Shown here: piece after piece, positions 1-64,000 of the stretch
Numbering within the stretch: the stretch's first letter is position 1
Layout of the letters: every line of letters starts with the position of its first letter
NCBI RefSeq assembly: GCF_002270355.1
Contig: NZ_NJFZ01000013.1
Coordinates: 1 to 64,000, forward strand
Direction: 5' to 3'
Length of the DNA: 64,000 nt
DNA from: Flectobacillus sp. BAB-3569
Lineage (GTDB): Bacteria; Bacteroidota; Bacteroidia; Cytophagales; Spirosomataceae
Notes under the pieces: generated by a model
Databases searched by the model: none
What the model was told of the DNA's origin: nothing
What the model saw: only the letters and a program-made list of their open reading frames with translations
Made by a program: the position numbers and the translations under genes

Positions 1-486
1 GGTAACACTTTGTGAAGCTTGTTGACGAACATCGTTTTGGGAGCGATTTGCCAATAATAAATCACGATTAAAAATACTTTGTGTCAAACTAAACTGGGCT
101 GCTGAGGTATTATCTACGCCTAGTTTTACAGGATTTCCTCCAATAATATTTGTTTGAACAATAAAGTTGTGTTGTAAATTGTAGTTAAAATTAATCTGAG
201 GATACCAATCTGCGAGTTTACTCTTGATGGTATTTTCAACAACGCGCTGGTCTATAACCGATTGTTGGATTAAGGGTTGATGTTTTAGTGCATATTGAAT
301 CACATTATCGAGTGTGGCTTTGTCCAAAGTTGGGGATTCTGCCGCAAGATTCTCTGCACTAGTACCCTGAATAGCAGTGGTATTCTGCGTGGTTTGGGAA
401 AATGTTTTGCCTGACCAACCGAGTAAACTCAGTGCTGTAAGAAACAGCGTCGGCAACATTTTTCCTTTGTGAAGCCTAGTACTCAT
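1..486 (-). CDS. TolC-family outer membrane protein, N-terminal part (runs off window)
   Basis: The minus-strand frame opens with ATG at 486 and stays open to the window edge (about 162 residues). It begins with a basic, hydrophobic signal peptide ending near TFSQ. It then continues with a helical segment (LDNVIQYALKHQPLIQQ) and LADWYPQINFNYNLQHNF, the pattern of the first repeat of TolC-type outer membrane efflux proteins. Such proteins form the trimeric exit duct of RND or type I pumps. The C-terminal half and any partner pump lie outside the window. It is not part of the 9320-15211 efflux operon, which has its own TolC. Family call is fairly sure; substrate is unknown. Confidence 0.82.
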   Translation of the reverse strand, partial: MSTRLHKGKMLPTLFLTALSLLGWSGKTFSQTTQNTTAIQGTSAENLAAESPTLDKATLDNVIQYALKHQPLIQQSVIDQRVVENTIKSKLADWYPQINFNYNLQHNFIVQTNIIGGNPVKLGVDNTSAAQFSLTQSIFNRDLLLANRSQNDVRQQASQSVT

Positions 487-595
487 GAATTTAAGTTTTA
501 GTAATTGATTATTTGTATTGCTGAGGTACAACGTATTTGAACAACGCCCATCGTTTGGCTTTCGTTCCGATTTTAAAATCGTTTTCGATAAAAAG

Positions 596-610
596 GTCAA
601 TATTGTTGAC
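596..610. promoter_or_regulatory. Short palindrome upstream of the TolC-like gene
   Basis: GTCAA-TATTG-TTGAC lies 110 bases upstream of the start at 486, in the gap between the TolC-like gene and the dipeptidase terminator. A regulator site for the truncated efflux operon is a possible reading, but only symmetry and position support it. Confidence 0.25.
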
Positions 611-697
611 TATTGTGCTAAAATACCCGATGAACAACCTGAAAGGGTATGATAAATAAATGATAGTTGAGTTTAATCATTGCCTAATACATTTTGT

Positions 698-730
698 AAT
701 AAAAAAGGAAGAGTATCAAATACTCTTCCT
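698..730 (-). terminator. Intrinsic terminator after the M15 dipeptidase gene
   Basis: AGGAAGAGTA (706-715) and TACTCTTCCT (721-730) form a perfect 10-bp stem with a 5-base loop. Read on the minus strand it is followed by a T-run (the A-run at 701-706). It lies just past the stop codon at 753. Confidence 0.75.
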
Positions 731-752
731 ACTAAAATCAGGCCAAATGTTA

Positions 753-1442
753 TTATTCGAAGGTTTTGAAGGGTAAATCCAAGATTTCGAAATTTGTACT
801 ACTTTTATAATTAAAATGCCACCATTCCATAGGATCTACCACAAATCCATGCCTTTTCATAACATCTTTTAGTAGCTCTCTATTTTGTTTGGCTTCGTCC
901 GAAACCAAAGGAAATTCAGGATGTGAGGCGTATACCAAGGCATCGAAAGGGGTTGGCATCTTGAGTTCTTTTCCCGTTTTTAAACTTACTAAAGTCAAAT
1001 CTAGGGCAATACCTTTATTGTGCTTACTACCCGTCCAAGGCAAACCCATATATAAGGTATCGGGGAGCATTTCAAACATTTGAACGGTAACCGAATACGG
1101 ACGATAAGCATCATAGATTTTGAGGGATAGGCCTTTCGATTTTAGTTCTTCCTGAACTTTTGCTAGCGCTTTGGCTACTGGCAGTCGAACATAAGCAACG
1201 GCTTTAGGATAAAGTTTTTGATAAAATATATTCTGTGAAGTAGCATATTTGATGTCCAGTTTGATACTTGGAACATATTTTTTTATCAATACTAAAGCCT
1301 TATCTCCATCTTCTTGTACTGTTTTGAGATAGGCTTCTTTGGTCGTAATTATGAGAAGTTTGTTGGTACTTTGGGCATTGATAGCACCGATAATATTGAG
1401 AAATAAGCTACTATAAATGATTGTTTTAATGAATTTTATCAT
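753..1442 (-). CDS. M15D family D-alanyl-D-alanine dipeptidase (VanX/DdpX-like)
   Basis: A 229-residue zinc dipeptidase that would cleave D-Ala-D-Ala, exported by an N-terminal signal peptide (about residues 1-23). The M15D signature is complete: the SxHxxGxAxD motif at about 139-148 (SKHNKGIALD, zinc ligands His141 and Asp148), the DPMEWWHF motif at about 203-210 (catalytic Glu206, zinc ligand His209), and the Arg in YDAYRP near 114 that stabilises the transition state in VanX. No vanH, vanA or sensor genes are nearby, so glycopeptide resistance is not indicated; recycling of cell-wall dipeptide in the periplasm is more likely. It lies downstream of the ABC cluster but is separated from it by a hairpin at 1462-1491, so it may be transcribed separately. 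Confidence 0.9.
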   Translation of the reverse strand: MIKFIKTIIYSSLFLNIIGAINAQSTNKLLIITTKEAYLKTVQEDGDKALVLIKKYVPSIKLDIKYATSQNIFYQKLYPKAVAYVRLPVAKALAKVQEELKSKGLSLKIYDAYRPYSVTVQMFEMLPDTLYMGLPWTGSKHNKGIALDLTLVSLKTGKELKMPTPFDALVYASHPEFPLVSDEAKQNRELLKDVMKRHGFVVDPMEWWHFNYKSSTNFEILDLPFKTFE

Positions 1443-1461
1443 GAAAATTGAGCGTAAAAGT

Positions 1462-1491
1462 AGGTCAAGATAAATATGTTTATCCTGACCT
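1462..1491 (-). terminator. Hairpin between ABC ATPase and dipeptidase genes
   Basis: A 13-bp inverted repeat with one G-U wobble (AGGTCAAGATAAA and TTTATCCTGACCT) sits 12 bases after the ABC ATPase stop. It has only a weak T-tract on the minus strand, so it may be a terminator or a partial attenuator. Confidence 0.5.
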
Positions 1492-1502
1492 TTTCTTAAA
1501 AT

Positions 1503-2204
1503 CTATACTGTTTGCAGATACAATTGTTCCAATTCGTTGGCCGATATAGAAGAAGCGTCAATGATAGACACTAAGTTCCCTTCTTTCATAATACCAATGC
1601 GGTGTGCCACTTCTTTCGCTCTAAAAATATCGTGTGTTGCCATTAAGATAGCGGTACCGTTTTTTGAGAGTTCTTTGAGTATTTCCGAAAATTCATTGGA
1701 TGCCTTTGGGTCAAGTCCACTAGTAGGTTCGTCGAGCAAAAGTACTTTAGCTTTTTTGGCAATAGCAATAGCTATTCCCACTTTTTGTCGCATTCCTTTT
1801 GAGTAGCCTCCTACACGATTATGATGTGCAATGGCTTGTAAACCAGCTTTTTCTAACAAATTTTCTAATTCTTTTTCTGAATAGTTAAATCCTGCTAGTG
1901 AGGAGAAAAAGGCAAGGTTTTCGACACCCGAAAGGTTAGGATACAGCATAACTGTTTCGGGAATATAAGCAAGGTGCTTCTTGGTTTCTGTGGGGTTTTG
2001 TGCGACCACAGTGCCATCAATTATGGCATCGCCTGCGCTTGGTTGGATAAAGCCTAAAAAACAATTGATAGTAGTTGTTTTTCCTGCGCCATTTTGTCCA
2101 AGTAAGGCAAAAATTTCTCCTGCTTGAATCGTTAAATTGAGTTTATTGAGAGCGGTGTAATCACCGTATTGTTTCGTTAAATTATGAGCTGTAAGCATGA
2201 TCAA
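1503..2204 (-). CDS. ABC transporter ATP-binding protein
   Basis: A 233-residue ABC ATPase of the ABC-2 exporter type. Visible motifs are Walker A GQNGAGKT (about 36-43), signature YSKGMRQKVG (about 134-143; the SKGM form is common in ABC-2 ATPases), Walker B VLLLDEP (about 154-160) and the H-loop in MATHD (His191). It lies 12 bases downstream of the first of two DUF3526 permeases and would energise them as a heteromeric complex. The whole set follows a TonB-dependent receptor, which suggests handling of a metal chelate or cofactor, but the sequence does not fix direction or substrate. Confidence 0.93.
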   Translation of the reverse strand: MIMLTAHNLTKQYGDYTALNKLNLTIQAGEIFALLGQNGAGKTTTINCFLGFIQPSAGDAIIDGTVVAQNPTETKKHLAYIPETVMLYPNLSGVENLAFFSSLAGFNYSEKELENLLEKAGLQAIAHHNRVGGYSKGMRQKVGIAIAIAKKAKVLLLDEPTSGLDPKASNEFSEILKELSKNGTAILMATHDIFRAKEVAHRIGIMKEGNLVSIIDASSISANELEQLYLQTV

Positions 2205-2216
2205 AGGAGTTGAGTA

Positions 2217-3557
2217 TTAGAAAATTAGATTTTTCATGGCTTTCCAGAAACAAAGCAATGAAATCAATAACATCGGAAAAATTGTTGTAAGCCAAGAAAT
2301 AAGAACTGTGTCCTGAAAAGATACTAGCTTGAATTGTTGCCAGTTTTCTTGATTGACAGGCATTTCTGCAAATATTTTTGGGTAAAAATATAAGCGCTTT
2401 TGCTCATGAAATTTTTCTAAAGCTCCCCAAAAATTCAAATTGTTTTGAATGTCTGTGAGGCTTAATTGATTGAAAGACAGTTGAGTATTGATACTCGGAA
2501 CTGCCCATCCAATGATTTGAACAAGGCGTTCTCTCTGCTGAAGTTTTTCTTTGAGTTGCTGAGATGATACTAATGATTCATCATCTGCCATTTGCTGGGC
2601 TGCATAATACCATAGCCAGCTGTAGTCATACCCCTGTGGATGTTTGTATTTTCGGAACTGAGGATAATGCTGGTAAAATTTTTCAATCGTAGGCTCTTTG
2701 GCTTTATCCCATTTTGAATGATAGGCCTCACGACTATCCAAGGTAGTTTTGAATGCTTCGGGTACAGGATAAATAGCTGCTACGGTAGCATTTACACTGG
2801 CAGGAATAATTATGGTCAACATTACCCAAGTGATTAACAAAATTAGAGCATTTTGACTTGAACCCTTTTGCCAAGAAACTACTAACCAAGCTATGCTAAA
2901 CCAAAAAGTTATATACAGAATAGCTACCAAACAAAAGGCTATGAAAGTGATGTCGAAAGCAATTGAAAGATAAAATTTGGCAATGATTAACAGGGTAAAA
3001 AGTACTGTCAAAATACTGAAATAGCGGATAGCAAGTTTCCAGAGTAATACATTTTTAGGGTTTTGGGCTTGTGTTAAAAGCAAACTCCAAGTGCCTTCTT
3101 CTTTTTCCTCTGAGATAATATTGAAACAAAAAGCGATAATAATCAGTGGAAAGAAATAGAGTAATACAAAGCTAAAATCCAAGTTCCCCAGCAACTGATA
3201 CATGGGGTTCATGAGGTCGGTTGTGTATTTTTGCTCCTCTAGATTTCGAATCGTAACGCTGATAATTGAGGGATTTATATCTCTTTGACCAATAGACAGT
3301 CCAGCCAAATTAGGCGTGTGGTTGACCATTCCGAAACGGAGATAGTACAACAGCAATCCCATTTCTTTATTGACATTTTGTACATATCTATCAATATTTT
3401 CTTGTTGATAATGCGCTGTTTTTTCTATTATTTGGGCGTTTTTTTCTAAAAATTGTTTGCCAATCTTGAGACTTATTAGCCCTGAAATAAATAATAGTAA
3501 AAGCCCCAACATTAAGCCTTTCGAACGCACAAAGTTCTTGAATAATAGAGTTTTCAT
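2217..3557 (-). CDS. ABC transporter permease, DUF3526 family
   Basis: A 446-residue membrane protein. It has one N-terminal helix (about 13-30), a large extracytoplasmic segment, four or five further helices between about 150 and 265, a second soluble segment rich in aromatic and charged residues, and a last helix near the C-terminus. This matches the ABC-2 permease subgroup with DUF3526 that includes NosY-like proteins. It is a paralogue of the next gene upstream, with the same topology and the conserved EKEEGTWSLLLTQ segment (ERENGTLKILLTQ in the paralogue). It sits in tandem between the paralogue (27-base gap) and its ATPase (12-base gap). Substrate unknown. Confidence 0.85.
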   Translation of the reverse strand: MKTLLFKNFVRSKGLMLGLLLLFISGLISLKIGKQFLEKNAQIIEKTAHYQQENIDRYVQNVNKEMGLLLYYLRFGMVNHTPNLAGLSIGQRDINPSIISVTIRNLEEQKYTTDLMNPMYQLLGNLDFSFVLLYFFPLIIIAFCFNIISEEKEEGTWSLLLTQAQNPKNVLLWKLAIRYFSILTVLFTLLIIAKFYLSIAFDITFIAFCLVAILYITFWFSIAWLVVSWQKGSSQNALILLITWVMLTIIIPASVNATVAAIYPVPEAFKTTLDSREAYHSKWDKAKEPTIEKFYQHYPQFRKYKHPQGYDYSWLWYYAAQQMADDESLVSSQQLKEKLQQRERLVQIIGWAVPSINTQLSFNQLSLTDIQNNLNFWGALEKFHEQKRLYFYPKIFAEMPVNQENWQQFKLVSFQDTVLISWLTTIFPMLLISLLCFWKAMKNLIF

Positions 3558-3584
3558 AAGTTGCTTGCAGTTTTTGTGATACTT

Positions 3585-5030
3585 TTAGGCTTTAAATTTT
3601 CGCTCTTGATTTTTTATCAAAAATCCTAATCCTAAAAGCCATATTACCATTGACAAAAATGAATATAGTTCAGCGCTCAAGACTTTTTTAAGATCTAAAA
3701 AGCGATATTCAAAATCTGGAAAAGAAGCCCAGTATTTTTGACTAATGCTATAATTTTTTTCGGTTGGTTTGCGCTTTTGATTACTGATTAGCTTGATTTG
3801 AAGCTGATTCATGTGTTGTGCAAGCTTGTAGCGATAGGCTTCTGTTTGCTTCTGAAAATCTTGATAATTGGCATAATCGGTGCCAGACAAACCCATTGAT
3901 ATATTTTTGATAGCCATGAAAGGATTGATAATCGCCGTTTTTCTGACAATATCTTGTTGTTGTTCGTAGGACTGAACTAGTTGCTTTTGATGACGATTAA
4001 ATACTTCAGCACTCAAGCGTTCGCCTTCTTGCATAACTACACCACCATAATTGAAAGGTAATTTGTGGGTAGAATCTACACCGTAAGCTTTGAGCAAGGA
4101 GTCTTTCAGAGCCGAAAAGTGGGGGTCGTTGGGATTATGGCTATCGCCAAGTTTAATTAAGTCGGCTTCGACGGCGGTATCGAATTCTATTTTTGAGGGA
4201 GAATGATACATGTTTTGTCCAACCACCTGTGATATTTTGGGTAAAACCAACGTAAAAACCAACCAGAAACCAATCAATTGGGTAAGGGCAGCTTTGGAGG
4301 ATTGACTTTTTGCTGAAATAAAAATGGTTAATAGGCACACGATTCCGACAAAAATAAGATAGCTGAGTATCATTAAACCCCATCTTACGATTGGTTCTAA
4401 TCCTGTGTGGCTATCTAACCCCATGACTAGAAGTATCGAGCTAATCAGAATGATGGGAAGTAAAATGGTGAGTGATAGGATAAATAATCCCAAGGTTTTG
4501 CCCCAAATAAGTTCTTGCCAACTAATGGCTTGCGTCAAAAGAATCTTGAGTGTTCCATTTTCTCGCTCTTTGGCAATCAAATCAAAACCCCAAAAAATGA
4601 GTAATAGGGGAATTAATAATTGGAGAATCAAGGCACAGGAAAGTTCTCCAAAACGTAATAATCCACCCGAAAAACTTGCTTCTGAAAAATTCACGGTATT
4701 TTGTCGGTGTGCTTCTAGAAATACAGCATTTCCCAAATAGCTGTCCATCCCAAAGTCAAAAAAACTTAAAGGGTAATTTTCTCGAAAAGCTACATACCCA
4801 TAATGCGCCATTCGGTGTGGGTGTTTGTCTGGGCTTTTTTCCCAACCCTCACGAACTTTAGTGTGGTAATGCTCCGTGTTTTCATGATGGTTTTCCATGG
4901 TAAAATATCCCGTAAAAACTGAAAATAGGAGCAGAGCATTAAATAATACCATCAAAACTTTTGTACTTCGAGACTTGATGGTATGTTGCCAGACCTGTTT
5001 GGCTAGAATTTTTAAAATCCAAAATCTCAT
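3585..5030 (-). CDS. ABC transporter permease, DUF3526 family
   Basis: A 481-residue paralogue of the downstream permease. It has an N-terminal helix (about 23-42), a soluble insert containing a His-rich stretch (ENHHENTEHYHTKV near 46-60, plus DKHPHRMAHY), a cluster of helices around 130-270, a long soluble region and a final helix. The His-rich stretch on the outer face could bind metal. The gene begins 55 bases after the receptor stop, with a perfect hairpin (5055-5078) in between. Together the two permeases and the ATPase form a complete ABC-2 type complex. Confidence 0.85.
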   Translation of the reverse strand: MRFWILKILAKQVWQHTIKSRSTKVLMVLFNALLLFSVFTGYFTMENHHENTEHYHTKVREGWEKSPDKHPHRMAHYGYVAFRENYPLSFFDFGMDSYLGNAVFLEAHRQNTVNFSEASFSGGLLRFGELSCALILQLLIPLLLIFWGFDLIAKERENGTLKILLTQAISWQELIWGKTLGLFILSLTILLPIILISSILLVMGLDSHTGLEPIVRWGLMILSYLIFVGIVCLLTIFISAKSQSSKAALTQLIGFWLVFTLVLPKISQVVGQNMYHSPSKIEFDTAVEADLIKLGDSHNPNDPHFSALKDSLLKAYGVDSTHKLPFNYGGVVMQEGERLSAEVFNRHQKQLVQSYEQQQDIVRKTAIINPFMAIKNISMGLSGTDYANYQDFQKQTEAYRYKLAQHMNQLQIKLISNQKRKPTEKNYSISQKYWASFPDFEYRFLDLKKVLSAELYSFLSMVIWLLGLGFLIKNQERKFKA

Positions 5031-5054
5031 ATCATTATGTGGTTTATAGAAAAT

Positions 5055-5078
5055 AGAGACGTTGCCAGCAACGTCTCT
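5055..5078 (-). terminator. Perfect 11-bp hairpin between receptor and ABC genes
   Basis: AGAGACGTTGC and GCAACGTCTCT enclose a two-base loop. It begins 8 bases past the receptor stop codon on the minus strand. There is no long T-tract, so it could be a leaky terminator or a 3'-end stabiliser that lets the receptor be expressed more strongly than the ABC genes. Confidence 0.55.
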
Positions 5079-5085
5079 GTGAAAA

Positions 5086-7563
5086 TTAGAATTTATACGT
5101 CATCGTTAGCATCAAATTACGAGGAGCTCCTGGAAACAGGCGAGTGTAGTTTTGAGCGCCCAACCAATAAGTGGTATCAAAAAGATTATTGATATTGAGT
5201 GCCACTTGAACATTACTTTTGCTTGGTGTGTAATACAAAGCTGCATCAAAAGTGGTAAAAGCTGGTACCTCAAATCCACGGGTAAACCACGGAATTTTAC
5301 TTCCTTGATACTGTACACCAAAGCCAATTCCTATATCAGTTAGACTCGATTGAGCATCAAAATTGTAGCGAGTCCATAAGTTTGCACTATTTTTGGGCGT
5401 GTTTTCCTTTCGTTGACCAATCAAATTAGCATCTCTGTCCATAACGATGACGGCATCGATATAACTGTAAGAAGCATTTACCTGCCAATTCGATAAAATG
5501 AAACCTGCGATATCTACTTCAAAACCTCTACTTCGGTCTGCACCACGTTGTACCAACAAATCTGGATTGCTGGGATCATTTGCATTCATCAGAATATTTT
5601 TCTGATTGATTTCGTAAATCGCAGAGTTTACTGTAAATCTTCCTCCTAAAATGGTAGCCTTTGCTCCAACTTCTTTCAAATCACTTTCCAATGGCTTAAA
5701 CATCGCCGCTGATTGAGCTGTCCAAACATAGTTGCCTGTACTTGGCATCAACGTGACGGTATTGGATTGTGGCTGATAACCTTTCAGATATGTTCCATAA
5801 ACATTAATAGCCTTGTTTACTTCGTAAGTCAAGCCAATACGAGGAATAAGTGCTGTGTTTTTGAAAGAAGCTTCATTAGGCGCTTTGTAATTGGTAATAT
5901 CTTCAAACCATTCATTTCTAAGGCTCAACAAGGCTGACCATTTTCCCAATTTGATTTGTTCCTGAATATAAATCGCCTCTGTTGTCGTCATCGCCGAAGG
6001 AATGGCCGTGCGCACATTGAGGGTGTAATCATTAAGATTTCTGACAGTGTAGCTTGGGTTGTTGAGGTCAAAATAACTTACATTTGGGCGAGGTAAGGTT
6101 TTGCCATTGTAGGTAATCGTTTGATAATTAGCTGCATTAGCTGCTGAAAAACTACCCGCAACACTGCCATCTTTCAACAAAAATCCTCTTGCTGCATTTT
6201 GTCCGCTACCTTTAATTTTGTGCCAAAACTGCCCATCGTAGCCCACCAACAGTTTATGACTGGTTTTTCCTATATCAAAGTTGGCATTGAAATACAAATT
6301 GATATTATCGGTACTCCATGTTTGTTTACGTTGGATAAACTGCATTCCGACCAAGCTATTTACCTGTGCACCAGTAATATCTGTCGCAAAGGCATTGGTG
6401 GTGCGGTGTTCTTGCAAATCTTCCAACCAGTTTTGCTTCATATAGGACGCATTGAAAATCAAATTCTTCGTGAATTTATGCGAAAGATTTCCCATCAAAA
6501 TCAGATCCTTTGACGAAAAGAAATCACCCGAAGCACTCAAACTTGTATTAATAGGAGTACTGTTCAAATTGGTTACGCCTGCTACTGCTCCAAAAATCGG
6601 TTGACCTCGGTCGAGCGTTCCGTTGAGGTTACTATAAATCAATTCGGCATTAATAGCAGTTTTGTCACTTGGCAAATATGTAAAAGAAGGAGAAATCAAA
6701 ACAGCGTTGTTGTTGACCAAATCACGATAAGATTTGGCGTCTTGATAAGCACCATTTAGTCGATATAGAAGTGTTTTTGACTCATTGAGTGGTCCTGTAA
6801 AATCGAAAGTTCCGCGAACGGTACTAAAACTTCCTGCACTCAAACTGACCTCATGGCGTTCTTGTGCCAAGGGTTTTTTAGTCACCATATTGATACTTCC
6901 TCCTGGGTCAACACTAGAAAATGTAACCGAAGCAGGTCCTTTCAGTACTTCTACACGCTCGATGTTGGTGGTAAGAGGTTGCAAAAAATAATACTGACGA
7001 GTACGCATGCCATTGATGATTTGTCCTTCCTCGTTTTGACTAATTCCACGAATGCTATATTGATTGTAAAAACTTGAAGGAATTACGCCACTGGCAATTT
7101 TGACCGCATCTGCCAACTGAAATGCCTGACGATCAGCAATTAACTCTTTGGTAACGGTACTCATAGTTTGTGGCAATTCTTTGTTTTTAATCGCAATTTT
7201 GGTCGCCGAAAAACTATACTCACTGTTGTAATCTTTTTGTGTACGACCTACAATTTCAACCGCCTGAAGCTCTGTATTATCATTGAGCAACACAAATATT
7301 AGTGGTGTTGAAGAGGTGTTAAGTTCAATTTTTTGGCTTAAAGGTTTGTAACCAATTGAGCTGATGCTGATTTGTGCTGTACTAAAACCGAGTTGTTCGA
7401 TTGTAAAAGTGCCATCATTGTTGGTAATAGTAGATTTAGTTTGTTTAGCTGATTTGAGCTTTATGCTCGCATGTGGAATAGCTTGTTGATTTTCGTCGAT
7501 TACTTTTCCTTTTATCAAATTTTGGGTAAAAGCAGTCAAGCTCAATAGCAGTGCAACTGCCAC
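5086..7563 (-). CDS. TonB-dependent siderophore/metal-type outer membrane receptor
   Basis: An 825-residue receptor as read from GTG at 7563. Order: hydrophobic signal segment, carboxypeptidase-regulatory-like beta-sandwich (about 15-95, KGKVIDENQQAIPHASIKL), plug domain (about 120-235, with VLKGPASVTFSSVDPGGSINMVTKKP), then a 22-strand barrel ending in the usual aromatic C-terminus (TMTYKF). The plug-barrel form resembles siderophore receptors (FpvA/FhuE class) rather than SusC. The GTG start gives a signal peptide with no basic N-region. An ATG at 7586 would give MYLKKILSVAVALLL if the seven-T run at 7572-7578 (plus strand) had one more base, so the natural start is probably 7586 with a one-base error or slip. 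A Fur-type palindrome lies 62 bases upstream of that ATG (85 upstream of the GTG), which supports metal-controlled uptake. Confidence 0.9.
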   Translation of the reverse strand: MAVALLLSLTAFTQNLIKGKVIDENQQAIPHASIKLKSAKQTKSTITNNDGTFTIEQLGFSTAQISISSIGYKPLSQKIELNTSSTPLIFVLLNDNTELQAVEIVGRTQKDYNSEYSFSATKIAIKNKELPQTMSTVTKELIADRQAFQLADAVKIASGVIPSSFYNQYSIRGISQNEEGQIINGMRTRQYYFLQPLTTNIERVEVLKGPASVTFSSVDPGGSINMVTKKPLAQERHEVSLSAGSFSTVRGTFDFTGPLNESKTLLYRLNGAYQDAKSYRDLVNNNAVLISPSFTYLPSDKTAINAELIYSNLNGTLDRGQPIFGAVAGVTNLNSTPINTSLSASGDFFSSKDLILMGNLSHKFTKNLIFNASYMKQNWLEDLQEHRTTNAFATDITGAQVNSLVGMQFIQRKQTWSTDNINLYFNANFDIGKTSHKLLVGYDGQFWHKIKGSGQNAARGFLLKDGSVAGSFSAANAANYQTITYNGKTLPRPNVSYFDLNNPSYTVRNLNDYTLNVRTAIPSAMTTTEAIYIQEQIKLGKWSALLSLRNEWFEDITNYKAPNEASFKNTALIPRIGLTYEVNKAINVYGTYLKGYQPQSNTVTLMPSTGNYVWTAQSAAMFKPLESDLKEVGAKATILGGRFTVNSAIYEINQKNILMNANDPSNPDLLVQRGADRSRGFEVDIAGFILSNWQVNASYSYIDAVIVMDRDANLIGQRKENTPKNSANLWTRYNFDAQSSLTDIGIGFGVQYQGSKIPWFTRGFEVPAFTTFDAALYYTPSKSNVQVALNINNLFDTTYWLGAQNYTRLFPGAPRNLMLTMTYKF

Positions 7564-7647
7564 CGAGAGTATTTTTTTAAGTACATGGAAAAAAGTATAA
7601 AGTTTAAGTTGAGAAAATGGAAAGTTTTACTCAAATGCAAAAATCGT

Positions 7648-7668
7648 ATTTGCAATGTTGTTGCAAAT
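7648..7668. promoter_or_regulatory. 21-bp Fur-type palindrome upstream of the TonB receptor
   Basis: Half-sites ATTTGCAA and TTGCAAAT flank a five-base centre. Read on the minus strand the core is TTGCAACAACATTGCAA, which matches the core of the palindrome at 18820-18840 in 15 of 17 positions. The latter sits directly upstream of the flavoprotein gene divergent from the window's only Fur-family gene. Location upstream of a metal-type receptor fits a Fur/Zur/PerR-type operator. Assignment to the Fur protein at 18107 is inference. Confidence 0.6.
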
Positions 7669-7739
7669 ATAGGACAAGAAATTATTTTCCTAAAACGATT
7701 TGGCTTGAAATCTGTAAAATACCCAATAGCTAGCCACTA

Positions 7740-7838
7740 TTGCGGTAAATATTCCCCATATTCATTGCAAAATATGCAGTGAATATTGCTAATGCGGTAA
7801 ATAATGGATATATTCACAGTATAAAATGCGGTGAATAT
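7740..7838. repeat. Array of short repeats upstream of fic, consensus TGCGGTGAATAT
   Basis: Direct copies lie at about 7740-7753, 7774-7787, 7792-7805 and 7826-7838, with variants TGCGGTAAATAT and TGCAGTGAATAT. Inverted copies lie at about 7758-7768 (ATATTCATTGC) and 7808-7818 (TATTCACAG). The last copy overlaps the fic start codon. The Fic protein has a C-terminal winged-helix-like segment, so an autoregulatory operator array is a reasonable inference. Confidence 0.5.
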
Positions 7839-8952
7839 GTATATCTATCAACTCTTAAAATGGCCAAATTTTACGTGGGATACTGAGGTAATCACGCCTT
7901 TATTGGCATCAGTGCGCTACAAACAGGGTAAACTAACAGGTAGAATGATGGGCTTAGGTTTTTCTTTGCAAGAAGAAGCCGAGCTTAAAACGCTCACCGA
8001 AGACGTACTCAAGACCAGTGAAATTGAAGGGGAGTTTTTGAATCCAGAACAAGTTCGCTCTTCGGTAGCTCGTAAATTAGGGATGGATATTGGAAGCTCA
8101 GTACCTTCCGATCGCCATGTGGATGGAGTGGTCGAAATGCTCTTGGATGCGACTAAACATTTTTCACAATCCCTGAGTGATGAACGATTATTTGGCTGGC
8201 ATGCTGCTTTATTTCCAACAGGTAGAAGCGGGATGTTCAAAATCACCGTGGGCGATTGGCGTACCGCTCAAGAAGGTCCTATGCAGGTGGTGTCAGGCGC
8301 TATGGGAAGAGAAATCGTACATTTTGAAGCACCCATTGCCGAAAAAGTGGCTGACGAAATGCAAGCATTCTTGGCATGGTTCAATGAAAGTCAATCTTAT
8401 GATTTAATCTTAAAGGCAGGAATAGCCCATCTTTGGTTTGTAACGATTCACCCTTTTGATGATGGCAACGGTCGAATCGCTCGTGCCTTGACAGATTTAT
8501 TGTTAGCTCGCTCAGACGAGAGTTCACAGCGTTTTTATAGTATGTCTGCTCAAATTCAAAAAGAGCGAAAGACGTATTATACCATGCTTGAAAGAACTCA
8601 AAAGGGCGATTTAGATATTACAGATTGGCTATTTTGGTTTTTGTCTTGTTTAGAAAGGGCTCTTACCGAAGCCGAGCAAACCTTAGATTCTGTATTAAAA
8701 AAAGCCCGCTACTGGAGCTATTTTTCTACCAAAATACTCAATGAACGCCAGCATTTTATGTTAAACAAATTGATGGATGGTTTTGAAGGAAAACTAAATA
8801 CGTCAAAATGGGCAAAAATGACCAAAGTTTCGAATGACACGGCGTTGAGGGATATTCAAAATCTGGAAAGTCAGCAGGTATTGGTGAGAGAAAACGCAGG
8901 CGGACGAAGTACGCATTATCAATTGATTGATTTGGGAAAAATAGATTTCTAG
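7837..8952 (+). CDS. Fic family protein with N-terminal DUF4172
   Basis: About 371 residues from ATG at 7837, which gives the family start MYIYQLLKWPNFTWD; an in-frame GTG six bases upstream is less likely. DUF4172 covers about residues 1-90 and contains the inhibitory-helix motif TSEIEG (about 60-65, the [S/T]xxxE[G/N] form). The Fic core carries the complete catalytic motif HPFDDGNGRIAR (about 205-216), so it should transfer AMP from ATP to target hydroxyls unless held off by the inhibitory Glu. The C-terminal 70 residues (KMTKVSNDTALRDIQNLE, ENAGGRSTHYQL) look like a winged helix. It is a lone gene with its own repeat-rich upstream region; no antitoxin gene is needed for this self-inhibited class. 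Confidence 0.92.
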   Translation: MYIYQLLKWPNFTWDTEVITPLLASVRYKQGKLTGRMMGLGFSLQEEAELKTLTEDVLKTSEIEGEFLNPEQVRSSVARKLGMDIGSSVPSDRHVDGVVEMLLDATKHFSQSLSDERLFGWHAALFPTGRSGMFKITVGDWRTAQEGPMQVVSGAMGREIVHFEAPIAEKVADEMQAFLAWFNESQSYDLILKAGIAHLWFVTIHPFDDGNGRIARALTDLLLARSDESSQRFYSMSAQIQKERKTYYTMLERTQKGDLDITDWLFWFLSCLERALTEAEQTLDSVLKKARYWSYFSTKILNERQHFMLNKLMDGFEGKLNTSKWAKMTKVSNDTALRDIQNLESQQVLVRENAGGRSTHYQLIDLGKIDF

Positions 8953-9071
8953 AAATAATTACTATTTTTTAACCAAACATAATTCATTTTAAATTGAGTG
9001 ATTATGTTAAAATTAGCAATAGAGAGGCAATGTTTTACCTATCAAGTCGAGTCAGAGATAGTATGAAGAAA

Positions 9072-9113
9072 TTTAGAAAGTGGTCAAAAATTGTTTTTTG
9101 ACCACTTTCTAAA
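9072..9113. terminator. Perfect 19-bp hairpin between convergent genes
   Basis: The arm at 9072-9090 (TTTAGAAAGTGGTCAAAAA) and its exact complement at 9095-9113 enclose a four-base loop TTGT. The arm ends in five A, so either strand carries a U-rich flank. Its position between convergent fic and tolC suits a bidirectional terminator, although it lies 120 bases past fic. Confidence 0.55.
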
Positions 9114-9138
9114 CAGATTTCAACTGTTTAAAAAAGTA

Positions 9139-9161
9139 AGTTCAAGACTTAGTCTTGAACT
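9139..9161. repeat. Perfect 10-bp palindrome AGTTCAAGAC/GTCTTGAACT
   Basis: Two exact 10-base arms around a TTA centre, 25 bases after the 19-bp hairpin. It may be a second terminator or a protein site; no further support. Confidence 0.35.
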
Positions 9162-9319
9162 AGGAACTTAAAACGCGTTCAATAAAAACACTAGCCCCAA
9201 ATAGGTAAAATGAGATATTGGAAAAATTAGGTTTTGTTAAAAAAGACCTAACTCTTCATGCAAAACTCAGCATTCCTATCAATGGGCTAGCAGGTATTTA
9301 TATGTGTGTTAGTAATTTA

Positions 9320-10660
9320 CTAGTTTCCGATTAAGCTTTTTAGCTCTGATACGGCAAGTGTGTAGGCCAATTGGGCAGTGTACACATCCGCATTGGCTTT
9401 GGCTACTTGTGCTTTGGTACTGAGTATGTCCGTTTTAAGGTTTAACCCAGCTGCTTGTTTATCTTCCTGAATTTTCAATTCCTTGGTACGATAATCCAAA
9501 ACACGTCGTGCCACCGCAATCAAAGACTTGCTTTGGTTGACCTTGCGATACGCTTTTTCAATATCGCTAGTTACTTGTTGTTGGAGATTCAAGATGTTTT
9601 CTTCAGCTTGCTTGACTTGCGCTTCACGCTGTTTGAGTAAGTGTTTGTTTGAAAACAAATCTTGAACATTCCATTTTAAGTTAAGTCCTACAAAAGGATT
9701 ATGATTCGGTAAAATAGGATTACCAGACTGATACGTATATCCAGTAACGAACCCAAAATCAGGCAAGGTACTTTGTTGGGCAGCCTTGATACCAAGGTTG
9801 GCTTTTTCCTTGGTTAGACTCGCAATTTGAATATCAGGGTTTGAAGAACTAGCATTTTTGAAATTCTCAATACCAGTAACTTGTTCCATGACAAAAGGTG
9901 ATTCTTGGAGGTTGAAATCTTCGTCTGAAATACCTGTCAGCTTGATTAAATCAGATTTATAATTTTGCGCCTGAATACTCAATTTCAATATATTTTGTTC
10001 TTCATCGGCGATATTGGCTAATAAACCTGCTTGGTTTACATCAATGGTTTTACCCGCTGTAATAGCTGTTTCGACATCCCCTAATTTGGCTTTAGCTACT
10101 GCTAATTTTGCTTCGGCTTCTTCTAATTGCTTTTGAGCAATGAGTGCTCCGTAATACAATTGCTCAACACCTTGACTGATTTGTAGCGCAATTTTTTGCT
10201 TTTCTTTTTCCGTAATAGCCACATCCATACGATTCACCTCCAAACCAGTCTTGATTTTAATCTGCTGACTGATAGGCTGATAGGCCGTTACACCAAGATT
10301 ATACAAATTTTTGTTCCCAATCTGAATATTTTTATCTTCGTTGGGCAGTGGAACTTGTACGGTAGAGCTTACTGGCAAAACCCCAATAGACCCCGCAGGA
10401 ATCGTGATATTGGCCAAATTGAAATTATATTGGTAATTCCCATTGACCGTAGCCGTAGGATAACGCTTGGTTTCGTCCTCTTTAATTTTGGCTTCACGTT
10501 CAACTATTTGCCACTGTTTTACTGATAAAATATGATTGCTTTTAAGAGCGGTTTCTTTCAGCTGTTGCAACGAATAGGTCGGTGTTTGAGCCGTGGCATA
10601 TTGCTCTCCCAAAGAAAGAGCAATTGCCATAAGAGTGATATTTTTAATGAAAGACTTCAT
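9320..10660 (-). CDS. TolC family outer membrane efflux protein
   Basis: 446 residues with a signal peptide (about 1-25, ending ATAQ) and two TolC-type repeats rich in long helices (for example KLAVAKAKLGDVETAI and EEAEAKLAV in the first, REAQVKQAEENILNLQQQV in the second). It is the outer-membrane duct of the tripartite pump. It is the last gene of the efflux operon, 7 bases after the RND pump gene, and is followed by the hairpins at 9072-9161. There is no lipobox, so it is not an acylated OprM-type protein. Substrate range cannot be told. Confidence 0.92.
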   Translation of the reverse strand: MKSFIKNITLMAIALSLGEQYATAQTPTYSLQQLKETALKSNHILSVKQWQIVEREAKIKEDETKRYPTATVNGNYQYNFNLANITIPAGSIGVLPVSSTVQVPLPNEDKNIQIGNKNLYNLGVTAYQPISQQIKIKTGLEVNRMDVAITEKEKQKIALQISQGVEQLYYGALIAQKQLEEAEAKLAVAKAKLGDVETAITAGKTIDVNQAGLLANIADEEQNILKLSIQAQNYKSDLIKLTGISDEDFNLQESPFVMEQVTGIENFKNASSSNPDIQIASLTKEKANLGIKAAQQSTLPDFGFVTGYTYQSGNPILPNHNPFVGLNLKWNVQDLFSNKHLLKQREAQVKQAEENILNLQQQVTSDIEKAYRKVNQSKSLIAVARRVLDYRTKELKIQEDKQAAGLNLKTDILSTKAQVAKANADVYTAQLAYTLAVSELKSLIGN

Positions 10661-10667
10661 ACCAATT

Positions 10668-13600
10668 CTATGCGTTTTGTTGTGTTAAAATGTCTTTTTT
10701 ATCCTTCGGTTTTATCCAACCTATGTATAGCACTGGCACTGACAACAAGGCCATGAGCATACTCCAAACTACCCCAAAGGCCAATACACTTGCCAATGGC
10801 GCCCACATAGGCGAGTGCGACACAATCATAGGAACCACACCAATAGCAGCAGCCATAGCTGTTAGGAAAATCGGACGTAAACGGCGCTTACCACTTTCGA
10901 TTGCGGCAGTACGAATATCCATACCATGTTTCATAAGTTCATTGGTATGATCAACAAGGATGATGGCATTTCTTACCACAATACCCGACAAGGAAATCAG
11001 ACCAATGAAAGCCGTAAAACTAAAGTTATTGCCAGTAACATATAGTCCTAAAATAGCTCCAAACAAACTCAGAGGTATAGTTAGCATCACAATAGCCGAT
11101 TCTTTGAGATTACGGAACTGGAACAATAGGATAAAGAAAATCAATACCAAACTCACCATCAATACGGTAACTAACTGAGAAAAAGTCTCTTTCTTATTAG
11201 CATCTTCGCCACCATATTCAATTCGATAGCCACTTGGTAGCTGTAACTTATTGATTTCTGGTTGAATAGCTTTGACTAATTCTGCAGGTAAAACACCTTC
11301 GGCCAATTCACTTTGCACGGTCAAGGTTCTTACGCCATTGCGGTGCATGATTTTACCCGCTTGCCATTCTGGAATAATATCTGCTATTTGGCGCAAAGGC
11401 ACATTGGCGCCCGTTACAGGCGATTTCATGTAAGTATTTGCCAAATCGTCGGTATTTCTACGACTATTTTCATCTAATCTCAGTACAATATCAACAGCAT
11501 TGTTGCCCTCATACATAGTCGAGATAGCGGCGCCACTAAAACCTGTATATACAGTTTGAGAAATACTAGTAGTAGTAAAACCTAGTCGATTGGCTTCTTC
11601 TTTGAGTTTTATCCCAAAACCATAATAGTCCTCTCCGAAATCACTTCTGACAAATTTGCTTCCTGAGGCGTTTTTGAGAATGGTTGACACTTGGGTTGAT
11701 AATTCCTTTAAATGCTTAATGTCATCACCAATAATCCGAACCTCAACTGGCGCTTTTAATGGCGAACCTTGTTGCATGAGTTTTACAAACGTTGTTCCTT
11801 CAGGGATAGCCATTTCCACTTTATTGCTCAACTCTTCTGCTAACTCTTCTGCCGTTTTGTCGGTAGTGGTATTAATCAAAATCTGCGCATAGTTGGTTGT
11901 TGGGAACTCAGGCGAGAAGTTATAGTAAAATCTTGGTGCGGCTGTTCCTGTAAAGGTAGCATAAGAAAGCACTCTTTTATCGCCTTTAATTAATGCTTCT
12001 GCTTTGAGAATCGCCTGATTGGTTTTTTCTAGCTTGGTTCCCGTTGGCATCCACAATTCTACTACAAATTGGTTACGTTCGGCGGCTGGGAAAAATAGTT
12101 GTCTTACGCCTGCTTTGAACAATAAACCCGCCAAAAGAATCGGAATGATACTGCTTACAATCGTGGCAATAGGATGTTTTACACACCATTCCAACAGATT
12201 ATTATAGCCGATTTGCATATAGTCGAGCAAGCTTTTTCTGCTTTTCTTCTCATTTTCACCATGTTGATGTAAACCTTTTTTGATAAACATAAAACATAAC
12301 ATTGGCGTAAGTAACATGGCTACGATGAACGATGACGCCAACGCAACAGCAACGGTAATTGGCAAAGCGAAGATAAACTCACCCACCGAGCCATTTAGTA
12401 AAATCATTGGCATAAAGGAGGCAATAATGGTAATAGTAGCTGCCAAAACAGGAATCACCAAGTCGCTTGCACTACGCCATGCAGCTGTCCAACGTTCTAT
12501 GCCTTCGTCCAATAATTCTACGTAGTTGTCTGCAATCACAATGGCATCGTCTACCACCATACCAAGCACCAAAATCAAAGCTGCCAATGATACCTGATGC
12601 AGTTCAATTCCTAGGGCATGCATAATCGCAAACGTCACTGCCACCGTCATTGGAATTGCCGTAGCGGCTACCGCTGCAATACGCAAGGGCAATAGCAATA
12701 CGACTACCACAATAACTGAAATAATAGCAAGAAAAAACTCATGAATAAAATGCGATACGTTTTCATCTACCAAATGAGGCTGGTTGACAATAGTCGTAAT
12801 TTTTACTTCAGAAGGTAATACTTGTTTTACGGCTTCTATCTTTTTGTTGACTTCATCTCCAAACTGTACAATATTATTGCCTTCGTGCATTTGGATGGAT
12901 AACAAAATTGCTTTGTTTCCATTTACCGTAATAATACTTTGTGGTTCGGCATAGTCACGTTTGAGACTTGCCACATCGCTTACTTTTACCGTCGAGCCAC
13001 TTTGTGAAGCACCCACTATTTGATTTGCTAAATCATTTTCGGTATTATAAAAACCATTGGTATAAAGCGGGGTTTTACTTTGCTCAGTTTTGACAGACCC
13101 CGTTGCATTGATGCTGTTTTGGGATTGTAAAACCTTTACGATTTGTTGCAAACTAACACCATATTGTGAAAGCTTTTCAGAGCTTGATGATACGACTATT
13201 TGCTCTTTTTGTTCTCCAACACGCTTAATCTTTGACGCCGCAGGAATCGTTCTTAAATAATCTTCCAACTTTTGAGCATACGTTTTCAGTTCGGCATAGC
13301 TAGCTTTATTGCTTTCTAAGGCAATAACCATAGCCTCGGTATCTCCAAAATCTGAGTTGACGATTGGCCCTCTTACGCCTTCTGGTAAATCCAATTGCTT
13401 GGATACCAGTAATTGATGGCGAAGTTTACTCCAAAATACATCTGGTAATTTTACTTTTTCTGTTAATTCTACATTGACTACTACGATACCATCTTTGGTT
13501 GTAGAATAGGTTTTTGCTTTGTTAACTTCCTCATATTGAAATAAATACTGTTCGAGCTTTTTAGTTACTTGGTCTTCTACCTGCGCTGAGTTTGCCCCGG

Positions 13601-13754
13601 GAAAGTAAGCAATAACCAAGCCCTGACGAATTGTAATTTTGGGGTCTTCACGACGAGGCATATTCATCAAAGAATTGACCCCAATCGCAAATAGCAGTAA
13701 CAATACCGATAAGGTTACGTGCTTATATTTGAGTGATGCTTGTATAATATTCAT
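10668..13754 (-). CDS. RND family efflux pump, inner membrane permease (AcrB/MexB superfamily)
   Basis: 1028 residues, the usual length of an HAE1-type RND transporter. The first helix is at about 12-30 (HVTLSVLLLLFAIGVNSL, followed by MPRREDPKI). Two large periplasmic loops separate helix 1 from 2 and helix 7 from 8. The helix-4 proton-relay segment LVLGMVVDDAIVIADN carries the paired Asp, and the second half repeats the pattern (GIVVRNAIILVDHTN). The protein uses the proton gradient to export substrates through the adaptor and TolC proteins encoded on either side. Gaps to both neighbours are 7 bases, so the three are co-transcribed. It is closer to the broad bacterial RND group with PRREDP than to E. 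coli AcrB; drug specificity is not predictable. Confidence 0.95.
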   Translation of the reverse strand: MNIIQASLKYKHVTLSVLLLLFAIGVNSLMNMPRREDPKITIRQGLVIAYFPGANSAQVEDQVTKKLEQYLFQYEEVNKAKTYSTTKDGIVVVNVELTEKVKLPDVFWSKLRHQLLVSKQLDLPEGVRGPIVNSDFGDTEAMVIALESNKASYAELKTYAQKLEDYLRTIPAASKIKRVGEQKEQIVVSSSSEKLSQYGVSLQQIVKVLQSQNSINATGSVKTEQSKTPLYTNGFYNTENDLANQIVGASQSGSTVKVSDVASLKRDYAEPQSIITVNGNKAILLSIQMHEGNNIVQFGDEVNKKIEAVKQVLPSEVKITTIVNQPHLVDENVSHFIHEFFLAIISVIVVVVLLLPLRIAAVAATAIPMTVAVTFAIMHALGIELHQVSLAALILVLGMVVDDAIVIADNYVELLDEGIERWTAAWRSASDLVIPVLAATITIIASFMPMILLNGSVGEFIFALPITVAVALASSFIVAMLLTPMLCFMFIKKGLHQHGENEKKSRKSLLDYMQIGYNNLLEWCVKHPIATIVSSIIPILLAGLLFKAGVRQLFFPAAERNQFVVELWMPTGTKLEKTNQAILKAEALIKGDKRVLSYATFTGTAAPRFYYNFSPEFPTTNYAQILINTTTDKTAEELAEELSNKVEMAIPEGTTFVKLMQQGSPLKAPVEVRIIGDDIKHLKELSTQVSTILKNASGSKFVRSDFGEDYYGFGIKLKEEANRLGFTTTSISQTVYTGFSGAAISTMYEGNNAVDIVLRLDENSRRNTDDLANTYMKSPVTGANVPLRQIADIIPEWQAGKIMHRNGVRTLTVQSELAEGVLPAELVKAIQPEINKLQLPSGYRIEYGGEDANKKETFSQLVTVLMVSLVLIFFILLFQFRNLKESAIVMLTIPLSLFGAILGLYVTGNNFSFTAFIGLISLSGIVVRNAIILVDHTNELMKHGMDIRTAAIESGKRRLRPIFLTAMAAAIGVVPMIVSHSPMWAPLASVLAFGVVWSMLMALLSVPVLYIGWIKPKDKKDILTQQNA

Positions 13755-13761
13755 GACGCAA

Positions 13762-14796
13762 CTATTTAATTGTGATTAGAGAACCATCCGAAAGTTTGTT
13801 TTGACCTGCTGATACCACAACCTCGCCAACATTCAGTCCCGAAACTACCTCTACTTGATTATCTGCTACTTTTCCGATACTGATTTTGCGTTTGAATGCT
13901 TTGTTTTGGGCTTGGTCAACCACATAAACAAACTCTTGATTATCCAAATCGTGATTGATGATCTCTAATGGCAATAATACTCTTTGTGCAGATACATTTG
14001 TCTTGATACGTGCTTCGGCAATCATTCCCGGACGAATCAAAAGACCTGGATTGTCTACTTCTATTTTGATGGTAAAAGCTCTGGAAGTAGCATCAGCCGC
14101 CGAACCTACCTCGGTTACTCGTCCTTTGAAAGTTTTGTCCAAAGCCGAAATCGTGACATCAGCAACTTGTCCTAATTTGATCAAATGAAGTTCACCTTCA
14201 GGTATATACGCAAGTACTTTAACCTTTCGAATATCTGAAATCACCAATAGCGGATTTCCAGTACCAATGATTTCTCCAACCTCTCCTAATTTTTTAATTA
14301 ATACTCCGCTGATAGGTGAATACAATTTAGTGTCAGTTAGATTTTTCTGATGTAGTTGTTGCTGTAATTTGGCTTGTTGTAAAGTAAAATTTACTTTTGA
14401 AAAATCACTTTCAGAGATACTATTTCGGTCCCGCATTAGCTTAAGTCGATTGTACTCATCTGATACTTGGTTGACTTGTACATCTGATAAGTCCTTCGCT
14501 ATCTTATAGTTGGTGGGCTCAATAGTTGCGACTAATTGACCTTTTCCAATATTTTGCCCTTCACGACTAGAGATGAAATTGATACGACCTGCCACCAAAA
14601 AACCTAATCTAACCGTAGTGCTACCGTCGACGTTCCCACTAACCGAAACCTCTTTGTTGGCTTGCGATGATTCAACTTTAGTAACATTTACAGCAATAGC
14701 CTGAGCTCTATTTTCTGTAGTTTTTGTTTCATTGTGTTTGCAACTTGCCAATAACAAAGTTGTAAGCACACCTAGATAAATATTAGCGTACTTCAT
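13762..14796 (-). CDS. RND periplasmic adaptor (membrane fusion protein), lipoprotein
   Basis: 344 residues. A lipobox LLASC puts the acylated Cys at 19. A beta-barrel/lipoyl half-motif around 60-95 (VRLGFLVAGRINFISSREGQNIGKGQLVATI) is followed by a short alpha-hairpin (about 100-145), the second lipoyl half (LYSPISGVLIKKLGEVGEIIGTGNPLLVI), then barrel and membrane-proximal domains. It links the RND pump to the TolC duct. It starts 13 bases after the small NAD-lobe-like gene and ends 7 bases before the pump gene. Confidence 0.93.
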   Translation of the reverse strand: MKYANIYLGVLTTLLLASCKHNETKTTENRAQAIAVNVTKVESSQANKEVSVSGNVDGSTTVRLGFLVAGRINFISSREGQNIGKGQLVATIEPTNYKIAKDLSDVQVNQVSDEYNRLKLMRDRNSISESDFSKVNFTLQQAKLQQQLHQKNLTDTKLYSPISGVLIKKLGEVGEIIGTGNPLLVISDIRKVKVLAYIPEGELHLIKLGQVADVTISALDKTFKGRVTEVGSAADATSRAFTIKIEVDNPGLLIRPGMIAEARIKTNVSAQRVLLPLEIINHDLDNQEFVYVVDQAQNKAFKRKISIGKVADNQVEVVSGLNVGEVVVSAGQNKLSDGSLITIK

Positions 14797-14809
14797 GGTT
14801 TGGGGATGT

Positions 14810-15211
14810 TTAAATGAATAAAGATTTTTGTATGGTTATTTCTTGAATGTCTAAAAAGCGTAACAGCGCTGCTGATTTTTCACAAAACTCTTCGTTGCCA
14901 CATATCATAAATTCCATCTGACTCATGGTATTGGCATTGATAATAGATTCTAATTCAGGGTGTTCTTGAAAAAAGTTATCAAAAACTTCCGTGGAAATCA
15001 AATAGGTAAATAGTACCGTTGGATAATGTCTAACCAAAATATCAAGCTCTCGGCGAAAATTAAAAATTTGGTTTGGTGAATAGTACACTACTGAAACATG
15101 ATGCATTCCTGAGGTGGTAAGTTTTGCTTTTACCTGAGGAAAAATGGTTGCCATTCCCGACTCGTCGGTGATGAAAACCCAATGAATACTATTGTCAAAA
15201 TCTGCCTCCAT
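14810..15211 (-). CDS. Small protein resembling the NAD-binding lobe of ferredoxin reductases
   Basis: 133 residues, no signal peptide and no membrane helix. The layout WVFITDESGMATIFPQVKA, VSVVYYSPNQIFNFRRELDILVRHYP, LFTYLIS and finally MICGNEEFCEKSAALLRFLDI..I follows the C-terminal NAD(P)-binding half of ferredoxin-NADP reductase-like proteins. In those proteins a GxGxxP loop, a YxxRxxxdifFreEL segment and a CGPxxM motif appear in this order. The glycine loop is degenerate and the FAD-binding half is absent, so catalytic activity is doubtful. It is the first gene of the RND operon (13 bases before the adaptor), where a regulator would normally be, so a sensing or accessory role is possible. 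Fold assignment is from motif order only. Confidence 0.5.
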   Translation of the reverse strand: MEADFDNSIHWVFITDESGMATIFPQVKAKLTTSGMHHVSVVYYSPNQIFNFRRELDILVRHYPTVLFTYLISTEVFDNFFQEHPELESIINANTMSQMEFMICGNEEFCEKSAALLRFLDIQEITIQKSLFI

Positions 15212-15308
15212 CGTTTTGGCGTTTAAATTTGATGTGACAAAGTTGGGGCTAAGAAAAATGGAAATTTTTAATCTATATTAAAAAATGAAGCCCTATCAAT
15301 ATTTTTTT

Positions 15309-15428
15309 AGGCACAAGGCAACAGGCACAAGGCAAAGAGTGTTAAAATGTTTTTAACGACCACAGATATGCATTTTTCCATAGCCCACCGCCAAAAGCCG
15401 TTACCTGAAAGCTTCAGGTGCAATCTTA
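15309..15428 (+). repeat. Dispersed intergenic repeat, family A, copy 1
   Basis: Modules in order: AGGCACAAGGCA twice, AAAGAGTGTTAAAATGTTTT, a variable stretch, ATGCATTTTTCCATAGCCCA, CCGCCAAAAGCCGTTACCTG, AAAGCTTCAGG. The same order occurs at 44821-44930 and 58357-58456 on the plus strand and at 22784-22894 on the minus strand. No coding potential. Confidence 0.75.
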
Positions 15429-15447
15429 AATCTAATTTTTCTGATTT

Positions 15448-15475
15448 AGGCACAAGGCAACAGGCACAAGGCAAG
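15448..15475 (+). repeat. Partial tandem copy of family A (leading module only)
   Basis: Only the AGGCACAAGGCA doublet is repeated here, 20 bases after the end of copy 1. It suggests that this module can duplicate on its own. Confidence 0.6.
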
Positions 15476-15554
15476 GACAATTCACAACTCACAACTCATA
15501 ATTCAGCACTAATACTTAAGGCTGTCTAAAATCTTTAAGTTTAGAGAAAAATCT

Positions 15555-16118
15555 CTATTTCGTCTTCGAGCGAATTACACTCAAGGTCTGTTGCGTAATA
15601 CCCAAATACGACGCAATATGCCCTAGCGGCGCACGCATCAGAATAGAAGGATGATCGTTAAGCAATGTCGTATATCGTTCTTGAGCGGTATGAAATTGCA
15701 GTGAGTAAAGCCTATCCGAAAATAATTTTACCATCTGTATAGAAGTCAAAAAAACATAATCTTTCAAGGCAGGGATTTCTTCAGCCAAAGTCATAAAGTC
15801 TCGGTACTGAATGGTTCTTAAGGTCACATCCTCCAAAGCTTCGGTACCATAAGGAGTGGGCTGATTAAAAAATACGCTATCGATATTCATAGAAACAAAG
15901 CCCTCTTCGAAGAAAAAGTGTGTAATATCTTTGTCATTGTGGCTGTAGTAATTTCGCAGTAATCCTTTTTCCACAAATGTTGCCTTTTGAGAGTTAGCCC
16001 CTGGCATAATCAAAATAGTATTTTTGGCATGACGCTCAGTCTTGAAGGCTTTATTAATCCGTTCTTGTTGGGCTTCTGTCAAAGATATTTTGCTGCTGAT
16101 ATGTTGTAAAAAATCCAT
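15555..16118 (-). CDS. Crp/Fnr family transcriptional regulator
   Basis: 187 residues. An N-terminal cyclic-nucleotide-binding-type beta-roll covers about 10-115 (PGANSQKATFVEKGLLRNYYSHNDKDITHFFFEEGFVSM); a long dimer helix follows; and a C-terminal winged helix carries APLGHIASYLGITQQTLSVIRSK. The roll lacks the Arg-Ser phosphate motif of true cAMP receptors, as is usual in the many Bacteroidota paralogues of this family, so the effector is unknown. It is divergent from the YHS gene across 215 bases, which makes that gene a plausible target. It ends close to repeat family A. Confidence 0.88.
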   Translation of the reverse strand: MDFLQHISSKISLTEAQQERINKAFKTERHAKNTILIMPGANSQKATFVEKGLLRNYYSHNDKDITHFFFEEGFVSMNIDSVFFNQPTPYGTEALEDVTLRTIQYRDFMTLAEEIPALKDYVFLTSIQMVKLFSDRLYSLQFHTAQERYTTLLNDHPSILMRAPLGHIASYLGITQQTLSVIRSKTK

Positions 16119-16333
16119 AGGAGAAAGGATAAGTTTTGGCGGCGCTTAGGCCTATGGCATTGATTGAGATATAAAGATGAACAAAGCAACAAAATTCAAC
16201 AGCAAATTCCAATAAGGAATGCAAGCTTCTACCAAATGCTTTTTTCCTAGAAAATAGTTTTATGTCATGTAGCCGACTTTTTATCAAGTAGGTAACACCG
16301 AAGTTTGTGAAGAAAATTTTTAATCACAAAACA

Positions 16334-16789
16334 ATGAAAACCAACCTATTTGTATTGCTTTTATTTTTGGTGTCAACAAGCGTACAGCTTTTGGCGCAAG
16401 AAACCGACGTTTTCCAGAAAGATGGAATCGCTATTCGTGGATACGATCCTGTGGCTTATTTCAAACAAAGTAAGCCAGTGAAAGGACAAGAAACAATTTC
16501 CCATGACTGGAATGGCGTAAAATGGTTGTTTAGTTCAGAAGAAAACAAGGAAGATTTCAAGGCAAATCCTGAAAAGTTTGCACCTCAATTTGGAGGATAC
16601 TGTGCTTATGGTTTGAGCGAAAACCACAAATCGCCAACAGAACCAGAGGCCTTCACGATTGTGGATGACAAATTGTATTTGAACTATAACCTAAAAGTGA
16701 AGGAATTATGGAAAAAAGATATTCCGGGGAGAATCAAGAAAGCAAATGATTTTTGGCCTGCTTTAATGTCAAAAACTGCCAAACAATAG
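16334..16789 (+). CDS. Exported YHS domain protein
   Basis: About 151 residues from ATG at 16334 (MKTNLFVLLLF), which gives a clean signal peptide ending near LLAQ; an in-frame GTG at 16307 would add nine residues and is less likely. The YHS core is clear: AIRGYDPVAYFKQSKPVKG, then NGVKWLFSSEENKEDFKANPEKFAPQFGGYCAYGL. YHS domains are linked to metal binding, often copper, but several of this exported type have no known function. It is followed by a terminator at 16841-16874. Possibly controlled by the divergent Crp-type gene. Confidence 0.88.
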   Translation: MKTNLFVLLLFLVSTSVQLLAQETDVFQKDGIAIRGYDPVAYFKQSKPVKGQETISHDWNGVKWLFSSEENKEDFKANPEKFAPQFGGYCAYGLSENHKSPTEPEAFTIVDDKLYLNYNLKVKELWKKDIPGRIKKANDFWPALMSKTAKQ

Positions 16790-16840
16790 CAGAACTATCT
16801 ATTTAGGCAAAAACTGAATATCCATGTTGTTAATATCATG

Positions 16841-16874
16841 AAGGCGGAGAGGTAAAAAACTTCTCCGCTTTTTT
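16841..16874 (+). terminator. Intrinsic terminator after YHS gene
   Basis: GCGGAGA (16844-16850) pairs with TCTCCGC (16862-16868), extended by AAG/CTT, and is followed at once by a run of T. It lies 52 bases past the YHS stop. Confidence 0.75.
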
Positions 16875-17053
16875 GTTGCTAAATGATGAAAGTCAAAAAA
16901 GCTGACAGCCTTTTATTTATCCTCTTCAATTGCATGTGAATACAGTATTTTTAAAGAATTATATCCTTTAACAAGTAGCCGAATTTTTCAGTTATATTGT
17001 TATTCTTAGATATTTTTGATTATTTCGTACAGCTTTCTAATATAACCTCAATC

Positions 17054-17167
17054 ATGCGTATCAAGGAAATACCATCTCCTCAAGAGCAAACTCTCTGGAA
17101 TAACTTCAGAGCTGGTGATGAAGTGGCCTTTACGCAGTTGTCGACACGGTTGTTTGGCGCGATTTAA
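17054..17167 (+). pseudogene. Truncated ECF sigma factor, N-terminus only
   Basis: ATG at 17054 opens a frame of 37 codons. Its sequence LWNNFRAGDEVAFTQL is the start of a Bacteroidota ECF sigma factor (region 2 entry, as in many FecR-linked sigma genes). At about 17137-17146 the sigma match stops, and the frame ends at TAA 17165-17167. The next bases belong in another frame to a VCBS protein. The gene is therefore cut by a deletion rather than by a point change. Confidence 0.75.
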
Positions 17168-17985
17168 ACAAAGATGGTTGGGTTGATTTGGTTGTAGCAG
17201 GCGAATTTATGCCTGTCACTGTTTTCGAAAACCATAAAGGACAATTGCAGAATGTTACAGCACAATATGGATTAGAGAACTCTCAAGGTATGTGGCAAAA
17301 AATTGTGCTGGATGATATCGATAATGATGGAGATATAGATATTCTGGCAGGAAATCTGGGGCTTAATACACAGTTGAGAGCTTCTCAAAAAGAGCCTATG
17401 ACCTTAATCTATGGAGATTTTGACCAAAACGGAACGATTGACCCTGTTATCAACTATTTTATTCAAGGTAAAAGCTATCCTCTGGCGACTTTGGATGAAT
17501 TTTCGTACCAGATGCCAAGTATCAAAAAGAAATTCTTGAAGTATAAAGATTATTCGGAGGCAACACTCAAGGAAATACTGACTGACGAACAACGAAAAAA
17601 TAGCAAAGAGCTTAAGGTTCAAGAGTTAAAGACAACACTATTTGTCAATAATCAAGGAAAATTTACGGCGAATAGTCTTCCAATGGCTGCTCAAAACTCT
17701 TGGATATCAGGTATTATAGTGCAAGATTTTAATAAAGACGGAAAGAAAGATTTGCTTCTGGCAGGAAACTTTTATCCTTGGAAAATCCAACTAGGAAAGA
17801 GCGATGCCAATAAAGGCCTCATTTTAATAGGAAATGGAAAAGGGACTTTTATCACCCTACCTAATAGCCAATCAAAACTTTTGTTAGAGGGAGATATTCG
17901 TGGGATTTATCCGATTAAAGTTGGTGCATCTTCAGTTTTTGTATTGCCTAGAAATGCGGATAGATTAAGTGTTTTAAAGTATTGA
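17141..17985 (+). pseudogene. C-terminal remnant of a VCBS/FG-GAP repeat protein
   Basis: From about 17141 the frame reads VVWRDLNKDGWVDLVVAGEFMPVTVFEN and continues for about 280 residues with Ca-binding-like repeats (DDIDNDGDIDILAGN, GDFDQNGTIDPVIN, QDFNKDGKKDLLLAGNFYP). These are the last repeats of the roughly 1100-residue surface VCBS proteins often encoded in Bacteroidota SusCD-type loci. The N-terminal part and signal peptide are missing. The frame has no natural start; the first possible start is TTG at 17188. It lies immediately after the truncated sigma factor, so one deletion appears to have removed everything between them. Confidence 0.8.
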
Positions 17986-18106
17986 TAAATAAATTATTAG
18001 AGCTTTGCCTGTTTTTTGTAGCCTCATTAAAAAGCAGGTAAAGCAACTTTATGTTGATAGCATTTTGTGAAAATTAGAGGGAGAAAGATAAACTCAAATG
18101 TTATTT

Positions 18107-18589
18107 TCAAGCTTCTACGACGGGATACGAATTCCTGCACTCTTCTCGATTACACTCGCCATATAACGTAAGCGAATGCCCTGTGACGGTTGCACCAAAA
18201 TGCTCTTCGACAGTAGTTTGAATATGATGAATACGTGGATCACAAAACTCAAAAATTTGATTACACCTAATACAAATCAAATGACAATGCTGTTTTCGAC
18301 CTAAGGCTCTTTCATAACGAGCTGCTTGTCCTTTGCCAAACTGGTGTTTGAGTACCAAGCCAACTTCTTCAAAAAATACCAAGTTGTTATAAACGGTTGC
18401 CATACTCACTTGGAAATTGTTTTGAATGAGATGTAAATAAAATTCTTCTGCCATAAAATGGTCATGGAATTTGTATAACTCTTCCAATAACTTATATCGT
18501 TCGGTTGATTTCCGAAAATTTCTTCTTACAACTTCTGTGTCTAGATGCCTTTTTGCTTTTATAAATTCCTCTCTGGTCGTCGAATCCAT
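18107..18589 (-). CDS. Fur family metal/peroxide-responsive regulator
   Basis: 160 residues. The N-terminal winged helix (about 25-90) contains VSMATVYNNLVFFEEVGLV, the Fur-family recognition segment. The dimer domain has HCHLICIRCNQIFEFCDP (a CxxC pair near 106-109) and a second cysteine set in GECNREEC near the C-terminus, the structural zinc site of Fur/PerR/Zur. Subtype cannot be decided from motifs alone. The gene is divergent from a thioredoxin-reductase-like flavoprotein, with a perfect TTGCAA-type palindrome in between. The same palindrome precedes the metal-type TonB receptor at 5086-7563. Confidence 0.92.
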   Translation of the reverse strand: MDSTTREEFIKAKRHLDTEVVRRNFRKSTERYKLLEELYKFHDHFMAEEFYLHLIQNNFQVSMATVYNNLVFFEEVGLVLKHQFGKGQAARYERALGRKQHCHLICIRCNQIFEFCDPRIHHIQTTVEEHFGATVTGHSLTLYGECNREECRNSYPVVEA

Positions 18590-18819
18590 CTTGTTTTAGT
18601 CAACAAAGTCTAAACGGTCTCAAAAAATACTAGAGCTATTAGAGCAATATCTATAGCTCTAGATTTCTGAATTCACCGATTAATTATACTCTCAGTGAGA
18701 TACCTCTCTGCGTATCATCTGAGAGCCTATCCTGTAATGTTCATGAGTAATTACTGAACAAATATAAGCCCTTATTTTTAATTAATCTAAATAAAATTTA
18801 CAAAAATATGAATTTTATT

Positions 18820-18840
18820 TATTGCAACAATGTTGCAATA
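18820..18840. promoter_or_regulatory. 21-bp Fur-type palindrome upstream of the flavoprotein gene
   Basis: A near-perfect inverted repeat with core TTGCAACAATGTTGCAA (18822-18838), symmetric except for the central base. It is 29 bases before the flavoprotein ATG and 231 bases from the Fur-family start. The core differs from the site at 7648-7668 at two positions. It should be the operator of the divergent Fur-family protein. Confidence 0.65.
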
Positions 18841-18868
18841 GTAGAATTAATAATAAACAAATAGAAAA

Positions 18869-19768
18869 ATGGTAAATCAATACGAGGTAATAATAATAGG
18901 AGGGAGTTATTCAGGATTATCGTCAGCAATGGCATTGGGACGTGCTTTACGAAAGGTTTTAGTATTAGATACAGGTAAACCTTGCAATAGATACACGCCT
19001 CATTCTCATAATTTTATCACGCAAGACGGCGAAACACCTTTTGAAATTTTCCAAAAAGCAAAATCACAAGTACTGGCATATCCAACTGTAGATTTTCGAG
19101 AAAATAAGGTATTGACAGTATTAAAAACAGAAGAAGGATTTGAAGTCAAAACGTCAGATGATTCTTTTTTTACGAAGAAAATCATTCTTGCTACAGGCAT
19201 TAAAGACATTTTTCCTGACATCAAGGGTTTTGAAGATTGTTGGGGAAAAAGCATTTTGCATTGCCCATATTGTCACGGGTACGAAGTGAGGAACCAACAA
19301 ATCGCAGTCGTTGGAAATGGCGAGATAGGATATGATTTTGCTAAATTGATTTATCAGTGGTCGACCAATATTGTTTTGTTGACTGATGGGAAAAGTACAC
19401 TTTCTCAAGAGCAAACAAACAAGTTGATTTCTAAGGGTATTCGTGTAATTGAAAACACAATAGAAGAGTACTGTCATGCAGAAGGACAAGTAACGTATAT
19501 TAAGTTGGGTGAGGACATGGAGTTGTCAGTTGATGCCGTGTTTGCTCGAATACCTTTCCAACAGTCCACTAGTTTTGCAGAGGATTTAGGTTGTACCATG
19601 CTTCCATCGGGTTATGTTCAAGTAGATGAAATGCAAAGAACCTCGGTTCGAGGTGTTTATGCTGTAGGAGACAGTACTAGTATGATGCGCTCAGTTTCGG
19701 TAGCTGTAGCAACAGGGACAAAAGCAGGAGCCATGATAAACAAAGAACTGATAGAAGAAGAATTCTAG
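18869..19768 (+). CDS. FAD/NAD(P)-dependent oxidoreductase, thioredoxin reductase-like
   Basis: 299 residues. The FAD motif near the N-terminus is IIIGGSYSGLSSA (about 8-20), the redox pair is CPYC (about 132-135, in HCPYCHGYE), a second nucleotide motif is VVGNGEIG (about 147-154), and the C-terminal FAD motif is GVYAVGDST. The CPYCHGYE form is typical of a TrxB-like subfamily of unknown partner rather than of TrxB itself (CATC). It probably reduces a disulfide or another acceptor in the cytoplasm. Transcribed alone (terminator at 19812-19855) under a Fur-type palindrome, so metal or oxidative stress control is likely. Confidence 0.88.
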   Translation: MVNQYEVIIIGGSYSGLSSAMALGRALRKVLVLDTGKPCNRYTPHSHNFITQDGETPFEIFQKAKSQVLAYPTVDFRENKVLTVLKTEEGFEVKTSDDSFFTKKIILATGIKDIFPDIKGFEDCWGKSILHCPYCHGYEVRNQQIAVVGNGEIGYDFAKLIYQWSTNIVLLTDGKSTLSQEQTNKLISKGIRVIENTIEEYCHAEGQVTYIKLGEDMELSVDAVFARIPFQQSTSFAEDLGCTMLPSGYVQVDEMQRTSVRGVYAVGDSTSMMRSVSVAVATGTKAGAMINKELIEEEF

Positions 19769-19811
19769 AAATAGACTTCTTGATTTACTAGTTTGAAACC
19801 TATATAGTGAT

Positions 19812-19855
19812 AAGCTAGGTATATGCAGGATATTAGGCATTTACCTAGCTTTTTC
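19812..19855 (+). terminator. Intrinsic terminator after the flavoprotein gene
   Basis: AAGCTAGGTA (19812-19821) pairs with TACCTAGCTT (19842-19851), followed by T residues. Confidence 0.7.
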
Positions 19856-19899
19856 TATGATTTTTCCTTATTTTAGAAAAAACTAAATATATCTTAACT

Positions 19900-21309
19900 A
19901 TGCGAAACTACATTCTATTTTCATTTCTTTTTTGTTGCTACTCATTCGCTTACGCACAGACATCAGTTATTATTGCCAAAAACAATTCTATCTATAGCTT
20001 CAATTACTTTGATGATTTGAATGAACTAACATCATCTGTTTTTTCGGGCTTGTTAGAAGATAAGCAAGGAAAAAAATATGACATCTATCATAATTACCCA
20101 ACCTTGATTTATCCGAGGTATACATCTTTGGGTAGACCGATACTCATATTTCCAAATGATAGCATAGTACTGGATGTAAAAGATGATAAGGTCGTATGTA
20201 TTTACCCTAATGATTCCTTAAGAAATGTGCTTGCAGTCTTGGACAGACAATATGGTAATGAAATTCAGGTTTCGGGATATTCTATCAAAGACATGCAAAA
20301 AAGCGAGCATATCATGATTATCAATGGTATTAAGAGTAAAATGCGTCGTCAAGTTGATACAGTTCGGAAATATCAATCATCTTTGGATACAGTACTTTAT
20401 AAGAGTACTATTCAAGAAATCAAGAGTTTAGCGCTTTCCTCTATCCTTGTTCCTTTTGTCGATGGAGATACTGATTGGAAGAAGTTTCCTGAATGGTACA
20501 TTGATTCTGTGAGACTTTTTAAAGAAGAAATTTATGGTACAGATACACTCATCAAAGGTGCTCAGTACAGGCAAGCGTTATATTCCTACAATCAGTTTCT
20601 CTGTAGGGATTCTCTCACAGATGCCAATAAGTTTTATGTGCAGTTTAATTCCGCGCTGAGCAATTTCAAAGGACAACACCGAGATTTTCTGATGGCATAT
20701 TTACTCAGAAAATTCAAGATAGAAAATGTACCCAATTACTACGATTATGTTGGGATTTTTTATGCAGTATGTCAGGACGAAGTCTTTCTAAAATATGTAA
20801 AACAGAAATTGGATGATACTGATTTTAGCTTTCCCGAATATGTGCTAAATCAAAAGTTGAAGCATGAAAATGGTCAAAGTGTTACTTGGAGAGACTTATT
20901 AGAGCAACACAAAGGCAAGATGATTTATCTGGAGTTCTCGGCTAGCTGGTGCCCTCCATGTATTTACATGGTTCCTTTTGTCAAAGATCATGCAAAAGCT
21001 TTGAAAGATAAACCTATTGTTTTTATTACGATTAGTGTTGATAAATCGGAGAAGGCTTGGAAAAAGGCTGTTAATAAGTACCATATTTCTGGAGATGGTG
21101 TGACAACCTATTGGTTGGGCGAAAAACAAAAATTTACTAGTTTTCTCTTTACAAGAAGGGAAAAGGAGAAGAGTACCTTAGAAATTCCAAGATTTATGTA
21201 TTTTGACCATAGAGGGCACTTTATTACTTCAAAAGCCATGCAACCACTTAATAAACCCTCGAGAAAACAGATAGAACTATTTTTGAAAGATGTGCCATTA
21301 AGTAATTAA
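19900..21309 (+). CDS. Exported TlpA-like thiol-disulfide protein
   Basis: 469 residues with a signal peptide (about 1-20, SFAYAQ). The long N-terminal part of about 320 residues resembles no family I can name. A thioredoxin-fold domain of the TlpA/ResA type takes the last 140 residues: GKMIYLEFSASWCPPCIYMVPF with the redox pair Cys351-Pro-Pro-Cys354, then PIVFITISVDKSEKAWKK and IPRFMYFDHRGHFITSKAM (cis-Pro). This architecture is common in Bacteroidota periplasmic proteins. It is a lone gene, likely keeping exported proteins reduced; partner unknown. Confidence 0.85.
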   Translation: MRNYILFSFLFCCYSFAYAQTSVIIAKNNSIYSFNYFDDLNELTSSVFSGLLEDKQGKKYDIYHNYPTLIYPRYTSLGRPILIFPNDSIVLDVKDDKVVCIYPNDSLRNVLAVLDRQYGNEIQVSGYSIKDMQKSEHIMIINGIKSKMRRQVDTVRKYQSSLDTVLYKSTIQEIKSLALSSILVPFVDGDTDWKKFPEWYIDSVRLFKEEIYGTDTLIKGAQYRQALYSYNQFLCRDSLTDANKFYVQFNSALSNFKGQHRDFLMAYLLRKFKIENVPNYYDYVGIFYAVCQDEVFLKYVKQKLDDTDFSFPEYVLNQKLKHENGQSVTWRDLLEQHKGKMIYLEFSASWCPPCIYMVPFVKDHAKALKDKPIVFITISVDKSEKAWKKAVNKYHISGDGVTTYWLGEKQKFTSFLFTRREKEKSTLEIPRFMYFDHRGHFITSKAMQPLNKPSRKQIELFLKDVPLSN

Positions 21310-21321
21310 AAGCTAGGACTT

Positions 21322-21470
21322 TACGAAGGATTTCAGACTATTGCAGATGTGGGATTGCTGAATTCGGAAATAAAGTAAAGCACTTTTATTTTTTACAAAA
21401 TATAAAAGATTACGCTTCCGAAATCCAACATCCGATATCTGAAGTAAACAGTTGTTTAAAATCCTTCGTA
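21322..21470. repeat. 149-base imperfect inverted repeat (family B hairpin inside)
   Basis: The outer arms TACGAAGGATTT (21322-21333) and AAATCCTTCGTA (21459-21470) are exact complements. Inside, 21345-21367 and 21418-21440 are imperfect complements sharing the ATGTTGGATTTCGG theme with the hairpin at 32088-32162. It fills the space between the convergent TlpA-like and GH88 genes and could form one long cruciform or terminator. No ORF. Confidence 0.65.
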
Positions 21471-21492
21471 CAGTACTAATGCATCACCTCTT

Positions 21493-22656
21493 TTACTTAC
21501 CAGAAGCCTTCAATTGCTTGTATCTCAAAAGTGCTTCCAAATAATAGTAATCTGCATATACCAATGGAACATCCACTTCCGAATTACCTGGTTTGTGACC
21601 AGTGCTATGCATCAAAATAAAGTGATTGTTTTCTCCAATTTTTGCTTTAAATGCTGGAGAAGATAAGGTTTCAAGCATTTTGATGGCATTGCTCAAATAT
21701 TCTGCTTTTTGTTTTCCTTTAGAGTATTGCGCTAGCTCAAATAGGGCAGAAGAAGCAATAGCACCTGCTGAAGCATCACGTTCTTCACCCGGCTTGCTAT
21801 AATCCCAATATGGAATTTTGTCGGCTGGTAAATTTGGATTATGAAGAATAAACGCCGCAATTTTATGCGCTTGCTCTAAATATTTGGGGTCTTTTGTTTC
21901 ACGATACATTACGGTGTAGCCATACAAACCCCATGCTTGTCCACGCGCCCACGCTGATTCATCGGCGGCACCTTGGTGTGTTTTTTTGGCTTGTACTTCT
22001 CCGTTCGGACCGTAGCATATTACATGATAACTACTATTATCAGCTCTGAAATGGTTTTTCAACGTATTGTCAGCGTGGATGGTGCTGATGTTGTAAAAGG
22101 ATTTATCGCCCGAAACCTTGGATGCCCAGAATAAAAACTCCAAGTTCATCATATTGTCGATGATAACTGGGTATTCATATTTTCCTTGAAATTTGTTCCA
22201 AGATTTGATTAAGCCAACTTTAGGGTCAAATCGTGTTGAAAGTGATTTTGCACCCGTAAGCATAATGTTTTTATATTCCTCATTTTTGGTAAGACGATAT
22301 CCATTTCCAAAAGGACAATATAGCATAAAACCCAAGTCGTGCGTACCCGTATTGTATTGTTCTTTGGCTACTGCCATTGTCCATTTTTCGGCAGCATCTT
22401 TCCATTTTGGGTCATGGGTATATTCGTATAGATACCAGAGTGAGCCTCCAAAGAAACCGCTACACCACCATTCTGACTTCATATCACGAGGCGAACCGTC
22501 GGGATTAGTAGATTGAGGAAACTTCGTCAAATCGGGATGTGATGCCAACATTCCTTCATATTGTTTGGCAGCATAATCAAATTCTTTTTTGACATTGATT
22601 TGACTCATCGCTAAATGTGTACAAGTAAGAAGAATAAACGTTTTTACAAATTTCAT
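21493..22656 (-). CDS. Glycoside hydrolase family 88 unsaturated glucuronyl hydrolase
   Basis: 387 residues, signal peptide about 1-19. An (alpha/alpha)6-barrel enzyme that removes the 4,5-unsaturated uronic acid left at the non-reducing end by polysaccharide lyases. The two catalytic Asp positions are visible as HDLGFMLY (Asp107) and VIIDNMMNLEFLFWA (Asp167). Later motifs DESAWARGQAWGLYGY and the RDASAGAIASSAL segment are typical GH88. It acts after the heparinase-type lyase encoded just upstream, separated by 280 bases containing repeat family A. GH105 is a relative, but the DNMMN and WARGQAW motifs favour GH88. Confidence 0.9.
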   Translation of the reverse strand: MKFVKTFILLTCTHLAMSQINVKKEFDYAAKQYEGMLASHPDLTKFPQSTNPDGSPRDMKSEWWCSGFFGGSLWYLYEYTHDPKWKDAAEKWTMAVAKEQYNTGTHDLGFMLYCPFGNGYRLTKNEEYKNIMLTGAKSLSTRFDPKVGLIKSWNKFQGKYEYPVIIDNMMNLEFLFWASKVSGDKSFYNISTIHADNTLKNHFRADNSSYHVICYGPNGEVQAKKTHQGAADESAWARGQAWGLYGYTVMYRETKDPKYLEQAHKIAAFILHNPNLPADKIPYWDYSKPGEERDASAGAIASSALFELAQYSKGKQKAEYLSNAIKMLETLSSPAFKAKIGENNHFILMHSTGHKPGNSEVDVPLVYADYYYLEALLRYKQLKASGK

Positions 22657-22783
22657 AGTTTACAAAGATTTATTGATTCAGTTATAGGAATACGTAAGGT
22701 TGAGGTTTTTAAGTTAGTGCTATGTAAAAGGATGTTATTCGTTAACAGTATATTAGTTGTTGGAATAATCTCATAATCAGAAG

Positions 22784-22894
22784 GATACACTTTAGGCTTT
22801 CAGGTATCAGCTTTCAGCGGTGGGCTTTGGAAAAAAGCATGCCTGTGGGCAATAAAAAACATTTTAACACTCTGTGCCTTGTGCCTGTTGCCTT
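22784..22894 (-). repeat. Dispersed intergenic repeat, family A, copy 2
   Basis: Minus-strand copy with the same module order as copy 1. It has the GTGCC/GGCAC doublet, the AGAGTGTTAAAATGTTTTTT segment, GGCATGCTTTTTTCCAAAGC, then CCACCGCTGAAAGC and TGATACCTGAAAGC. It lies between the heparinase gene stop and the GH88 start. Confidence 0.75.
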
Positions 22895-22936
22895 ATCCCT
22901 AAAACACAAAACTTAAATTTAATTCTACACAATTAC

Positions 22937-24826
22937 TTACTTTCCTTCAAATTTCAACTGATATTTTCCTTTAGTACTTGGTTTTTTGTGTGTTAGTATA
23001 ATTCTTGTAACGAATTTCTTTCCCCATTTTGTTTTAAAACTATCATATTCCATCCCTTCGGTAGATGGCATATCGGTGCTAACGCTGAAGAGATTTGGGT
23101 CGTATGTTGCCACTAATTGTGTATCGTCGTTGGTAAAAATAATTTGTCCCGCTTTACTTGTATCTACCTGACAGATAGTCATCAAGACTTGTTGTAATGA
23201 CTGAGGGTTTTGAGATAAGACAAAGTCGTCATTTATTTCAATTTGATGCTTTTGTTTTAAAAGTTTTACACCTCTTTTCCATGTTTGAATACCTGCTTCT
23301 TGTGGGTAAGCCCCAGCAATATTCATAGTCAAACCTACTTCTTTTTCATTACTCAAAAAGGCTACATCATGTGCCTCAAAACTTCGTCCATCTTTTTGTC
23401 CGATTCCATTAATCATCGGTAAATTATGGTGCTGAGACTGTGTAAACCAAAGTTCATAGCGTTGTTTAGAGAACGTTCTGGCGGTGTAATTCCCACGACC
23501 AGCATCAATAATCATAGGTTTTCCTTTGTAGTAAATAATGAAATCGCCTACGTCATTATGATTGTGGCTCTCGTCGTTGTGCCCACCGTGAGTTGCCAAA
23601 AACAAGCCTGTGTTATCTCTTGCTGTCATCACCTGAATATCACTAATCCAAGCCTCGTTGACAGGCTGATATGCGGTATCATTTGCTTTGATTGAACCAA
23701 CTGTCAAAAGATTTTGGATTCTGCGCATGCGCTGGTATCCTTCGGTTTTGACTTGTGGATATTTTGCAAAAGCCCATTCTCCAAAATGTTGTAATTGAGG
23801 TTCTTGTATGGCTTTGCCGAAACGATACAACATCAAACCATCTGGTCGGAGAGTTGGATCAGCATCGGCAAAATTGACAAAATATTCACCACTAATATGT
23901 GTTTTGTACACATAGTTTGCCATTTTTTTAATAAGCTCATTTTGATAAATATTTACTCGATTATTGGTGGCATTTTGTAGAAGTTCTAGGCAGTCAAAAA
24001 CACTGCCACCTGCTGCAAACCAGTAACTTGGTCCTTCGTCGCAACCACCATCTTCACCTAAGCTATTCAAATAGGAATCTAGCCCAATCATTGCGCCATA
24101 CAACATTTTGGCACGGCGATTTTCATCTTTTTCCAAGAGCAAATTACTCATAATCCAGTTGGACATAATCCAAGGATTCCAGTTGTTGACAGGTTTAGTT
24201 TTGCTCATCCAACCAAATCTTTCTGGATTATTGAGCATAGGATTGAAAATGCGCACATTAGTTTCGTGGTAAATCCTTTTACGAATCAATGGATTAATCT
24301 TATCCAATTTTTTACCAACCCAATAATCAGCAATAGCAAGAACAGAAGCCGTTTCGGCAGAAAACAAATCAACTACAGGATTTGTCACATCGGGAAGCCC
24401 CGTATGGCCAATATGCGCAGGAACGCCCCAATAACTTTCTTCGCAAATTGACCAGATACCGTTGAGGATTGCCTCCATAAATCGACCCTTATCTTCGATA
24501 CTTTCTGCTAGTAGCAATTGGAAAAGGTTATTTCTTTTTCCATAAGAAATATTTCCATGACGATTACGGTCGCCAGAGCGAACATAATCGAGTGAAATGG
24601 TTGCTGAGATAGGCTCAAATTTATAATTGAGAGCTTTTTCTCCGTCTTTAATAACTTTTTGTAATACCGAATCGGGCACTTGGGCTTTCCATTCGGTAGG
24701 ATTTTGAGGATAGGGATGCCACTGATTTAGCGGAATCAGACTTTGTTGGACAGCCCCTAATGAATAGTCTTTTCCAAAAATATTTCGAGGCGTAATTTGT
24801 GCTTTGGTACTAACCACAAAACACAA
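22937..24826 (-). CDS. Heparinase II/III family polysaccharide lyase
   Basis: About 629 residues as read from a TTG at 24826. The N-terminal half is an alpha-toroid (YWGVPAHIGHTGLPDVTNP, DEGPSYWFAAGGSVFDCLE). The C-terminal half is the heparinase II/III-like beta-sandwich with THGGHNDESHNHNDVGDFIIYYKGKPMIIDAGRGNYTARTF. It would cleave uronic-acid glycans by beta-elimination, yielding the substrate of the GH88 enzyme. No ATG exists in this frame near the start. An upstream ATG would give a normal signal peptide (RILIFLLCFVVSTKAQ) if the six-A run at 24828-24833 had one more base, so the true start is probably about 24860. The lyase family (PL12, 15, 17, 21 etc.) is not resolved. Confidence 0.85.
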   Translation of the reverse strand: MCFVVSTKAQITPRNIFGKDYSLGAVQQSLIPLNQWHPYPQNPTEWKAQVPDSVLQKVIKDGEKALNYKFEPISATISLDYVRSGDRNRHGNISYGKRNNLFQLLLAESIEDKGRFMEAILNGIWSICEESYWGVPAHIGHTGLPDVTNPVVDLFSAETASVLAIADYWVGKKLDKINPLIRKRIYHETNVRIFNPMLNNPERFGWMSKTKPVNNWNPWIMSNWIMSNLLLEKDENRRAKMLYGAMIGLDSYLNSLGEDGGCDEGPSYWFAAGGSVFDCLELLQNATNNRVNIYQNELIKKMANYVYKTHISGEYFVNFADADPTLRPDGLMLYRFGKAIQEPQLQHFGEWAFAKYPQVKTEGYQRMRRIQNLLTVGSIKANDTAYQPVNEAWISDIQVMTARDNTGLFLATHGGHNDESHNHNDVGDFIIYYKGKPMIIDAGRGNYTARTFSKQRYELWFTQSQHHNLPMINGIGQKDGRSFEAHDVAFLSNEKEVGLTMNIAGAYPQEAGIQTWKRGVKLLKQKHQIEINDDFVLSQNPQSLQQVLMTICQVDTSKAGQIIFTNDDTQLVATYDPNLFSVSTDMPSTEGMEYDSFKTKWGKKFVTRIILTHKKPSTKGKYQLKFEGK

Positions 24827-24896
24827 TAAAAAATAAGTATTCGAGGTATGGACATCATAGTGTGCGTTAAAATTTAATCGCCTTTAGCCAAGAGGT

Positions 24897-24958
24897 ATGA
24901 GCTTTCAGCTTTTGATTATTTTAAAAAATTAAGTTAATCAAAAGGGCCGAAAGCTCAT
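24897..24958 (-). terminator. Two-step 20-bp hairpin between SusD and lyase genes
   Basis: ATGAGCTTTC/GAAAGCTCAT (24897-24906, 24949-24958) and CTTTTGATTA/TAATCAAAAG (24909-24918, 24935-24944) nest to form one stem with a small internal loop. It lies 27 bases past the SusD stop on the minus strand, where it can protect or end the susCD transcript. Confidence 0.6.
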
Positions 24959-24984
24959 AGCCGATGACTGAAAGCTGTTGTACC

Positions 24985-26610
24985 TTACCAATTAGGATTT
25001 TGCTTAAGATTAGGATTGAGCGCTAATTCATTAATAGGAATAGGCCATAAATAATCTTTGGTAGGGTCAAAACGACGGAAAGTAGCATCTTGTACCAAAA
25101 TATAATTATCAGCTGTGAGTTTTACTGCTGTTGCTGTGCCAAATTCACTTTTGAAAAAGAAATTTCCTATGATTGGTTTTACTAATTCAACTTCAGCCGT
25201 TTTCCAACGAATTAAATCCCAATAGCGGAAACCTTCCACTGCTAATTCTACATGGCGCTCACGACGAATTTCGTTTCGCATCGAAAGCCCATTGGCGGTT
25301 GCAAAGGCGTTGGATAATTTTGCGACTTTACCTCTAGCTCTTAATTTATTGATTGTCAGTTCCAAATCTGCATCAGAAATAGATTCGTTGAGTTCATAAG
25401 TAGCTTCTGCATAATTTAATAAAACTTCTGCATAACGAATCACAACTCCGTCGATGTTAGAGCGTTGTAAAGTCCAGTCTTCGGTATTAAAGTACTTTCT
25501 TGACAAAAATCCAGTCAATTGGAAGGCTAAAACTGAGACAGAGAAAATAGGATTTGTTCCAATATATGAGTCGCCAGACTTCATGATAGTAGCGCCTAAA
25601 CGTTCGTCACGATTGCTAAATACTTCTGTTGAGACAGTGGGTTTTTTGTACAAAGGCGACTTTTCAATTGGCAATCCGTCGGTCATCAAGTACGAATCTA
25701 CAAGGTTGCGCGTTGGACTAGCCGAGCCATTTTCTAAGTTACGAGCCGCAGTATGAGTAAGAACGATTTCGGAGGTACTTACACCGTACTGTTTAACCAA
25801 AATATTTTCACGATTTTGACGACCTTCTCCTGCCAATTGAAATAGGTTGTAATAGCTTGCAAACAAATCATGCTCTTTGCTATCAATAATGGCTTTTGAA
25901 GCCGCCAACGAAATCATTAAATGTGCCTTGTAATCGCCATATCCATGAAACTTAGCACGTGTTCCTTCAAATAATGCTGCCCGTGATTTGAGTGCTAATG
26001 CGGCAGTTTTGGTAATTCTACCATAATTGGCGGTACCTAACTGCGTTGGCGTTGGTAGTTTTTCGACAGCAAAATCTAAATCTTTATAAATATTCTGAAT
26101 CACTTCTTCACGAGTGTTTGCTGGAGCGAACAGCTCTGGAGAGTTTTCTTTTAAAACTGATAAAATCAACGGAACACCACCATAACGCTGGAATAGGGTA
26201 TAATATCCCCAAGCTCTAAAGAATCGTGCCTCGGCGATATAACGGTCTACAATTGCTGGCGCAACACCTGAGTTAAGTGCCAAAGGCGCTTTTTCGATGA
26301 TGTTATTGGCTGCTCTAATAAGCTGATACGAACTGCTGTAAGTCCCATCCGTAGCGGGTGCTATACGTGTACCATCACTGATACCGTTGGGAGCACGTGC
26401 ATAAGTATCGTCTGACCAATTGTCATTGGTATTGGGTAACCCAGGTAAGTAAGTGTATAAAAAATTGGCAGCACCTTGTAAGTCTCTTTCAGTTTTCCAG
26501 AAAGCAGGATCACTCAGTTGTGTTTCAGGAATGCGGTCGACATCGCAAGAACCTAAGCCCATTGTGAGCAATAAGGCTAAAGATATATGTTTGAATAAAG
26601 TCTTTTTCAT
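24985..26610 (-). CDS. SusD/RagB family nutrient-binding outer membrane lipoprotein
   Basis: 541 residues. A lipobox MGLGSC places the acylated Cys at 22, exposing the protein on the cell surface. TPR-like helices with SusD signatures follow (DRYIAEARFFRAWGYYTLFQRYGGVPLI; VVIRYAEVLLNYAEATYEL; RRERHVELAVEGFRYWDLIRWK; YLWPIPINELALNPNLKQNP at the C-terminus). It caps the SusC barrel encoded 30 bases upstream and binds the glycan fragments. The lyase, GH88 and sulfatase around it suggest a sulfated uronic-acid polymer. Confidence 0.95.
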   Translation of the reverse strand: MKKTLFKHISLALLLTMGLGSCDVDRIPETQLSDPAFWKTERDLQGAANFLYTYLPGLPNTNDNWSDDTYARAPNGISDGTRIAPATDGTYSSSYQLIRAANNIIEKAPLALNSGVAPAIVDRYIAEARFFRAWGYYTLFQRYGGVPLILSVLKENSPELFAPANTREEVIQNIYKDLDFAVEKLPTPTQLGTANYGRITKTAALALKSRAALFEGTRAKFHGYGDYKAHLMISLAASKAIIDSKEHDLFASYYNLFQLAGEGRQNRENILVKQYGVSTSEIVLTHTAARNLENGSASPTRNLVDSYLMTDGLPIEKSPLYKKPTVSTEVFSNRDERLGATIMKSGDSYIGTNPIFSVSVLAFQLTGFLSRKYFNTEDWTLQRSNIDGVVIRYAEVLLNYAEATYELNESISDADLELTINKLRARGKVAKLSNAFATANGLSMRNEIRRERHVELAVEGFRYWDLIRWKTAEVELVKPIIGNFFFKSEFGTATAVKLTADNYILVQDATFRRFDPTKDYLWPIPINELALNPNLKQNPNW

Positions 26611-26640
26611 AATCCAGAATGTTATATTGTATTTCGGGTT

Positions 26641-29600
26641 TTAGAATGACAAGTTCAAGCCACCAGTGATTGTACCAAAAAATGGATAATCGTTTTGTGA
26701 ACCGTTTCTTTGTTCTGGGTTAAAATAATTGTTAAATACGCCCAATCTTGTCAATGAATACACGTCCTGACCCGACACAAATACTCTTGCGCGTGTGAGA
26801 CCGATTTTCTTTAAAAGGCTTGGTGGAACAGTATAGCCAATTTGAATATTCTTCAAACGAGCGTATTGCCCATTCATAATCCACTTGTCGGAAGGTAGGT
26901 ATCTGAATCCACCTTGTAGATAGGGTCTAGGAAAGGTTGCATTGGGATTTTCTGGCGTCCAATAATCACGGTGTACTGCTAAAGGTTGCTTCCAAGCTTG
27001 TGCCAATGGTTCAATCGCTTCGCTATTTGGCATAAATGAACGCTCGCCAACACCCTGAATAAAGGCAGTGAAATCAATAGATTTGTATTGGAAACCAAAA
27101 TTTAAACCAAATACATATCTTGGCTGGTCGGTTCCTAACATCACCAAATCACCTGGGTCTTCTGGTGTGCCTTTTCCTACTGTGATTTTTCCATCGCCAT
27201 TTTGGTCTATGTATTTTACATCTCCTGCACCTGTGCGGCTATCTTGGAAAGCATGAGTTTTTACTTCGTCGTCGCTTTGGAAATATCCTTCCGTTTTGTA
27301 ACCCCAAATCGTATTGAGTGGATAACCTTCTAATAATGAAACCGTTCCAGCACCCAATACTCTGCGTCCTGCGTAACTCATGAGTTTGTTTTGGTTGTCA
27401 GAAAGATTAAATCCAACATTATAGCTAAAGTGCTCCCCGATTTTATCTCTAAATTTCACCTCAAGTTCCCAACCCCAAGACTTCAATTCACCGTTGTTGA
27501 TTTTAGGAGTTCCTACGCCAAATGTACTTGGTAACTGCAAGGGCGTGAGCATATTACGATTGTATTTTACGTAATAGTCACCACTGATTTGTAGTTTGTT
27601 TTTCAATAAACCAATATCCAAACCTCCGTTGCTTGTTTCGATGGTTTCCCATGATAAATCTGAAGATGGTACTACACTTTGATAAAAATAGGAAGTACGT
27701 GATTCTGGGCTACCCATAACTAAGCTTGAGCCTCTGGTCAGCAAATTGAGATAGTCATAAAAACCTATGCCCAAGGCATTTCCTAGTTGTCCCCATGAGC
27801 CTCTAACTTTAAATTCAGAGAATAAACCGATGTTATTACTAAACCATTTTTCGTGGTGCATATTCCATCCGACAGAGGTTGAAGGGAAAAACTTAATGCG
27901 TTTGCCTGGCGCTAATCTTGAACTTTCGTCGGCACGAAATGTTGCTTCAAACAAAAATCTATCATCATAATTATAATTTAAGCGACCAAAATAAGATTGA
28001 AAAGCATAGGTGTTGATCGTCTCGCTATTGCTCTTGGTTTTGTCGTCACCAAGGTTGAGTGTAGGTTGGTCATTACTTACTAGGCTCAATGAGGTTGTAC
28101 TGGTAGAGGTAAAACGACTGTCTTCCCATTGGTATCCACCCATGACATGTATCTTGTTTTTCTTAATACTAAAGTCATAATCTGCCAATAATTGAATATT
28201 GGTATTATTGGTAAATTCGTTGGTTACGGCATACGAGTTAGGATTATTTAGGTAAAAAACGGGAGCAAATCTTCCCCAAAGTTCTACCTGACGAGCAAAT
28301 CTTCTTCTTTCACCAAAACGATATTGTTGTCCTAATACGGCACGAAGTTGTAAACCTTTAACCACATCTTTGGCTGCCAAGGTAAATACCCCATCGAAGA
28401 AGTTTCTGTCCATATTGTTGTAACCACCCTCTTTTAGCAAAGCATAAGCATTGTTGGCCGACGAACCTGCACCACCATTGAGCCTTCCTTCTGGTGTGAA
28501 AATAGGGAAACGTGTGCGTAAACGATATACCTGATATACTAATCCCTCGCCGTCAGTACTTGCCGATGAAGCTTGTTGGTCTTGCTTGGTATAGGCAATA
28601 CGTGAATCCAAAGAAATATGCTTGGTCAGTTGAGAGCCTAAGTTAAAACGAACGTTGTAACGGTCAAGTCGGTCGGGACCAACTTTGAACAAACCTTGTT
28701 TACCGTAATAGCCTAACGATACCAAGTAATTGGTTTTTTCATTTCCGCCTCTTGCCGAGAAATTATGCGTTTGCATAGGTGTATATTTTCTAACCACTTG
28801 ACCGATTTGGTCTTCTTGGTTATAGAATATATATCTTGTTGTATCAGAGGGGTTTACTATATAAGGTACGCCATCTCTGATTCTTTGTAAATCATCATCT
28901 GTATATTCTGGGCCAGTTTTGGCATTTTTTCTAGCCAAGTTGGCATAAAGCGCTTCTTCCAAAAGTGGTAATCTTTCGGGTACATTGAGTGCCCAGTCTA
29001 CCCCGATTTGGTTGGAGTAATCGAAAACAGTTTTACCTGATTTTCCTTTCTTAGTAGTAATCAAAATTACTCCACCTGCTGCTTGAGCACCATAAATGGC
29101 TGCTGCTGCGGCGTCTTTCAACACACTGATATTTTCGATATCGTTGGGATTGAGAGTTTGTAAGGTAAAACTAGAAACCGTCACCCCATCGACCAATACC
29201 AAAGGGTCAACATTACCATTGGCAGAAGTAGCTCCACGAATCTGAATACCAATACCTTCGTTGCCGGGCTGACCTGTACCACGGGTAATAATCAAGCCAG
29301 AAGTAACACCCTGCAAGGCATTAGCCACGTTTGATACAGGACGGTTTTCGATAACTTTTGAATCAATGGTTGATACTGCTCCTGTTAGATTTGCTTTTTT
29401 CTGTGTACCGTAGCCTACTACCACCACTTCATCAAGTGATTTGTTGTCGGATTCTAATATTACATTGATAATACTCTGAGAACCAACGGCTATCTCTTTG
29501 CTCACAAAGCCTACAAAAGAGAAAACTAATACGGCACCGCTATTGGGAACATTGATTTTGAAACGACCAGTTCCGTCTGAATTGACTCCTCGTGTAGTGC

Positions 29601-30171
29601 CTTTCAAAGCAATATTTACCCCTGCCAGCGGTTCGCCTTTTTCATCGGTCACTTTTCCAGATACGCTTTGTTCCATCACCACTTGCAACTGGGCTGGTGA
29701 GAGCATTGGAGCATTGGTATTGAGTACGACAGGATGTTCTGATGAAATAACTTTGGGCAAAAATTCTTCTTTTGTTGAATTGTTTTTGGTATCAGATGAT
29801 TGTGAAGGAAATTTCTCTACAATCAAGTATGCGCCAGATTTAGACCTTTTGTATTTTAATTTTGTGGATTCTAGGAGTTTGTCGAGGTTGTTTTCGATTT
29901 TTTGATTCCAGTCTACTACTTGTTGATTGACGGTTACTTTTTCGATTGTTCCTCCTTCAAACAAAATATCGACACGGTAATGGTTTTTTAATTGTCCGAG
30001 TACGTCTCTGAGTTTTTGAGTATTGTTTGTCAAATGTTGCTCAGTTTTTGTTCTGCTCAAGATATTTTTTTGTGCCATAGCAAATACTTGGGCATTACAC
30101 GGCTGTCCTCCCAAAGCCATTGTGCTGAGTAACACACTGGCTTTGAGCATTGCAGGTAAAGCTAGATTCAT
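26641..30171 (-). CDS. SusC/RagA family TonB-linked outer membrane protein with STN domain
   Basis: 1176 residues. Order: signal segment (1-27); STN domain (about 45-125, QLKNHYRVDILFEGGTIEKVTVNQQVVDWNQKIENNLDKLL), which contacts the FecR anti-sigma factor; carboxypeptidase-regulatory-like domain (about 170-250, VSGKVTDEKGEPLAGVNIALKGTTRGV); plug starting at DEVVVVGYGTQKKANLTGAVSTID; and a long barrel. It imports oligosaccharides with the SusD partner, driven by TonB. The STN domain and the adjacent sigma/anti-sigma genes show that it also signals substrate arrival across the outer membrane. Confidence 0.95.
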   Translation of the reverse strand: MNLALPAMLKASVLLSTMALGGQPCNAQVFAMAQKNILSRTKTEQHLTNNTQKLRDVLGQLKNHYRVDILFEGGTIEKVTVNQQVVDWNQKIENNLDKLLESTKLKYKRSKSGAYLIVEKFPSQSSDTKNNSTKEEFLPKVISSEHPVVLNTNAPMLSPAQLQVVMEQSVSGKVTDEKGEPLAGVNIALKGTTRGVNSDGTGRFKINVPNSGAVLVFSFVGFVSKEIAVGSQSIINVILESDNKSLDEVVVVGYGTQKKANLTGAVSTIDSKVIENRPVSNVANALQGVTSGLIITRGTGQPGNEGIGIQIRGATSANGNVDPLVLVDGVTVSSFTLQTLNPNDIENISVLKDAAAAAIYGAQAAGGVILITTKKGKSGKTVFDYSNQIGVDWALNVPERLPLLEEALYANLARKNAKTGPEYTDDDLQRIRDGVPYIVNPSDTTRYIFYNQEDQIGQVVRKYTPMQTHNFSARGGNEKTNYLVSLGYYGKQGLFKVGPDRLDRYNVRFNLGSQLTKHISLDSRIAYTKQDQQASSASTDGEGLVYQVYRLRTRFPIFTPEGRLNGGAGSSANNAYALLKEGGYNNMDRNFFDGVFTLAAKDVVKGLQLRAVLGQQYRFGERRRFARQVELWGRFAPVFYLNNPNSYAVTNEFTNNTNIQLLADYDFSIKKNKIHVMGGYQWEDSRFTSTSTTSLSLVSNDQPTLNLGDDKTKSNSETINTYAFQSYFGRLNYNYDDRFLFEATFRADESSRLAPGKRIKFFPSTSVGWNMHHEKWFSNNIGLFSEFKVRGSWGQLGNALGIGFYDYLNLLTRGSSLVMGSPESRTSYFYQSVVPSSDLSWETIETSNGGLDIGLLKNKLQISGDYYVKYNRNMLTPLQLPSTFGVGTPKINNGELKSWGWELEVKFRDKIGEHFSYNVGFNLSDNQNKLMSYAGRRVLGAGTVSLLEGYPLNTIWGYKTEGYFQSDDEVKTHAFQDSRTGAGDVKYIDQNGDGKITVGKGTPEDPGDLVMLGTDQPRYVFGLNFGFQYKSIDFTAFIQGVGERSFMPNSEAIEPLAQAWKQPLAVHRDYWTPENPNATFPRPYLQGGFRYLPSDKWIMNGQYARLKNIQIGYTVPPSLLKKIGLTRARVFVSGQDVYSLTRLGVFNNYFNPEQRNGSQNDYPFFGTITGGLNLSF

Positions 30172-30202
30172 AGAAAATTTATTTAGAAGGTAATGGAATA
30201 TT

Positions 30203-31198
30203 TTATTTCTCCGAAAGCACGAAAGTATTTCCTGTTTTGGATAATTTGAGGTCTAATAATTCTACAACGGTATTCAATAATTCTTCTGCATTTTGGGCTT
30301 TGTATGAGCCTACAAGCGTTCTTTTTGCAAGTGAATCGTTTTGTAATTTGATTTTTACACCATAATTTTCTTCCATAATTTGAGTAAACTCAAACAGGTT
30401 GGTATCTTCAAAAATTAAGCGGTTTTGTTGCCAAGCAATGATTGGATCAAAAGTTTTGGCAGTATCTTTTTGTACATGGTTGCTTATATCCAACTTGACC
30501 AATTCGCCAGGACGCATGGTAATTTCCTTTTTGACTTGGTTTTCTTGGTATTCTAATCTAACTTTTCCTTTATTCAGAATTACTTTTGCGCCTCTATCTC
30601 TACTGAAAACACTAAATTCTGTACCCAGCACAACAACGTCAAAATTACGTTTTGTTTTTACGATAAATTTCTGATTATCAGGTGTATGTGTTACTGAGAA
30701 AACTGCTTCTCCCGATAGTTCAACTTCTCTATTTTTAGTGCCAAATCCAAATCTTGGGACTTTCAATGTTGAATTGGCATTCAGTGTAACCATCGTACCA
30801 TCAGCCAATTGAATTTTATCAACTTGCCCGAAAGTAGTTTCATAAATTTGGTATTGAAAATGATCTTTAAAATACCAAGAACCTAAACTAATTATCAAAC
30901 ACGCTGCTGCTATTCGACTGACTTTGAGCCATATATTGCTTTTTTGTTCTGTTTCATCATCCACAAGTGTAATTACGTCTTGGTCGGTTTGTTCCATGAT
31001 TTGTCTAAAATCTTGAAGACGTTTCTCTACAGAAGGATTATATTGAGGGTGTTGAGTTTCCCACTCCAACAACCATAAATAGAACAATTCTTGGTTTTTC
31101 GGTTTTTTGAGCCATTCTTCAATGGATTGTTTTTGCAGAGGCGAACTTTTCCCTGCAAAATGCTCAAAAAGTATTTGTCTATTCACTACAGATTCCAT
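30203..31198 (-). CDS. FecR family anti-sigma factor
   Basis: 331 residues. A cytoplasmic N-terminus (about 1-90) binds the sigma factor; there is one membrane helix (about 92-108, ISRIAAACLIISLGSWYF); and a periplasmic FecR domain (about 115-215, YETTFGQVDKIQLADGTMVTLNANSTLKVP, GEAVFSVTH) is followed by the DUF4974/STN-like C-terminal domain (NLFEFTQIMEENYGVKI, VGSYKAQNAEELLNTVVELLDLKLS). It relays the SusC STN signal to the ECF sigma factor encoded 31 bases upstream. Confidence 0.93.
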   Translation of the reverse strand: MESVVNRQILFEHFAGKSSPLQKQSIEEWLKKPKNQELFYLWLLEWETQHPQYNPSVEKRLQDFRQIMEQTDQDVITLVDDETEQKSNIWLKVSRIAAACLIISLGSWYFKDHFQYQIYETTFGQVDKIQLADGTMVTLNANSTLKVPRFGFGTKNREVELSGEAVFSVTHTPDNQKFIVKTKRNFDVVVLGTEFSVFSRDRGAKVILNKGKVRLEYQENQVKKEITMRPGELVKLDISNHVQKDTAKTFDPIIAWQQNRLIFEDTNLFEFTQIMEENYGVKIKLQNDSLAKRTLVGSYKAQNAEELLNTVVELLDLKLSKTGNTFVLSEK

Positions 31199-31229
31199 AA
31201 TTTTTCAACGTGTTTGTTTATCAGGTTTT

Positions 31230-31900
31230 TTAAAATAAAAAGTATAGACTAATCCATAAAAATAGGTCTTTGAGGCCAAACTTCAGGGCTTGTATTGCCT
31301 TGTGAATATGTGTTTCGACGGTACGATGTGAAATATCTAGTTCGTCAGCAATTTCTTTTGCTTTTTTGCCTTCAAAGCGATTCATCAAAAATACTTTTTG
31401 GCACTGTTTAGGTAATGTGTTGATTATCAGTTCTATTTTTGGTGTAACTCTTCATATTGCATGATTTGCTCGGGTAGTTCGGCACCTTCAATATGGTAAA
31501 CTTTCTCAAGCGAATCACTTTGTTTAAACTCATTAGCCAGATAATTCAGGGCTCTATTACGTACTGCTCTAAACAAATAAGCACGATATGAGGTGGTAAC
31601 TGATTGATAAGACTGGGTTTTCCAAAAATGACAAAAGACATCACTGACAATATCTTCGGCTACCTCTTTGATATATACGTACCTGATGGCGTGTGAGCAA
31701 AGTGCTCGGTAGTACATCCCAAAAAGTATTTCACAACCTTTTTGTGGATGCGTCTGAAAAGCAAGCTTTGCTGCTAGTTCAGCTCCATCAATAATTTTCC
31801 CCTCAGTCTCTGGTTGTGGTTCTACAAAGCCCAAAGTTGGATGATTATTTTCAGTAGTTATAGATTTAGGTTCTTGACGAATCATAGTTAAGTCTTTCAC
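31230..31900 (-). pseudogene. ECF sigma-70 factor (FecI-like), split by one-base frameshift
   Basis: The first frame (31900-31433) has sigma region 2: EILFGMYYRALCSHAIRYVYIKEVAEDIVSDVFCHFWKT and YLFRAVRNRALNYLANE. It ends in TAG after ELHQK. Reading on in the next frame gives region 4: TLPKQCQKVFLMNRFEGKKAKEIADELDISHRTVETHIHKAIQALK, stopping at 31230. One extra base in the five-T run at 31436-31440 (plus strand) joins the two. The gene is therefore probably intact in the cell and drives the downstream FecR-SusC-SusD genes. It uses the standard 31-base spacing to fecR. Confidence 0.85.
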
Positions 31901-31944
31901 ACATTTTGATGCTGTTATACTGTAAAGACAAAAAAGGCGTAAAA

Positions 31945-31954
31945 ACTACGTAGT
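31945..31954. promoter_or_regulatory. Palindrome ACTACGTAGT upstream of the sigma gene
   Basis: A perfect 10-base palindrome 45 bases before the sigma factor ATG. It may be a regulator site in the locus promoter; symmetry alone supports it. Confidence 0.2.
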
Positions 31955-32035
31955 GTAAAATGATAATTTTTTAAAAATTTTAAGAAAAAGTATTTTTAAT
32001 CTAATTTTTTAGGATTCAAAAAGAGATATACACCA

Positions 32036-32067
32036 TAAAAAAGGTGCTGAATAAGTCTCCAGCACCT
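32036..32067 (-). terminator. Intrinsic terminator after the sulfatase gene
   Basis: AGGTGCTG (32042-32049) pairs with CAGCACCT (32060-32067), followed on the minus strand by six T (the A-run at 32037-32042). Confidence 0.7.
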
Positions 32068-32087
32068 GTGTAAAAAGTATTAATTGG

Positions 32088-32162
32088 GGATGTTGGATTT
32101 TTGATTTCGGAAGTATAGCATATTACTTAATCCTCAATCCCGAAATCAACAATCCCAAATCC
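32088..32162. repeat. Family B hairpin, 23-base imperfect arms
   Basis: The arms 32088-32110 and 32140-32162 are complementary at 20 of 23 positions around GATTTCGG/CCGAAATC. The arm sequence resembles the inner arms at 21345-21367 and 21418-21440. It abuts the sulfatase stop codon. Confidence 0.6.
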
Positions 32163-32163
32163 G

Positions 32164-33789
32164 CTATCGAAAGATTTTTCCACTCTTTTCGAGTTCTTTA
32201 TATTTGGCAATATACATTTTGTCAAGTTCTTCTGAATCTTTGTATTTGATACGCAATTGGGCTAGTTTTTTATGTAAATCTGCCTTGATTTTGGCATAGG
32301 CAGGGTCATTATAGACATTTTTCAACTCATTTTTATCTTTCCTACGGTCGTATAATTCCCATTCATCTACATCATAATAGAAATGAATCAGCTTAAATTG
32401 TTCGGTCACGATGCCATAATGGCGTTTGACCATGTGCACACTTGGGTATTCGTAATAATGGTAATAGGCGGCATCTCTAAAGTTTTTTCCTTGTCCTTTA
32501 AAGATAGGAATCAGACTTTCGCCCTGCATATCTGAAGGAGGTTTGATACCCGCCGCTTCAAGAAAAGTCTGCGCAAAATCCAGATTTTGAACCATCTGAG
32601 AATTTTTAGAACCAGCTTTAATAATACCAGGCCATTTTACGATTAGGGGTGTTTTGAAAGATTCATCAAAAATAAAGCGCTTATCAAACCAGCCGTGTTC
32701 GCCCAGATAAAATCCTTGATCAGAAGTATACACCACAATCGTGTTTTCGTCCAAACCGTTTTCCTTCAAAAAGTCTAATACTTTTCCAACACCCTCATCC
32801 ACCGAAGCAATACAGCCTAGATAGTCTTGCATATATCGCTGATAACGCCATTGCATTTTTTCTTTTTCGGTCATGGTAGGGTACTTTTTGATAAACTCCT
32901 CATTCATAGGTCGGTAGGTGTCGTCCCAAACTTTTCTTTGTTCAGGATTCATACGACCAACCGTACCATTGTACAATGCTATATCATAAGAGTGAGATTC
33001 TTTGATACCCAGTTTTTTCATGTTTTCTGGGAAAATCTTTGAGTCACCTGCCCAATTCATGTGCTTGAGTAGGTTCATTTCGGCTTCTTTGGCGGCTGTT
33101 CCACGTCCTTCGTAATTATCAAAAAGGGTACTTGGTTCAGGGAAAGTTTTATGAATAAATTCTTTGTAATGGCGCTCCGCAGGAATCCATTCACGATGTG
33201 GAGCTTTGTGTAAATACGCCAAAAAGAAAGGTTTTTCTGGGTCTCTTTCATTTTTGAGCCAGTTGAGCGTAATATCCGTAATCAGATCGGTCACATACCC
33301 GATAAGCTTTTTGGGACCTTCTTTTTTAGTAATAATATCAGGGTTGTAATAGTTGCCTTGATCGGGCAATATCTGAAACTCATCAAAGCCTTTGGGGTTA
33401 TTGCCAAAATGCAACTTTCCGAACATAGCTGTCTGATAACCATTGGCTTGTAATAATTGTGGAAAGGTAATGTTGGTCGTGTCGAATGGAAAATAGTTAT
33501 CAATTTTACCATTGATATGGCTATGTTTTCCTGTTAAAATTACCGCTCGTGAAGGCGCACAAATTGAATTGGTAACGCAGGCATTGGTAAAAAGCATACC
33601 ATCTTTGGCAATTCTGTCGATGTTGGGTGTGCTTGTCAAACGTTTATCATAAGCCGAAATAGCCTGATAGGCATGGTCATCTGACATGATGAATACAATG
33701 TTGGGACGTTTGGGCTTGTGTGGTTTTAGTGCCATAAATACACCAACGATACCTCCCAGTAACAGTAGGATGACGGAAATTTTTTTCAT
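32164..33789 (-). CDS. Type I sulfatase, exported
   Basis: 541 residues with an N-terminal hydrophobic signal (about 1-21). The formylglycine motif CxPSR is present as CAPSR (Cys77-Arg81). Metal and sulfate ligands are visible in IVFIMSDDHAYQ (Asp37, Asp38), GKLHFG, YTSDQGFYLGEHGWFDKRF and the C-terminal YYHYYEYP region. It removes sulfate esters from a glycan and needs a separate anaerobic or FGE maturase, not seen here. Sitting beside the sigma/FecR/SusCD/lyase/GH88 genes, it completes a sulfated-polysaccharide locus. The gene has its own upstream region. Confidence 0.93.
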   Translation of the reverse strand: MKKISVILLLLGGIVGVFMALKPHKPKRPNIVFIMSDDHAYQAISAYDKRLTSTPNIDRIAKDGMLFTNACVTNSICAPSRAVILTGKHSHINGKIDNYFPFDTTNITFPQLLQANGYQTAMFGKLHFGNNPKGFDEFQILPDQGNYYNPDIITKKEGPKKLIGYVTDLITDITLNWLKNERDPEKPFFLAYLHKAPHREWIPAERHYKEFIHKTFPEPSTLFDNYEGRGTAAKEAEMNLLKHMNWAGDSKIFPENMKKLGIKESHSYDIALYNGTVGRMNPEQRKVWDDTYRPMNEEFIKKYPTMTEKEKMQWRYQRYMQDYLGCIASVDEGVGKVLDFLKENGLDENTIVVYTSDQGFYLGEHGWFDKRFIFDESFKTPLIVKWPGIIKAGSKNSQMVQNLDFAQTFLEAAGIKPPSDMQGESLIPIFKGQGKNFRDAAYYHYYEYPSVHMVKRHYGIVTEQFKLIHFYYDVDEWELYDRRKDKNELKNVYNDPAYAKIKADLHKKLAQLRIKYKDSEELDKMYIAKYKELEKSGKIFR

Positions 33790-33939
33790 AGATAGTTAAA
33801 TGGTTGAAATTGGGCTTAAAGCTAGAAAATTACCATAATGTTTCAAAGTGATGCAATCAAAACTGGAAATATGTTTGAGCTAAAAAGTCGTAAACGCTAT
33901 TTCGAATTTTGTTGGTTCAAATATAATACCTAATTAAAC

Positions 33940-33971
33940 AAAAAGAGTCTTGATTGCTCAAAACTCTTTTT
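33940..33971 (-). terminator. Terminator after the galD-like gene
   Basis: AAAAAGAGT (33940-33948) and ACTCTTTTT (33963-33971) form a stem with T-runs on both strands. It is 6 bases past the stop at 33977. Confidence 0.65.
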
Positions 33972-33976
33972 GGAAA

Positions 33977-35052
33977 CTAAATAGAAATATAAACTTCTCC
34001 TTTGCTTATCAGTCTTGCCGTTCGAATCACACCTGAAGATTTGATAATAACATCCTGATTATTAGTAGAATACTCTAGATTTACAGTAAATTCCCCAGAT
34101 GGATGTTCGATGGAAAAGAAAGAGCTATTTTCTGTGAAATGGGTAATGTTTTTGGTAATACTTTCAGGTAAAATACAGGCTGTAGCTACCGAAACAGCTG
34201 CCAAAACGCCAATAGCTTCGTGAACCACATGTGGAATAAACATACGTGTATGTACCACTCCCCCTTGGATAGGAGGAGCAATTAGACACATTTTAGGAAT
34301 GGTTTGTTGACTAACGTCACCGAGTTGCATTTTTTCGCCAGCTATTAGCCGAATAGTTTCAATTTTTTGTTTTAAAGACTCATTTTTTTCAAGTTCCGAG
34401 ATACTTTCATAGCCATTCAACCCAAAGTCTGAGGCTCGCATGATTACTACAGGCATTCCATTGTCTATACAAGTTGTCTCAATATCAAGAATCGTATCTA
34501 TGCTATTGCGTGTAGGCAAAAGTGCGCCGCAAGTAGCGCCAACCGTTTCTAAATAATTACAAATAATAGGTGATGAGGTTCCAAGCACACCATCAATTTT
34601 GGTATCGCCTTCATATTGAACCTGATAGCTAGGCGTTTGTACAATGACTTCGCAAATTCCTCCAGTATTCACCATATTTATCCTGGCGCTTGTGGTCGGA
34701 GAATTTGCTTTGATAATTCCAAGCTCAATCGCAAAAGGTAACACTCCCGCCAGCATATTACCACAAGTTTGGAGTGTCGAAACTTTCCCTTTCCCGATTT
34801 GAACTTGTACAAAAAATAATCTAAATCTGCCTCAGGACTTGTCGAAGGGCTTACGATGGCAATTTTACTACTCAACGAGGACCCACCCCCTAATCCATCA
34901 ATCTGCCGACTATCACCTTGCGTTGTTCCTTCAATAGCCGCAATAAGATACTGATTACGAAGGTTTTCATCTTCTGGTAAATCTTTTTTCAAGAAAAACA
35001 GCCCCTTTGAACTTCCCCCTCGAAAGTGCATATATGGAATACTTACAGTCAT
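33977..35052 (-). pseudogene. PrpF-family 4-oxalomesaconate tautomerase-like protein (GalD), frameshifted
   Basis: Two frames make one PrpF-fold isomerase of about 357 residues. The first (35052 to about 34816) has IPYMHFRGGSSKGLFFLKKDLP and DGLGGGSSLSSKIAIVSPS. The second carries the continuation QIGKGKVSTLQTCGNMLAGVLPFAIELG with the family Cys, plus GTSSPIICNYLETVGATCGALLPTRN, a second Cys segment. One extra base in the six-A run at 34811-34816 joins them seamlessly. GalD converts keto to enol 4-oxalomesaconate in gallate catabolism; the GalB- and GalC-like neighbours support this over methylaconitate isomerase. It overlaps the upstream dehydrogenase gene by 4 bases. Confidence 0.8.
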
Positions 35053-35816
35053 AATTGTAGGAGTTTTTCGAGATTATTTCTTGTGCCACGAGTAACGATT
35101 GGCTCAACTCCTTTGTCTTCCAACATCTCAATCACAGCTTCCATTTCGTGCATTCTACGCAAAGCGTGCGTGCGACTTCCTTCCACGAATCGGTCGATAA
35201 GTTCGTCATTGCCACCAATCAGCGAACTAATTTGTCCTCGGATATAGTCTTCCATACCAAAGGCTTCACCAGCTTCCACAGCTTCGCAGATAACCGCCGC
35301 TATGCCTTTGTAGACAATGGAGCGAAGCAATTTTCGAGTTGCAGCATCTCCAATGATACTATTTTCAACTAAAGAAATATTTAGAGCCAAAGGCTTTACA
35401 AATTCCAAAAACTCCGAAGCATATTCTCCCGCAGCTAGAAAAGGCGTTAAAATGCCTTTGGGAGGAACAGGCGCCATAATTGCCAAATCGATAACTTTGA
35501 TTTGAGTTGGTGCTAGAATTTTGGCAATAGCCATTTTTTTCTGTGGACCAGAAGTATTCATTTCACAAAAAAACTGATCTGGTTTTGCCACAGATGCTAT
35601 TTCTTGAGCAATTTCTAAAGACGCAGATGATAAATTAACACTAAATATCACATCCGCATAGCTCACCGCTTCTGGATTACTCGAAACTAATTGAACATTT
35701 GGATGTAATTTATATGTTGGATTCGGGTCGTATCCCCAAATTTGATGTCCTTTTTCTGCTAAATCATTGGCAAAGCGAGAGCCAGCTTCGCCTAAACCTA
35801 ATATGGCTATTTTCAT
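35049..35816 (-). CDS. NAD(P)-dependent oxidoreductase with DUF1932 C-terminus
   Basis: 255 residues. An N-terminal Rossmann domain of the 6-phosphogluconate/beta-hydroxyacid dehydrogenase type begins IAILGLGEAGSRFANDLAEKGHQIWGYDP, with the Gly-rich loop at 6-11. The substrate-proximal FCEMNTSGPQKK segment replaces the usual DxSTxxP. The C-terminal helical part with AATRKLLRSIVYKGIAAVICEAVEAGEAFGMED contains the expected catalytic-Lys helix (DUF1932). Such proteins recur in aromatic meta-cleavage clusters. Oxidation of a hydroxy- or semialdehyde intermediate is plausible, but the substrate is unknown. Overlaps the GalD-like gene, so co-translated. Confidence 0.75.
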   Translation of the reverse strand: MKIAILGLGEAGSRFANDLAEKGHQIWGYDPNPTYKLHPNVQLVSSNPEAVSYADVIFSVNLSSASLEIAQEIASVAKPDQFFCEMNTSGPQKKMAIAKILAPTQIKVIDLAIMAPVPPKGILTPFLAAGEYASEFLEFVKPLALNISLVENSIIGDAATRKLLRSIVYKGIAAVICEAVEAGEAFGMEDYIRGQISSLIGGNDELIDRFVEGSRTHALRRMHEMEAVIEMLEDKGVEPIVTRGTRNNLEKLLQL

Positions 35817-35848
35817 GACATTCTTAATTTAAAACTTCAAAATATGCC

Positions 35849-35872
35849 TTTGTTGGAATTATTTCCAACAAA
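35849..35872 (-). terminator. Hairpin TTTGTTGGAA/TTCCAACAAA after the dehydrogenase promoter region
   Basis: A perfect 10-bp stem with a 4-base loop in the 148-base gap between the GalC-like gene and the dehydrogenase gene. With the second hairpin at 35937-35958 it separates the operon into two parts; it could reduce read-through. Confidence 0.4.
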
Positions 35873-35936
35873 CTTGGGTAAGCAACAAAGCACCTATCTT
35901 GTATTCTTCCAGCTTGGCTAGTTGCTGACACGTATC

Positions 35937-35958
35937 TCGTTGGAAACAACTCCAACGA
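35937..35958 (-). terminator. Hairpin TCGTTGGA/TCCAACGA directly after the GalC-like gene
   Basis: An 8-bp perfect stem ending 6 bases from the GalC-like stop codon. It shares the GTTGGA core with the neighbouring hairpin; no strong T-tract. Confidence 0.4.
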
Positions 35959-35964
35959 TGGCAT

Positions 35965-36582
35965 CTAATATCCAAACTTCTCATCCCAACCATAAATCTG
36001 CAAAGATGTTTTGCCTTGTCGAAGTTGTTCACGCACTCTTTCTTCCTTGGCTTCTCTGGCGATAGCTTTTTCAATAGTTTCTTCAATTTTTTCTTGAGGA
36101 ATAATCACAACGCCATCTCTATCTCCAACGACAATATCTCCTGAATTGATAAGAATATTGCCTATCATAATAGGCTCATTGAGCGTACCATCACCATAAT
36201 TAGAAGTTCCATGAATACATAAGCCACGACTAAACACTGGAAAACCCATAGCCTCAATATCGTCGGCATCGCGTACACATCCATCGATTACCAAACCATT
36301 GACTCCTTTAGTTTTAGCTCCTAAACTCATGAGATCACCCCAATAACCAGCTTCATAAAATCCTGAACAATTGGCAATTAGCACATCGCCAGCTTTTGCA
36401 TAGGCATAGGCACGATGCAAAAGCATATTGTCGCGAGGCATAGTTTGAACGGTGAACGCAGGTCCGCAGACTTTCATATTTTTCGCAATCGGCTTGATAG
36501 CAGAAGGTAAATTTCCTTTTTTGCCCAAGGCTTCATGCAAGGTAGCAGCCGAAAATTTGGCAAGTTCTTGTATTAAATCCAT
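35965..36582 (-). CDS. 4-carboxy-4-hydroxy-2-oxoadipate aldolase-like protein (GalC/LigK, RraA fold)
   Basis: 205 residues of the RraA/class II pyruvate aldolase family. GDVLIANCSGFYEAGYWGDLMSLGAKTKGVNGLVIDGCVRDADDI contains the catalytic Arg-Asp pair in the CVRDADD segment and the metal site. The C-terminal GDIVVGDRDGVVIIPQEKIEE is the family hallmark. In the gallate and protocatechuate 4,5 pathways this enzyme splits CHA to pyruvate and oxaloacetate. It is encoded 3 bases after the GalB-like gene. RraA proper is shorter and lies in other contexts, so the aldolase role is favoured. Confidence 0.85.
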   Translation of the reverse strand: MDLIQELAKFSAATLHEALGKKGNLPSAIKPIAKNMKVCGPAFTVQTMPRDNMLLHRAYAYAKAGDVLIANCSGFYEAGYWGDLMSLGAKTKGVNGLVIDGCVRDADDIEAMGFPVFSRGLCIHGTSNYGDGTLNEPIMIGNILINSGDIVVGDRDGVVIIPQEKIEETIEKAIAREAKEERVREQLRQGKTSLQIYGWDEKFGY

Positions 36583-36585
36583 AAC

Positions 36586-37305
36586 TTAAAAAATGGTGTT
36601 TGTGACTCTTGGTACTTGACTTTGATGCGCTTCGGCAAATTGAACATTCTTTTGTCCAGAAATTCTTCTTGCATGATTTCCACGACGTGATGCTAGTTCG
36701 GCGTAGTAATCTCTGAGGTATTTTTGAGCCCCCATGCAGTCCATTGCTGCCATTTTTTTACCCATCACCGATGTAATATCAATAAAAGTATCTGGCAAAA
36801 AGCCACAAAGTTCTGGCTGATGTGGCTCAAAAGAATACCAAGCTGGCGGGTCGATATTCTTAAATGCACTTGGTACACCTGCTCCGCAAGACAACAATCG
36901 AGCACGCTGCGTAGCTTGAAATGCTAAGGGATGATCTGGATTGAAAGGGTCTTTTTCTGAATGGGCTAGGATAACAGTCGGCTCAAAATCACCGATAATA
37001 TGGGTTAATTGGGTAATTCTTTCATCTGAAATCAACATTGGATAATCGCCCCAATCTAAGAATTGAATGGGTGTTCCTAAAATATCCGCTGCTTTTTGAG
37101 CCTGTTCATGACGAATTTCTTTTACATTATCGACACTTCGTTTTGGGTTTTCTTTCCACAATTCACCCGATTCGCCTCTTTCGCCGTATGACATACAAAC
37201 AACGAGGGTTTCGGCACCTTCTTCAATGGCTTTGGCGATAGTGCCTGCTGAGCGCCAAACGAAATCCGCCGAATGAGCTCCTATGACTAATAATTTCTTG
37301 TTCAT
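36586..37305 (-). CDS. 4-oxalomesaconate hydratase-like protein (GalB, PIG-L family)
   Basis: 239 residues with the PIG-L/LmbE fold. The zinc motif appears as VIGAHSADFVWRSAG (His11, Asp14) instead of the deacetylase AHPDD; HSADFVWR is the form I recall for GalB-type hydratases. HSEKDPFNPDHP supplies the third zinc ligand region, and the C-terminal half keeps CGAGVPSAFKN and EPHQPELCGFLPDTFID. GalB adds water to enol 4-oxalomesaconate to give CHA. Immediate linkage to GalC- and GalD-like genes strongly supports this over a sugar deacetylase. Confidence 0.85.
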   Translation of the reverse strand: MNKKLLVIGAHSADFVWRSAGTIAKAIEEGAETLVVCMSYGERGESGELWKENPKRSVDNVKEIRHEQAQKAADILGTPIQFLDWGDYPMLISDERITQLTHIIGDFEPTVILAHSEKDPFNPDHPLAFQATQRARLLSCGAGVPSAFKNIDPPAWYSFEPHQPELCGFLPDTFIDITSVMGKKMAAMDCMGAQKYLRDYYAELASRRGNHARRISGQKNVQFAEAHQSQVPRVTNTIF

Positions 37306-37379
37306 GATAATAATTGGTGGTTTGAAGAGACTTTATTTTAATAAAAAACTCAGCACTCAAAATTCAACATTCAAAACTC

Positions 37380-38333
37380 CTACAGGTCTTCTGGCATGGG
37401 TGTACCTCTTGTATGAAAGCTATCGACGGTTTTGAGACCCCAAGCTTGCCCTTTCGAACGTTCCTCTCGATTCCAGACAACAGTCTCATAATCAGGGTCT
37501 AAAATGAGTCTTGCTGTAGGATTAGCTATTTCGATTCTATTACCTCCTGGTTCGTACACATATAAGAAAAATGTTTGCTGAATAGCGTGTTTATGTGGAC
37601 CCGTTTCAATAAAAATACCATTTTCTAAAGCTATATCTGCTGCCAAAAGAACCTCTTCACGGCTGTTTACAGCGTAAGTCAAATGATGAAAACGGCCCGA
37701 TAAGCCCGACTGATCCTCGGTAATGGCAAGGTCATAGGATTTGGAATTTACCGAAACCCAAACACCCTTAGGTTTTTCATCAAAAACAATGGTTTCGGTC
37801 ATGCGACCGCCTAAAACCTTGAACTGGAAATCACTAAAAGCTACAATATCTTTGGCTAGTAAATTGAGGTGATCTATTCGCCTTACATTCATACCTCTTC
37901 CAGGGAATTTACTAGCAGTATTCTTAAGGGCTGATTTGTGTTGCTCGTCAGGTTGGTATTTACGGGTGTCAAAATAAATTTCTGCCATATGTCCATCGGG
38001 ATAGCGGAACATAAAAGTATCGCCATAGCCACATTCGCCCTCGTGCCAGCGAATACCCAGATTTGCTTGCTGTATTGCTTTTACGCGTCTATCGAGAGCC
38101 GATTGACTGCGAGCACGCCAAGCAAAATGCCCAATACCTGCATGACGATGCGCTCGAAGCTTGAGGGTATAATGCTCATAATCGTCATACGCACGCAAAT
38201 AGGCGCAATCTTCATGGGTTTCGACAAGCATCATTCCAAGGATTTCCGTGAAAAATCTGATACTCTCATCGAGCTTTGGTGTAAGTAATTCGACATGAGC
38301 CAAATGTGCCAATTCCCAAGTAATATCTTCCAT
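37380..38333 (-). CDS. VOC-type extradiol ring-cleavage dioxygenase (catechol 2,3-dioxygenase family)
   Basis: 317 residues with two vicinal-oxygen-chelate modules (about 8-125 and 160-275). The C-terminal module keeps all three Fe(II) ligands of type I extradiol enzymes: His in RRIDHLNLL, His in RFHHLTYAV, Glu in GNRIEIANP. The tail ETVVWNREERSKGQAWG resembles the lid of homoprotocatechuate 2,3-dioxygenase. As first gene of an operon with GalB/C/D-like enzymes it is the likely ring-opening enzyme, although classical gallate and protocatechuate 4,5-dioxygenases are of the unrelated LigB fold. Substrate therefore uncertain: gallate, a methylgallate or another trihydroxybenzoate. Confidence 0.88.
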   Translation of the reverse strand: MEDITWELAHLAHVELLTPKLDESIRFFTEILGMMLVETHEDCAYLRAYDDYEHYTLKLRAHRHAGIGHFAWRARSQSALDRRVKAIQQANLGIRWHEGECGYGDTFMFRYPDGHMAEIYFDTRKYQPDEQHKSALKNTASKFPGRGMNVRRIDHLNLLAKDIVAFSDFQFKVLGGRMTETIVFDEKPKGVWVSVNSKSYDLAITEDQSGLSGRFHHLTYAVNSREEVLLAADIALENGIFIETGPHKHAIQQTFFLYVYEPGGNRIEIANPTARLILDPDYETVVWNREERSKGQAWGLKTVDSFHTRGTPMPEDL

Positions 38334-38434
38334 AACGAGTAGTTTTGTGTTGTTTAAAACGTATTACAAAATTAGGCTCATGCGAAGGTTTTATTAGGAG
38401 ACTTTTTGTACTTTTAAGGATAAAATTCGAACAT

Positions 38435-39319
38435 ATGTCAATGGATTTACTCAAAGAAATTACCAATTTTGATGGACTTTATGGGGATGAAAATGGCAAA
38501 TATTCCTCTGAATATTTGTTTTTAGAACCTATCTCAACCAGAAGTAAAGAATTTGATTGGCAAATCAAACCACATATACATTTAAAACTTTTCCAAGTTT
38601 TTGTAGTAAAAAAGGGATCACTTCGCTTTACAGATGCTATTTCTGAATACGAATTAAATGCACCTTGTTTGATGGTGATTCCTGCCATGGCATTACATGG
38701 ACTGGTGTATCATCCAGATATAGAAGGGAGTATTTTGACTTTGTCGGAAAAAATTATTGAAGATATTTTTGAAACATCACACCGTATTTGGCAGACCTTC
38801 GAAAAAGTAAGAATTATACAGTCATTTGATGAAAATGGTACTTTCGAAAAAATGCTTTATCAATTAGCATTGGCAGAGTACGAATTATTTAGTGAAAATC
38901 CAGAAAGAATGATGATGATTAAAGCTTGTTTGACCCAGTTTTTCTTGCATATTCATCGATTGGCTACACAAGACGCTGACCTTTCTGGAGATTCCTTACA
39001 AATGGCTTATTTTAGAAAGTTTTTACAAAATATCAAAAAGTCTTCGCACCAAAAAAGTATCCCTGATTTTGCGGAAGACTTAAACATTTCTGCCGTTCAT
39101 TTGAATCGAATTTGTAAAGCTATCGCAGGCAAATCAGCCATAGAGTTGGTGCACCAACATTTGATTCAAGAAGCCCAAAAGTATTTGTTACATACGTCTT
39201 ATTCTATTTCGGAAATTGCCTATTTACTGGAATTTGAGTACCCAAATTATTTTGCCAAACTCTTCAAAAAGCATATTGGTTTATCTCCCGCCGAATATCG
39301 ACAAGTGGATAGGAGGTAG
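38435..39319 (+). CDS. AraC family regulator, PobR/PcaR-like type
   Basis: 294 residues from ATG at 38435; this start aligns with the paralogue at 48885 (ITNFDGLYGDENG versus INYSGLYGDAQRR). The open frame upstream from 38345 has no other sign of coding. An N-terminal cupin (about 25-110, WQIKPHIHLKLFQVFVVKKGSLRF, CLMVIPAMALHGLVY) should bind an aromatic effector. The C-terminal double helix-turn-helix (IPDFAEDLNISAVHLNRICKAIAGKSAIELV and YSISEIAYLLEFEYPNYFAKLFKKHIGLSPAEYR) binds DNA. Divergent from the VOC dioxygenase operon across 101 bases, which it probably activates. Confidence 0.9.
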   Translation: MSMDLLKEITNFDGLYGDENGKYSSEYLFLEPISTRSKEFDWQIKPHIHLKLFQVFVVKKGSLRFTDAISEYELNAPCLMVIPAMALHGLVYHPDIEGSILTLSEKIIEDIFETSHRIWQTFEKVRIIQSFDENGTFEKMLYQLALAEYELFSENPERMMMIKACLTQFFLHIHRLATQDADLSGDSLQMAYFRKFLQNIKKSSHQKSIPDFAEDLNISAVHLNRICKAIAGKSAIELVHQHLIQEAQKYLLHTSYSISEIAYLLEFEYPNYFAKLFKKHIGLSPAEYRQVDRR

Positions 39320-39370
39320 ATGTTTTCATGAATTTTATGTATTTTAGGTGCAGTAACTTCCTGATATTCT

Positions 39371-40194
39371 ATGTTTTATCAAGTATTTTCTCCCCAACCA
39401 GCTTTGCGAGAATTTGTGAATAATATCATGATTTTTCGGCTTGATATGCCTGCCATAGGTAAAAATCCTACGGTGGTACTGCCTCCATTGGGGGAGCAAT
39501 GCCTCTACTTTTATCCGCTAGAATCCCCTATGAGTGAGTATCTGGACAAGGAGAAAATGATTAAACTATCACCGAGTATTTTGGTTGGGCCACAGGTGAA
39601 TCGAGTTAAGTTGACGATGCCTTTTCATAGTTATACCGTCAAAGTCGGATTTCAACCTGGAGGGTTATACAGAATTTTAGGTATTCCGATGAATGAAATG
39701 GTGATGGACGAATCGTTGGATAGTGTTTATTTTCTAGATAAAGAAATCCAATTTATCAATGAGCAACTTTGTGAGTTATCGAACCCAACTGATATTTTAC
39801 AACTGGTCGAAGGGTTTCTACTCAAAAAAGCCCAGCAACTTAGACCAGTTTTGCCTGTAGATAAGGTACTTTCGCTAGTTCATCAAAAAGGAGGTTTGAT
39901 GAAAGTTGAAGATATTGCTGAAAATGCCTGTGTTAGTACTCGCCAGTTAGAGCGGTTATTCCAACAAAGAATTGGTTTGCAACCTCGTTTTTTACTCGAA
40001 TTACTCGTTTTGCCAAAGCTTGGCGTATAAAAGAAAGCAATCCTCAAATCAAGTGGACTACTATTGCATACGATTGTGGTTATTTTGACCAAATGCACTT
40101 AATTCGGGATTTTAAGACATTTTGTGGTAGTTCTCCTTCGGTGATGGAAGATGAAATTAAAGCCTCTTCCTTTACTTTGGGAGGTCAGTTGTAG
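39371..40194 (+). pseudogene. AraC family regulator, frameshifted in the DNA-binding domain
   Basis: The first frame (39371-40030) holds an N-terminal domain of the DUF6597 type (FSPQPALREFVNNIMIF, SPSILVGPQVNRVKL, VKVGFQPGGLYRILGIP) and the first helix-turn-helix (KVEDIAENACVSTRQLERLFQQRIGLQP). One extra base in the six-T run at 39988-39993 restores the canonical continuation FTRITRFAKAWRIK, TTIAYDCGYFDQMHLIRDFKTFCGSSPS to a stop at 40192-40194. So about 274 residues in all. Target unknown; its direction and position suggest the next gene (40276) or itself. Confidence 0.85.
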
Positions 40195-40275
40195 AGCTAA
40201 ACATGTCGCATTGATACTATTTTAGCCGATTGCTCCTAGATAATTTTGTCACTATAAAACTTAAACATTATAGTT

Positions 40276-40782
40276 ATGAAATATCTACTTTTTATCTTGG
40301 CAACATGGGGATTTTCAACATTTACTTGTCTGGCACAAAATCAAGAACAAGACAAAGCGGTTATTGAAGGACAGATAGATTTATTTTTTAAAGATTGGGA
40401 AAACCACAACTTCGAGAATATGGTCAATTATGCTACCGAAGATTCGGATTGGGTCAATGTAGTAGGTATGTGGTGGAAAAATCGGAAGGAGGTGATTTAT
40501 GCGCATAATGTCTTTCACAAGGTTATGTTCAAAAATACTAAACTCACCAAAACATCTGTTCATACTAGATTCATTACCAAGGATGTAGCGGTAGTTCGAT
40601 TGTATTGGCACATGGGAGAATATACAACGCCAAGTGGCAATCATCATGACGAAGCTGAAAATATTGCGATGATGGTATTTGTAAAAAAAGCAGAAAAATG
40701 GCTTTTGACGGCTACTGAAAATTTGGTCATAGAAGAAGCTGCACAGAAAAGTAATCCCGTCAATCGAATGTCCAAAGAATAA
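40276..40782 (+). CDS. Exported SnoaL-like/DUF4440 protein
   Basis: 168 residues with a signal peptide (about 1-20, TCLAQ) and one NTF2-like cone: IEGQIDLFFKDWENHNFENMVNYATEDSDWVNVVGMWWKNRKEVIYAH, later FITKDVAVVRLYW and MMVFVKKAEKWLLTATEN. Members of this SgcJ/DUF4440 group bind small hydrophobic ligands or act as cyclases or isomerases; no catalytic set is recognisable. It lies between the regulators and the pca operon and is closed by the hairpin at 40797-40832. Confidence 0.8.
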   Translation: MKYLLFILATWGFSTFTCLAQNQEQDKAVIEGQIDLFFKDWENHNFENMVNYATEDSDWVNVVGMWWKNRKEVIYAHNVFHKVMFKNTKLTKTSVHTRFITKDVAVVRLYWHMGEYTTPSGNHHDEAENIAMMVFVKKAEKWLLTATENLVIEEAAQKSNPVNRMSKE

Positions 40783-40796
40783 TTGACTGATAAAAA

Positions 40797-40832
40797 TCTA
40801 CTAGCTAGCAAGTCTATTTGCTAGCTAGTAGA
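40797..40832. terminator. Bidirectional 15-bp hairpin terminator
   Basis: TCTACTAGCTAGCAA (40797-40811) and TTGCTAGCTAGTAGA (40818-40832) are exact complements with a six-base loop, placed between the convergent DUF4440 and pcaB genes. Confidence 0.75.
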
Positions 40833-40848
40833 ATACTAAAAATCTGAT

Positions 40849-42168
40849 CTATTGAATGAAATGAGCAGCCATTTCATGTGCAAAACCAATAGAATTTTCT
40901 GGAGAAAATAACTCCTGAATATGTGCTTCTGAAAGAAATGACCTGATTTTGGCATTTTCTAAAGCTAATTCTTTCAAATGTTTTCCTTTAGCCGTCGCTT
41001 CCTGACAGAGTTCTTCTACCATTTCATGAGCTTCACTTTTACCTAAAGTTTCAGCCAAAGCAAAAGAGAGATTTTCGGCATAAATCAATCCTTGCGTTAT
41101 TTCTAAATTTTCTAACATTTTGTCAGAATTGACTTCTAATCCATTGCTCAAGATGCTCATTTGTCGCACACTTCCAGCGGTCAATTGTACCACTTGTGCC
41201 AGTGTTTCCCATTCGGCATGCCATGTGCCAGTCGCTCGCTCGTGGTCTTGTATTTGAGCACTCAGCAGTGTTGAAATCAAATTAGGAACACGCTGTGCAT
41301 TGGCTAAAATAGCAATAGAAGAAACAGGGTTGCGCTTATGTGGCATCGTCGACGAGCCGCCTTTTCCTTTGCCTGCTGGCTCAAATACTTCGGCTATTTC
41401 AGTTTGCATCAATAGACTAATATCTTTGGCGATTTTTCCTAAACTCCCCGAAAGCATACCAAGTGTTGTGGCTATTTCTACCACAAAATCCCGCTGCGTA
41501 TGCCATGAAATGGGATGGTATTCGAGCCCCATATTGGTTGCCATACGCTGTGCAATGGCTAACCCTTTTTGAGGCATACTAGCTAAAGTTCCGACTGCAC
41601 CACCCAATTGAAGATAGTATTTCAAAGACTCCAATCGCTGTTTTGCTCTTTGAAGACTATCTATCCAAATGGCTACTTTATAATCAAAACTAATAGGGCG
41701 AGCTTGTTGCATAAAAGAGCGACCTATCAAAAAAGTATCTTGATGTGCTAAGGCCAAAACCCTTAATTGCTCTATACTTTGGGTCAACAAAGGAAGCATC
41801 AAATGAATGGCGTCTTTGCACTGCAACATCATGGCAGTATCAATCACATCTTGACTGGTAGCACCAAAATGGACGAACTTTGATGCATCTGCGCTTTCTG
41901 CTTTGACGACTGATGTTAACTGTTTGACCAAAGGAATAGCGATATTTCCACCCAGACCTACCTGTGCCTTTAGTTGAGGAATATCTATTTTATCAACCTT
42001 ACAACAATGCGCTATAACTTCAGCAAACTGACTAGGAATAAACGTACATTCTGCTTGAGATTTTGCTAAATGAGCCTCAAAATCAAGGAGATACTGAATG
42101 CTTTTTTCAGCAGTATATAGTTCACTTATTCTTTTGTCGTAAAATAAGGTTTGAAATAAATCATTCAT
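40849..42168 (-). CDS. pcaB: 3-carboxy-cis,cis-muconate cycloisomerase
   Basis: 439 residues of the fumarase/adenylosuccinate lyase superfamily. It has the family signature GGSSTMPHKRNPV in the centre and the first conserved region VHFGATSQDVIDTAMML. PcaB turns 3-carboxymuconate, the product of PcaHG, into 4-carboxymuconolactone. The C-terminal CMLE-specific part (NSIGFAHEMAAHFIQ) and the pca context separate it from adenylosuccinate lyase. It is the last gene of the pcaIJ-pcaF-pcaB run (22-base gap to pcaF). Confidence 0.92.
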   Translation of the reverse strand: MNDLFQTLFYDKRISELYTAEKSIQYLLDFEAHLAKSQAECTFIPSQFAEVIAHCCKVDKIDIPQLKAQVGLGGNIAIPLVKQLTSVVKAESADASKFVHFGATSQDVIDTAMMLQCKDAIHLMLPLLTQSIEQLRVLALAHQDTFLIGRSFMQQARPISFDYKVAIWIDSLQRAKQRLESLKYYLQLGGAVGTLASMPQKGLAIAQRMATNMGLEYHPISWHTQRDFVVEIATTLGMLSGSLGKIAKDISLLMQTEIAEVFEPAGKGKGGSSTMPHKRNPVSSIAILANAQRVPNLISTLLSAQIQDHERATGTWHAEWETLAQVVQLTAGSVRQMSILSNGLEVNSDKMLENLEITQGLIYAENLSFALAETLGKSEAHEMVEELCQEATAKGKHLKELALENAKIRSFLSEAHIQELFSPENSIGFAHEMAAHFIQ

Positions 42169-42190
42169 GAGCGATTGATTTTAGCGACGA

Positions 42191-43399
42191 TTATACTTTT
42201 TCAATAATGACAGCATATCCTTGACCAACACCCACACACATGGTACAAAGGGCGTAACGTTTGTTTTGCTTATGTAATTCAAGGCTAGCCGTTTGAATTA
42301 ATCGAGTGCCAGACATGCCGAGTGGATGCCCCAAGGCAATTGCACCACCATTAGGATTGACTCTAGGGTCGTCGTCTGACAAACCTAATGCTCTGGTACA
42401 AGCCAAAGATTGAGCAGCAAATGCTTCGTTAAGCTCAATAATATCAATTTGGTCGATGCTTAATCCTGCTTTTTCTAAGGCTTTTTGGGTTGCTGGTACT
42501 GGACCAATCCCCATGATTCTGGGTTCAACGCCAACGACTGCCGAAGATACAACTTTTGCCAAAGGTTTTAAACCATATTTTGCTACTGCCTCTTCAGAAG
42601 CCAAATACATAGCAGCTGCACCATCGTTCAGACCAGAGGCATTGCCAGCCGTAACGCTACCACCTTCTTTTTTGAAGGCAGGTCGTAATTGTGCAAGTTT
42701 TTCCAAGGAAGTTTGAGGTTTGATAAACTCATCCTTTTCAAACGCAACAATTTCTCCCTTTTTAGGACTAATACTTACTGGAATAATCTCTTCCGCCAAT
42801 CGACCATTTGATTGCGCTTTTGCTGCTTTTTGTTGTGAGCGAAAAGCAAATAAATCTTGGTCTTCACGACTGATACCATATAGCTCGACCAGATTTTCGG
42901 CGGTAATTCCCATGACATCAGTGCCATACATTTTGTGCATCTGTGGATTAACAAACCGCCAACCAAAGCTCGAATCAAACATTTGGGCGTCATTTCCAAA
43001 AGGTTTTGATGTTTTGGAAATAACCCAAGGACCACGAGTCATGTGTTCCATACCCCCCGCAATCATAATTTCAGCATCCCCTGTTTGAATCGCACGACTA
43101 GCATTAATGACCGCCGACATTCCCGAAGCACATAGTCTATTGACTGTTTCGCCAGCGATGGTATAGGGTAATCCTGCCAAAAGTAATGCCATACGAGCGA
43201 CATTGCGATTGTCTTCTCCTGCTTGGTTGTGACACCCCAAAATCACATCGCCAATGCTTTCGACGGGGATTTGGGGGTTGCGAGCAACTAATTCTTTGAT
43301 GACCAGCGCCGCTAGGTCGTCGGCACGAACACTTGAAAGACTTCCGCCAAAACTTCCGATGGGAGTGCGTACGGCGTCAATGATATAGGCTGTTTTCAT
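42191..43399 (-). CDS. pcaF: Acetyl-CoA acetyltransferase/3-oxoadipyl-CoA thiolase
   Basis: 402 residues. Thiolase signatures: acylated Cys in [10 protein letters not shown], the histidine motif [19 protein letters not shown], the NEAFAAQ motif, and the C-terminal active Cys in [14 protein letters not shown]. It carries out the last step of the beta-ketoadipate pathway, splitting 3-oxoadipyl-CoA to succinyl-CoA and acetyl-CoA. Its start overlaps the stop of the CoA-transferase gene by 4 bases, so the two are translationally coupled. Specificity for oxoadipyl-CoA is inferred from context. Confidence 0.92.
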
Positions 43400-44742
43400 G
43401 AGAGTTTTTCGATAAATTGTGCGGCAGTTTTAGCTCTTACTTCTTCGATAGTTACATTGGGCATAAGCTCAATAAGCGTAAGTTTTCCTTCTGGATAAGC
43501 AAAAACCGCTAAATCGGTGATAACTAAATCGACCACGCCTTCGGCTGTAAGTGGAAGGGTACAAGTTGGAACGACTTTTGAAGTTCCGTCTGGGTCGGCA
43601 TGAGTGAGAGTAACAATTAATTTTTTGGCACCAGAAGCCAAATCCATTGCACCACCTACTCCCAAAAGTGGCTTCCCTGGCACTGCCCAATTGGCTAGAT
43701 TGCCTTTTTCATCTACTTCCAAACCACCCATAATAGCCACATCAACATGTCCACCACGAATCATGGCAAAGGAATCTGCACTATCAAAATAGCTACTTCC
43801 TTTGAGTGCCGTAACAGGTATTTTTCCAGCGTTGACAGGGTAGTCCATCGCACCACCACCATCTTCTGGCGCTGGACCAACGCCTAGCATGCCATTTTCG
43901 GTATGAAGAATAATACCATCTTCAGGTTTGATTAAATCCGCCACAAGCGTAGGAATACCAATCCCTAGGTTGACAACATCGCCATTTTTCAGTTCGGCAA
44001 AAGCTCGCTTAGCCATTTGCATACGTGATTCGCTCACTTTCTTGCCTCTATTGACCGATGCCGATGAGCCTAGGTCTTCTAAACTAACCTTTGCTTCGAC
44101 CAAATAATCTACGAAACATCCTGGCGTATGAATAAAATTGGGGTCTATTTCACCTACAGGAACGATTTCTTCAACTTCGGCAATCACCAAATCTGCTGCT
44201 GTCGCCATTGCACGATTGAAGTTTTGCTCTGTCATTCTGTAGGTTAAATTTCCTGCCGTATCGGCTTTCCATGCTCTGATAAAAGCTACATTTCCACGAA
44301 TTCCTTCGATAAAAACTTGCTCTTGACCATTAATAATCTTGGTATCTCTTCCTTTTGCAATCAATGTTCCTGTCGAAGTTGGGGTATAAAAACCGCCTAT
44401 TCCAGCACCACCAGCACGAATGGCTTCAGCTAAAGTGCCTTGAGGCAAAAGTTCATATTCTACCTCACCAGATTGTGCGGCTTTGACGGCATCGGGGTTA
44501 CTAGTAAAAAATGAACCAATCATTTTACTGATTTGACCGTTTAGCAAAAGTTTGCCCCCTCCAAGATTAGGTTCTCCTACGTTATTGCCTATAAAAGTGA
44601 GATTTTTAGTTTGAGTTTTAGCGAGTGCATGAAGCAAATGAACAGGATTGCCTGTCATACCAAAGCCCCCACCCAACAAAACATCGCCATCTTTGACCAA
44701 TGCTGCGGCTTCTTCTACCGTAATTTGTGGTACTTGTTTCAT
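43396..44742 (-). CDS. Fused 3-oxoadipate (3-oxoacid) CoA-transferase, subunits A and B
   Basis: 448 residues joining both family I CoA-transferase subunits. The A part is about 1-220 ([56 protein letters not shown]). The B part is about 240-448 ([30 protein letters not shown], catalytic Glu in [13 protein letters not shown]). It would move CoA from succinyl-CoA to 3-oxoadipate, the PcaIJ reaction; an acetoacetate enzyme (SCOT) is the alternative, but it is directly coupled to pcaF and pcaB. The gap upstream (44743-45025) holds repeat family A, so this gene may open a second transcription unit of the pca set. Confidence 0.88.
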
Positions 44743-44820
44743 GATTTTTAAGTGATTTAGAAAGTAATCATGAAGTATTTCGACTTAAGTATTAGTGCTT
44801 AATTATGAGTTATGTGTTTT

Positions 44821-44930
44821 AGGCACAAGGCACAGAGTGTTAAAATGTTTTTTATTATCCATCGCCATGCTTTTTTCCAAAACCCACCGCTGAAAGCCGT
44901 TACCAGAAAGCCCAAAGCATAATCTTAAAT
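44821..44930 (+). repeat. Dispersed intergenic repeat, family A, copy 3
   Basis: Has AGGCACAAGGCACAGAGTGT, TAAAATGTTTTTTATT, CCATGCTTTTTTCCAAAACC, CACCGCTGAAAGCCGTTACC and AGAAAGCCCAAAGC in the same order as the other copies. It lies between pcaG and the CoA-transferase gene, within a row of genes of one pathway. Confidence 0.75.
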
Positions 44931-45025
44931 TTTATTTTGCTCACTAACTTGAAACAAACATCTATATCAAAAGCTATGTCTGTTCGGGTCGATTTACAAC
45001 AAATATTTACTTCATGAGAATTTTT

Positions 45026-45589
45026 TTATACGTCAAAAAATACTGTTTCCTGTTCGCCTTGCATGACAATATCCCATTGATAGACAATACCTTCTGGCGT
45101 TTCGTGCCGTTGGGCAATGAGTGTATTTCTTCTTTCTTCAGGAACTGTATTGAGAATGCTATCCTTTTGATTTTCGGTTATTTCGTCCGAAAAATATAGC
45201 CTTGTGTAAGCATGAGTCAACAAACCACGCATAAAAACCACTACCGTAATATGAGGTGCTTGACCCTCAACAGAGGCTGGTTTGATAGTTTGGAAAATAA
45301 ACTTAGCCTCAGGGTCAGTACCTGTTCCAAATCGTCCGAAACCTTTAAAGTCTGAATCTGTTGGATTATATTGACCTTTGGCATCTGCCTGCCAAATTTC
45401 AATCATGGCATCAGGGATTGCCTGCCCTTCTCCGTCAAGCACTCGTCCTTGGAGCGTAATGGGTTCGCCTTGTGTATTTGGGGTACGCAAATTGCCCGAA
45501 GCAATACTGGTATGATTATATAAATATTGTTGCGGACTAAGTCCATAGGCAAAGTATGGGCCTACCGTCTGAGAGGGAGTTTGTGTCAT
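45026..45589 (-). CDS. pcaG: Protocatechuate 3,4-dioxygenase, alpha subunit
   Basis: 187 residues of the intradiol dioxygenase family. TPSQTVGPYFAYGL at the N-terminus is typical of PcaG. ITLQGRVLDGEGQAIPDAMIEIWQADAKGQY and FGRFGTGTDPEAKFIFQTIKP follow, then HITVVVFMRGLLTHAYTRLYF. The Fe ligands reside in the beta subunit; the alpha subunit shapes the active site. The start overlaps pcaH by 4 bases. Confidence 0.94.
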   Translation of the reverse strand: MTQTPSQTVGPYFAYGLSPQQYLYNHTSIASGNLRTPNTQGEPITLQGRVLDGEGQAIPDAMIEIWQADAKGQYNPTDSDFKGFGRFGTGTDPEAKFIFQTIKPASVEGQAPHITVVVFMRGLLTHAYTRLYFSDEITENQKDSILNTVPEERRNTLIAQRHETPEGIVYQWDIVMQGEQETVFFDV

Positions 45590-46284
45590 TGATTTTCGAA
45601 TGGAGTAGCGTTATGTCCTCTTAATACGATGTCAAAATTGTAACCTAGTGCAAAGTCTGGTTGCGTCAAGGATAGGTCAAATTGAGAAACCAAAAGGTGT
45701 CTAGCCTTTTCTGGAACTCCTTGATAAATAGGGTCATATTGCAACAAGGGGTCGCCAGGAAAATACATTTGAGTGACCAAGCGATTCGTAATATTTGACC
45801 CAAACAAAGAAAAATGAATATGATTAGGTCGCCACGCATTTGGGTGATTGCCCCAAGGATATGCCCCAGGTTTGATGGTCATAAAAGTGTAACGACCGTT
45901 CTCGTCGGTCACGCAGCGCCCGCCACCAAAAAAATTAGGGTCGAGGGGAGCATTGTGTTGGTCAACTTTATGAACATAACGGCCCGCTGCATTGGCTTGC
46001 CAAATTTCTACTAAAGTATTTTTGATAGGTCGCCCATCAATGTCTAAGATTCTTCCAGACACTACGATACGTTCGCCGAGCGGCTCACCGTTTCGAATGC
46101 CATTTTTGGTAAGATCATTATCGTATTTTCCAACACTATCTTGTCCATAAACTGGCCCTGTCGACTCCGAAAGCGTATGTTTCATTGGAATCAAGGGCTT
46201 TGAAGGAGCTCTAAAAATAGTTGATTTATAGTCGGGATATAAATAGGGAGGATGTACTTCCCAATCTCGTGGTTGCTGATTCAT
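45586..46284 (-). CDS. pcaH: Protocatechuate 3,4-dioxygenase, beta subunit
   Basis: 232 residues. It carries the non-haem Fe(III) site of intradiol enzymes: Tyr in NAAGRYVHK, Tyr in IKPGAYPW and the two His in RPNHIHFSLFG. IVVSGRILDIDGRPIKNTLVEIWQANAAG and the N-terminal HPPYLYPDYKSTIFRAPSKPLI are PcaH-like. With PcaG it opens protocatechuate between the hydroxyls to 3-carboxy-cis,cis-muconate. It lies 24 bases after the PcaD-PcaC fusion gene. Confidence 0.95.
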   Translation of the reverse strand: MNQQPRDWEVHPPYLYPDYKSTIFRAPSKPLIPMKHTLSESTGPVYGQDSVGKYDNDLTKNGIRNGEPLGERIVVSGRILDIDGRPIKNTLVEIWQANAAGRYVHKVDQHNAPLDPNFFGGGRCVTDENGRYTFMTIKPGAYPWGNHPNAWRPNHIHFSLFGSNITNRLVTQMYFPGDPLLQYDPIYQGVPEKARHLLVSQFDLSLTQPDFALGYNFDIVLRGHNATPFENQ

Positions 46285-46308
46285 GAGCTAAATGATTAAG
46301 GGTATGGT

Positions 46309-47481
46309 TCAAAAGTCTTTTTTTCCTAATTCATGATAAATTTTTTTGGCAATTTTAAAGGCGCTATTAGAACAAGGTACACCTGCGTAGATTCCCAAAT
46401 GCAGTAATACTTCTCTAATATCCGAAACGCTTGCTCCTGTGTTTTGGGTTGCTCTGATATGCATGGCCAGTTCTTCTTCGTGCCCTAATGAGGCTAAGAT
46501 GGCAATCGTAATCATACTTCGTTCTCGTTTGCTGAGTTCGGGTCTGGACCAAACCAATCCCCAAGCGCTTTGAGTGATATATGACTGAAAATCAGTATCA
46601 AAATGGCTTTTGTTAGCATCTGCTTTGTCTACATGAGCGTTGCCCAAAACGGCACGACGGGTTTTCATCCCAAGCTCATAAAGTGATTGGGTACTTGGTG
46701 CAAAAGCAAATGTATAGATGAGTGATAGTAATTTTTCTGAAGCATCGACACAAGGAATGTGTCCCGAACCCTCAATTTCTTCTAGTGAGGCGTGTGGCAT
46801 CAAGTCGACTAATGATTTCACTAATTCTGGGGTAGTCGAAAGGTCTTCGGAGCCAACTACGCACAAGGTTTCTGCTTGGATTTTTTGAACATTTTCTGTT
46901 AAATCTGCATCTCGAATGGCCTCACAACATTGGATATAGCCTTTTGGGCAACATCTCTCAAGCATTGTTCGATACCCAATAAGCTCGGATACTTGTGTAT
47001 TGCGAAAGCTTTCGGGAAACCATTTTTCCATTACGGCATCCGAAATACCTGCCAGCCCCACGGTATTTACCTGTTCGATTCGCTGATTCCAGCTGGTGGA
47101 AGTTCCTATTTTATGAGCTGTATCACAAAGAATCAACTTTTGCACTCGTTCAGGGTGGCGTTCTGCAAAAAGCATTGCTACTCGACCGCCTACAGATAAA
47201 CCAACTGGAATACATTGTTGTATTTTTAGCGCATCAAGCAAACCAACTAGGTCTTCGTAATAACTTTGCATACCATGCGTAATAGCTGCCGTTTGAGATA
47301 GTCCATGCCCACGCTTGTCATAACACAATACATTGGCAACATCGACCAAGCGCTCAACGACCTTATCCCAGATTCTGAAGTCTGTCCCTAAGGAGTTGAT
47401 AAAAACAAAAGTGGTTTCTTTCTGATGATTAATCCATTTGTAATGGATATTTAGACCATTGATATTGAGGAAATTAGCCAT
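46309..47481 (-). CDS. pcaL: Fusion of 3-oxoadipate enol-lactonase and 4-carboxymuconolactone decarboxylase
   Basis: 390 residues in two parts. About 1-255 is an alpha/beta-hydrolase with the nucleophile elbow GLSVGGRVAML and the His in EGSGHIPCVDA (PcaD). About 265-390 is a carboxymuconolactone decarboxylase domain (YELGMKTRRAVLGNAHVDKADANKSHFDTDFQSYITQSAWGLVWSRPELSKRERSMITIA, HIRATQNTGASVSDIREVLLH; PcaC). The order PcaD-PcaC is the known PcaL fusion of actinobacteria and others. It performs two consecutive steps to 3-oxoadipate. 19 bases downstream of pobA. Confidence 0.93.
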   Translation of the reverse strand: MANFLNINGLNIHYKWINHQKETTFVFINSLGTDFRIWDKVVERLVDVANVLCYDKRGHGLSQTAAITHGMQSYYEDLVGLLDALKIQQCIPVGLSVGGRVAMLFAERHPERVQKLILCDTAHKIGTSTSWNQRIEQVNTVGLAGISDAVMEKWFPESFRNTQVSELIGYRTMLERCCPKGYIQCCEAIRDADLTENVQKIQAETLCVVGSEDLSTTPELVKSLVDLMPHASLEEIEGSGHIPCVDASEKLLSLIYTFAFAPSTQSLYELGMKTRRAVLGNAHVDKADANKSHFDTDFQSYITQSAWGLVWSRPELSKRERSMITIAILASLGHEEELAMHIRATQNTGASVSDIREVLLHLGIYAGVPCSNSAFKIAKKIYHELGKKDF

Positions 47482-47500
47482 TAAAATAAGGAAGGTTAAT

Positions 47501-48679
47501 TCAAATTTCTTTCAGACCTACATAGTTTTCGGCAATGGTAGTTGCTTGTGCTTTGGAGATTCTGATATAATCAAATTTTGATTTTTGGAGTAAATTTTCA
47601 AACGAACCGTGAGGCGCTTGCTTATGAAATAGATAAGTCATAAAGTTCGAAAAATCCTGTGCACGCCAAATTCTTCTCAAACAGTCCTGCGAATAACTTT
47701 GAAGAAGGCTATCGTCCTGATTATCATACCAGTTTGTCAATGCAGAGGCAAGGAAGCGAATATCTGCTACTGCCAAATTCAAGCCTTTCCCACCTGTAGG
47801 GGGTACAATATGGGCGGCATCACCCGCCAAAAACAAGCGTCCATGTTGCATATTATCAATCATGAAGCTTCGCATCGGCGTAATGCTTTTCTCGAAGATA
47901 GGACCACTTTGTAAGCTCCAGCCTTCTGTACCCAAGCGGATAGATAGCTCTTCCCAGACTTTTTCATCAGGCCAATTATCGACTGTATCATCGTTTTCAA
48001 CTTGAATATACAGTCGGCTAACTGTCTCAGAACGAAGACTATGTAAAGCAAATCCTCTTTCGTGGTAAGCATAAATGAGTTCGTCAGACGAAGGTGCAAC
48101 ATTGGCTAAAATACCTAGCCAACTAAAAGGATACTCGATTCTAAATTCGTTGTAAGTATCTTTGGGCAAATGCTGACGACCAATGCCATGATAGCCATCA
48201 CAACCTGCTACAAAGTCGCAGGTCAATTCATGTTCTTCGCCATTATGTTGGTAAAAAATACTTGGATTGTCGGTTTTGGTACCTTCGATATGCTTAGCAT
48301 GAGCCTCAAAAAGAATTTCAATTCCTCTATCTAAGTTGGCCTGAATCAAGTCTTTGACTACTTCTTGCTGTCCATAAATGGTGATGCATCTCCCGCCTGT
48401 TAACTCCTTAAATGGAACACGCTGACGGACTCCATTAAAGCTCAAATAAACTCCATGATGCTCAAGTCCCTCTTTATCAAGACGTTCTGAAGCACCTAGT
48501 TCACGAATTAAATCAACCGTGTTTTGCTCCAACAAACCTGCTCGAACGCGTGATTCTACATATAAGCGACTTCGGTTTTCAAGAATGATACAATCGATTC
48601 CTCTTTTTTGAAGTAATAAGGCAAGCGTAAGGCCAGCAGGGCCTGCTCCAATGATACCGACTTTGGTTGAGTGCTTCAT
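47501..48679 (-). CDS. pobA: 4-hydroxybenzoate 3-monooxygenase
   Basis: 392 residues, the usual size of PobA. The FAD motif GAGPAGLTLALLLQKRG begins at residue 11. ENRSRLYVESRVRAGLLEQNTVDLIRELGASERL includes the residues that wrap the flavin. CDGYHGIGRQHLP is the DG motif, and GDAAHIVPPTGGKGLNLAVADI is the C-terminal FAD motif. It hydroxylates 4-hydroxybenzoate to protocatechuate with NADPH and O2. It is the first gene of the pob-pca run, divergent from an AraC regulator with a 21-base-phased direct repeat in between. Confidence 0.95.
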   Translation of the reverse strand: MKHSTKVGIIGAGPAGLTLALLLQKRGIDCIILENRSRLYVESRVRAGLLEQNTVDLIRELGASERLDKEGLEHHGVYLSFNGVRQRVPFKELTGGRCITIYGQQEVVKDLIQANLDRGIEILFEAHAKHIEGTKTDNPSIFYQHNGEEHELTCDFVAGCDGYHGIGRQHLPKDTYNEFRIEYPFSWLGILANVAPSSDELIYAYHERGFALHSLRSETVSRLYIQVENDDTVDNWPDEKVWEELSIRLGTEGWSLQSGPIFEKSITPMRSFMIDNMQHGRLFLAGDAAHIVPPTGGKGLNLAVADIRFLASALTNWYDNQDDSLLQSYSQDCLRRIWRAQDFSNFMTYLFHKQAPHGSFENLLQKSKFDYIRISKAQATTIAENYVGLKEI

Positions 48680-48745
48680 CGTGAGTTTATGATAGATTTT
48701 CTGTTAAATATGATTTAAAGATTGGCCAGAATCTCATTGATGAAA

Positions 48746-48753
48746 CAAAGATA
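48746..48753 (-). promoter_or_regulatory. Bacteroidota-type -7 box TATCTTTG of the pobA promoter
   Basis: On the minus strand TATCTTTG fits the Bacteroidota -7 consensus TAnnTTTG, 67 bases before the pobA start codon. No convincing -33 TTTG is seen at the normal distance, which fits an activator-dependent promoter. Confidence 0.45.
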
Positions 48754-48774
48754 GAGGGCATTTATAGGTTTATT

Positions 48775-48808
48775 TTTGGACGAAATACGGTATTATTTGG
48801 ACAAAATA
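48775..48808. promoter_or_regulatory. Direct repeat TTTGGACGAAATA/TTTGGACAAAATA, 21-base period
   Basis: Copies at 48775-48787 and 48796-48808 match at 12 of 13 positions and are spaced by 21 bases, two helical turns. That is the arrangement of AraC-family operators with tandem half-sites. They lie about 25 bases upstream of the pobA -7 box, overlapping where the -33 region would be, and about 77 bases from the divergent AraC gene. Confidence 0.6.
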
Positions 48809-48884
48809 AACATTGTTACTACCTTGTGAGCTAAAAATATAAATAGTTTACCTTGAAAAGGTTATATCTCTACAGAACTATCGA

Positions 48885-49775
48885 ATGAAAAATAAGATTA
48901 TCAATTATTCGGGGCTTTATGGCGATGCACAACGACGTTGGTTACCTGACTTTGTGCATTGTGAACCTTTGGAAGCTCGCAGTCAACTACATAACTGGCA
49001 AATAGAATCGCATATCCATACCGATTTATGGCAAATATTTTGTCTAGAGGACGGCGAGGCTAAAATTATGAGTGCGCATCATACTTGGCAAACACAAGGT
49101 ATGACTCTAGTGGTAATTCCGCCTAATACCCTACACGGATTCGAATTTGTAGCAGGTTTATCGGGAATCGTACTTACGGTATCGTCGTCTTATTGGGATA
49201 GATTGTTGCAAACGGCACCCACGATTAGCCTAACTTTTCAGGAAATGACTTGTCTTTCTCTTGAGAAAAAACAGAATAACTTTCAGAAAATCAAGAGATT
49301 AATAGAGGAAATTAGAGAAGAAGAAAACAATAATTATCCAGAAAAAAACTTTTCTATACAAACTACTTTGGGCATGATTTGCATCGAAATTTTCCGATTG
49401 GCCAGCGCTCAAAATGAACAAAAATTAGTGAGTAACCAACGTAGTTTATCAATTTACCGAAACTTTGTCAAAAGTATTAAAGAATCTTACAGTCCTCAAA
49501 AAAGTATTACGCAATATGCTGAAGAACAGAAAATTACGATAGTGCATCTTAATCGGATTTGTCGTAGTGTGACAGACAAATCTGCTATTCAGTGTGTGCA
49601 TGATTTTTTTGTAGAAGAAGCCAAAAAATACCTTTTGTATACCAATTTGAGTATTGCAGAAGTGGCATATCAGGTCAATTTTGATGACCCAGCGTATTTT
49701 TCAAGGCTCTTTAAAAAAGTAGTTGGACTTTCTCCAAAAGATTTTAAGGAGAAAAGTAGAAATCTCTATTTTTGA
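48885..49775 (+). CDS. AraC family regulator of the pob/pca genes (PobR/PcaR-like)
   Basis: 296 residues. An N-terminal cupin (WQIESHIHTDLWQIFCLEDGEAKI, MTLVVIPPNTLHGFEF) is followed by a long helical linker and two C-terminal helix-turn-helix motifs (ITQYAEEQKITIVHLNRICRSVTDKSAIQCV; LSIAEVAYQVNFDDPAYFSRLFKKVVGLSPKDFK). It is a paralogue of the protein at 38435. Divergent from pobA, so it probably senses 4-hydroxybenzoate or protocatechuate and activates the pob-pca run through the 21-base-phased repeats. Confidence 0.9.
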   Translation: MKNKIINYSGLYGDAQRRWLPDFVHCEPLEARSQLHNWQIESHIHTDLWQIFCLEDGEAKIMSAHHTWQTQGMTLVVIPPNTLHGFEFVAGLSGIVLTVSSSYWDRLLQTAPTISLTFQEMTCLSLEKKQNNFQKIKRLIEEIREEENNNYPEKNFSIQTTLGMICIEIFRLASAQNEQKLVSNQRSLSIYRNFVKSIKESYSPQKSITQYAEEQKITIVHLNRICRSVTDKSAIQCVHDFFVEEAKKYLLYTNLSIAEVAYQVNFDDPAYFSRLFKKVVGLSPKDFKEKSRNLYF

Positions 49776-49853
49776 TGAATATAGTTTTACATTTGAGATG
49801 ATACAGCAGAATGATTGATTTTACCTAAAAAATATTTTGATAAACTTCGTATT

Positions 49854-50762
49854 ATGGCGCAAAAACAGGCTATTGCTAAGATTCCAGTATTAAATCCCTC
49901 CCAATTTGATGAATATTTGTTTGGGACTTGGAAGCCTGTAGTATCTAAAGTCTATAATCAATTCCACATTGAGCGAGTCGAACATTATAAGACTCACCTG
50001 CAATTGCCTCTACAGCCACATCGTCGATTGGTCTATTTTATGATTTTTTTGACGAAAGGGAAAGTGTTAAGAAGTAAAGGCTTGACCCAATACGAAATAG
50101 GACCGAATACATTGTTTGCCTTACCTTCTGACCAGATAACCTCTATTGAATTTGTCAGTGAGGATGCCGAAGGGTATTATCTTCATTTTCTACCCGAAAT
50201 ATTTCAACAAAAACGATTTAATCTTCCTGTTTTGAAAGAACTTCCCTTCTTTCAATTTACAGGAAATCCTGTGTTTGAATTAATTGAAAATAAGCAAGTT
50301 ATTGAGCTATTTGAGTTGATTTTACAAGAATATAAAAAGAATCAACCCGAGCGATTTGAACTTTTACCTTTGTATTTAACCACCCTTCTGACAGAATTTA
50401 AGCTACAAGAAAAAAGTCAGCCAAGGGCTCTTCAAAATGCGGCAACCTACTTAACTCAGCGGTATAAAGATGCATTATCAAGCTTGATTTATGAGAAAAA
50501 ATCAGTTCAGGAATTTGCGGATTATTTATCTGTTTCGCCTAATCATTTAAACAAATCTGTAAAAATAACTACAGGAAAATCAGCACATGAATTATTGGAG
50601 GAAATGAGAATTTTAGAAGCAAAAGTTTTACTGAGCCAAACAGAATTGAGTATTGGAGAAATCGCCTTTCGATTGGGGAAAGTAGACCCTAGCGATTTTA
50701 GTCGTTTTTTTAGAGCAAAAACACTTTTAACTCCAAAACAATATAGAAATAATTCTAATTGA
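49854..50762 (+). CDS. AraC family transcriptional regulator
   Basis: About 302 residues from ATG at 49854 (MAQKQAIAKIPVLNPSQF); a TTG at 49815 would add 13 residues without family support. The N-terminal ligand domain (HRRLVYFMIFLTKGKVLRSKGLTQYEIGPNTLFALPSDQI) differs from the PobR-like type and resembles the common Bacteroidota AraC group with a short cupin. C-terminal helix-turn-helices are VQEFADYLSVSPNHLNKSVKITTGKSAHELLEEMRILEAKVLL and LSIGEIAFRLGKVDPSDFSRFFRAKTLLTPKQYR. It lies 164 bases upstream of the hydroxycinnamate gene row and points into it, so it may control those genes. Confidence 0.88.
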   Translation: MAQKQAIAKIPVLNPSQFDEYLFGTWKPVVSKVYNQFHIERVEHYKTHLQLPLQPHRRLVYFMIFLTKGKVLRSKGLTQYEIGPNTLFALPSDQITSIEFVSEDAEGYYLHFLPEIFQQKRFNLPVLKELPFFQFTGNPVFELIENKQVIELFELILQEYKKNQPERFELLPLYLTTLLTEFKLQEKSQPRALQNAATYLTQRYKDALSSLIYEKKSVQEFADYLSVSPNHLNKSVKITTGKSAHELLEEMRILEAKVLLSQTELSIGEIAFRLGKVDPSDFSRFFRAKTLLTPKQYRNNSN

Positions 50763-50926
50763 TTGTTTTTGCATAATATTGATTTGAAATAGCCTATTTA
50801 TTCTCTTCCAAACGCTACAATTTTGTACCACCCTTGAGTACAACACTTTAAATAATCAAACGGCGATAACGTCATTTGAAAAAACACTAAAATACCCCTT
50901 CAATCCAATTTTAATACTCATTAACT

Positions 50927-52033
50927 ATGAAACCTCCTTTTAGAGCTGACCATGTGGGAAGTTTGCTTCGCACAGCGTCTGTAAAAACAAATCGTCATGA
51001 GTGGAAATTAGGCAATCTTCCAGCCGAGGAGTTACGAGCTATCGAAGACGCCGCTATTCTCGAAACCGTCAAAAAGCTTGAATCTACAGGTATGAAAGCG
51101 ATTACCGATGGCGAATTTCGCAGAGATTATTTCCATTTAGACTTTTTGAAAGAGCTTGCGGGGGTGACAGTAACAGGAGGTATGGACGCCAATCCAAATG
51201 CTAAAGTGGCGGAAGATGGCTTCAAACCTCCTGTTTTAAGTGTTACAGGAAAACTCCAACACCAAAAAGATATTCAAGTCGCAGATTTTAATTATCTAAA
51301 ATCTATCGTTACCCAAACTCCCAAAGTAAGCATTCCATCGCCAACCATGATTCACTTTCGTGGCGGACGCAAATCGATAGATATTCAGGCTTATCCTGAT
51401 ATGGATGAGTTTTTTCATGATTTATCAACTGCTTACAAACAAGAAATAGATCATTTGTACGCTGCGGGTTTACGTTATTTACAATTAGACGATACCAATT
51501 TGGCGTATCTGTGCGACCCCAAAATGCGCGCTGCTGCAGCCGAAAGAGGCGAAGATCCTAATGAGTTGCCACGTACTTATGCGGCACTGATTAACTCGGT
51601 GATTGACAATCGTCCAAGTGATTTGACCGTTGGTATTCACCTTTGCCGTGGAAACTACCGAAGCACTTGGTTTGCTGAAGGTGGCTATGAACCTGTAGCT
51701 GAAATTCTCTTCAATGAAATCAATGTGGATGCCTATTTCTTGGAATACGATGATGAAAGAAGTGGCGATTTTGCTCCTTTGAGATTTGTCCCTAAAAACA
51801 AACATGTGGTTTTGGGAATCATTTCTTCAAAGGTAAAAGAGCTAGAAAATATCGATGATTTGTGTAAACGCATTGACGAAGCAGCGCAATATATGCCACT
51901 CGAAAACCTTTGTGTGAGTCCACAATGCGGTTTTTCTTCGACACACCACGGCAATGACCTAACTCATGACGACCAATGGCGCAAGATTGAATTGGTAGTA
52001 AATACAGCCATCAAGGTTTGGGGAGAAGCCTAA
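50927..52033 (+). CDS. MetE-like (cobalamin-independent methionine synthase II) family protein
   Basis: 368 residues matching only the C-terminal catalytic barrel of MetE. The start RADHVGSLLRTASVK, ITDGEFRRDYFHLDFL and DDTNLAYLCDP are typical. The zinc site is visible as HLCRGNYRSTWFAEGGYE (His, Cys, with Glu to follow) and SPQCGFSS (Cys). A stand-alone barrel of this class cannot use folate in the MetE way and often acts in thiol or methyl transfer; epoxyalkane:CoM transferase is a relative. In this cluster a role in removing or accepting a methyl or thiol group is possible (for instance from methoxylated phenolics), but that is only context. Confidence 0.82.
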   Translation: MKPPFRADHVGSLLRTASVKTNRHEWKLGNLPAEELRAIEDAAILETVKKLESTGMKAITDGEFRRDYFHLDFLKELAGVTVTGGMDANPNAKVAEDGFKPPVLSVTGKLQHQKDIQVADFNYLKSIVTQTPKVSIPSPTMIHFRGGRKSIDIQAYPDMDEFFHDLSTAYKQEIDHLYAAGLRYLQLDDTNLAYLCDPKMRAAAAERGEDPNELPRTYAALINSVIDNRPSDLTVGIHLCRGNYRSTWFAEGGYEPVAEILFNEINVDAYFLEYDDERSGDFAPLRFVPKNKHVVLGIISSKVKELENIDDLCKRIDEAAQYMPLENLCVSPQCGFSSTHHGNDLTHDDQWRKIELVVNTAIKVWGEA

Positions 52034-52081
52034 AACGTAGCGTAATTCAACAATTTCTGAATAGAAGAATCCCAAACGGTT

Positions 52082-53203
52082 ATGTTTAAAAAAATGTTTC
52101 TTTTGCTATTGCTCGCACATAGTTTGGTGGCACAAGTGGCAAAGATTGATTCTGGACAAATCAATGGCGCTAGATACCGCATTCTTTTTCCTCCCAACTG
52201 GAAAGGAAAATTGGTGATGTATGCACATGGGTATGAATTTATGGGTACTAAACCACTACAAAGTCAGAATCCTGAGTTTATTGGTCGTATGAGCCCATTT
52301 TTGTCAAGGGGTTTTGCGGTGGCTGCTTCTGACTACCAATATCAAGGTTTTGCCCTTCCGCAAGGAGTAGATGATACCGAGAGTTTACGACAATATTTTG
52401 TGAAGCAATACGGAAAACCCGACTCGACCTTTATGGTTGGGCATTCGATGGGCGGTGGTATCACGGTGGCTACTATCGAAAATTTTGGTGAAAACTATCA
52501 TGGGGGTTTGCCGCTGTGTCCGTTATCAAGTAGACCCTATTTGCAGTGTCGCAAAGAATTTGACATGTATGCGACCTTTAACGGACTGTTCCCTGGCATT
52601 GTACCTTCGCTCAAAGAAATTTTTGATTTAAACAAAAAGCCTAATCCAAGTGAGGGTGGTCGCGCGATGGTTGCCAAAGCAATGGCAATCCGAAAGGCAA
52701 TGATGAGTAAAGACTCTGTCTTGGCAATGGCTTTTGCCAAGCGTTTTGATTTAAAACTAGATGACTTGCCATTTTCGTTATTTTTTAATGAAAATGTTCT
52801 CAGAGATTTAGCCCAAAAATCAGGTGGAAATCCTTTTGATAATATGAACACCGTGTACAGTGGATTTCCTGATAATGACTTGATTAATCACAAAGCTGAA
52901 CGTTTGGAGGCAACTGTAAATCCGAATATTATTTTTGGAAAATATGATCGAACAGGCAATATCAATAGACCAGTTTTTTTGCTACACACTGTTTATGACC
53001 AATTGATTCCTCCGACTTATGGAGTGGTAAATTTTGAAAATATGGTGCATCATCAGCAAAAAGATCAGTTTTTCAAAGTACGATATACCACTGGACAAGG
53101 ACATTGTGTATTTACGGCTCAACAAACGGGTAATGCGTTTGATGAACTAAGGAACTGGGTGAAATCAGGACAAAAACCTGCTGGAGATGTTTGGATGAAA
53201 TAA
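52082..53203 (+). CDS. Exported alpha/beta-hydrolase
   Basis: 373 residues, signal peptide about 1-18 (LLLLLAHSLVAQ). The nucleophile elbow is MVGHSMGGGITVATI; an oxyanion segment VMYAHGYEF lies upstream; the C-terminal catalytic His is in TTGQGHCVF and a likely Asp is in HTVYDQLIPP. It acts in the periplasm or outside. Its place 48 bases after the MetE-like gene and 16 bases before the amidohydrolase gene suggests hydrolysis of a phenolic ester before uptake. No feruloyl esterase family can be named with confidence. Confidence 0.8.
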   Translation: MFKKMFLLLLLAHSLVAQVAKIDSGQINGARYRILFPPNWKGKLVMYAHGYEFMGTKPLQSQNPEFIGRMSPFLSRGFAVAASDYQYQGFALPQGVDDTESLRQYFVKQYGKPDSTFMVGHSMGGGITVATIENFGENYHGGLPLCPLSSRPYLQCRKEFDMYATFNGLFPGIVPSLKEIFDLNKKPNPSEGGRAMVAKAMAIRKAMMSKDSVLAMAFAKRFDLKLDDLPFSLFFNENVLRDLAQKSGGNPFDNMNTVYSGFPDNDLINHKAERLEATVNPNIIFGKYDRTGNINRPVFLLHTVYDQLIPPTYGVVNFENMVHHQQKDQFFKVRYTTGQGHCVFTAQQTGNAFDELRNWVKSGQKPAGDVWMK

Positions 53204-53219
53204 ACACTTGTAGAAAGAT

Positions 53220-54092
53220 ATGATTGATATTCAGAAAGTAGTTGCTATTGACGTACATACACATGCAGAGGTATCGTGCTGTCAACCGCATGACGATTAT
53301 CGGAGTGAGTTTGATGAAGCTTTTGCTAAATATTTCAAATCCGATAGACGCCCCACGATTCAAGAAACGGCGGATTATTATCGTGAAAGAAATATGGCTT
53401 TTGTGATGTTTACGGTAGATTCTGAATTTAATGTTGGCAAGCGTCGAATTCCCAATATCGAAGTCGCTGAAGGTGCTCTAAAAAACGATGATGTCATGAT
53501 TGCCTTTGCGAGTATCGACCCTCACAAAGGGCGTATGGGAGCAAGGGAAGCTAGAGATTTGATTGAAAATTATGGGGTGAAAGGCTTTAAGTTTCATCCG
53601 ACAGTACAGGGATTTTATCCGCAAGATAAAATGGCGTATCATCTCTATGAAGTCATTGCTGAATATCAACTACCAATGCTTTTTCACTCAGGACATTCTG
53701 GATTTGGGAGTGGTGTTCGTGGTGGTGGCGGACTTCGGTTAGAATACTCAAATCCGATTCATTTAGATGATGTAGCCATTGATTTTCCAGATTGTCCGAT
53801 AATTATTGCGCATCCGAGCTGGCCTTGGCAAGATGAAGCCCTATCTGTAGCCGTGCACAAACCCAATGTGTATATTGATTTAAGTGGTTGGTCGCCCAAG
53901 TATTTCCCGCCACAACTGGTTCAATATGCCAATACGTTATTGAAAGACAGGATGTTATTCGGAACGGACTTCCCACTGATTACGCCCGAAAGATGGATCA
54001 AAGACTTTGACGAAGCAGGTTTTAAGGAACAGGTAAAGCCTTTGATTCTGAAAGAAAATGCCATTAAGATGCTTAAGCTCCAAAAGAATTGA
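53220..54092 (+). CDS. Amidohydrolase-superfamily 4-hydroxyphenyl-beta-ketoacyl-CoA hydrolase-like protein
   Basis: 290 residues of the amidohydrolase_2 type. Metal ligands: His13 and His15 in DVHTH; FHSGHSG; HPSWPW; the Asp in FGTDFPLI. The segment VKGFKFHPTVQGFYPQDKMAYHLYEVI is characteristic of this subgroup. In the actinobacterial p-coumarate (cou) pathway the corresponding enzyme CouO cleaves the beta-ketoacyl-CoA to the hydroxybenzoate and acetyl-CoA. The CoA-ligase, crotonase, SDR and aromatic transporter genes nearby complete that set, so the same role is inferred. A pyrone-dicarboxylate hydrolase (LigI) is a less likely alternative. Confidence 0.82.
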   Translation: MIDIQKVVAIDVHTHAEVSCCQPHDDYRSEFDEAFAKYFKSDRRPTIQETADYYRERNMAFVMFTVDSEFNVGKRRIPNIEVAEGALKNDDVMIAFASIDPHKGRMGAREARDLIENYGVKGFKFHPTVQGFYPQDKMAYHLYEVIAEYQLPMLFHSGHSGFGSGVRGGGGLRLEYSNPIHLDDVAIDFPDCPIIIAHPSWPWQDEALSVAVHKPNVYIDLSGWSPKYFPPQLVQYANTLLKDRMLFGTDFPLITPERWIKDFDEAGFKEQVKPLILKENAIKMLKLQKN

Positions 54093-54160
54093 GAATTGCG
54101 AATGAGTGAATTGTGAATTTTTTAAAGTGGAATAATTCACAATTCACTCATTCGCAATTC
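54093..54160. terminator. Perfect 27-bp hairpin after the amidohydrolase gene
   Basis: The arms 54093-54119 and 54134-54160 are exact complements (start GAATTGCGAATGAG), with a 14-base loop. It begins directly after the stop codon and ends 20 bases before the MFS start. The arm words recur at 55497-55530 and 15479-15510 (family C). Without a T-tract it may be an RNA-stabilising element as much as a terminator. Confidence 0.6.
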
Positions 54161-54179
54161 TTAACTAAATCAATAATTT

Positions 54180-55471
54180 ATGTCCCACGTAACGATGAAT
54201 CGAACGGCAAAGATGACCACTTTGCAATACAGCTGCATATTGGTTTGTTTTCTGATGAATATGCTTGATGGTATGGATGTGATGGTGATTTCGTATGCTG
54301 CACCAGCCATTACCAAGGCCTGGAGTATCGGAGCCGAAGCTTTGGGGTTGGTATTCAGTTCAGGATTGGTCGGAATGTCGGTTGGGGCTTTGATTATTGC
54401 ACCTTATGCGGATAAATTTGGGCGTAAAAAATGATGATTATCAGTGCTTTATTGATGGGGTTGACGATTTTTATCACCTCTTTTGCAGAATCTGTTAATC
54501 AATTAATATTTTTTCGTTTTATCAATGGTTTAGGTATTGGTTGTATGCTGGCAAGCACTGCTGCACTGACCTCTGAGTATGCCCCCGCTAAAACCAAAGA
54601 TTTTTGGGTAAGTTTTGCCCTTTCAGGATATCCAATTGGTGCGGTTTTATCAGGAATGGTGGCTGCCAAAATTATTCCTACTTATGGTTGGGCTTCAATT
54701 TTTCAATTGGCGGGATGCTGCACATTAGCTTCAGTACCAGTGGTTTACTTCTTTTTAGCGGAGTCCTTAGATTTTTACCTAAAATCACAACCAGAGGGGG
54801 CTTTACTGAAAGCGAATAATTTATTGTCGAAAATGGGTAAAGATACCATCGCTACTTTACCAGAGAAACCAGCAATTTTTCAGAAAATTCCTATCAAATT
54901 ATTATTGAGTCCAGCGTTTCGATTATCTACCATTCAGTTGTGGGTAGCATTATTTTTATCTTTTGCAACGCTTTATTTTCTCACTAGTTGGATACCTAAA
55001 TTAGCCTCGACAGCAGGACTATCTATTGAACTTGCCATCTATGCAGGAACCGTATTCAACCTAGGAGCTTTTGTAGGAATTATTACGCAAGGATATTTTT
55101 CAAGTAAATATGGTTTAAAAAAGACCATCGGCACAATACTCGTATTGACTGCGATATTAATGGCGATTTTTAAAGTTTTTGTAGGAACAGATGGAATCAT
55201 CATAGTCTTTGGTTTACTGGGATTTGGAATTCAAGGAGGATTTGTTGGATTGTATGCTGTATCTGCACGTATATACCCAACCGAATTTCGAACTACAGGT
55301 GTTGGTTGGTCAATTGGGATCGGTCGACTAGGAGGTATTATTGGCCCAGCCGTTGGTGGTGTTTTAATTGGATTAGGATTATCTATGAGCACCAACTTTC
55401 TAATTTTTGCGATTCCAACTGCCCTTGCAGGACTTATGACTTGGTATCTGTCTACTGAAAAGGTTAGTTGA
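54180..55471 (+). pseudogene. MFS aromatic acid:H+ symporter-like transporter, frameshifted
   Basis: The first frame (54180-54434) gives helices 1-2 with MLDGMDVMVISYAAPAI, the DGxD motif of the aromatic acid symporter group, and the loop motif ADKFGRKK, where it stops. The second frame continues MMIISALLMGLTIFITSFAESVNQLIFFRFINGLGIGCM with ten further helices to 55471. One extra base in the six-A run at 54426-54431 joins them in phase (GRKKMMIIS), giving about 431 residues. It would import hydroxycinnamate or hydroxybenzoate, matching CouT/PcaK-type carriers, and lies inside the hydroxycinnamate gene row. Confidence 0.85.
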
Positions 55472-55496
55472 AGCAGTATCAGTGCTGAATGATGAA

Positions 55497-55530
55497 TTGT
55501 GAATTGCGAATGGAAATTTATAATTCACAA
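55497..55530. repeat. Family C inverted repeat TTGTGAATT/AATTCACAA
   Basis: 9-bp exact arms at 55497-55505 and 55522-55530, 26 bases after the MFS stop. Same words as the 27-bp hairpin at 54093-54160. Confidence 0.5.
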
Positions 55531-55663
55531 CATCTTAAGACGTAACCCTGATTAAATACTATTTTGAACGATTACCTAACCCTTGAAAAGTATATCACAT
55601 AAGGTAATTCTTGAGCCAAAAAAGCTTAACTATCACAGCAACAACAAGAGATTCTTATAATTG

Positions 55664-56449
55664 ATGAAGGTAACAAAATCAGTCCCTGAAACCTTACAGA
55701 TACGTGAGGAAGGTGATATTCTATTGGTAGGGCTTAATCGTCCAGATAAACGCAATGCGTTTAATGATGAACTTATTTTGGGCATTGAAACGGTTTTCGA
55801 AAATATTCCTTCTCATATTCGTTGTGCCATTATTTATGGAATTGGCAAGCATTTTTCGGCTGGCTTAGACTTATCTGAGCTTAAGGAGCGGGATGCGGTA
55901 CAAGGTATTTTTCATTCAAGAATGTGGCATCGAGTACTCGAAAAAGTACAATATGGTGCTGTTCCTGTGGTGGCAGTATTGCACGGTGCTGTAGTTGGTG
56001 GTGGCTTAGAGTTGGCAGCAGCTTGTCATATTCGGGTGGCTGAGAAAAGCACTTTTTATGCCTTACCCGAAGGTCAACGAGGAATATTTGTGGGTGGTGG
56101 CGCTGCTGTTCGATTACCAAAATTAATCGGTATGGCACGTATGGCTGATATGATGCTGACAGGGCGTGTGTATCAAGCCGAAGAAGGCGAGCGAATAGGA
56201 CTAGCACAATACTTAGTCGAGGACGGACAAGGTTTAGAAAAAGGGAAAGAATTAGCTCAGAAAATAGCCTCCAACGCAGGAATGACCAATTATGCTCTTA
56301 CCCACGTGCTTCCAAGAATAGTAGATAGCGGTCAAACAGAAGGGCTTTTGTTGGAAAGTATGATGGCTGCCATTGCTCAAAGTGCCCCCGAAGCCAAACA
56401 GAGATTAAAAGACTTTTTGGAAGGACGAGCCAAAAAAGTGGGAGAATAA
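55664..56449 (+). CDS. Crotonase/enoyl-CoA hydratase family protein
   Basis: 261 residues from ATG at 55664, preceded by a TTG that is less likely. Crotonase fold: LNRPDKRNAFNDELI, the oxyanion segments GKHFSAGLDLSEL and LHGAVVGGGLELAAACHIRVAEKSTFYALPEGQRGIFVGGGAAVRLPKLIG with one catalytic Glu in PEGQRG. In the beta-oxidative hydroxycinnamate route (CouM) it hydrates the side-chain double bond of coumaroyl-CoA. A feruloyl-CoA hydratase-lyase (Fcs/Ech route giving the aldehyde) is the alternative, but the SDR and beta-ketoacyl-CoA hydrolase genes argue for the hydratase. Confidence 0.87.
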   Translation: MKVTKSVPETLQIREEGDILLVGLNRPDKRNAFNDELILGIETVFENIPSHIRCAIIYGIGKHFSAGLDLSELKERDAVQGIFHSRMWHRVLEKVQYGAVPVVAVLHGAVVGGGLELAAACHIRVAEKSTFYALPEGQRGIFVGGGAAVRLPKLIGMARMADMMLTGRVYQAEEGERIGLAQYLVEDGQGLEKGKELAQKIASNAGMTNYALTHVLPRIVDSGQTEGLLLESMMAAIAQSAPEAKQRLKDFLEGRAKKVGE

Positions 56450-56544
56450 GTAATAGTCCTAATTATTGAATAGGCAATGCACCAAAATTCAGTAACTGTA
56501 TTGAATTGAGCATTTTCGATTAAAATTTTTATCTCTTTCAAGTT

Positions 56545-58344
56545 ATGGAGTTCAAGAATGTAGCTTTTGGCCCCACCCAAACCATCAAGACTTACAATCC
56601 TGATGAGAGTATTTTATTTCGGTTAAATAGCGAATTAAAACCTTTTCCTAAAACTATTACTGATAGACTTTTGGAGTGGTCGCTTCGACAGCCTGAAAAG
56701 ACTTTTATTGCCCAACGTAACCAAGAGGGTATTTGGCAAGAACTAAGCTATGCAGACACCTATCAGCAAATGTGTTCAATAGCACAGCATCTGTTGAATA
56801 TGGGTTTTGAGAAAAATGATACAGTAGTTATTCTCTCCGAAAACAGCCTTGAGCACGCACTTTTGGCATTGGCATCGGTGCATGTAGGCATTCCGTATTC
56901 ACCAATTTCGCCTGCGTATTCTTTGGTATCGGAAGATTTTTCTAAACTTCGTCATTGTTTAGAAAAAATGACACCAAAACTGGTTTTTGTACAGTCTGAA
57001 CAAGTTTTTGAAAGAGCTATTCGATTTATTGAAAATACCTTTCCTGAGATTGAGATATTGGTATCACAGGGTGAAAAATTTCCTAATATATCCTCTTGGC
57101 GACACTCAACTATTACTGAGGCAGTGGAGCAAGCTCACCAAAAGGTGACGGGTGATACTGTTGCGAAAATACTATTTACTTCTGGTTCGACGGGTTTACC
57201 CAAAGGTGTTACTAATACCCAACAAATGTGGTGTGCTAATCTCCAACAGATTACACAGAGTTTTCCTTTTATGCAGAAACAAGCCCCTGTTTTTATTGAT
57301 TGGCTTCCGTGGAACCATACTTTTGGCGGTAATCACAATTTTGGCTTGGCGCTTCATAATGGCGGTACACTCTATATAGACGACGGAAAACCTAGCACTA
57401 AAGGCATTGAAGAAACGGTAAAGAATCTTCGAGAAATATCTCCTACGGCTTATTTTAATGTTCCAAAGGGATTTGAAATGTTAATTCCCTATCTGGAAAA
57501 GGAAGAGTCATTGAGAAATACTTTTTTCAAAAATCTTCAAATTATATTTTATGCTGGCGCTAGTTTGGCACAACCTATCTGGAATAAGTTGGAAGAACTC
57601 GCTATTCGGACTATCGGTGTAAAAGTGCCTATTATAACAGGTTTAGGTTGTACAGAATCAGGTCCTTCGGCTCTTTTTGCGAATTGGGGAGGTGCTTTTT
57701 CGGGCTTGTTAGGCGTGCCAGTAGCAGGGCTAGAGGTAAAATTAGTGCCTTTGGGAGATAAGTCTGAGGCTAGATATAGAGGTGCCAATGTGACAAAAGG
57801 ATACTGGCGAAATCCAGAGGCAACGGTACAAGCTTTTGATGAAGAAGGTTTTTATAAAACAGGTGATGCTGTAAAGTTTTTGGACGAAAATAATCCTGAT
57901 AAAGGATTGATTTTTGACGGCAGAATTGCCGAAGATTTTAAACTTTCAACGGGTACATGGGTCAACGTGGGCGTGATGAAAACCAAAATCATTTCCTCTG
58001 GATCACCTATTATTCAAGATGTGGTTATTGCAGGGCTCGACCAAGACTATATTGGTCTAATACTTTTTCTCAATACCGATGCCTGTTGTCAGTTGACTGG
58101 GCACACAACTGCTGTTTGTACATCCGAATTGTATGGACATTCATCGATAACAACATTTATAGAATCTTGGATGAAAGAATTTAACACTCACGCCACAGGT
58201 AGTTCGACTAGTATTGGCAAAGTGATTATTGCCCACGAACCTCCATCGATTGACAAAGGTGAGATAACAGACAAAGGTTCGCTCAACCAACGTGCTGTTT
58301 TGGCAAATCGGCAAGATTTGGTACATCAGTTATTTCATAGTTAG
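56545..58344 (+). CDS. Feruloyl/coumaroyl-CoA synthetase, AMP-forming
   Basis: 599 residues of the ANL superfamily. The AMP-binding P-loop is ILFTSGSTGLPKGV (about 208-221). The A5-type GLGCTESGPSALFANWG, the segment GFYKTGDAVKF and the Asp-containing LIFDGRIAEDFKLSTGTWVNVG mark the hinge. The substitution pattern and length (about 600, VTKGYWRNPEATVQAF) fit the feruloyl-CoA synthase subfamily rather than acetyl-CoA or long-chain types. It activates p-coumarate, caffeate or ferulate to the CoA thioester, the entry step. It follows the crotonase gene by 95 bases. Confidence 0.9.
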   Translation: MEFKNVAFGPTQTIKTYNPDESILFRLNSELKPFPKTITDRLLEWSLRQPEKTFIAQRNQEGIWQELSYADTYQQMCSIAQHLLNMGFEKNDTVVILSENSLEHALLALASVHVGIPYSPISPAYSLVSEDFSKLRHCLEKMTPKLVFVQSEQVFERAIRFIENTFPEIEILVSQGEKFPNISSWRHSTITEAVEQAHQKVTGDTVAKILFTSGSTGLPKGVTNTQQMWCANLQQITQSFPFMQKQAPVFIDWLPWNHTFGGNHNFGLALHNGGTLYIDDGKPSTKGIEETVKNLREISPTAYFNVPKGFEMLIPYLEKEESLRNTFFKNLQIIFYAGASLAQPIWNKLEELAIRTIGVKVPIITGLGCTESGPSALFANWGGAFSGLLGVPVAGLEVKLVPLGDKSEARYRGANVTKGYWRNPEATVQAFDEEGFYKTGDAVKFLDENNPDKGLIFDGRIAEDFKLSTGTWVNVGVMKTKIISSGSPIIQDVVIAGLDQDYIGLILFLNTDACCQLTGHTTAVCTSELYGHSSITTFIESWMKEFNTHATGSSTSIGKVIIAHEPPSIDKGEITDKGSLNQRAVLANRQDLVHQLFHS

Positions 58345-58356
58345 GTTTTGAGTATT

Positions 58357-58456
58357 AGGGCACAGGCAACAGGCACAAGGCAAAGAGTGGTAAAGTAACA
58401 GACATGCTTTTACCTAAAGCCCCCGCCGAAAGCTGATACCTGAAAGCCGAAAGCTA
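58357..58456 (+). repeat. Dispersed intergenic repeat, family A, copy 4
   Basis: Has the GGCACAGGCAACAGGCACAA doublet, AAAGAGTGGTAAAGTAACAG, ACATGCTTTTACCTAAAGCC, CCCGCCGAAAGCTGATACCT and GAAAGCC. It is the most diverged of the four copies. It lies between the CoA-synthetase and SDR genes. Confidence 0.7.
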
Positions 58457-58598
58457 CAACCAATATCCCTCAATCGTCAGTAGAAGTTTATTGCAACAAA
58501 ATTATTATCCAAAAAACCATTCATACGAGCATTTTGCTCAAATTTATTTCCCTAAAAATCCCCTTGTATTGACGTATTGAGGGTTTTTCTTTTTTACG

Positions 58599-59366
58599 AT
58601 GAATATAGAATCAAACATATTTCTCATTTCTGGTGGCGCCTCTGGGTTGGGGTTGGCCACGGCACAAAACATTGTTTCGCAAGGCGGAAAAGTTATTTTA
58701 TTAGACATAAATGAACAAGCTGGGCAACTTGCACAAGTAAGTTTAGGCGATTCTGCGCTTTTTTGTAAAACTGATATTGTGGATGAAACGCAGGTGTCAC
58801 AAGCGATTGAACAAGCCCTTTCTCATTTTGGAAAAATCAACGGCGTCATCAATTGTGCGGGAATTGGACCCGCCAAAAGAGTTGTGGGTAAAGATGGTCC
58901 ACACGATTTAGGCTTTTTCCAGAAAGTCATTCAAGTCAATTTGGTTGGGGTATTCAATGTACTTCGTTTGGGGGCAAATGTCATGCAGCACAATACGCCC
59001 AACGGACAAGGCGAAAGAGGTATTGTGATTAATACCGCTTCGGTCGCGGCCTTTGATGGACAAATCGGACAGGCGGCATATTCAGCTTCTAAAGGTGGGG
59101 TGGTAGCGATGACGCTACCTATCGCTCGTGAATTTGCCCGTATGGGTATACGAGTGATGACGATTGCTCCAGGAATTTTTGAAACACCTCTACTGGCAAA
59201 TTTGTCTAGCGAAGCACAAGCTTCTTTAGCGCAACAAATTCCTTTTCCTCCAAGACTTGGAAAACCTGAAGAATTTGCGAAATTGGTACAACAAATCATT
59301 GAAAATACCATGCTCAATGGCGAGGTAATCCGCTTGGATGGTGCTATTAGAATGGGAATAAAATAA
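58599..59366 (+). CDS. Short-chain dehydrogenase, 3-hydroxyacyl-CoA dehydrogenase-like
   Basis: 255 residues. The NAD motif is [12 protein letters not shown] (about 11-22), then NCAGIGPA, the catalytic Ser in [14 protein letters not shown], and Tyr/Lys in YSASKGG. The C-terminus [37 protein letters not shown] is the HSD17B10 (type II 3-hydroxyacyl-CoA dehydrogenase) pattern. In the cou-type route the CouN step oxidises the 3-hydroxy-3-arylpropionyl-CoA to the keto form. It lies 16 bases before the esterase-DUF3237 gene. Confidence 0.88.
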
Positions 59367-59382
59367 TACAAAACCTTTTACT

Positions 59383-60720
59383 ATGAAAAAAATAGTTACC
59401 TGTATCTTAGGTCTAATACTCGGATATACAGCTCATGCACAAGAAGTTATCCGATTGTACGAAGGTAAAGCCCCAGGTTCAGAAAGCTGGACTTGGCAAG
59501 AATCAGTGTTAACCAATGCTAATTGGGGTGGTCGAACTGCCTATAATATTGTTGATCCAACGATTACAGCCTATTTACCAAATCCAAGCAAAGCAAATGG
59601 AACAGCCATAGTCGTTGCGCCGGGAGGAGCTTTTCATACTTTGTCGATGGATAATGAAGGAGTTGATGTAGCCAAATGGTTGAATGAAAGAGGTATTGCG
59701 GCATTCGTCTTGAAATACCGAGTAGCACGCTCTTTTACAGAAAATCCTATCACCGAGTTGATGGGTAAAATGAGTAATATGAAGGCGCTCGACCAAGAAA
59801 ATGCGGCTGTAATTCCTTTGGCTACACAAGATGGACGTAAGGCAATTCAGTATATTCGTCAGAATGCAGAGAAATTTCATATCAATCCAAGCAAAGTTGG
59901 CATGATGGGATTCTCGGCAGGAGGAACATTAACCATGTCGGTAGTTTATACAGCCAATGATGCTGAAAGACCCAATTTTGTTGCCCCAATTTATGCCTAC
60001 GAAAAAGCTATTTTAGGTAATAAAGTTCCAACTCAACCGACGCCAATTTTTGTGGCAGCCGCTTCGGATGACCAACTAGGTTTTACCTTGCATAGTTCTT
60101 CTATTTACAGCAAATGGACGAAAGCCAAACAACCAGCCGAGTTACATATTTACGAAAAAGGGGGACATGGATTCGGTATGAGTAAGAAAAATATTCCTAC
60201 CGATACATGGATAGAACGCTTTGGAGATTGGCTACAATTACATGGCTTGACAACTCCCGAACCGCCAGCGCCAGGCTTAGCTTTTTTCTGTGAAATAAAA
60301 GTATTACTAAGCGAAGCCCTCACAGTAGGTCAGACACCACATGGACTACGACGCATTATCCCAATTGTAGGAGGTACTTTCGAAGGCCCAAGTATCAAAG
60401 GACAGGTATTGTCGGGTGGTGCCGATTGGCAAATTGTGAGAAGCGATGGCGTAGCAGAATTAGATGCAAATTACCAAATCAAAACAGATGATGGGGTTAT
60501 TATTTATGTAAAAAATAATGGATTGAGAGTGGCCTCTCCTGAAATCGCAGCCAAAATTGCCAAAGGCGAGAATGTAGATCCTTCACAATATTATTTTAGA
60601 ACGATTCCGACACTAGAAGCACCCAAAGGAAGATATGAATGGGTAAATAATAGTTTATTTTTATGTAAAGGAATCCGTAAACCCGATCATGTATTGATTC
60701 AAATTTGGGCGGTGAAATAG
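59383..60720 (+). CDS. Exported alpha/beta-hydrolase esterase fused to a DUF3237 domain
   Basis: 445 residues. Signal peptide about 1-19 (LGYTAHAQ). The hydrolase part is about 20-285, with the oxyanion region VVAPGGAFHTLSMDNEG, nucleophile elbow GMMGFSAGGTLT, an Asp region AASDDQLGFT and the catalytic His in YEKGGHGFGMS, close to acetyl-xylan or feruloyl esterases of the BD-FAE type. The rest (about 296-445) is a DUF3237 barrel: FFCEIKVLLSEALTVGQTPHGLRRIIPIVGGTFEGPSIKGQVLSGGADWQIVRSDGVAELDANYQIKTDDG and YFRTIPTLEAPKGRYEWVNNSLFLCKG. DUF3237 proteins are usually separate and often lie in aromatic catabolism clusters. The fusion predicts that DUF3237 works on the released product or helps bind it. 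Confidence 0.85.
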   Translation: MKKIVTCILGLILGYTAHAQEVIRLYEGKAPGSESWTWQESVLTNANWGGRTAYNIVDPTITAYLPNPSKANGTAIVVAPGGAFHTLSMDNEGVDVAKWLNERGIAAFVLKYRVARSFTENPITELMGKMSNMKALDQENAAVIPLATQDGRKAIQYIRQNAEKFHINPSKVGMMGFSAGGTLTMSVVYTANDAERPNFVAPIYAYEKAILGNKVPTQPTPIFVAAASDDQLGFTLHSSSIYSKWTKAKQPAELHIYEKGGHGFGMSKKNIPTDTWIERFGDWLQLHGLTTPEPPAPGLAFFCEIKVLLSEALTVGQTPHGLRRIIPIVGGTFEGPSIKGQVLSGGADWQIVRSDGVAELDANYQIKTDDGVIIYVKNNGLRVASPEIAAKIAKGENVDPSQYYFRTIPTLEAPKGRYEWVNNSLFLCKGIRKPDHVLIQIWAVK

Positions 60721-60733
60721 AATTAAAATCCAC

Positions 60734-60780
60734 AGGCACAAAGTGATAAAAGTTGTAAAACAACAATTCACTTTGTGCCT
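60734..60780 (+). terminator. Hairpin AGGCACAAAGTGA/TCACTTTGTGCCT
   Basis: 13-bp exact arms at 60734-60746 and 60768-60780, 13 bases after the esterase-DUF3237 stop. A second-tier pairing AAGTTGT/ACAACAATT inside extends the stem. The arm resembles the leading module of repeat family A. Confidence 0.6.
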
Positions 60781-60840
60781 TAGTGCCTTTTCACATTACC
60801 CTTTTTAAAACATATCTATCCAAAAAACACATTTTAAATT

Positions 60841-61869
60841 ATGAAAAGAATTCTTTTACTCTTCTTTACTTGTCTGTGTTTCAGGCAGGCAAATGCACAA
60901 AGTATTCAGGGGAAAGTTGAAAGCTTTGTGATTAATGCTAAAACTTTACAAAATACAGGTGGAGAAAACCCTAATCGTAAAATCTCGGTATATCTTCCTC
61001 CGAATTACGAAAGCACACAAAAAAGATTTCCCGTGGTGTACTATTTACATGGCTTCATGGGTAATGATAGTATCACAACAGGCATGAAAGCGATTTTGGA
61101 TAAGAGTATTGCTCAAGCCAAAATCCGCCCTTTTATTTTGGTTATTGCCAGTCAATATACCCTTTTTGATGGCAGTTTTTATAGTAATTCAGCCCTGACA
61201 GGAAACTGGTCTGAATTTGAAGCTAAAGAATTGGTTACCAATATCGACCGCAAATACAGAACCCTTGCCAACCGCAATAGCAGAGGTATTGGCGGACATT
61301 CGATGGGAGGTTACGGAGCTATCAAAATCGGAATGTTGTACCCAGAAGTATTTAGTTCTGTATACGCCATGAGTCCAGGGTTATTGATGATGGTCAAAGA
61401 ATTTGGTGCTAATAGCGATTCATTTAAGGAACTCTCGAAAATAAAAACAGTCGAAGAATTACGAAAAACCTATTATCCTAAAGTATTGGTCGCTGTGGGA
61501 CGAGCATGGTCTCCCAATTCAGCCAACCCACCTTTTTATTGTGATATGCCTTTTACCTATCAAGGCGACAGTCTGCAAGTAAATCAGGCAGTGGTAGACA
61601 AATGGAATGCTAATTTTCCTGTATTGATGGCAGATAAATACGCGGATAATCTTCGTAAACTCAAAGCTATCAAATTGGATTGGGGAAGAAACGACGCCCA
61701 GCGCTTTCCGATTCAGTGCGGAGCTTTTAGTCAAAAGTTGGAAAACCTTGGTGTTGAGCATTTTGCAGAAGAGTATATTGGAAATCATGTGAACAAAATT
61801 TGGACAAATGATGGTAGAGTTTTGAATGACTTGCTTCCATTTTTTAATGATTATCTGGTTTTTGAATAA
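60841..61869 (+). CDS. Exported esterase, esterase D/feruloyl esterase-like (CE1 fold)
   Basis: 342 residues, signal peptide about 1-19 (CFRQANAQ). RKISVYLPPNYESTQKRFPVVYYLHGFMGNDSIT, the nucleophile elbow GIGGHSMGGYGAIKIGMLYPEVFSSVYAMSPGLL, and the catalytic His in EYIGNHVNKIWTND match the S-formylglutathione hydrolase/feruloyl esterase type of CE1. With the neighbouring CoA-ligation genes, release of hydroxycinnamates from plant cell-wall esters is the likely task; an endogenous ester or tributyrin activity is not excluded. Confidence 0.84.
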   Translation: MKRILLLFFTCLCFRQANAQSIQGKVESFVINAKTLQNTGGENPNRKISVYLPPNYESTQKRFPVVYYLHGFMGNDSITTGMKAILDKSIAQAKIRPFILVIASQYTLFDGSFYSNSALTGNWSEFEAKELVTNIDRKYRTLANRNSRGIGGHSMGGYGAIKIGMLYPEVFSSVYAMSPGLLMMVKEFGANSDSFKELSKIKTVEELRKTYYPKVLVAVGRAWSPNSANPPFYCDMPFTYQGDSLQVNQAVVDKWNANFPVLMADKYADNLRKLKAIKLDWGRNDAQRFPIQCGAFSQKLENLGVEHFAEEYIGNHVNKIWTNDGRVLNDLLPFFNDYLVFE

Positions 61870-61886
61870 CATATACGCTCGATAAA

Positions 61887-63182
61887 ATGCTCGCACTATT
61901 AGGATTTTCGACCATTGCTATTTTCTTATTTTTAATCATTACCAAACGTCTTTCTGTGATTACTGCTTTGGTAATCGTACCGCTTTTGGCAGGGATTATT
62001 GCAGGATTTTCTCCAAAGGAATTAGGAGAAATGATGCTTGCAGGCATGAAGCAAGTAGCACCAACAGGCATATTGTTAACCTTTGCGGTACTGTATTTTG
62101 CCACGATGCTCGATGCTGGACTTTTTGACCCAGTAGTCGCTTTTATCATCAAGTATGTAAAAGGCGATCCGCTCAAAGTTATTCTCGGAACAGCCATATT
62201 GACCATGATTGTGCATCTAGATGGCGATGGTACCGCCACTTTTATGATTGTGCTTTCGGCTTTTTTACCTATTTACAAACAGTTAAAAATCAATCGCTTA
62301 ATATTGCCTTGTATTGTTGCGTTGAGTGTGGGGCCGATGCATCTTGTACCTTGGTCTGGCACTTCGGCACGAGCTATTTCTACACTCAAATCGGATGCAG
62401 TACATATTTTCAACCCTAATATTCCTGCAATATTAGCAGGGCTAGCATGGGTTTTATTTGTGGCATATTTTCTAGGAATGAAGGAAAGAAAACGATTAGG
62501 AGTAGTAGATTTTGCCTATAATCATCAGGAAAATTTAACTGAAAATGAAAGAAGTTTACGTCGCCCAAAACTCATTATCCTCAATGCTATCTTGACGATT
62601 AGTTTAATTGTGATACTCATCAAAGGGCTCATTCCTGCGCCTGTGTTGTTTCTACTGGCAAGTATGTTGGCGCTGTTAATCAACTACCCTAGACTGAACG
62701 ACCAACAAAAAGTATTGCGTGGTCACGGTATGAATATTTTTCTGGTATCGAGTATGATATTTGTGGCGGGAATCTTTTCTGGAATTCTTACAGGTACAAA
62801 AATGATTGATGCTATGGCCAACGAATTGGTATCTTTGATTCCTCAGCATCATGCCAATCTTTTGCCTTTACTTACAGCGATTACAAGTTTGCCTGCAAGT
62901 ATTCTCTTCACGCCAGATGCCTACTACTTTGGTGTAGTGCCTATTTTGAGTCAAACTGCAACACAATTTCACTTAGATTCATTAGAAATAGGGCGCGCTG
63001 CTTTGCTTGGACAAATGACGGTTGGTTTTCCGATAAGTCCATTGACAGCATCTACTTTTTTATTGATTGGTTTGACAGAAGTAGATTTGGGAGAACATCA
63101 AAAGTTTACCTTCAAATGGGCTTGGGGTACTACTCTTGTGATGACGATTATGGCTTTATTGACAGGTTCGATACATATTTAG
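61887..63182 (+). CDS. CitMHS family citrate/metal-citrate type transporter
   Basis: 431 residues with about 11-12 membrane helices. MLALLGFSTIAIFLFLIITKRLSVITALVIVPLLAGIIAGFSP, GILLTFAVLYFATMLDAGLFDPVV and the paired hydrophilic loops VHLDGDGTATFMIVLSAFLPIYKQLKI and FTPDAYYFGVVPILSQT are the conserved CitMHS signatures. Members exchange or import di- and tricarboxylates, often as metal chelates. It is 17 bases after the esterase gene and 3 bases before the AtuA-like gene, so the substrate is probably an acid handled by the latter. Confidence 0.9.
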   Translation: MLALLGFSTIAIFLFLIITKRLSVITALVIVPLLAGIIAGFSPKELGEMMLAGMKQVAPTGILLTFAVLYFATMLDAGLFDPVVAFIIKYVKGDPLKVILGTAILTMIVHLDGDGTATFMIVLSAFLPIYKQLKINRLILPCIVALSVGPMHLVPWSGTSARAISTLKSDAVHIFNPNIPAILAGLAWVLFVAYFLGMKERKRLGVVDFAYNHQENLTENERSLRRPKLIILNAILTISLIVILIKGLIPAPVLFLLASMLALLINYPRLNDQQKVLRGHGMNIFLVSSMIFVAGIFSGILTGTKMIDAMANELVSLIPQHHANLLPLLTAITSLPASILFTPDAYYFGVVPILSQTATQFHLDSLEIGRAALLGQMTVGFPISPLTASTFLLIGLTEVDLGEHQKFTFKWAWGTTLVMTIMALLTGSIHI

Positions 63183-63185
63183 CAA

Positions 63186-64000
63186 ATGAAAAAAGATAAA
63201 ATAAGAATAGGATGCGGAGCAGGTTTTTCTGGTGATCGGATTGAGCCAGCGCTTGTATTGGCCGAGCAAGGCGAATTGGATTATCTTGTGCTAGAATGTC
63301 TGGCCGAAAGAACGATAGCTTTAGCTCAAAAAAGAAAATTACAAGATGCTTCCAAAGGTTACGACCCGCATTTAGAGAAGCGAATCAAATCATTATTGCC
63401 ATTATTAGTAAAAAATCAAATAAAGCTTATTACTAATATGGGAGCGGCAAACCCATTGGCAGCCGCCCACAAAGTCATTGAGATAGCCAAAGAATTGAAT
63501 TTACCCATCAAAGTAGCAGCCGTGACAGGAGATGATGCAACACAATGGGTAAGAAATAGCTCAACCCATTTTACCATTTTGGAAAATGGTCAAGCATTAA
63601 ACGACTATGAAGTGATTTCTATCAATGCCTATATGGGTGTTGAAGGAATTTTGGAGGCATTAACGGCTGATGCACAAGTTATTATTACAGGAAGAGTGTC
63701 TGATCCTTCATTGTTTTTAGCACCCATGATTCATGAATTTGACTGGCAAATGGATGATTATGATTTGTTGGGAAAAGGCACCGTGATTGGACACTTACTC
63801 GAATGTGCAGGACATATTACTGGAGGGTATTTTGCTGAACCCATCATGAAACCAATAGAAGGACTGGCAACTTTGGGACACCCTTTTGCCGATATTTATG
63901 CCGATGGTTCTGCTATTATTAGTAAAGTAAAGGGCACTGGAGGTAAAATTACGCTGCAAACTACCAAAGAACAGCTTTTGTACGAGGTCATCAACCCACA
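63186..64000 (+). CDS. AtuA-like (DUF1446) family protein, C-terminus beyond the window
   Basis: Open frame from ATG at 63186 (MKKDKIRIGCGAGFSGDRIEPALVLAEQGELDYLVLECLAERTIALAQ) to the window end, 271 residues without a stop. This N-terminal sequence, IKLITNMGAANPLAAAHKVIEIAKEL, and VIITGRVSDPSLFLAPMIHEFDW are characteristic of the AtuA/DUF1446 family named from acyclic terpene utilisation. The biochemical role is unknown. It follows the CitMHS transporter by 3 bases, so the two are probably one unit. An unseen DUF4387 partner often follows in related clusters. Confidence 0.85.
   Translation, partial: MKKDKIRIGCGAGFSGDRIEPALVLAEQGELDYLVLECLAERTIALAQKRKLQDASKGYDPHLEKRIKSLLPLLVKNQIKLITNMGAANPLAAAHKVIEIAKELNLPIKVAAVTGDDATQWVRNSSTHFTILENGQALNDYEVISINAYMGVEGILEALTADAQVIITGRVSDPSLFLAPMIHEFDWQMDDYDLLGKGTVIGHLLECAGHITGGYFAEPIMKPIEGLATLGHPFADIYADGSAIISKVKGTGGKITLQTTKEQLLYEVINP

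Follow-up and report, generated by a model that had tools for sequence, protein, structure and literature searches.

Gene Organization of the Locus

The window analysed was a stretch of 64,000 nucleotides (1-64,000) of contig NZ_NJFZ01000013.1 from Flectobacillus sp. BAB-3569 (GCF_002270355.1), in which the range 33977-64000 was studied (Table 1). Two arms were visible in its larger part, a plus-strand Cou-type arm (49.8-60.7 kb) and, divergent from it, a minus-strand operon (40.8-48.7 kb) formed by pobA and a complete beta-ketoadipate set. The left end (33977-38333) was occupied by a separate module of five genes, encoding a VOC dioxygenase, a GalB-like hydratase, an aldolase, a DUF1932 dehydrogenase and a tautomerase, which covered 34.0-39.3 kb on the minus strand when the divergent AraC gene was included. 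The right end of the island, at approximately 64532 in the AtuA gene, lay slightly beyond the window. Past AtuA, at approximately 65.4 kb, a MarR-like frame adjoining a glutathione peroxidase-like gene was recognized by eye.

Table 1. Features of the catabolic island, with supporting matches and curated cut-offs.
Feature	Position	Strand	Evidence
4-oxalomesaconate (OMA) tautomerase, GalD/LigU-like, frame broken	33977..35052 (pieces 34678-35052, 33977-34756)	-	
6PGDH-like dehydrogenase with DUF1932	35049..35816	-	PF09130, PF03446
4-carboxy-4-hydroxy-2-oxoadipate (CHA) aldolase, GalC	35965..36582	-	NF006731 200.8 bits, cut-off 179
PIG-L-family 4-oxalomesaconate hydratase, GalB-like	36586..37305	-	PDB 5cgz, E 1e-65
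VOC-family (type I) extradiol ring-cleavage dioxygenase	37380..38333	-	phmmer 9wgj, 7q2a, 3lm4, HPCD
AraC regulator, divergent from VOC operon	38345..39319	+	PF12833
Short AraC-type protein, DUF6597 and partial HTH	39371..40030	+	HTH_AraC 22 bits, cut-off 26.6
SnoaL/DUF4440-like, signal-like N-terminus	40276..40782	+	PF14534 22.5 bits, below cut-off 25.2
pcaB, 3-carboxy-cis,cis-muconate cycloisomerase	40849..42168	-	TIGR02426 381 > 355.75 bits; NF006554 543 < 595
pcaF, 3-oxoadipyl-CoA thiolase	42191..43399	-	TIGR02430 636 > 597 bits
Fused pcaI-pcaJ type CoA-transferase	43396..44742	-	TIGR02429 and TIGR02428, both above cut-off
pcaG, protocatechuate 3,4-dioxygenase alpha	45026..45589	-	TIGR02423 222.7 > 126.25 bits
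pcaH, protocatechuate 3,4-dioxygenase beta	45586..46284	-	TIGR02422 359.7 > 296.4 bits
pcaD-pcaC fusion	46309..47481	-	NF051488 413.9 > 390 bits
pobA, 4-hydroxybenzoate 3-monooxygenase	47501..48679	-	NF006091 562 > 351 bits; equivalog TIGR02360 496 < 538.7
AraC regulator, divergent from pobA	48885..49775	+	PF12833
AraC regulator, head of cou arm	49815..50762	+	PF12833
MetE-like protein	50927..52033	+	NF005085 459.7 > 313 bits; PDB 1ypx 3.5e-104
Tannase/feruloyl-esterase-like alpha/beta hydrolase	52082..53203	+	PF07519 29.5 bits, just below 29.8
CouO/HpeF-family aryl-beta-ketoacyl-CoA hydrolase (amidohydrolase)	53220..54092	+	Alignment, context, tree
Aromatic acid MFS importer, frame broken	54180..55471	+	TIGR00895
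Enoyl-CoA hydratase (crotonase), CouH-like	55661..56449	+	NF006013 396.5 > 232 bits
Aryl-CoA synthetase, CouL-like	56545..58344	+	NF009232 731 bits, cut-off 777
SDR	58599..59366	+	50% identity to dehydrogenase of Rhizobium Q54 cluster
Esterase fused to DUF3237	59383..60720	+	PF20434, PF11578
Feruloyl-esterase-like alpha/beta hydrolase	60841..61869	+	PF00756
Citrate-type (CitMHS) transporter	61887..63182	+	TIGR00784 510.8 > 259.7 bits
AtuA-family protein	63186..64000, continues to 64532	+	PF07287 486.9 bits

The gene list of the initial annotation was essentially correct. Profile searches bore out the positions given there for the amidohydrolase, crotonase, CoA synthetase, SDR and three esterases; pobA, the pcaDC fusion, pcaH, pcaG, the fused pcaIJ, pcaF and pcaB were all present, as were four AraC-type regulators (38345, 39371, 48885 and 49815), the 39371 copy being short. 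The three esterases, listed as exported, are alpha/beta-hydrolases; their export is suggested by signal-like N-termini judged by eye. The list had, however, overlooked the module at 33977-38333, and the aromatic MFS importer that it placed at 54180 is not a single open frame in this window.

Position 54180 is a plausible start for the importer. Its frame ended after approximately 80 codons, with 29 stops up to 55471, and the remainder (54431-55471) was found in another frame, from profile position 84 on. This open C-terminal part scored 244.6 bits with TIGR00895, whose cut-off of 418.55 applies to the whole protein. Both broken genes were single open frames in two sister genomes, G001 and G002 (importer, 431 residues between stops; tautomerase, 361 residues). 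Both modules may therefore be impaired in Flectobacillus sp. BAB-3569, or the draft may be erroneous. That the island is decaying or inactive in this strain is conceivable but rather doubtful: two frame breaks absent from G001 and G002 speak for it, whereas the remaining listed catabolic genes are open and the breaks could be errors of a draft of 183 contigs.

The Left-End Module and Its VOC-Family Dioxygenase

The two tautomerase pieces scored 335 and 85 bits with the NCBIfam model OMA_tautomer, compared to 66 and 53 with prpF. Neither piece alone attained the OMA_tautomer cut-off of 440, which was exceeded by the open-frame tautomerases of three family relatives (473, 465 and 468 bits) and by that of Agrobacterium vitis. 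The match of the hydratase to PDB 5cgz ("4-oxalmesaconate hydratase") spanned residues 3-237 of 239. For the aldolase, the narrower ligK_PcmE model gave 187 bits, below its cut-off of 304.5, and TIGR02798 was not reached. Among 21 module loci, the DUF1932 dehydrogenase was labelled in 16 and a match to the AraC regulator 38345 in 17.

The dioxygenase 37380 is a type I (VOC) extradiol protein with two VOC stretches. Residues H155, H217 and E268, which we take to be the 2-His-1-Glu metal ligands, aligned with the HPCD sites and were kept in 33 of 33 sequences; all 33 also carried Y200 where HPCD has its catalytic histidine. With the catechol 2,3-dioxygenase model TIGR03211, the protein scored 297.5 bits (cut-off 320.2), and the orthologues of three family relatives (298, 302 and 301) and of A. 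vitis (302) fell short as well. Public records name the family "catechol 2,3-dioxygenase" or "VOC protein".

Among 200 genomes of the host's family, VOC orthologues and GalB-like genes had an identical distribution, both being present in one set of 31. The VOC set was separated post hoc, with the hits already seen, from paralogues of 31-37% identity; another 14 genomes had a match to such paralogues only. The two genes were always neighbours, separated by 14-2409 bases. Tannase was encoded in 16 genomes, 14 with the VOC gene and 2 without it, compared to 2.5 expected in the VOC set if related genomes are treated as independent; a bacterial tannase lay inside 8 of the 21 fetched module stretches. 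The LigB superfamily gave a single match in the host genome, a 295-aa frame on another contig that by eye resembles, we presume, DODA/YgiD (the control gave a match in 4 of 14). LigA was not found over the 200 genomes, a negative that carries no information since no control responded.

These observations suggest that the type I enzyme 37380 replaces the LigB-type dioxygenase in a gallate pathway. We are inclined to favour the broader proposal that it is a type I gallate dioxygenase, unrelated to the LigB-type GalA/DesB, which would define an independently evolved tannin-to-TCA pathway in Bacteroidota and, judging by context, in Agrobacterium. The VOC-family dioxygenase would open gallate to 4-oxalomesaconate, which the tautomerase, the GalB-like hydratase and the CHA aldolase would turn into pyruvate and oxaloacetate.

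It is unlikely that the cou and pob genes instead feed the module as an additional route from protocatechuate, by 4,5-cleavage. Its position next to pob-pca in the Flectobacillus window would fit such a branch, and in Thermus oshimai the VOC, GalB-like, aldolase and DUF1932-type genes adjoin pobA and not tannase. The product of protocatechuate 4,5-cleavage, however, is an aldehyde, and a LigC-type dehydrogenase and a LigI lactonase are required; no gene of either type was labelled in the module of the window (neighbouring frames at the 21 loci were typed in part). Moreover, tannase co-occurs with the VOC module, and 8 of the 31 VOC genomes lacked CouO at the threshold used.

The Cou-Type Arm and the pob-pca Operon

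By its sequence, hydrolase 53220 belongs to the CouO family, the CouO reference being a submitted annotation label: it shared 59% identity with a plasmid-encoded protein whose annotation gives the CouO reaction and whose gene lies inside a cou-like cluster. It aligned over its full length with nine relatives (49-95% identity), in which H13, H15, H156, H198 and D250, presumably the amidohydrolase metal-ligand positions, were invariant. Three actinobacterial plasmid relatives (49-58% identity) lay in stretches that lacked the hydratase and in which no ligase matched strongly.

The aryl-CoA ligase, enoyl-CoA hydratase and dehydrogenase of a Cou pathway were clustered with the CouO gene. The hydratase and the synthetase were 52% and 42% identical to their counterparts in Rhizobium Q54, the former lying in a cou-like cluster and the latter being a feruloyl-CoA synthase; the SDR would act as a 3-hydroxyacyl-CoA dehydrogenase. 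In 13 relatives picked for a strong CouO match, a ligase, a hydratase and a tannase-like esterase were near CouO in all 13, the MetE-like gene was a recurrent cassette member (10 of 13), and the SDR was present in 8 and not seen in the fetched stretch of the other 5. Among 68 proteobacterial CouO loci, 63 had a ligase, 59 a hydratase and 44 an SDR, a few of these matches being weak (22-31% identity). The clustering of ligase, hydratase and tannase-like esterase with CouO exceeds chance. Esterase 52082 is a candidate hydroxycinnamoyl esterase; its Ser122, Asp306 and His341, unchanged in 8 of 8 sequences, probably form the catalytic triad, and a fold search matched general alpha/beta hydrolases only.

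No hydratase-lyase (PRK09120, HCHL/FerB route) exceeded the cut-off of 276 genome-wide (best match 130.5 bits; the control exceeded it in 1 of 14 genomes), and the aldehyde route is thus disfavoured. A lyase and an aldehyde dehydrogenase acting through hydroxybenzaldehydes would share the ligase and crotonase with the Cou route, but crotonase 55661 scored 78 bits with the lyase model, passes a different family model, keeps Glu117 and Glu137 (in our assumption, the catalytic residues) and is accompanied by a CouO gene, which makes that route very improbable. Least probable of all is a role of the CouO homologue in 4-hydroxyacetophenone (Hpe) catabolism: its closest plasmid relative (73%) sits in an hpe-like cluster, but no biotin carboxylase or kinase was found among the typed island genes, and a hydratase and a ligase accompany CouO in all of the CouO-selected relatives.

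The Cou-type route would begin with the release of p-coumarate or caffeate by an exported esterase. After uptake, the acid would be converted into its CoA thioester (56545), hydrated (55661) and oxidised by the SDR (58599), and the CouO-family hydrolase would split the thioester, yielding acetyl-CoA along with either 4-hydroxybenzoate or protocatechuate. Hydroxylation of 4-hydroxybenzoate would fall to PobA, and PcaHG-B-DC-IJ-F would lead from protocatechuate to succinyl-CoA and acetyl-CoA; at least one model exceeded its curated cut-off for every pob-pca step. The aldehyde-free entry into pobA/pcaHG proposed initially is supported by the CouO-type hydrolase and by the lyase search. Conversion of p-coumarate and caffeate esters to succinyl-CoA and acetyl-CoA is likewise well supported as the main inference. 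Ferulate may stop at vanillate because VanA was looked for and not found.

Two Probable Modules for Plant Phenolic Esters

The island had been described as one hydroxycinnamate system. Its left end, however, is an independent module, putatively for gallate/oxalomesaconate, and the island is therefore not one such system. We consider it probable that two catabolic modules for esters of plant phenolics, each independent of the other, lie side by side. This explanation draws on homology, gene order and co-occurrence, from which the substrates and every catalytic step are deduced.

Bacteroidota are mostly known for polysaccharides. The host's family was sampled with 200 genomes, 50 of which encoded CouO, so that genes for Cou/CouO-type aerobic hydroxycinnamate catabolism are a recurrent trait there and the completeness first regarded as unusual is not exceptional; none of the literature matches listed reported a Cou-type set in this family. 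An unassigned ring-cleavage family travels with gallate genes. If the gallate reading is true, Y200 would mark altered chemistry, the catechol 2,3-dioxygenase and VOC annotations would need correcting, and a second enzymatic solution for tannin breakdown would be added.

Comparison with Known Systems

The island has counterparts of GalB and GalC and, in a broken frame, a probable counterpart of GalD from the gallate pathway of Pseudomonas putida, whereas its dioxygenase is of the VOC type and not of the GalA/DesB-type LigB superfamily. On the A. vitis plasmid pAvCG78b, PIG-L, VOC (54% identity), aldolase, tautomerase and carboxylesterase genes lie in a row. ABC transporter genes are located close to this far-diverged, putative counterpart, as is a LysR regulator. 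All steps of the beta-ketoadipate pathway (PcaHG, PcaB, PcaD, PcaC, PcaIJ and PcaF) were matched, with pcaD-pcaC and pcaI-pcaJ fused.

In the Hpe pathway of Rhodococcus rhodochrous GD02, the last enzyme, HpeF, is reported to be a CouO homologue (PMC9618137). Further relatives of 53220 occupy hpe-like clusters, which yield the same kind of beta-ketoacyl-CoA; without a carboxylase or kinase, the island would derive it from cinnamoyl-CoA. In the Cou pathway of R. jostii RHA1 and relatives, as reported (PMC4737184), CoA thioesterification is followed by beta-oxidative side-chain removal, and the last enzyme, the amidohydrolase-superfamily CouO, yields the aromatic acid. The island likewise combines predicted CoA thioesterification, side-chain removal and an amidohydrolase-superfamily last step. 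Its regulators are all of the AraC type, with no CouR-like MarR regulator among them, which lowers only a strict Cou membership because it concerns regulation and not catalysis. The island further differs from the RHA1 system in that it also encodes a tannase-like esterase and carries the MetE-like gene, and in the CouO tree the Bacteroidota copies form a group of their own.

Gene content and setting of the island

The window corresponds to bases 1–64,000 of contig 16 of a draft genome of 6.62 Mb in 183 contigs. To the left of the island, the polysaccharide-type region resembles a utilization locus for sulfated polysaccharides. The right boundary is formed by AtuA, beyond which a glutathione peroxidase and a MarR-type regulator were recognised by eye. 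The esterase, CitMHS transporter and AtuA-family gene stay together in the sister genomes G001 and G002 and in another relative, G022; these genes perhaps serve the uptake of an acid liberated alongside the phenolic.

Location of the features discussed in the text
Feature	Position	Strand	Content or remark
Fic/DOC-domain protein	7831–8952		DUF4172 and weak DeoR-like helix-turn-helix match
Polysaccharide-type region, left of island	21493–33789		SusC/SusD-like pair, FecR, sigma factor, heparinase-like, GH88-like, sulfatase
VOC module	33977–38333	-	away from divergent AraC: VOC extradiol dioxygenase, PIG-L, CHA aldolase, DUF1932 dehydrogenase, OMA tautomerase
OMA tautomerase	33977–35052	-	frame break
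DUF1932 dehydrogenase	35049–35816	-	
pob-pca genes	40849–48679	-	pobA, pcaDC, pcaH, pcaG, fused pcaIJ, pcaF, pcaB
MetE-like gene	50927–52033		PRK06520 family; recurrent near CouO
Tannase-like esterase	52082	+	
CouO-family amidohydrolase	53220	+	
MFS importer	54180–55471		frame break
Crotonase (hydratase)	55661	+	
Esterase, CitMHS transporter, AtuA	60841–64532		AtuA at ~64532
TanB-type tannase	L243 (fetched stretch) 5085–6614		window's genome (G000), contig 22, ~170088–171548; different contig from window

The beta-ketoadipate gene set described in the initial annotation was borne out, each step having at least one model above its curated cut-off. The curated cut-offs were exceeded by pcaDC, pcaH, pcaG, pcaF and both pcaIJ halves, whereas pcaB passed one of two models and pobA scored above the subfamily cut-off and below the stricter equivalog cut-off. 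The earlier inventory of 33977–64000 was partly confirmed, as it lacked the VOC module. The importer that it listed is present, but its frame is broken here. This break and that in the tautomerase, both genes being open in G001 and G002, may be draft errors or genuine decay.

A putative gallate module

In the VOC module, the PIG-L protein matches a solved 4-oxalomesaconate hydratase (1e-65), the CHA aldolase scored 200.8 bits against 179, and OMA tautomerases with open frames from three family relatives scored 473, 465 and 468 against a curated cut-off of 440. The DUF1932 dehydrogenase was present in 16 of 21 module loci, with a 43% match in a Thermus block.

The VOC dioxygenase was matched at E <= 1e-40 in 45 of 200 family genomes, of which 14 with a 31–37% paralogue alone were set aside. 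The remaining 31 showed at least 68% identity; one of them is a fragment (81%) cut off by the end of its contig. Several genomes across the same bacterial family carry a second family of VOC dioxygenases, 31–37% identical to that of the window; in the window's own genome the window copy is the only match at this threshold. The genomes with the hydratase were exactly the 31 VOC genomes, the two genes always lying on the same contig, 14–2409 bases apart. In a class-wide sample of 295 genomes, two had both genes and no other had either, one of the two being the genome of the window.

A bacterial tannase (PDB 6yq4, 1e-135) was present in 16 of the 200 family genomes at E <= 1e-60, and 14 of these fall within the 31 VOC genomes (2.5 expected, p 2e-11, genomes treated as unrelated). 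Among 21 fetched module stretches, a subset of the 31 genomes, 8 contained the tannase, 9 a carboxylesterase and 15 either of them. Near the TanB-type tannase of the window's genome an esterase was seen, with a second amidohydrolase about 11 kb away; 9 of the 31 ORFs of at least 150 aa around it were typed, across two overlapping stretches.

Ring cleavage of gallate leads straight to 4-oxalomesaconate; from protocatechuate, 4,5-cleavage requires two more enzymes to reach it. The genome has a single LigB match, located outside the window, in a protein which we take to be DODA-like. A search for LigA as evidence of a missing GalA was dropped, its controls being silent. In the parts consulted of a 2014 database paper, gallate dioxygenases are placed in the LigB superfamily and the VOC substrates named omit gallate (PMC4250580). 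No report of a VOC-type gallate dioxygenase was found among the literature matches listed. A catechol 2,3-dioxygenase label is doubtful, because the proteins of the window, of three family relatives and of A. vitis score below the curated cut-off. The single-sequence structure prediction for the VOC protein was unusable (pLDDT 32). Its residues H155, H217 and E268 are retained and align with the metal-binding residues of homoprotocatechuate dioxygenase. That enzyme differs in having its catalytic histidine opposite tyrosine 200. This tyrosine was found in 33 of 33 sequences (the window, 29 other family loci, Agrobacterium, Thermus and Roseomonas) and also in PDB 9wgj, the nearest structure by sequence match, labelled catechol 1,2-dioxygenase. 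Judged from sequence, the VOC protein is a candidate for a new kind of gallate dioxygenase; against a gallate role of the module, the Thermus block adjoins pobA.

CouO and the VOC gene occur together in 23 of 200 family genomes (7.75 expected). They share a contig in only 7 of these 23, and three genomes alone, that of the window with G001 and G002, have them as neighbours; the Cou and VOC modules are therefore separable, and joined in the genus of the window. The single system initially proposed is supported in part: the island carries a conserved route of the Cou type that feeds the beta-ketoadipate pathway and, as a separable neighbour, the putative gallate module.

Distribution and substrates of the Cou-type arm

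Of 200 family genomes, 50 have CouO (E <= 1e-100). In a first sample of 58 relatives, 13 had CouO at 81% identity or more. Twelve of these belong to the family and one to a different family within the same order. In all 13, which were selected by their CouO, hydratase, ligase and tannase-like esterase lay near that gene. An MFS match was present at 12 loci (five at 35–40% identity), the MetE-like gene at 10, the SDR at 8, pcaH and pobA at 8 and the VOC block at 2, although some fetched stretches were cut short by the end of a contig. Of 585 loci confirmed in public genomes, the best 80 were kept, 12 from Bacteroidota and 68 from Pseudomonadota. The former had hydratase and ligase (11/12), tannase-like esterase (8/12), MetE-like gene (8/12) and SDR (7/12). 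The latter had ligase (63/68), hydratase (59/68), SDR (44/68) and MetE-like gene (5/68), and none of the 68 had the tannase-like esterase; a few ligase and SDR matches among the public loci were only 22–31% identical. The phylogeny suggested at the outset was computed for CouO on 97 rows (100 extracted, minus 3 duplicates of named contigs), and one branch separates the 23 Bacteroidota rows (100/97; 0 of 500 shuffles as low). Taken with the tree, these counts show the Cou-type arm to be well established in the lineage and suggest that the tannase-like esterase is a Bacteroidota addition. The initial view that such a set is better known outside Bacteroidota agrees with the literature matches listed, which held no report of a CouO pathway in this phylum, although the set is not exceptional within the family.

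The esterase at 52082 was not filed as a tannase because PF07519 falls slightly below the cut-off. Its predicted structure (pLDDT 75) retrieved general alpha/beta hydrolases only, with low TM-scores, leaving its role as a hydroxycinnamoyl esterase putative. Of the acids named at the outset, p-coumarate and caffeate fit the encoded steps, but ferulate would halt at vanillate, barring another demethylase. No VanA_C match was found in the window's genome; matches exist in 10 of 200 family genomes, 7 of them among the 50 with CouO, 5 of these strong. The MetE-like protein was weighed as a possible O-demethylase for ferulate, the whole support for this being co-occurrence and the absent VanA match.

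Comparison with known clusters

The crotonase passes PRK08150. The lyase (aldehyde) route was dropped, the hydratase-lyase model giving 78 bits for the crotonase and at best 130 in the whole genome against a cut-off of 276. Full-length alignment of the 53220 amidohydrolase with nine relatives (49–95% identity) shows H13, H15, H156, H198 and D250 to be invariant. A relative on a Rhizobium plasmid (59%) carries the annotation 4-hydroxyphenyl-beta-ketoacyl-CoA hydrolase, and its neighbours match the window genes (enoyl-CoA hydratase 52%, feruloyl-CoA synthase 42%, dehydrogenase 50%); the cluster additionally holds an acyl-CoA dehydrogenase and a MarR regulator. Some relatives depart from this pattern: no hydratase was seen within the stretches fetched around actinobacterial plasmid relatives (49–58%). 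Biotin carboxylase and acetoacetate-CoA-ligase-like genes accompany the relatives from Rhizobium leguminosarum (61%) and Pseudomonas putida (73%), in clusters similar to the published hpe cluster. The final enzyme of that published cluster, HpeF, shares 95% identity with R. jostii CouO (PMC9618137). The cou-like and hpe-like contexts would both yield aryl-beta-ketopropionyl-CoA, which gives independent support for the substrate class of the hydrolase.
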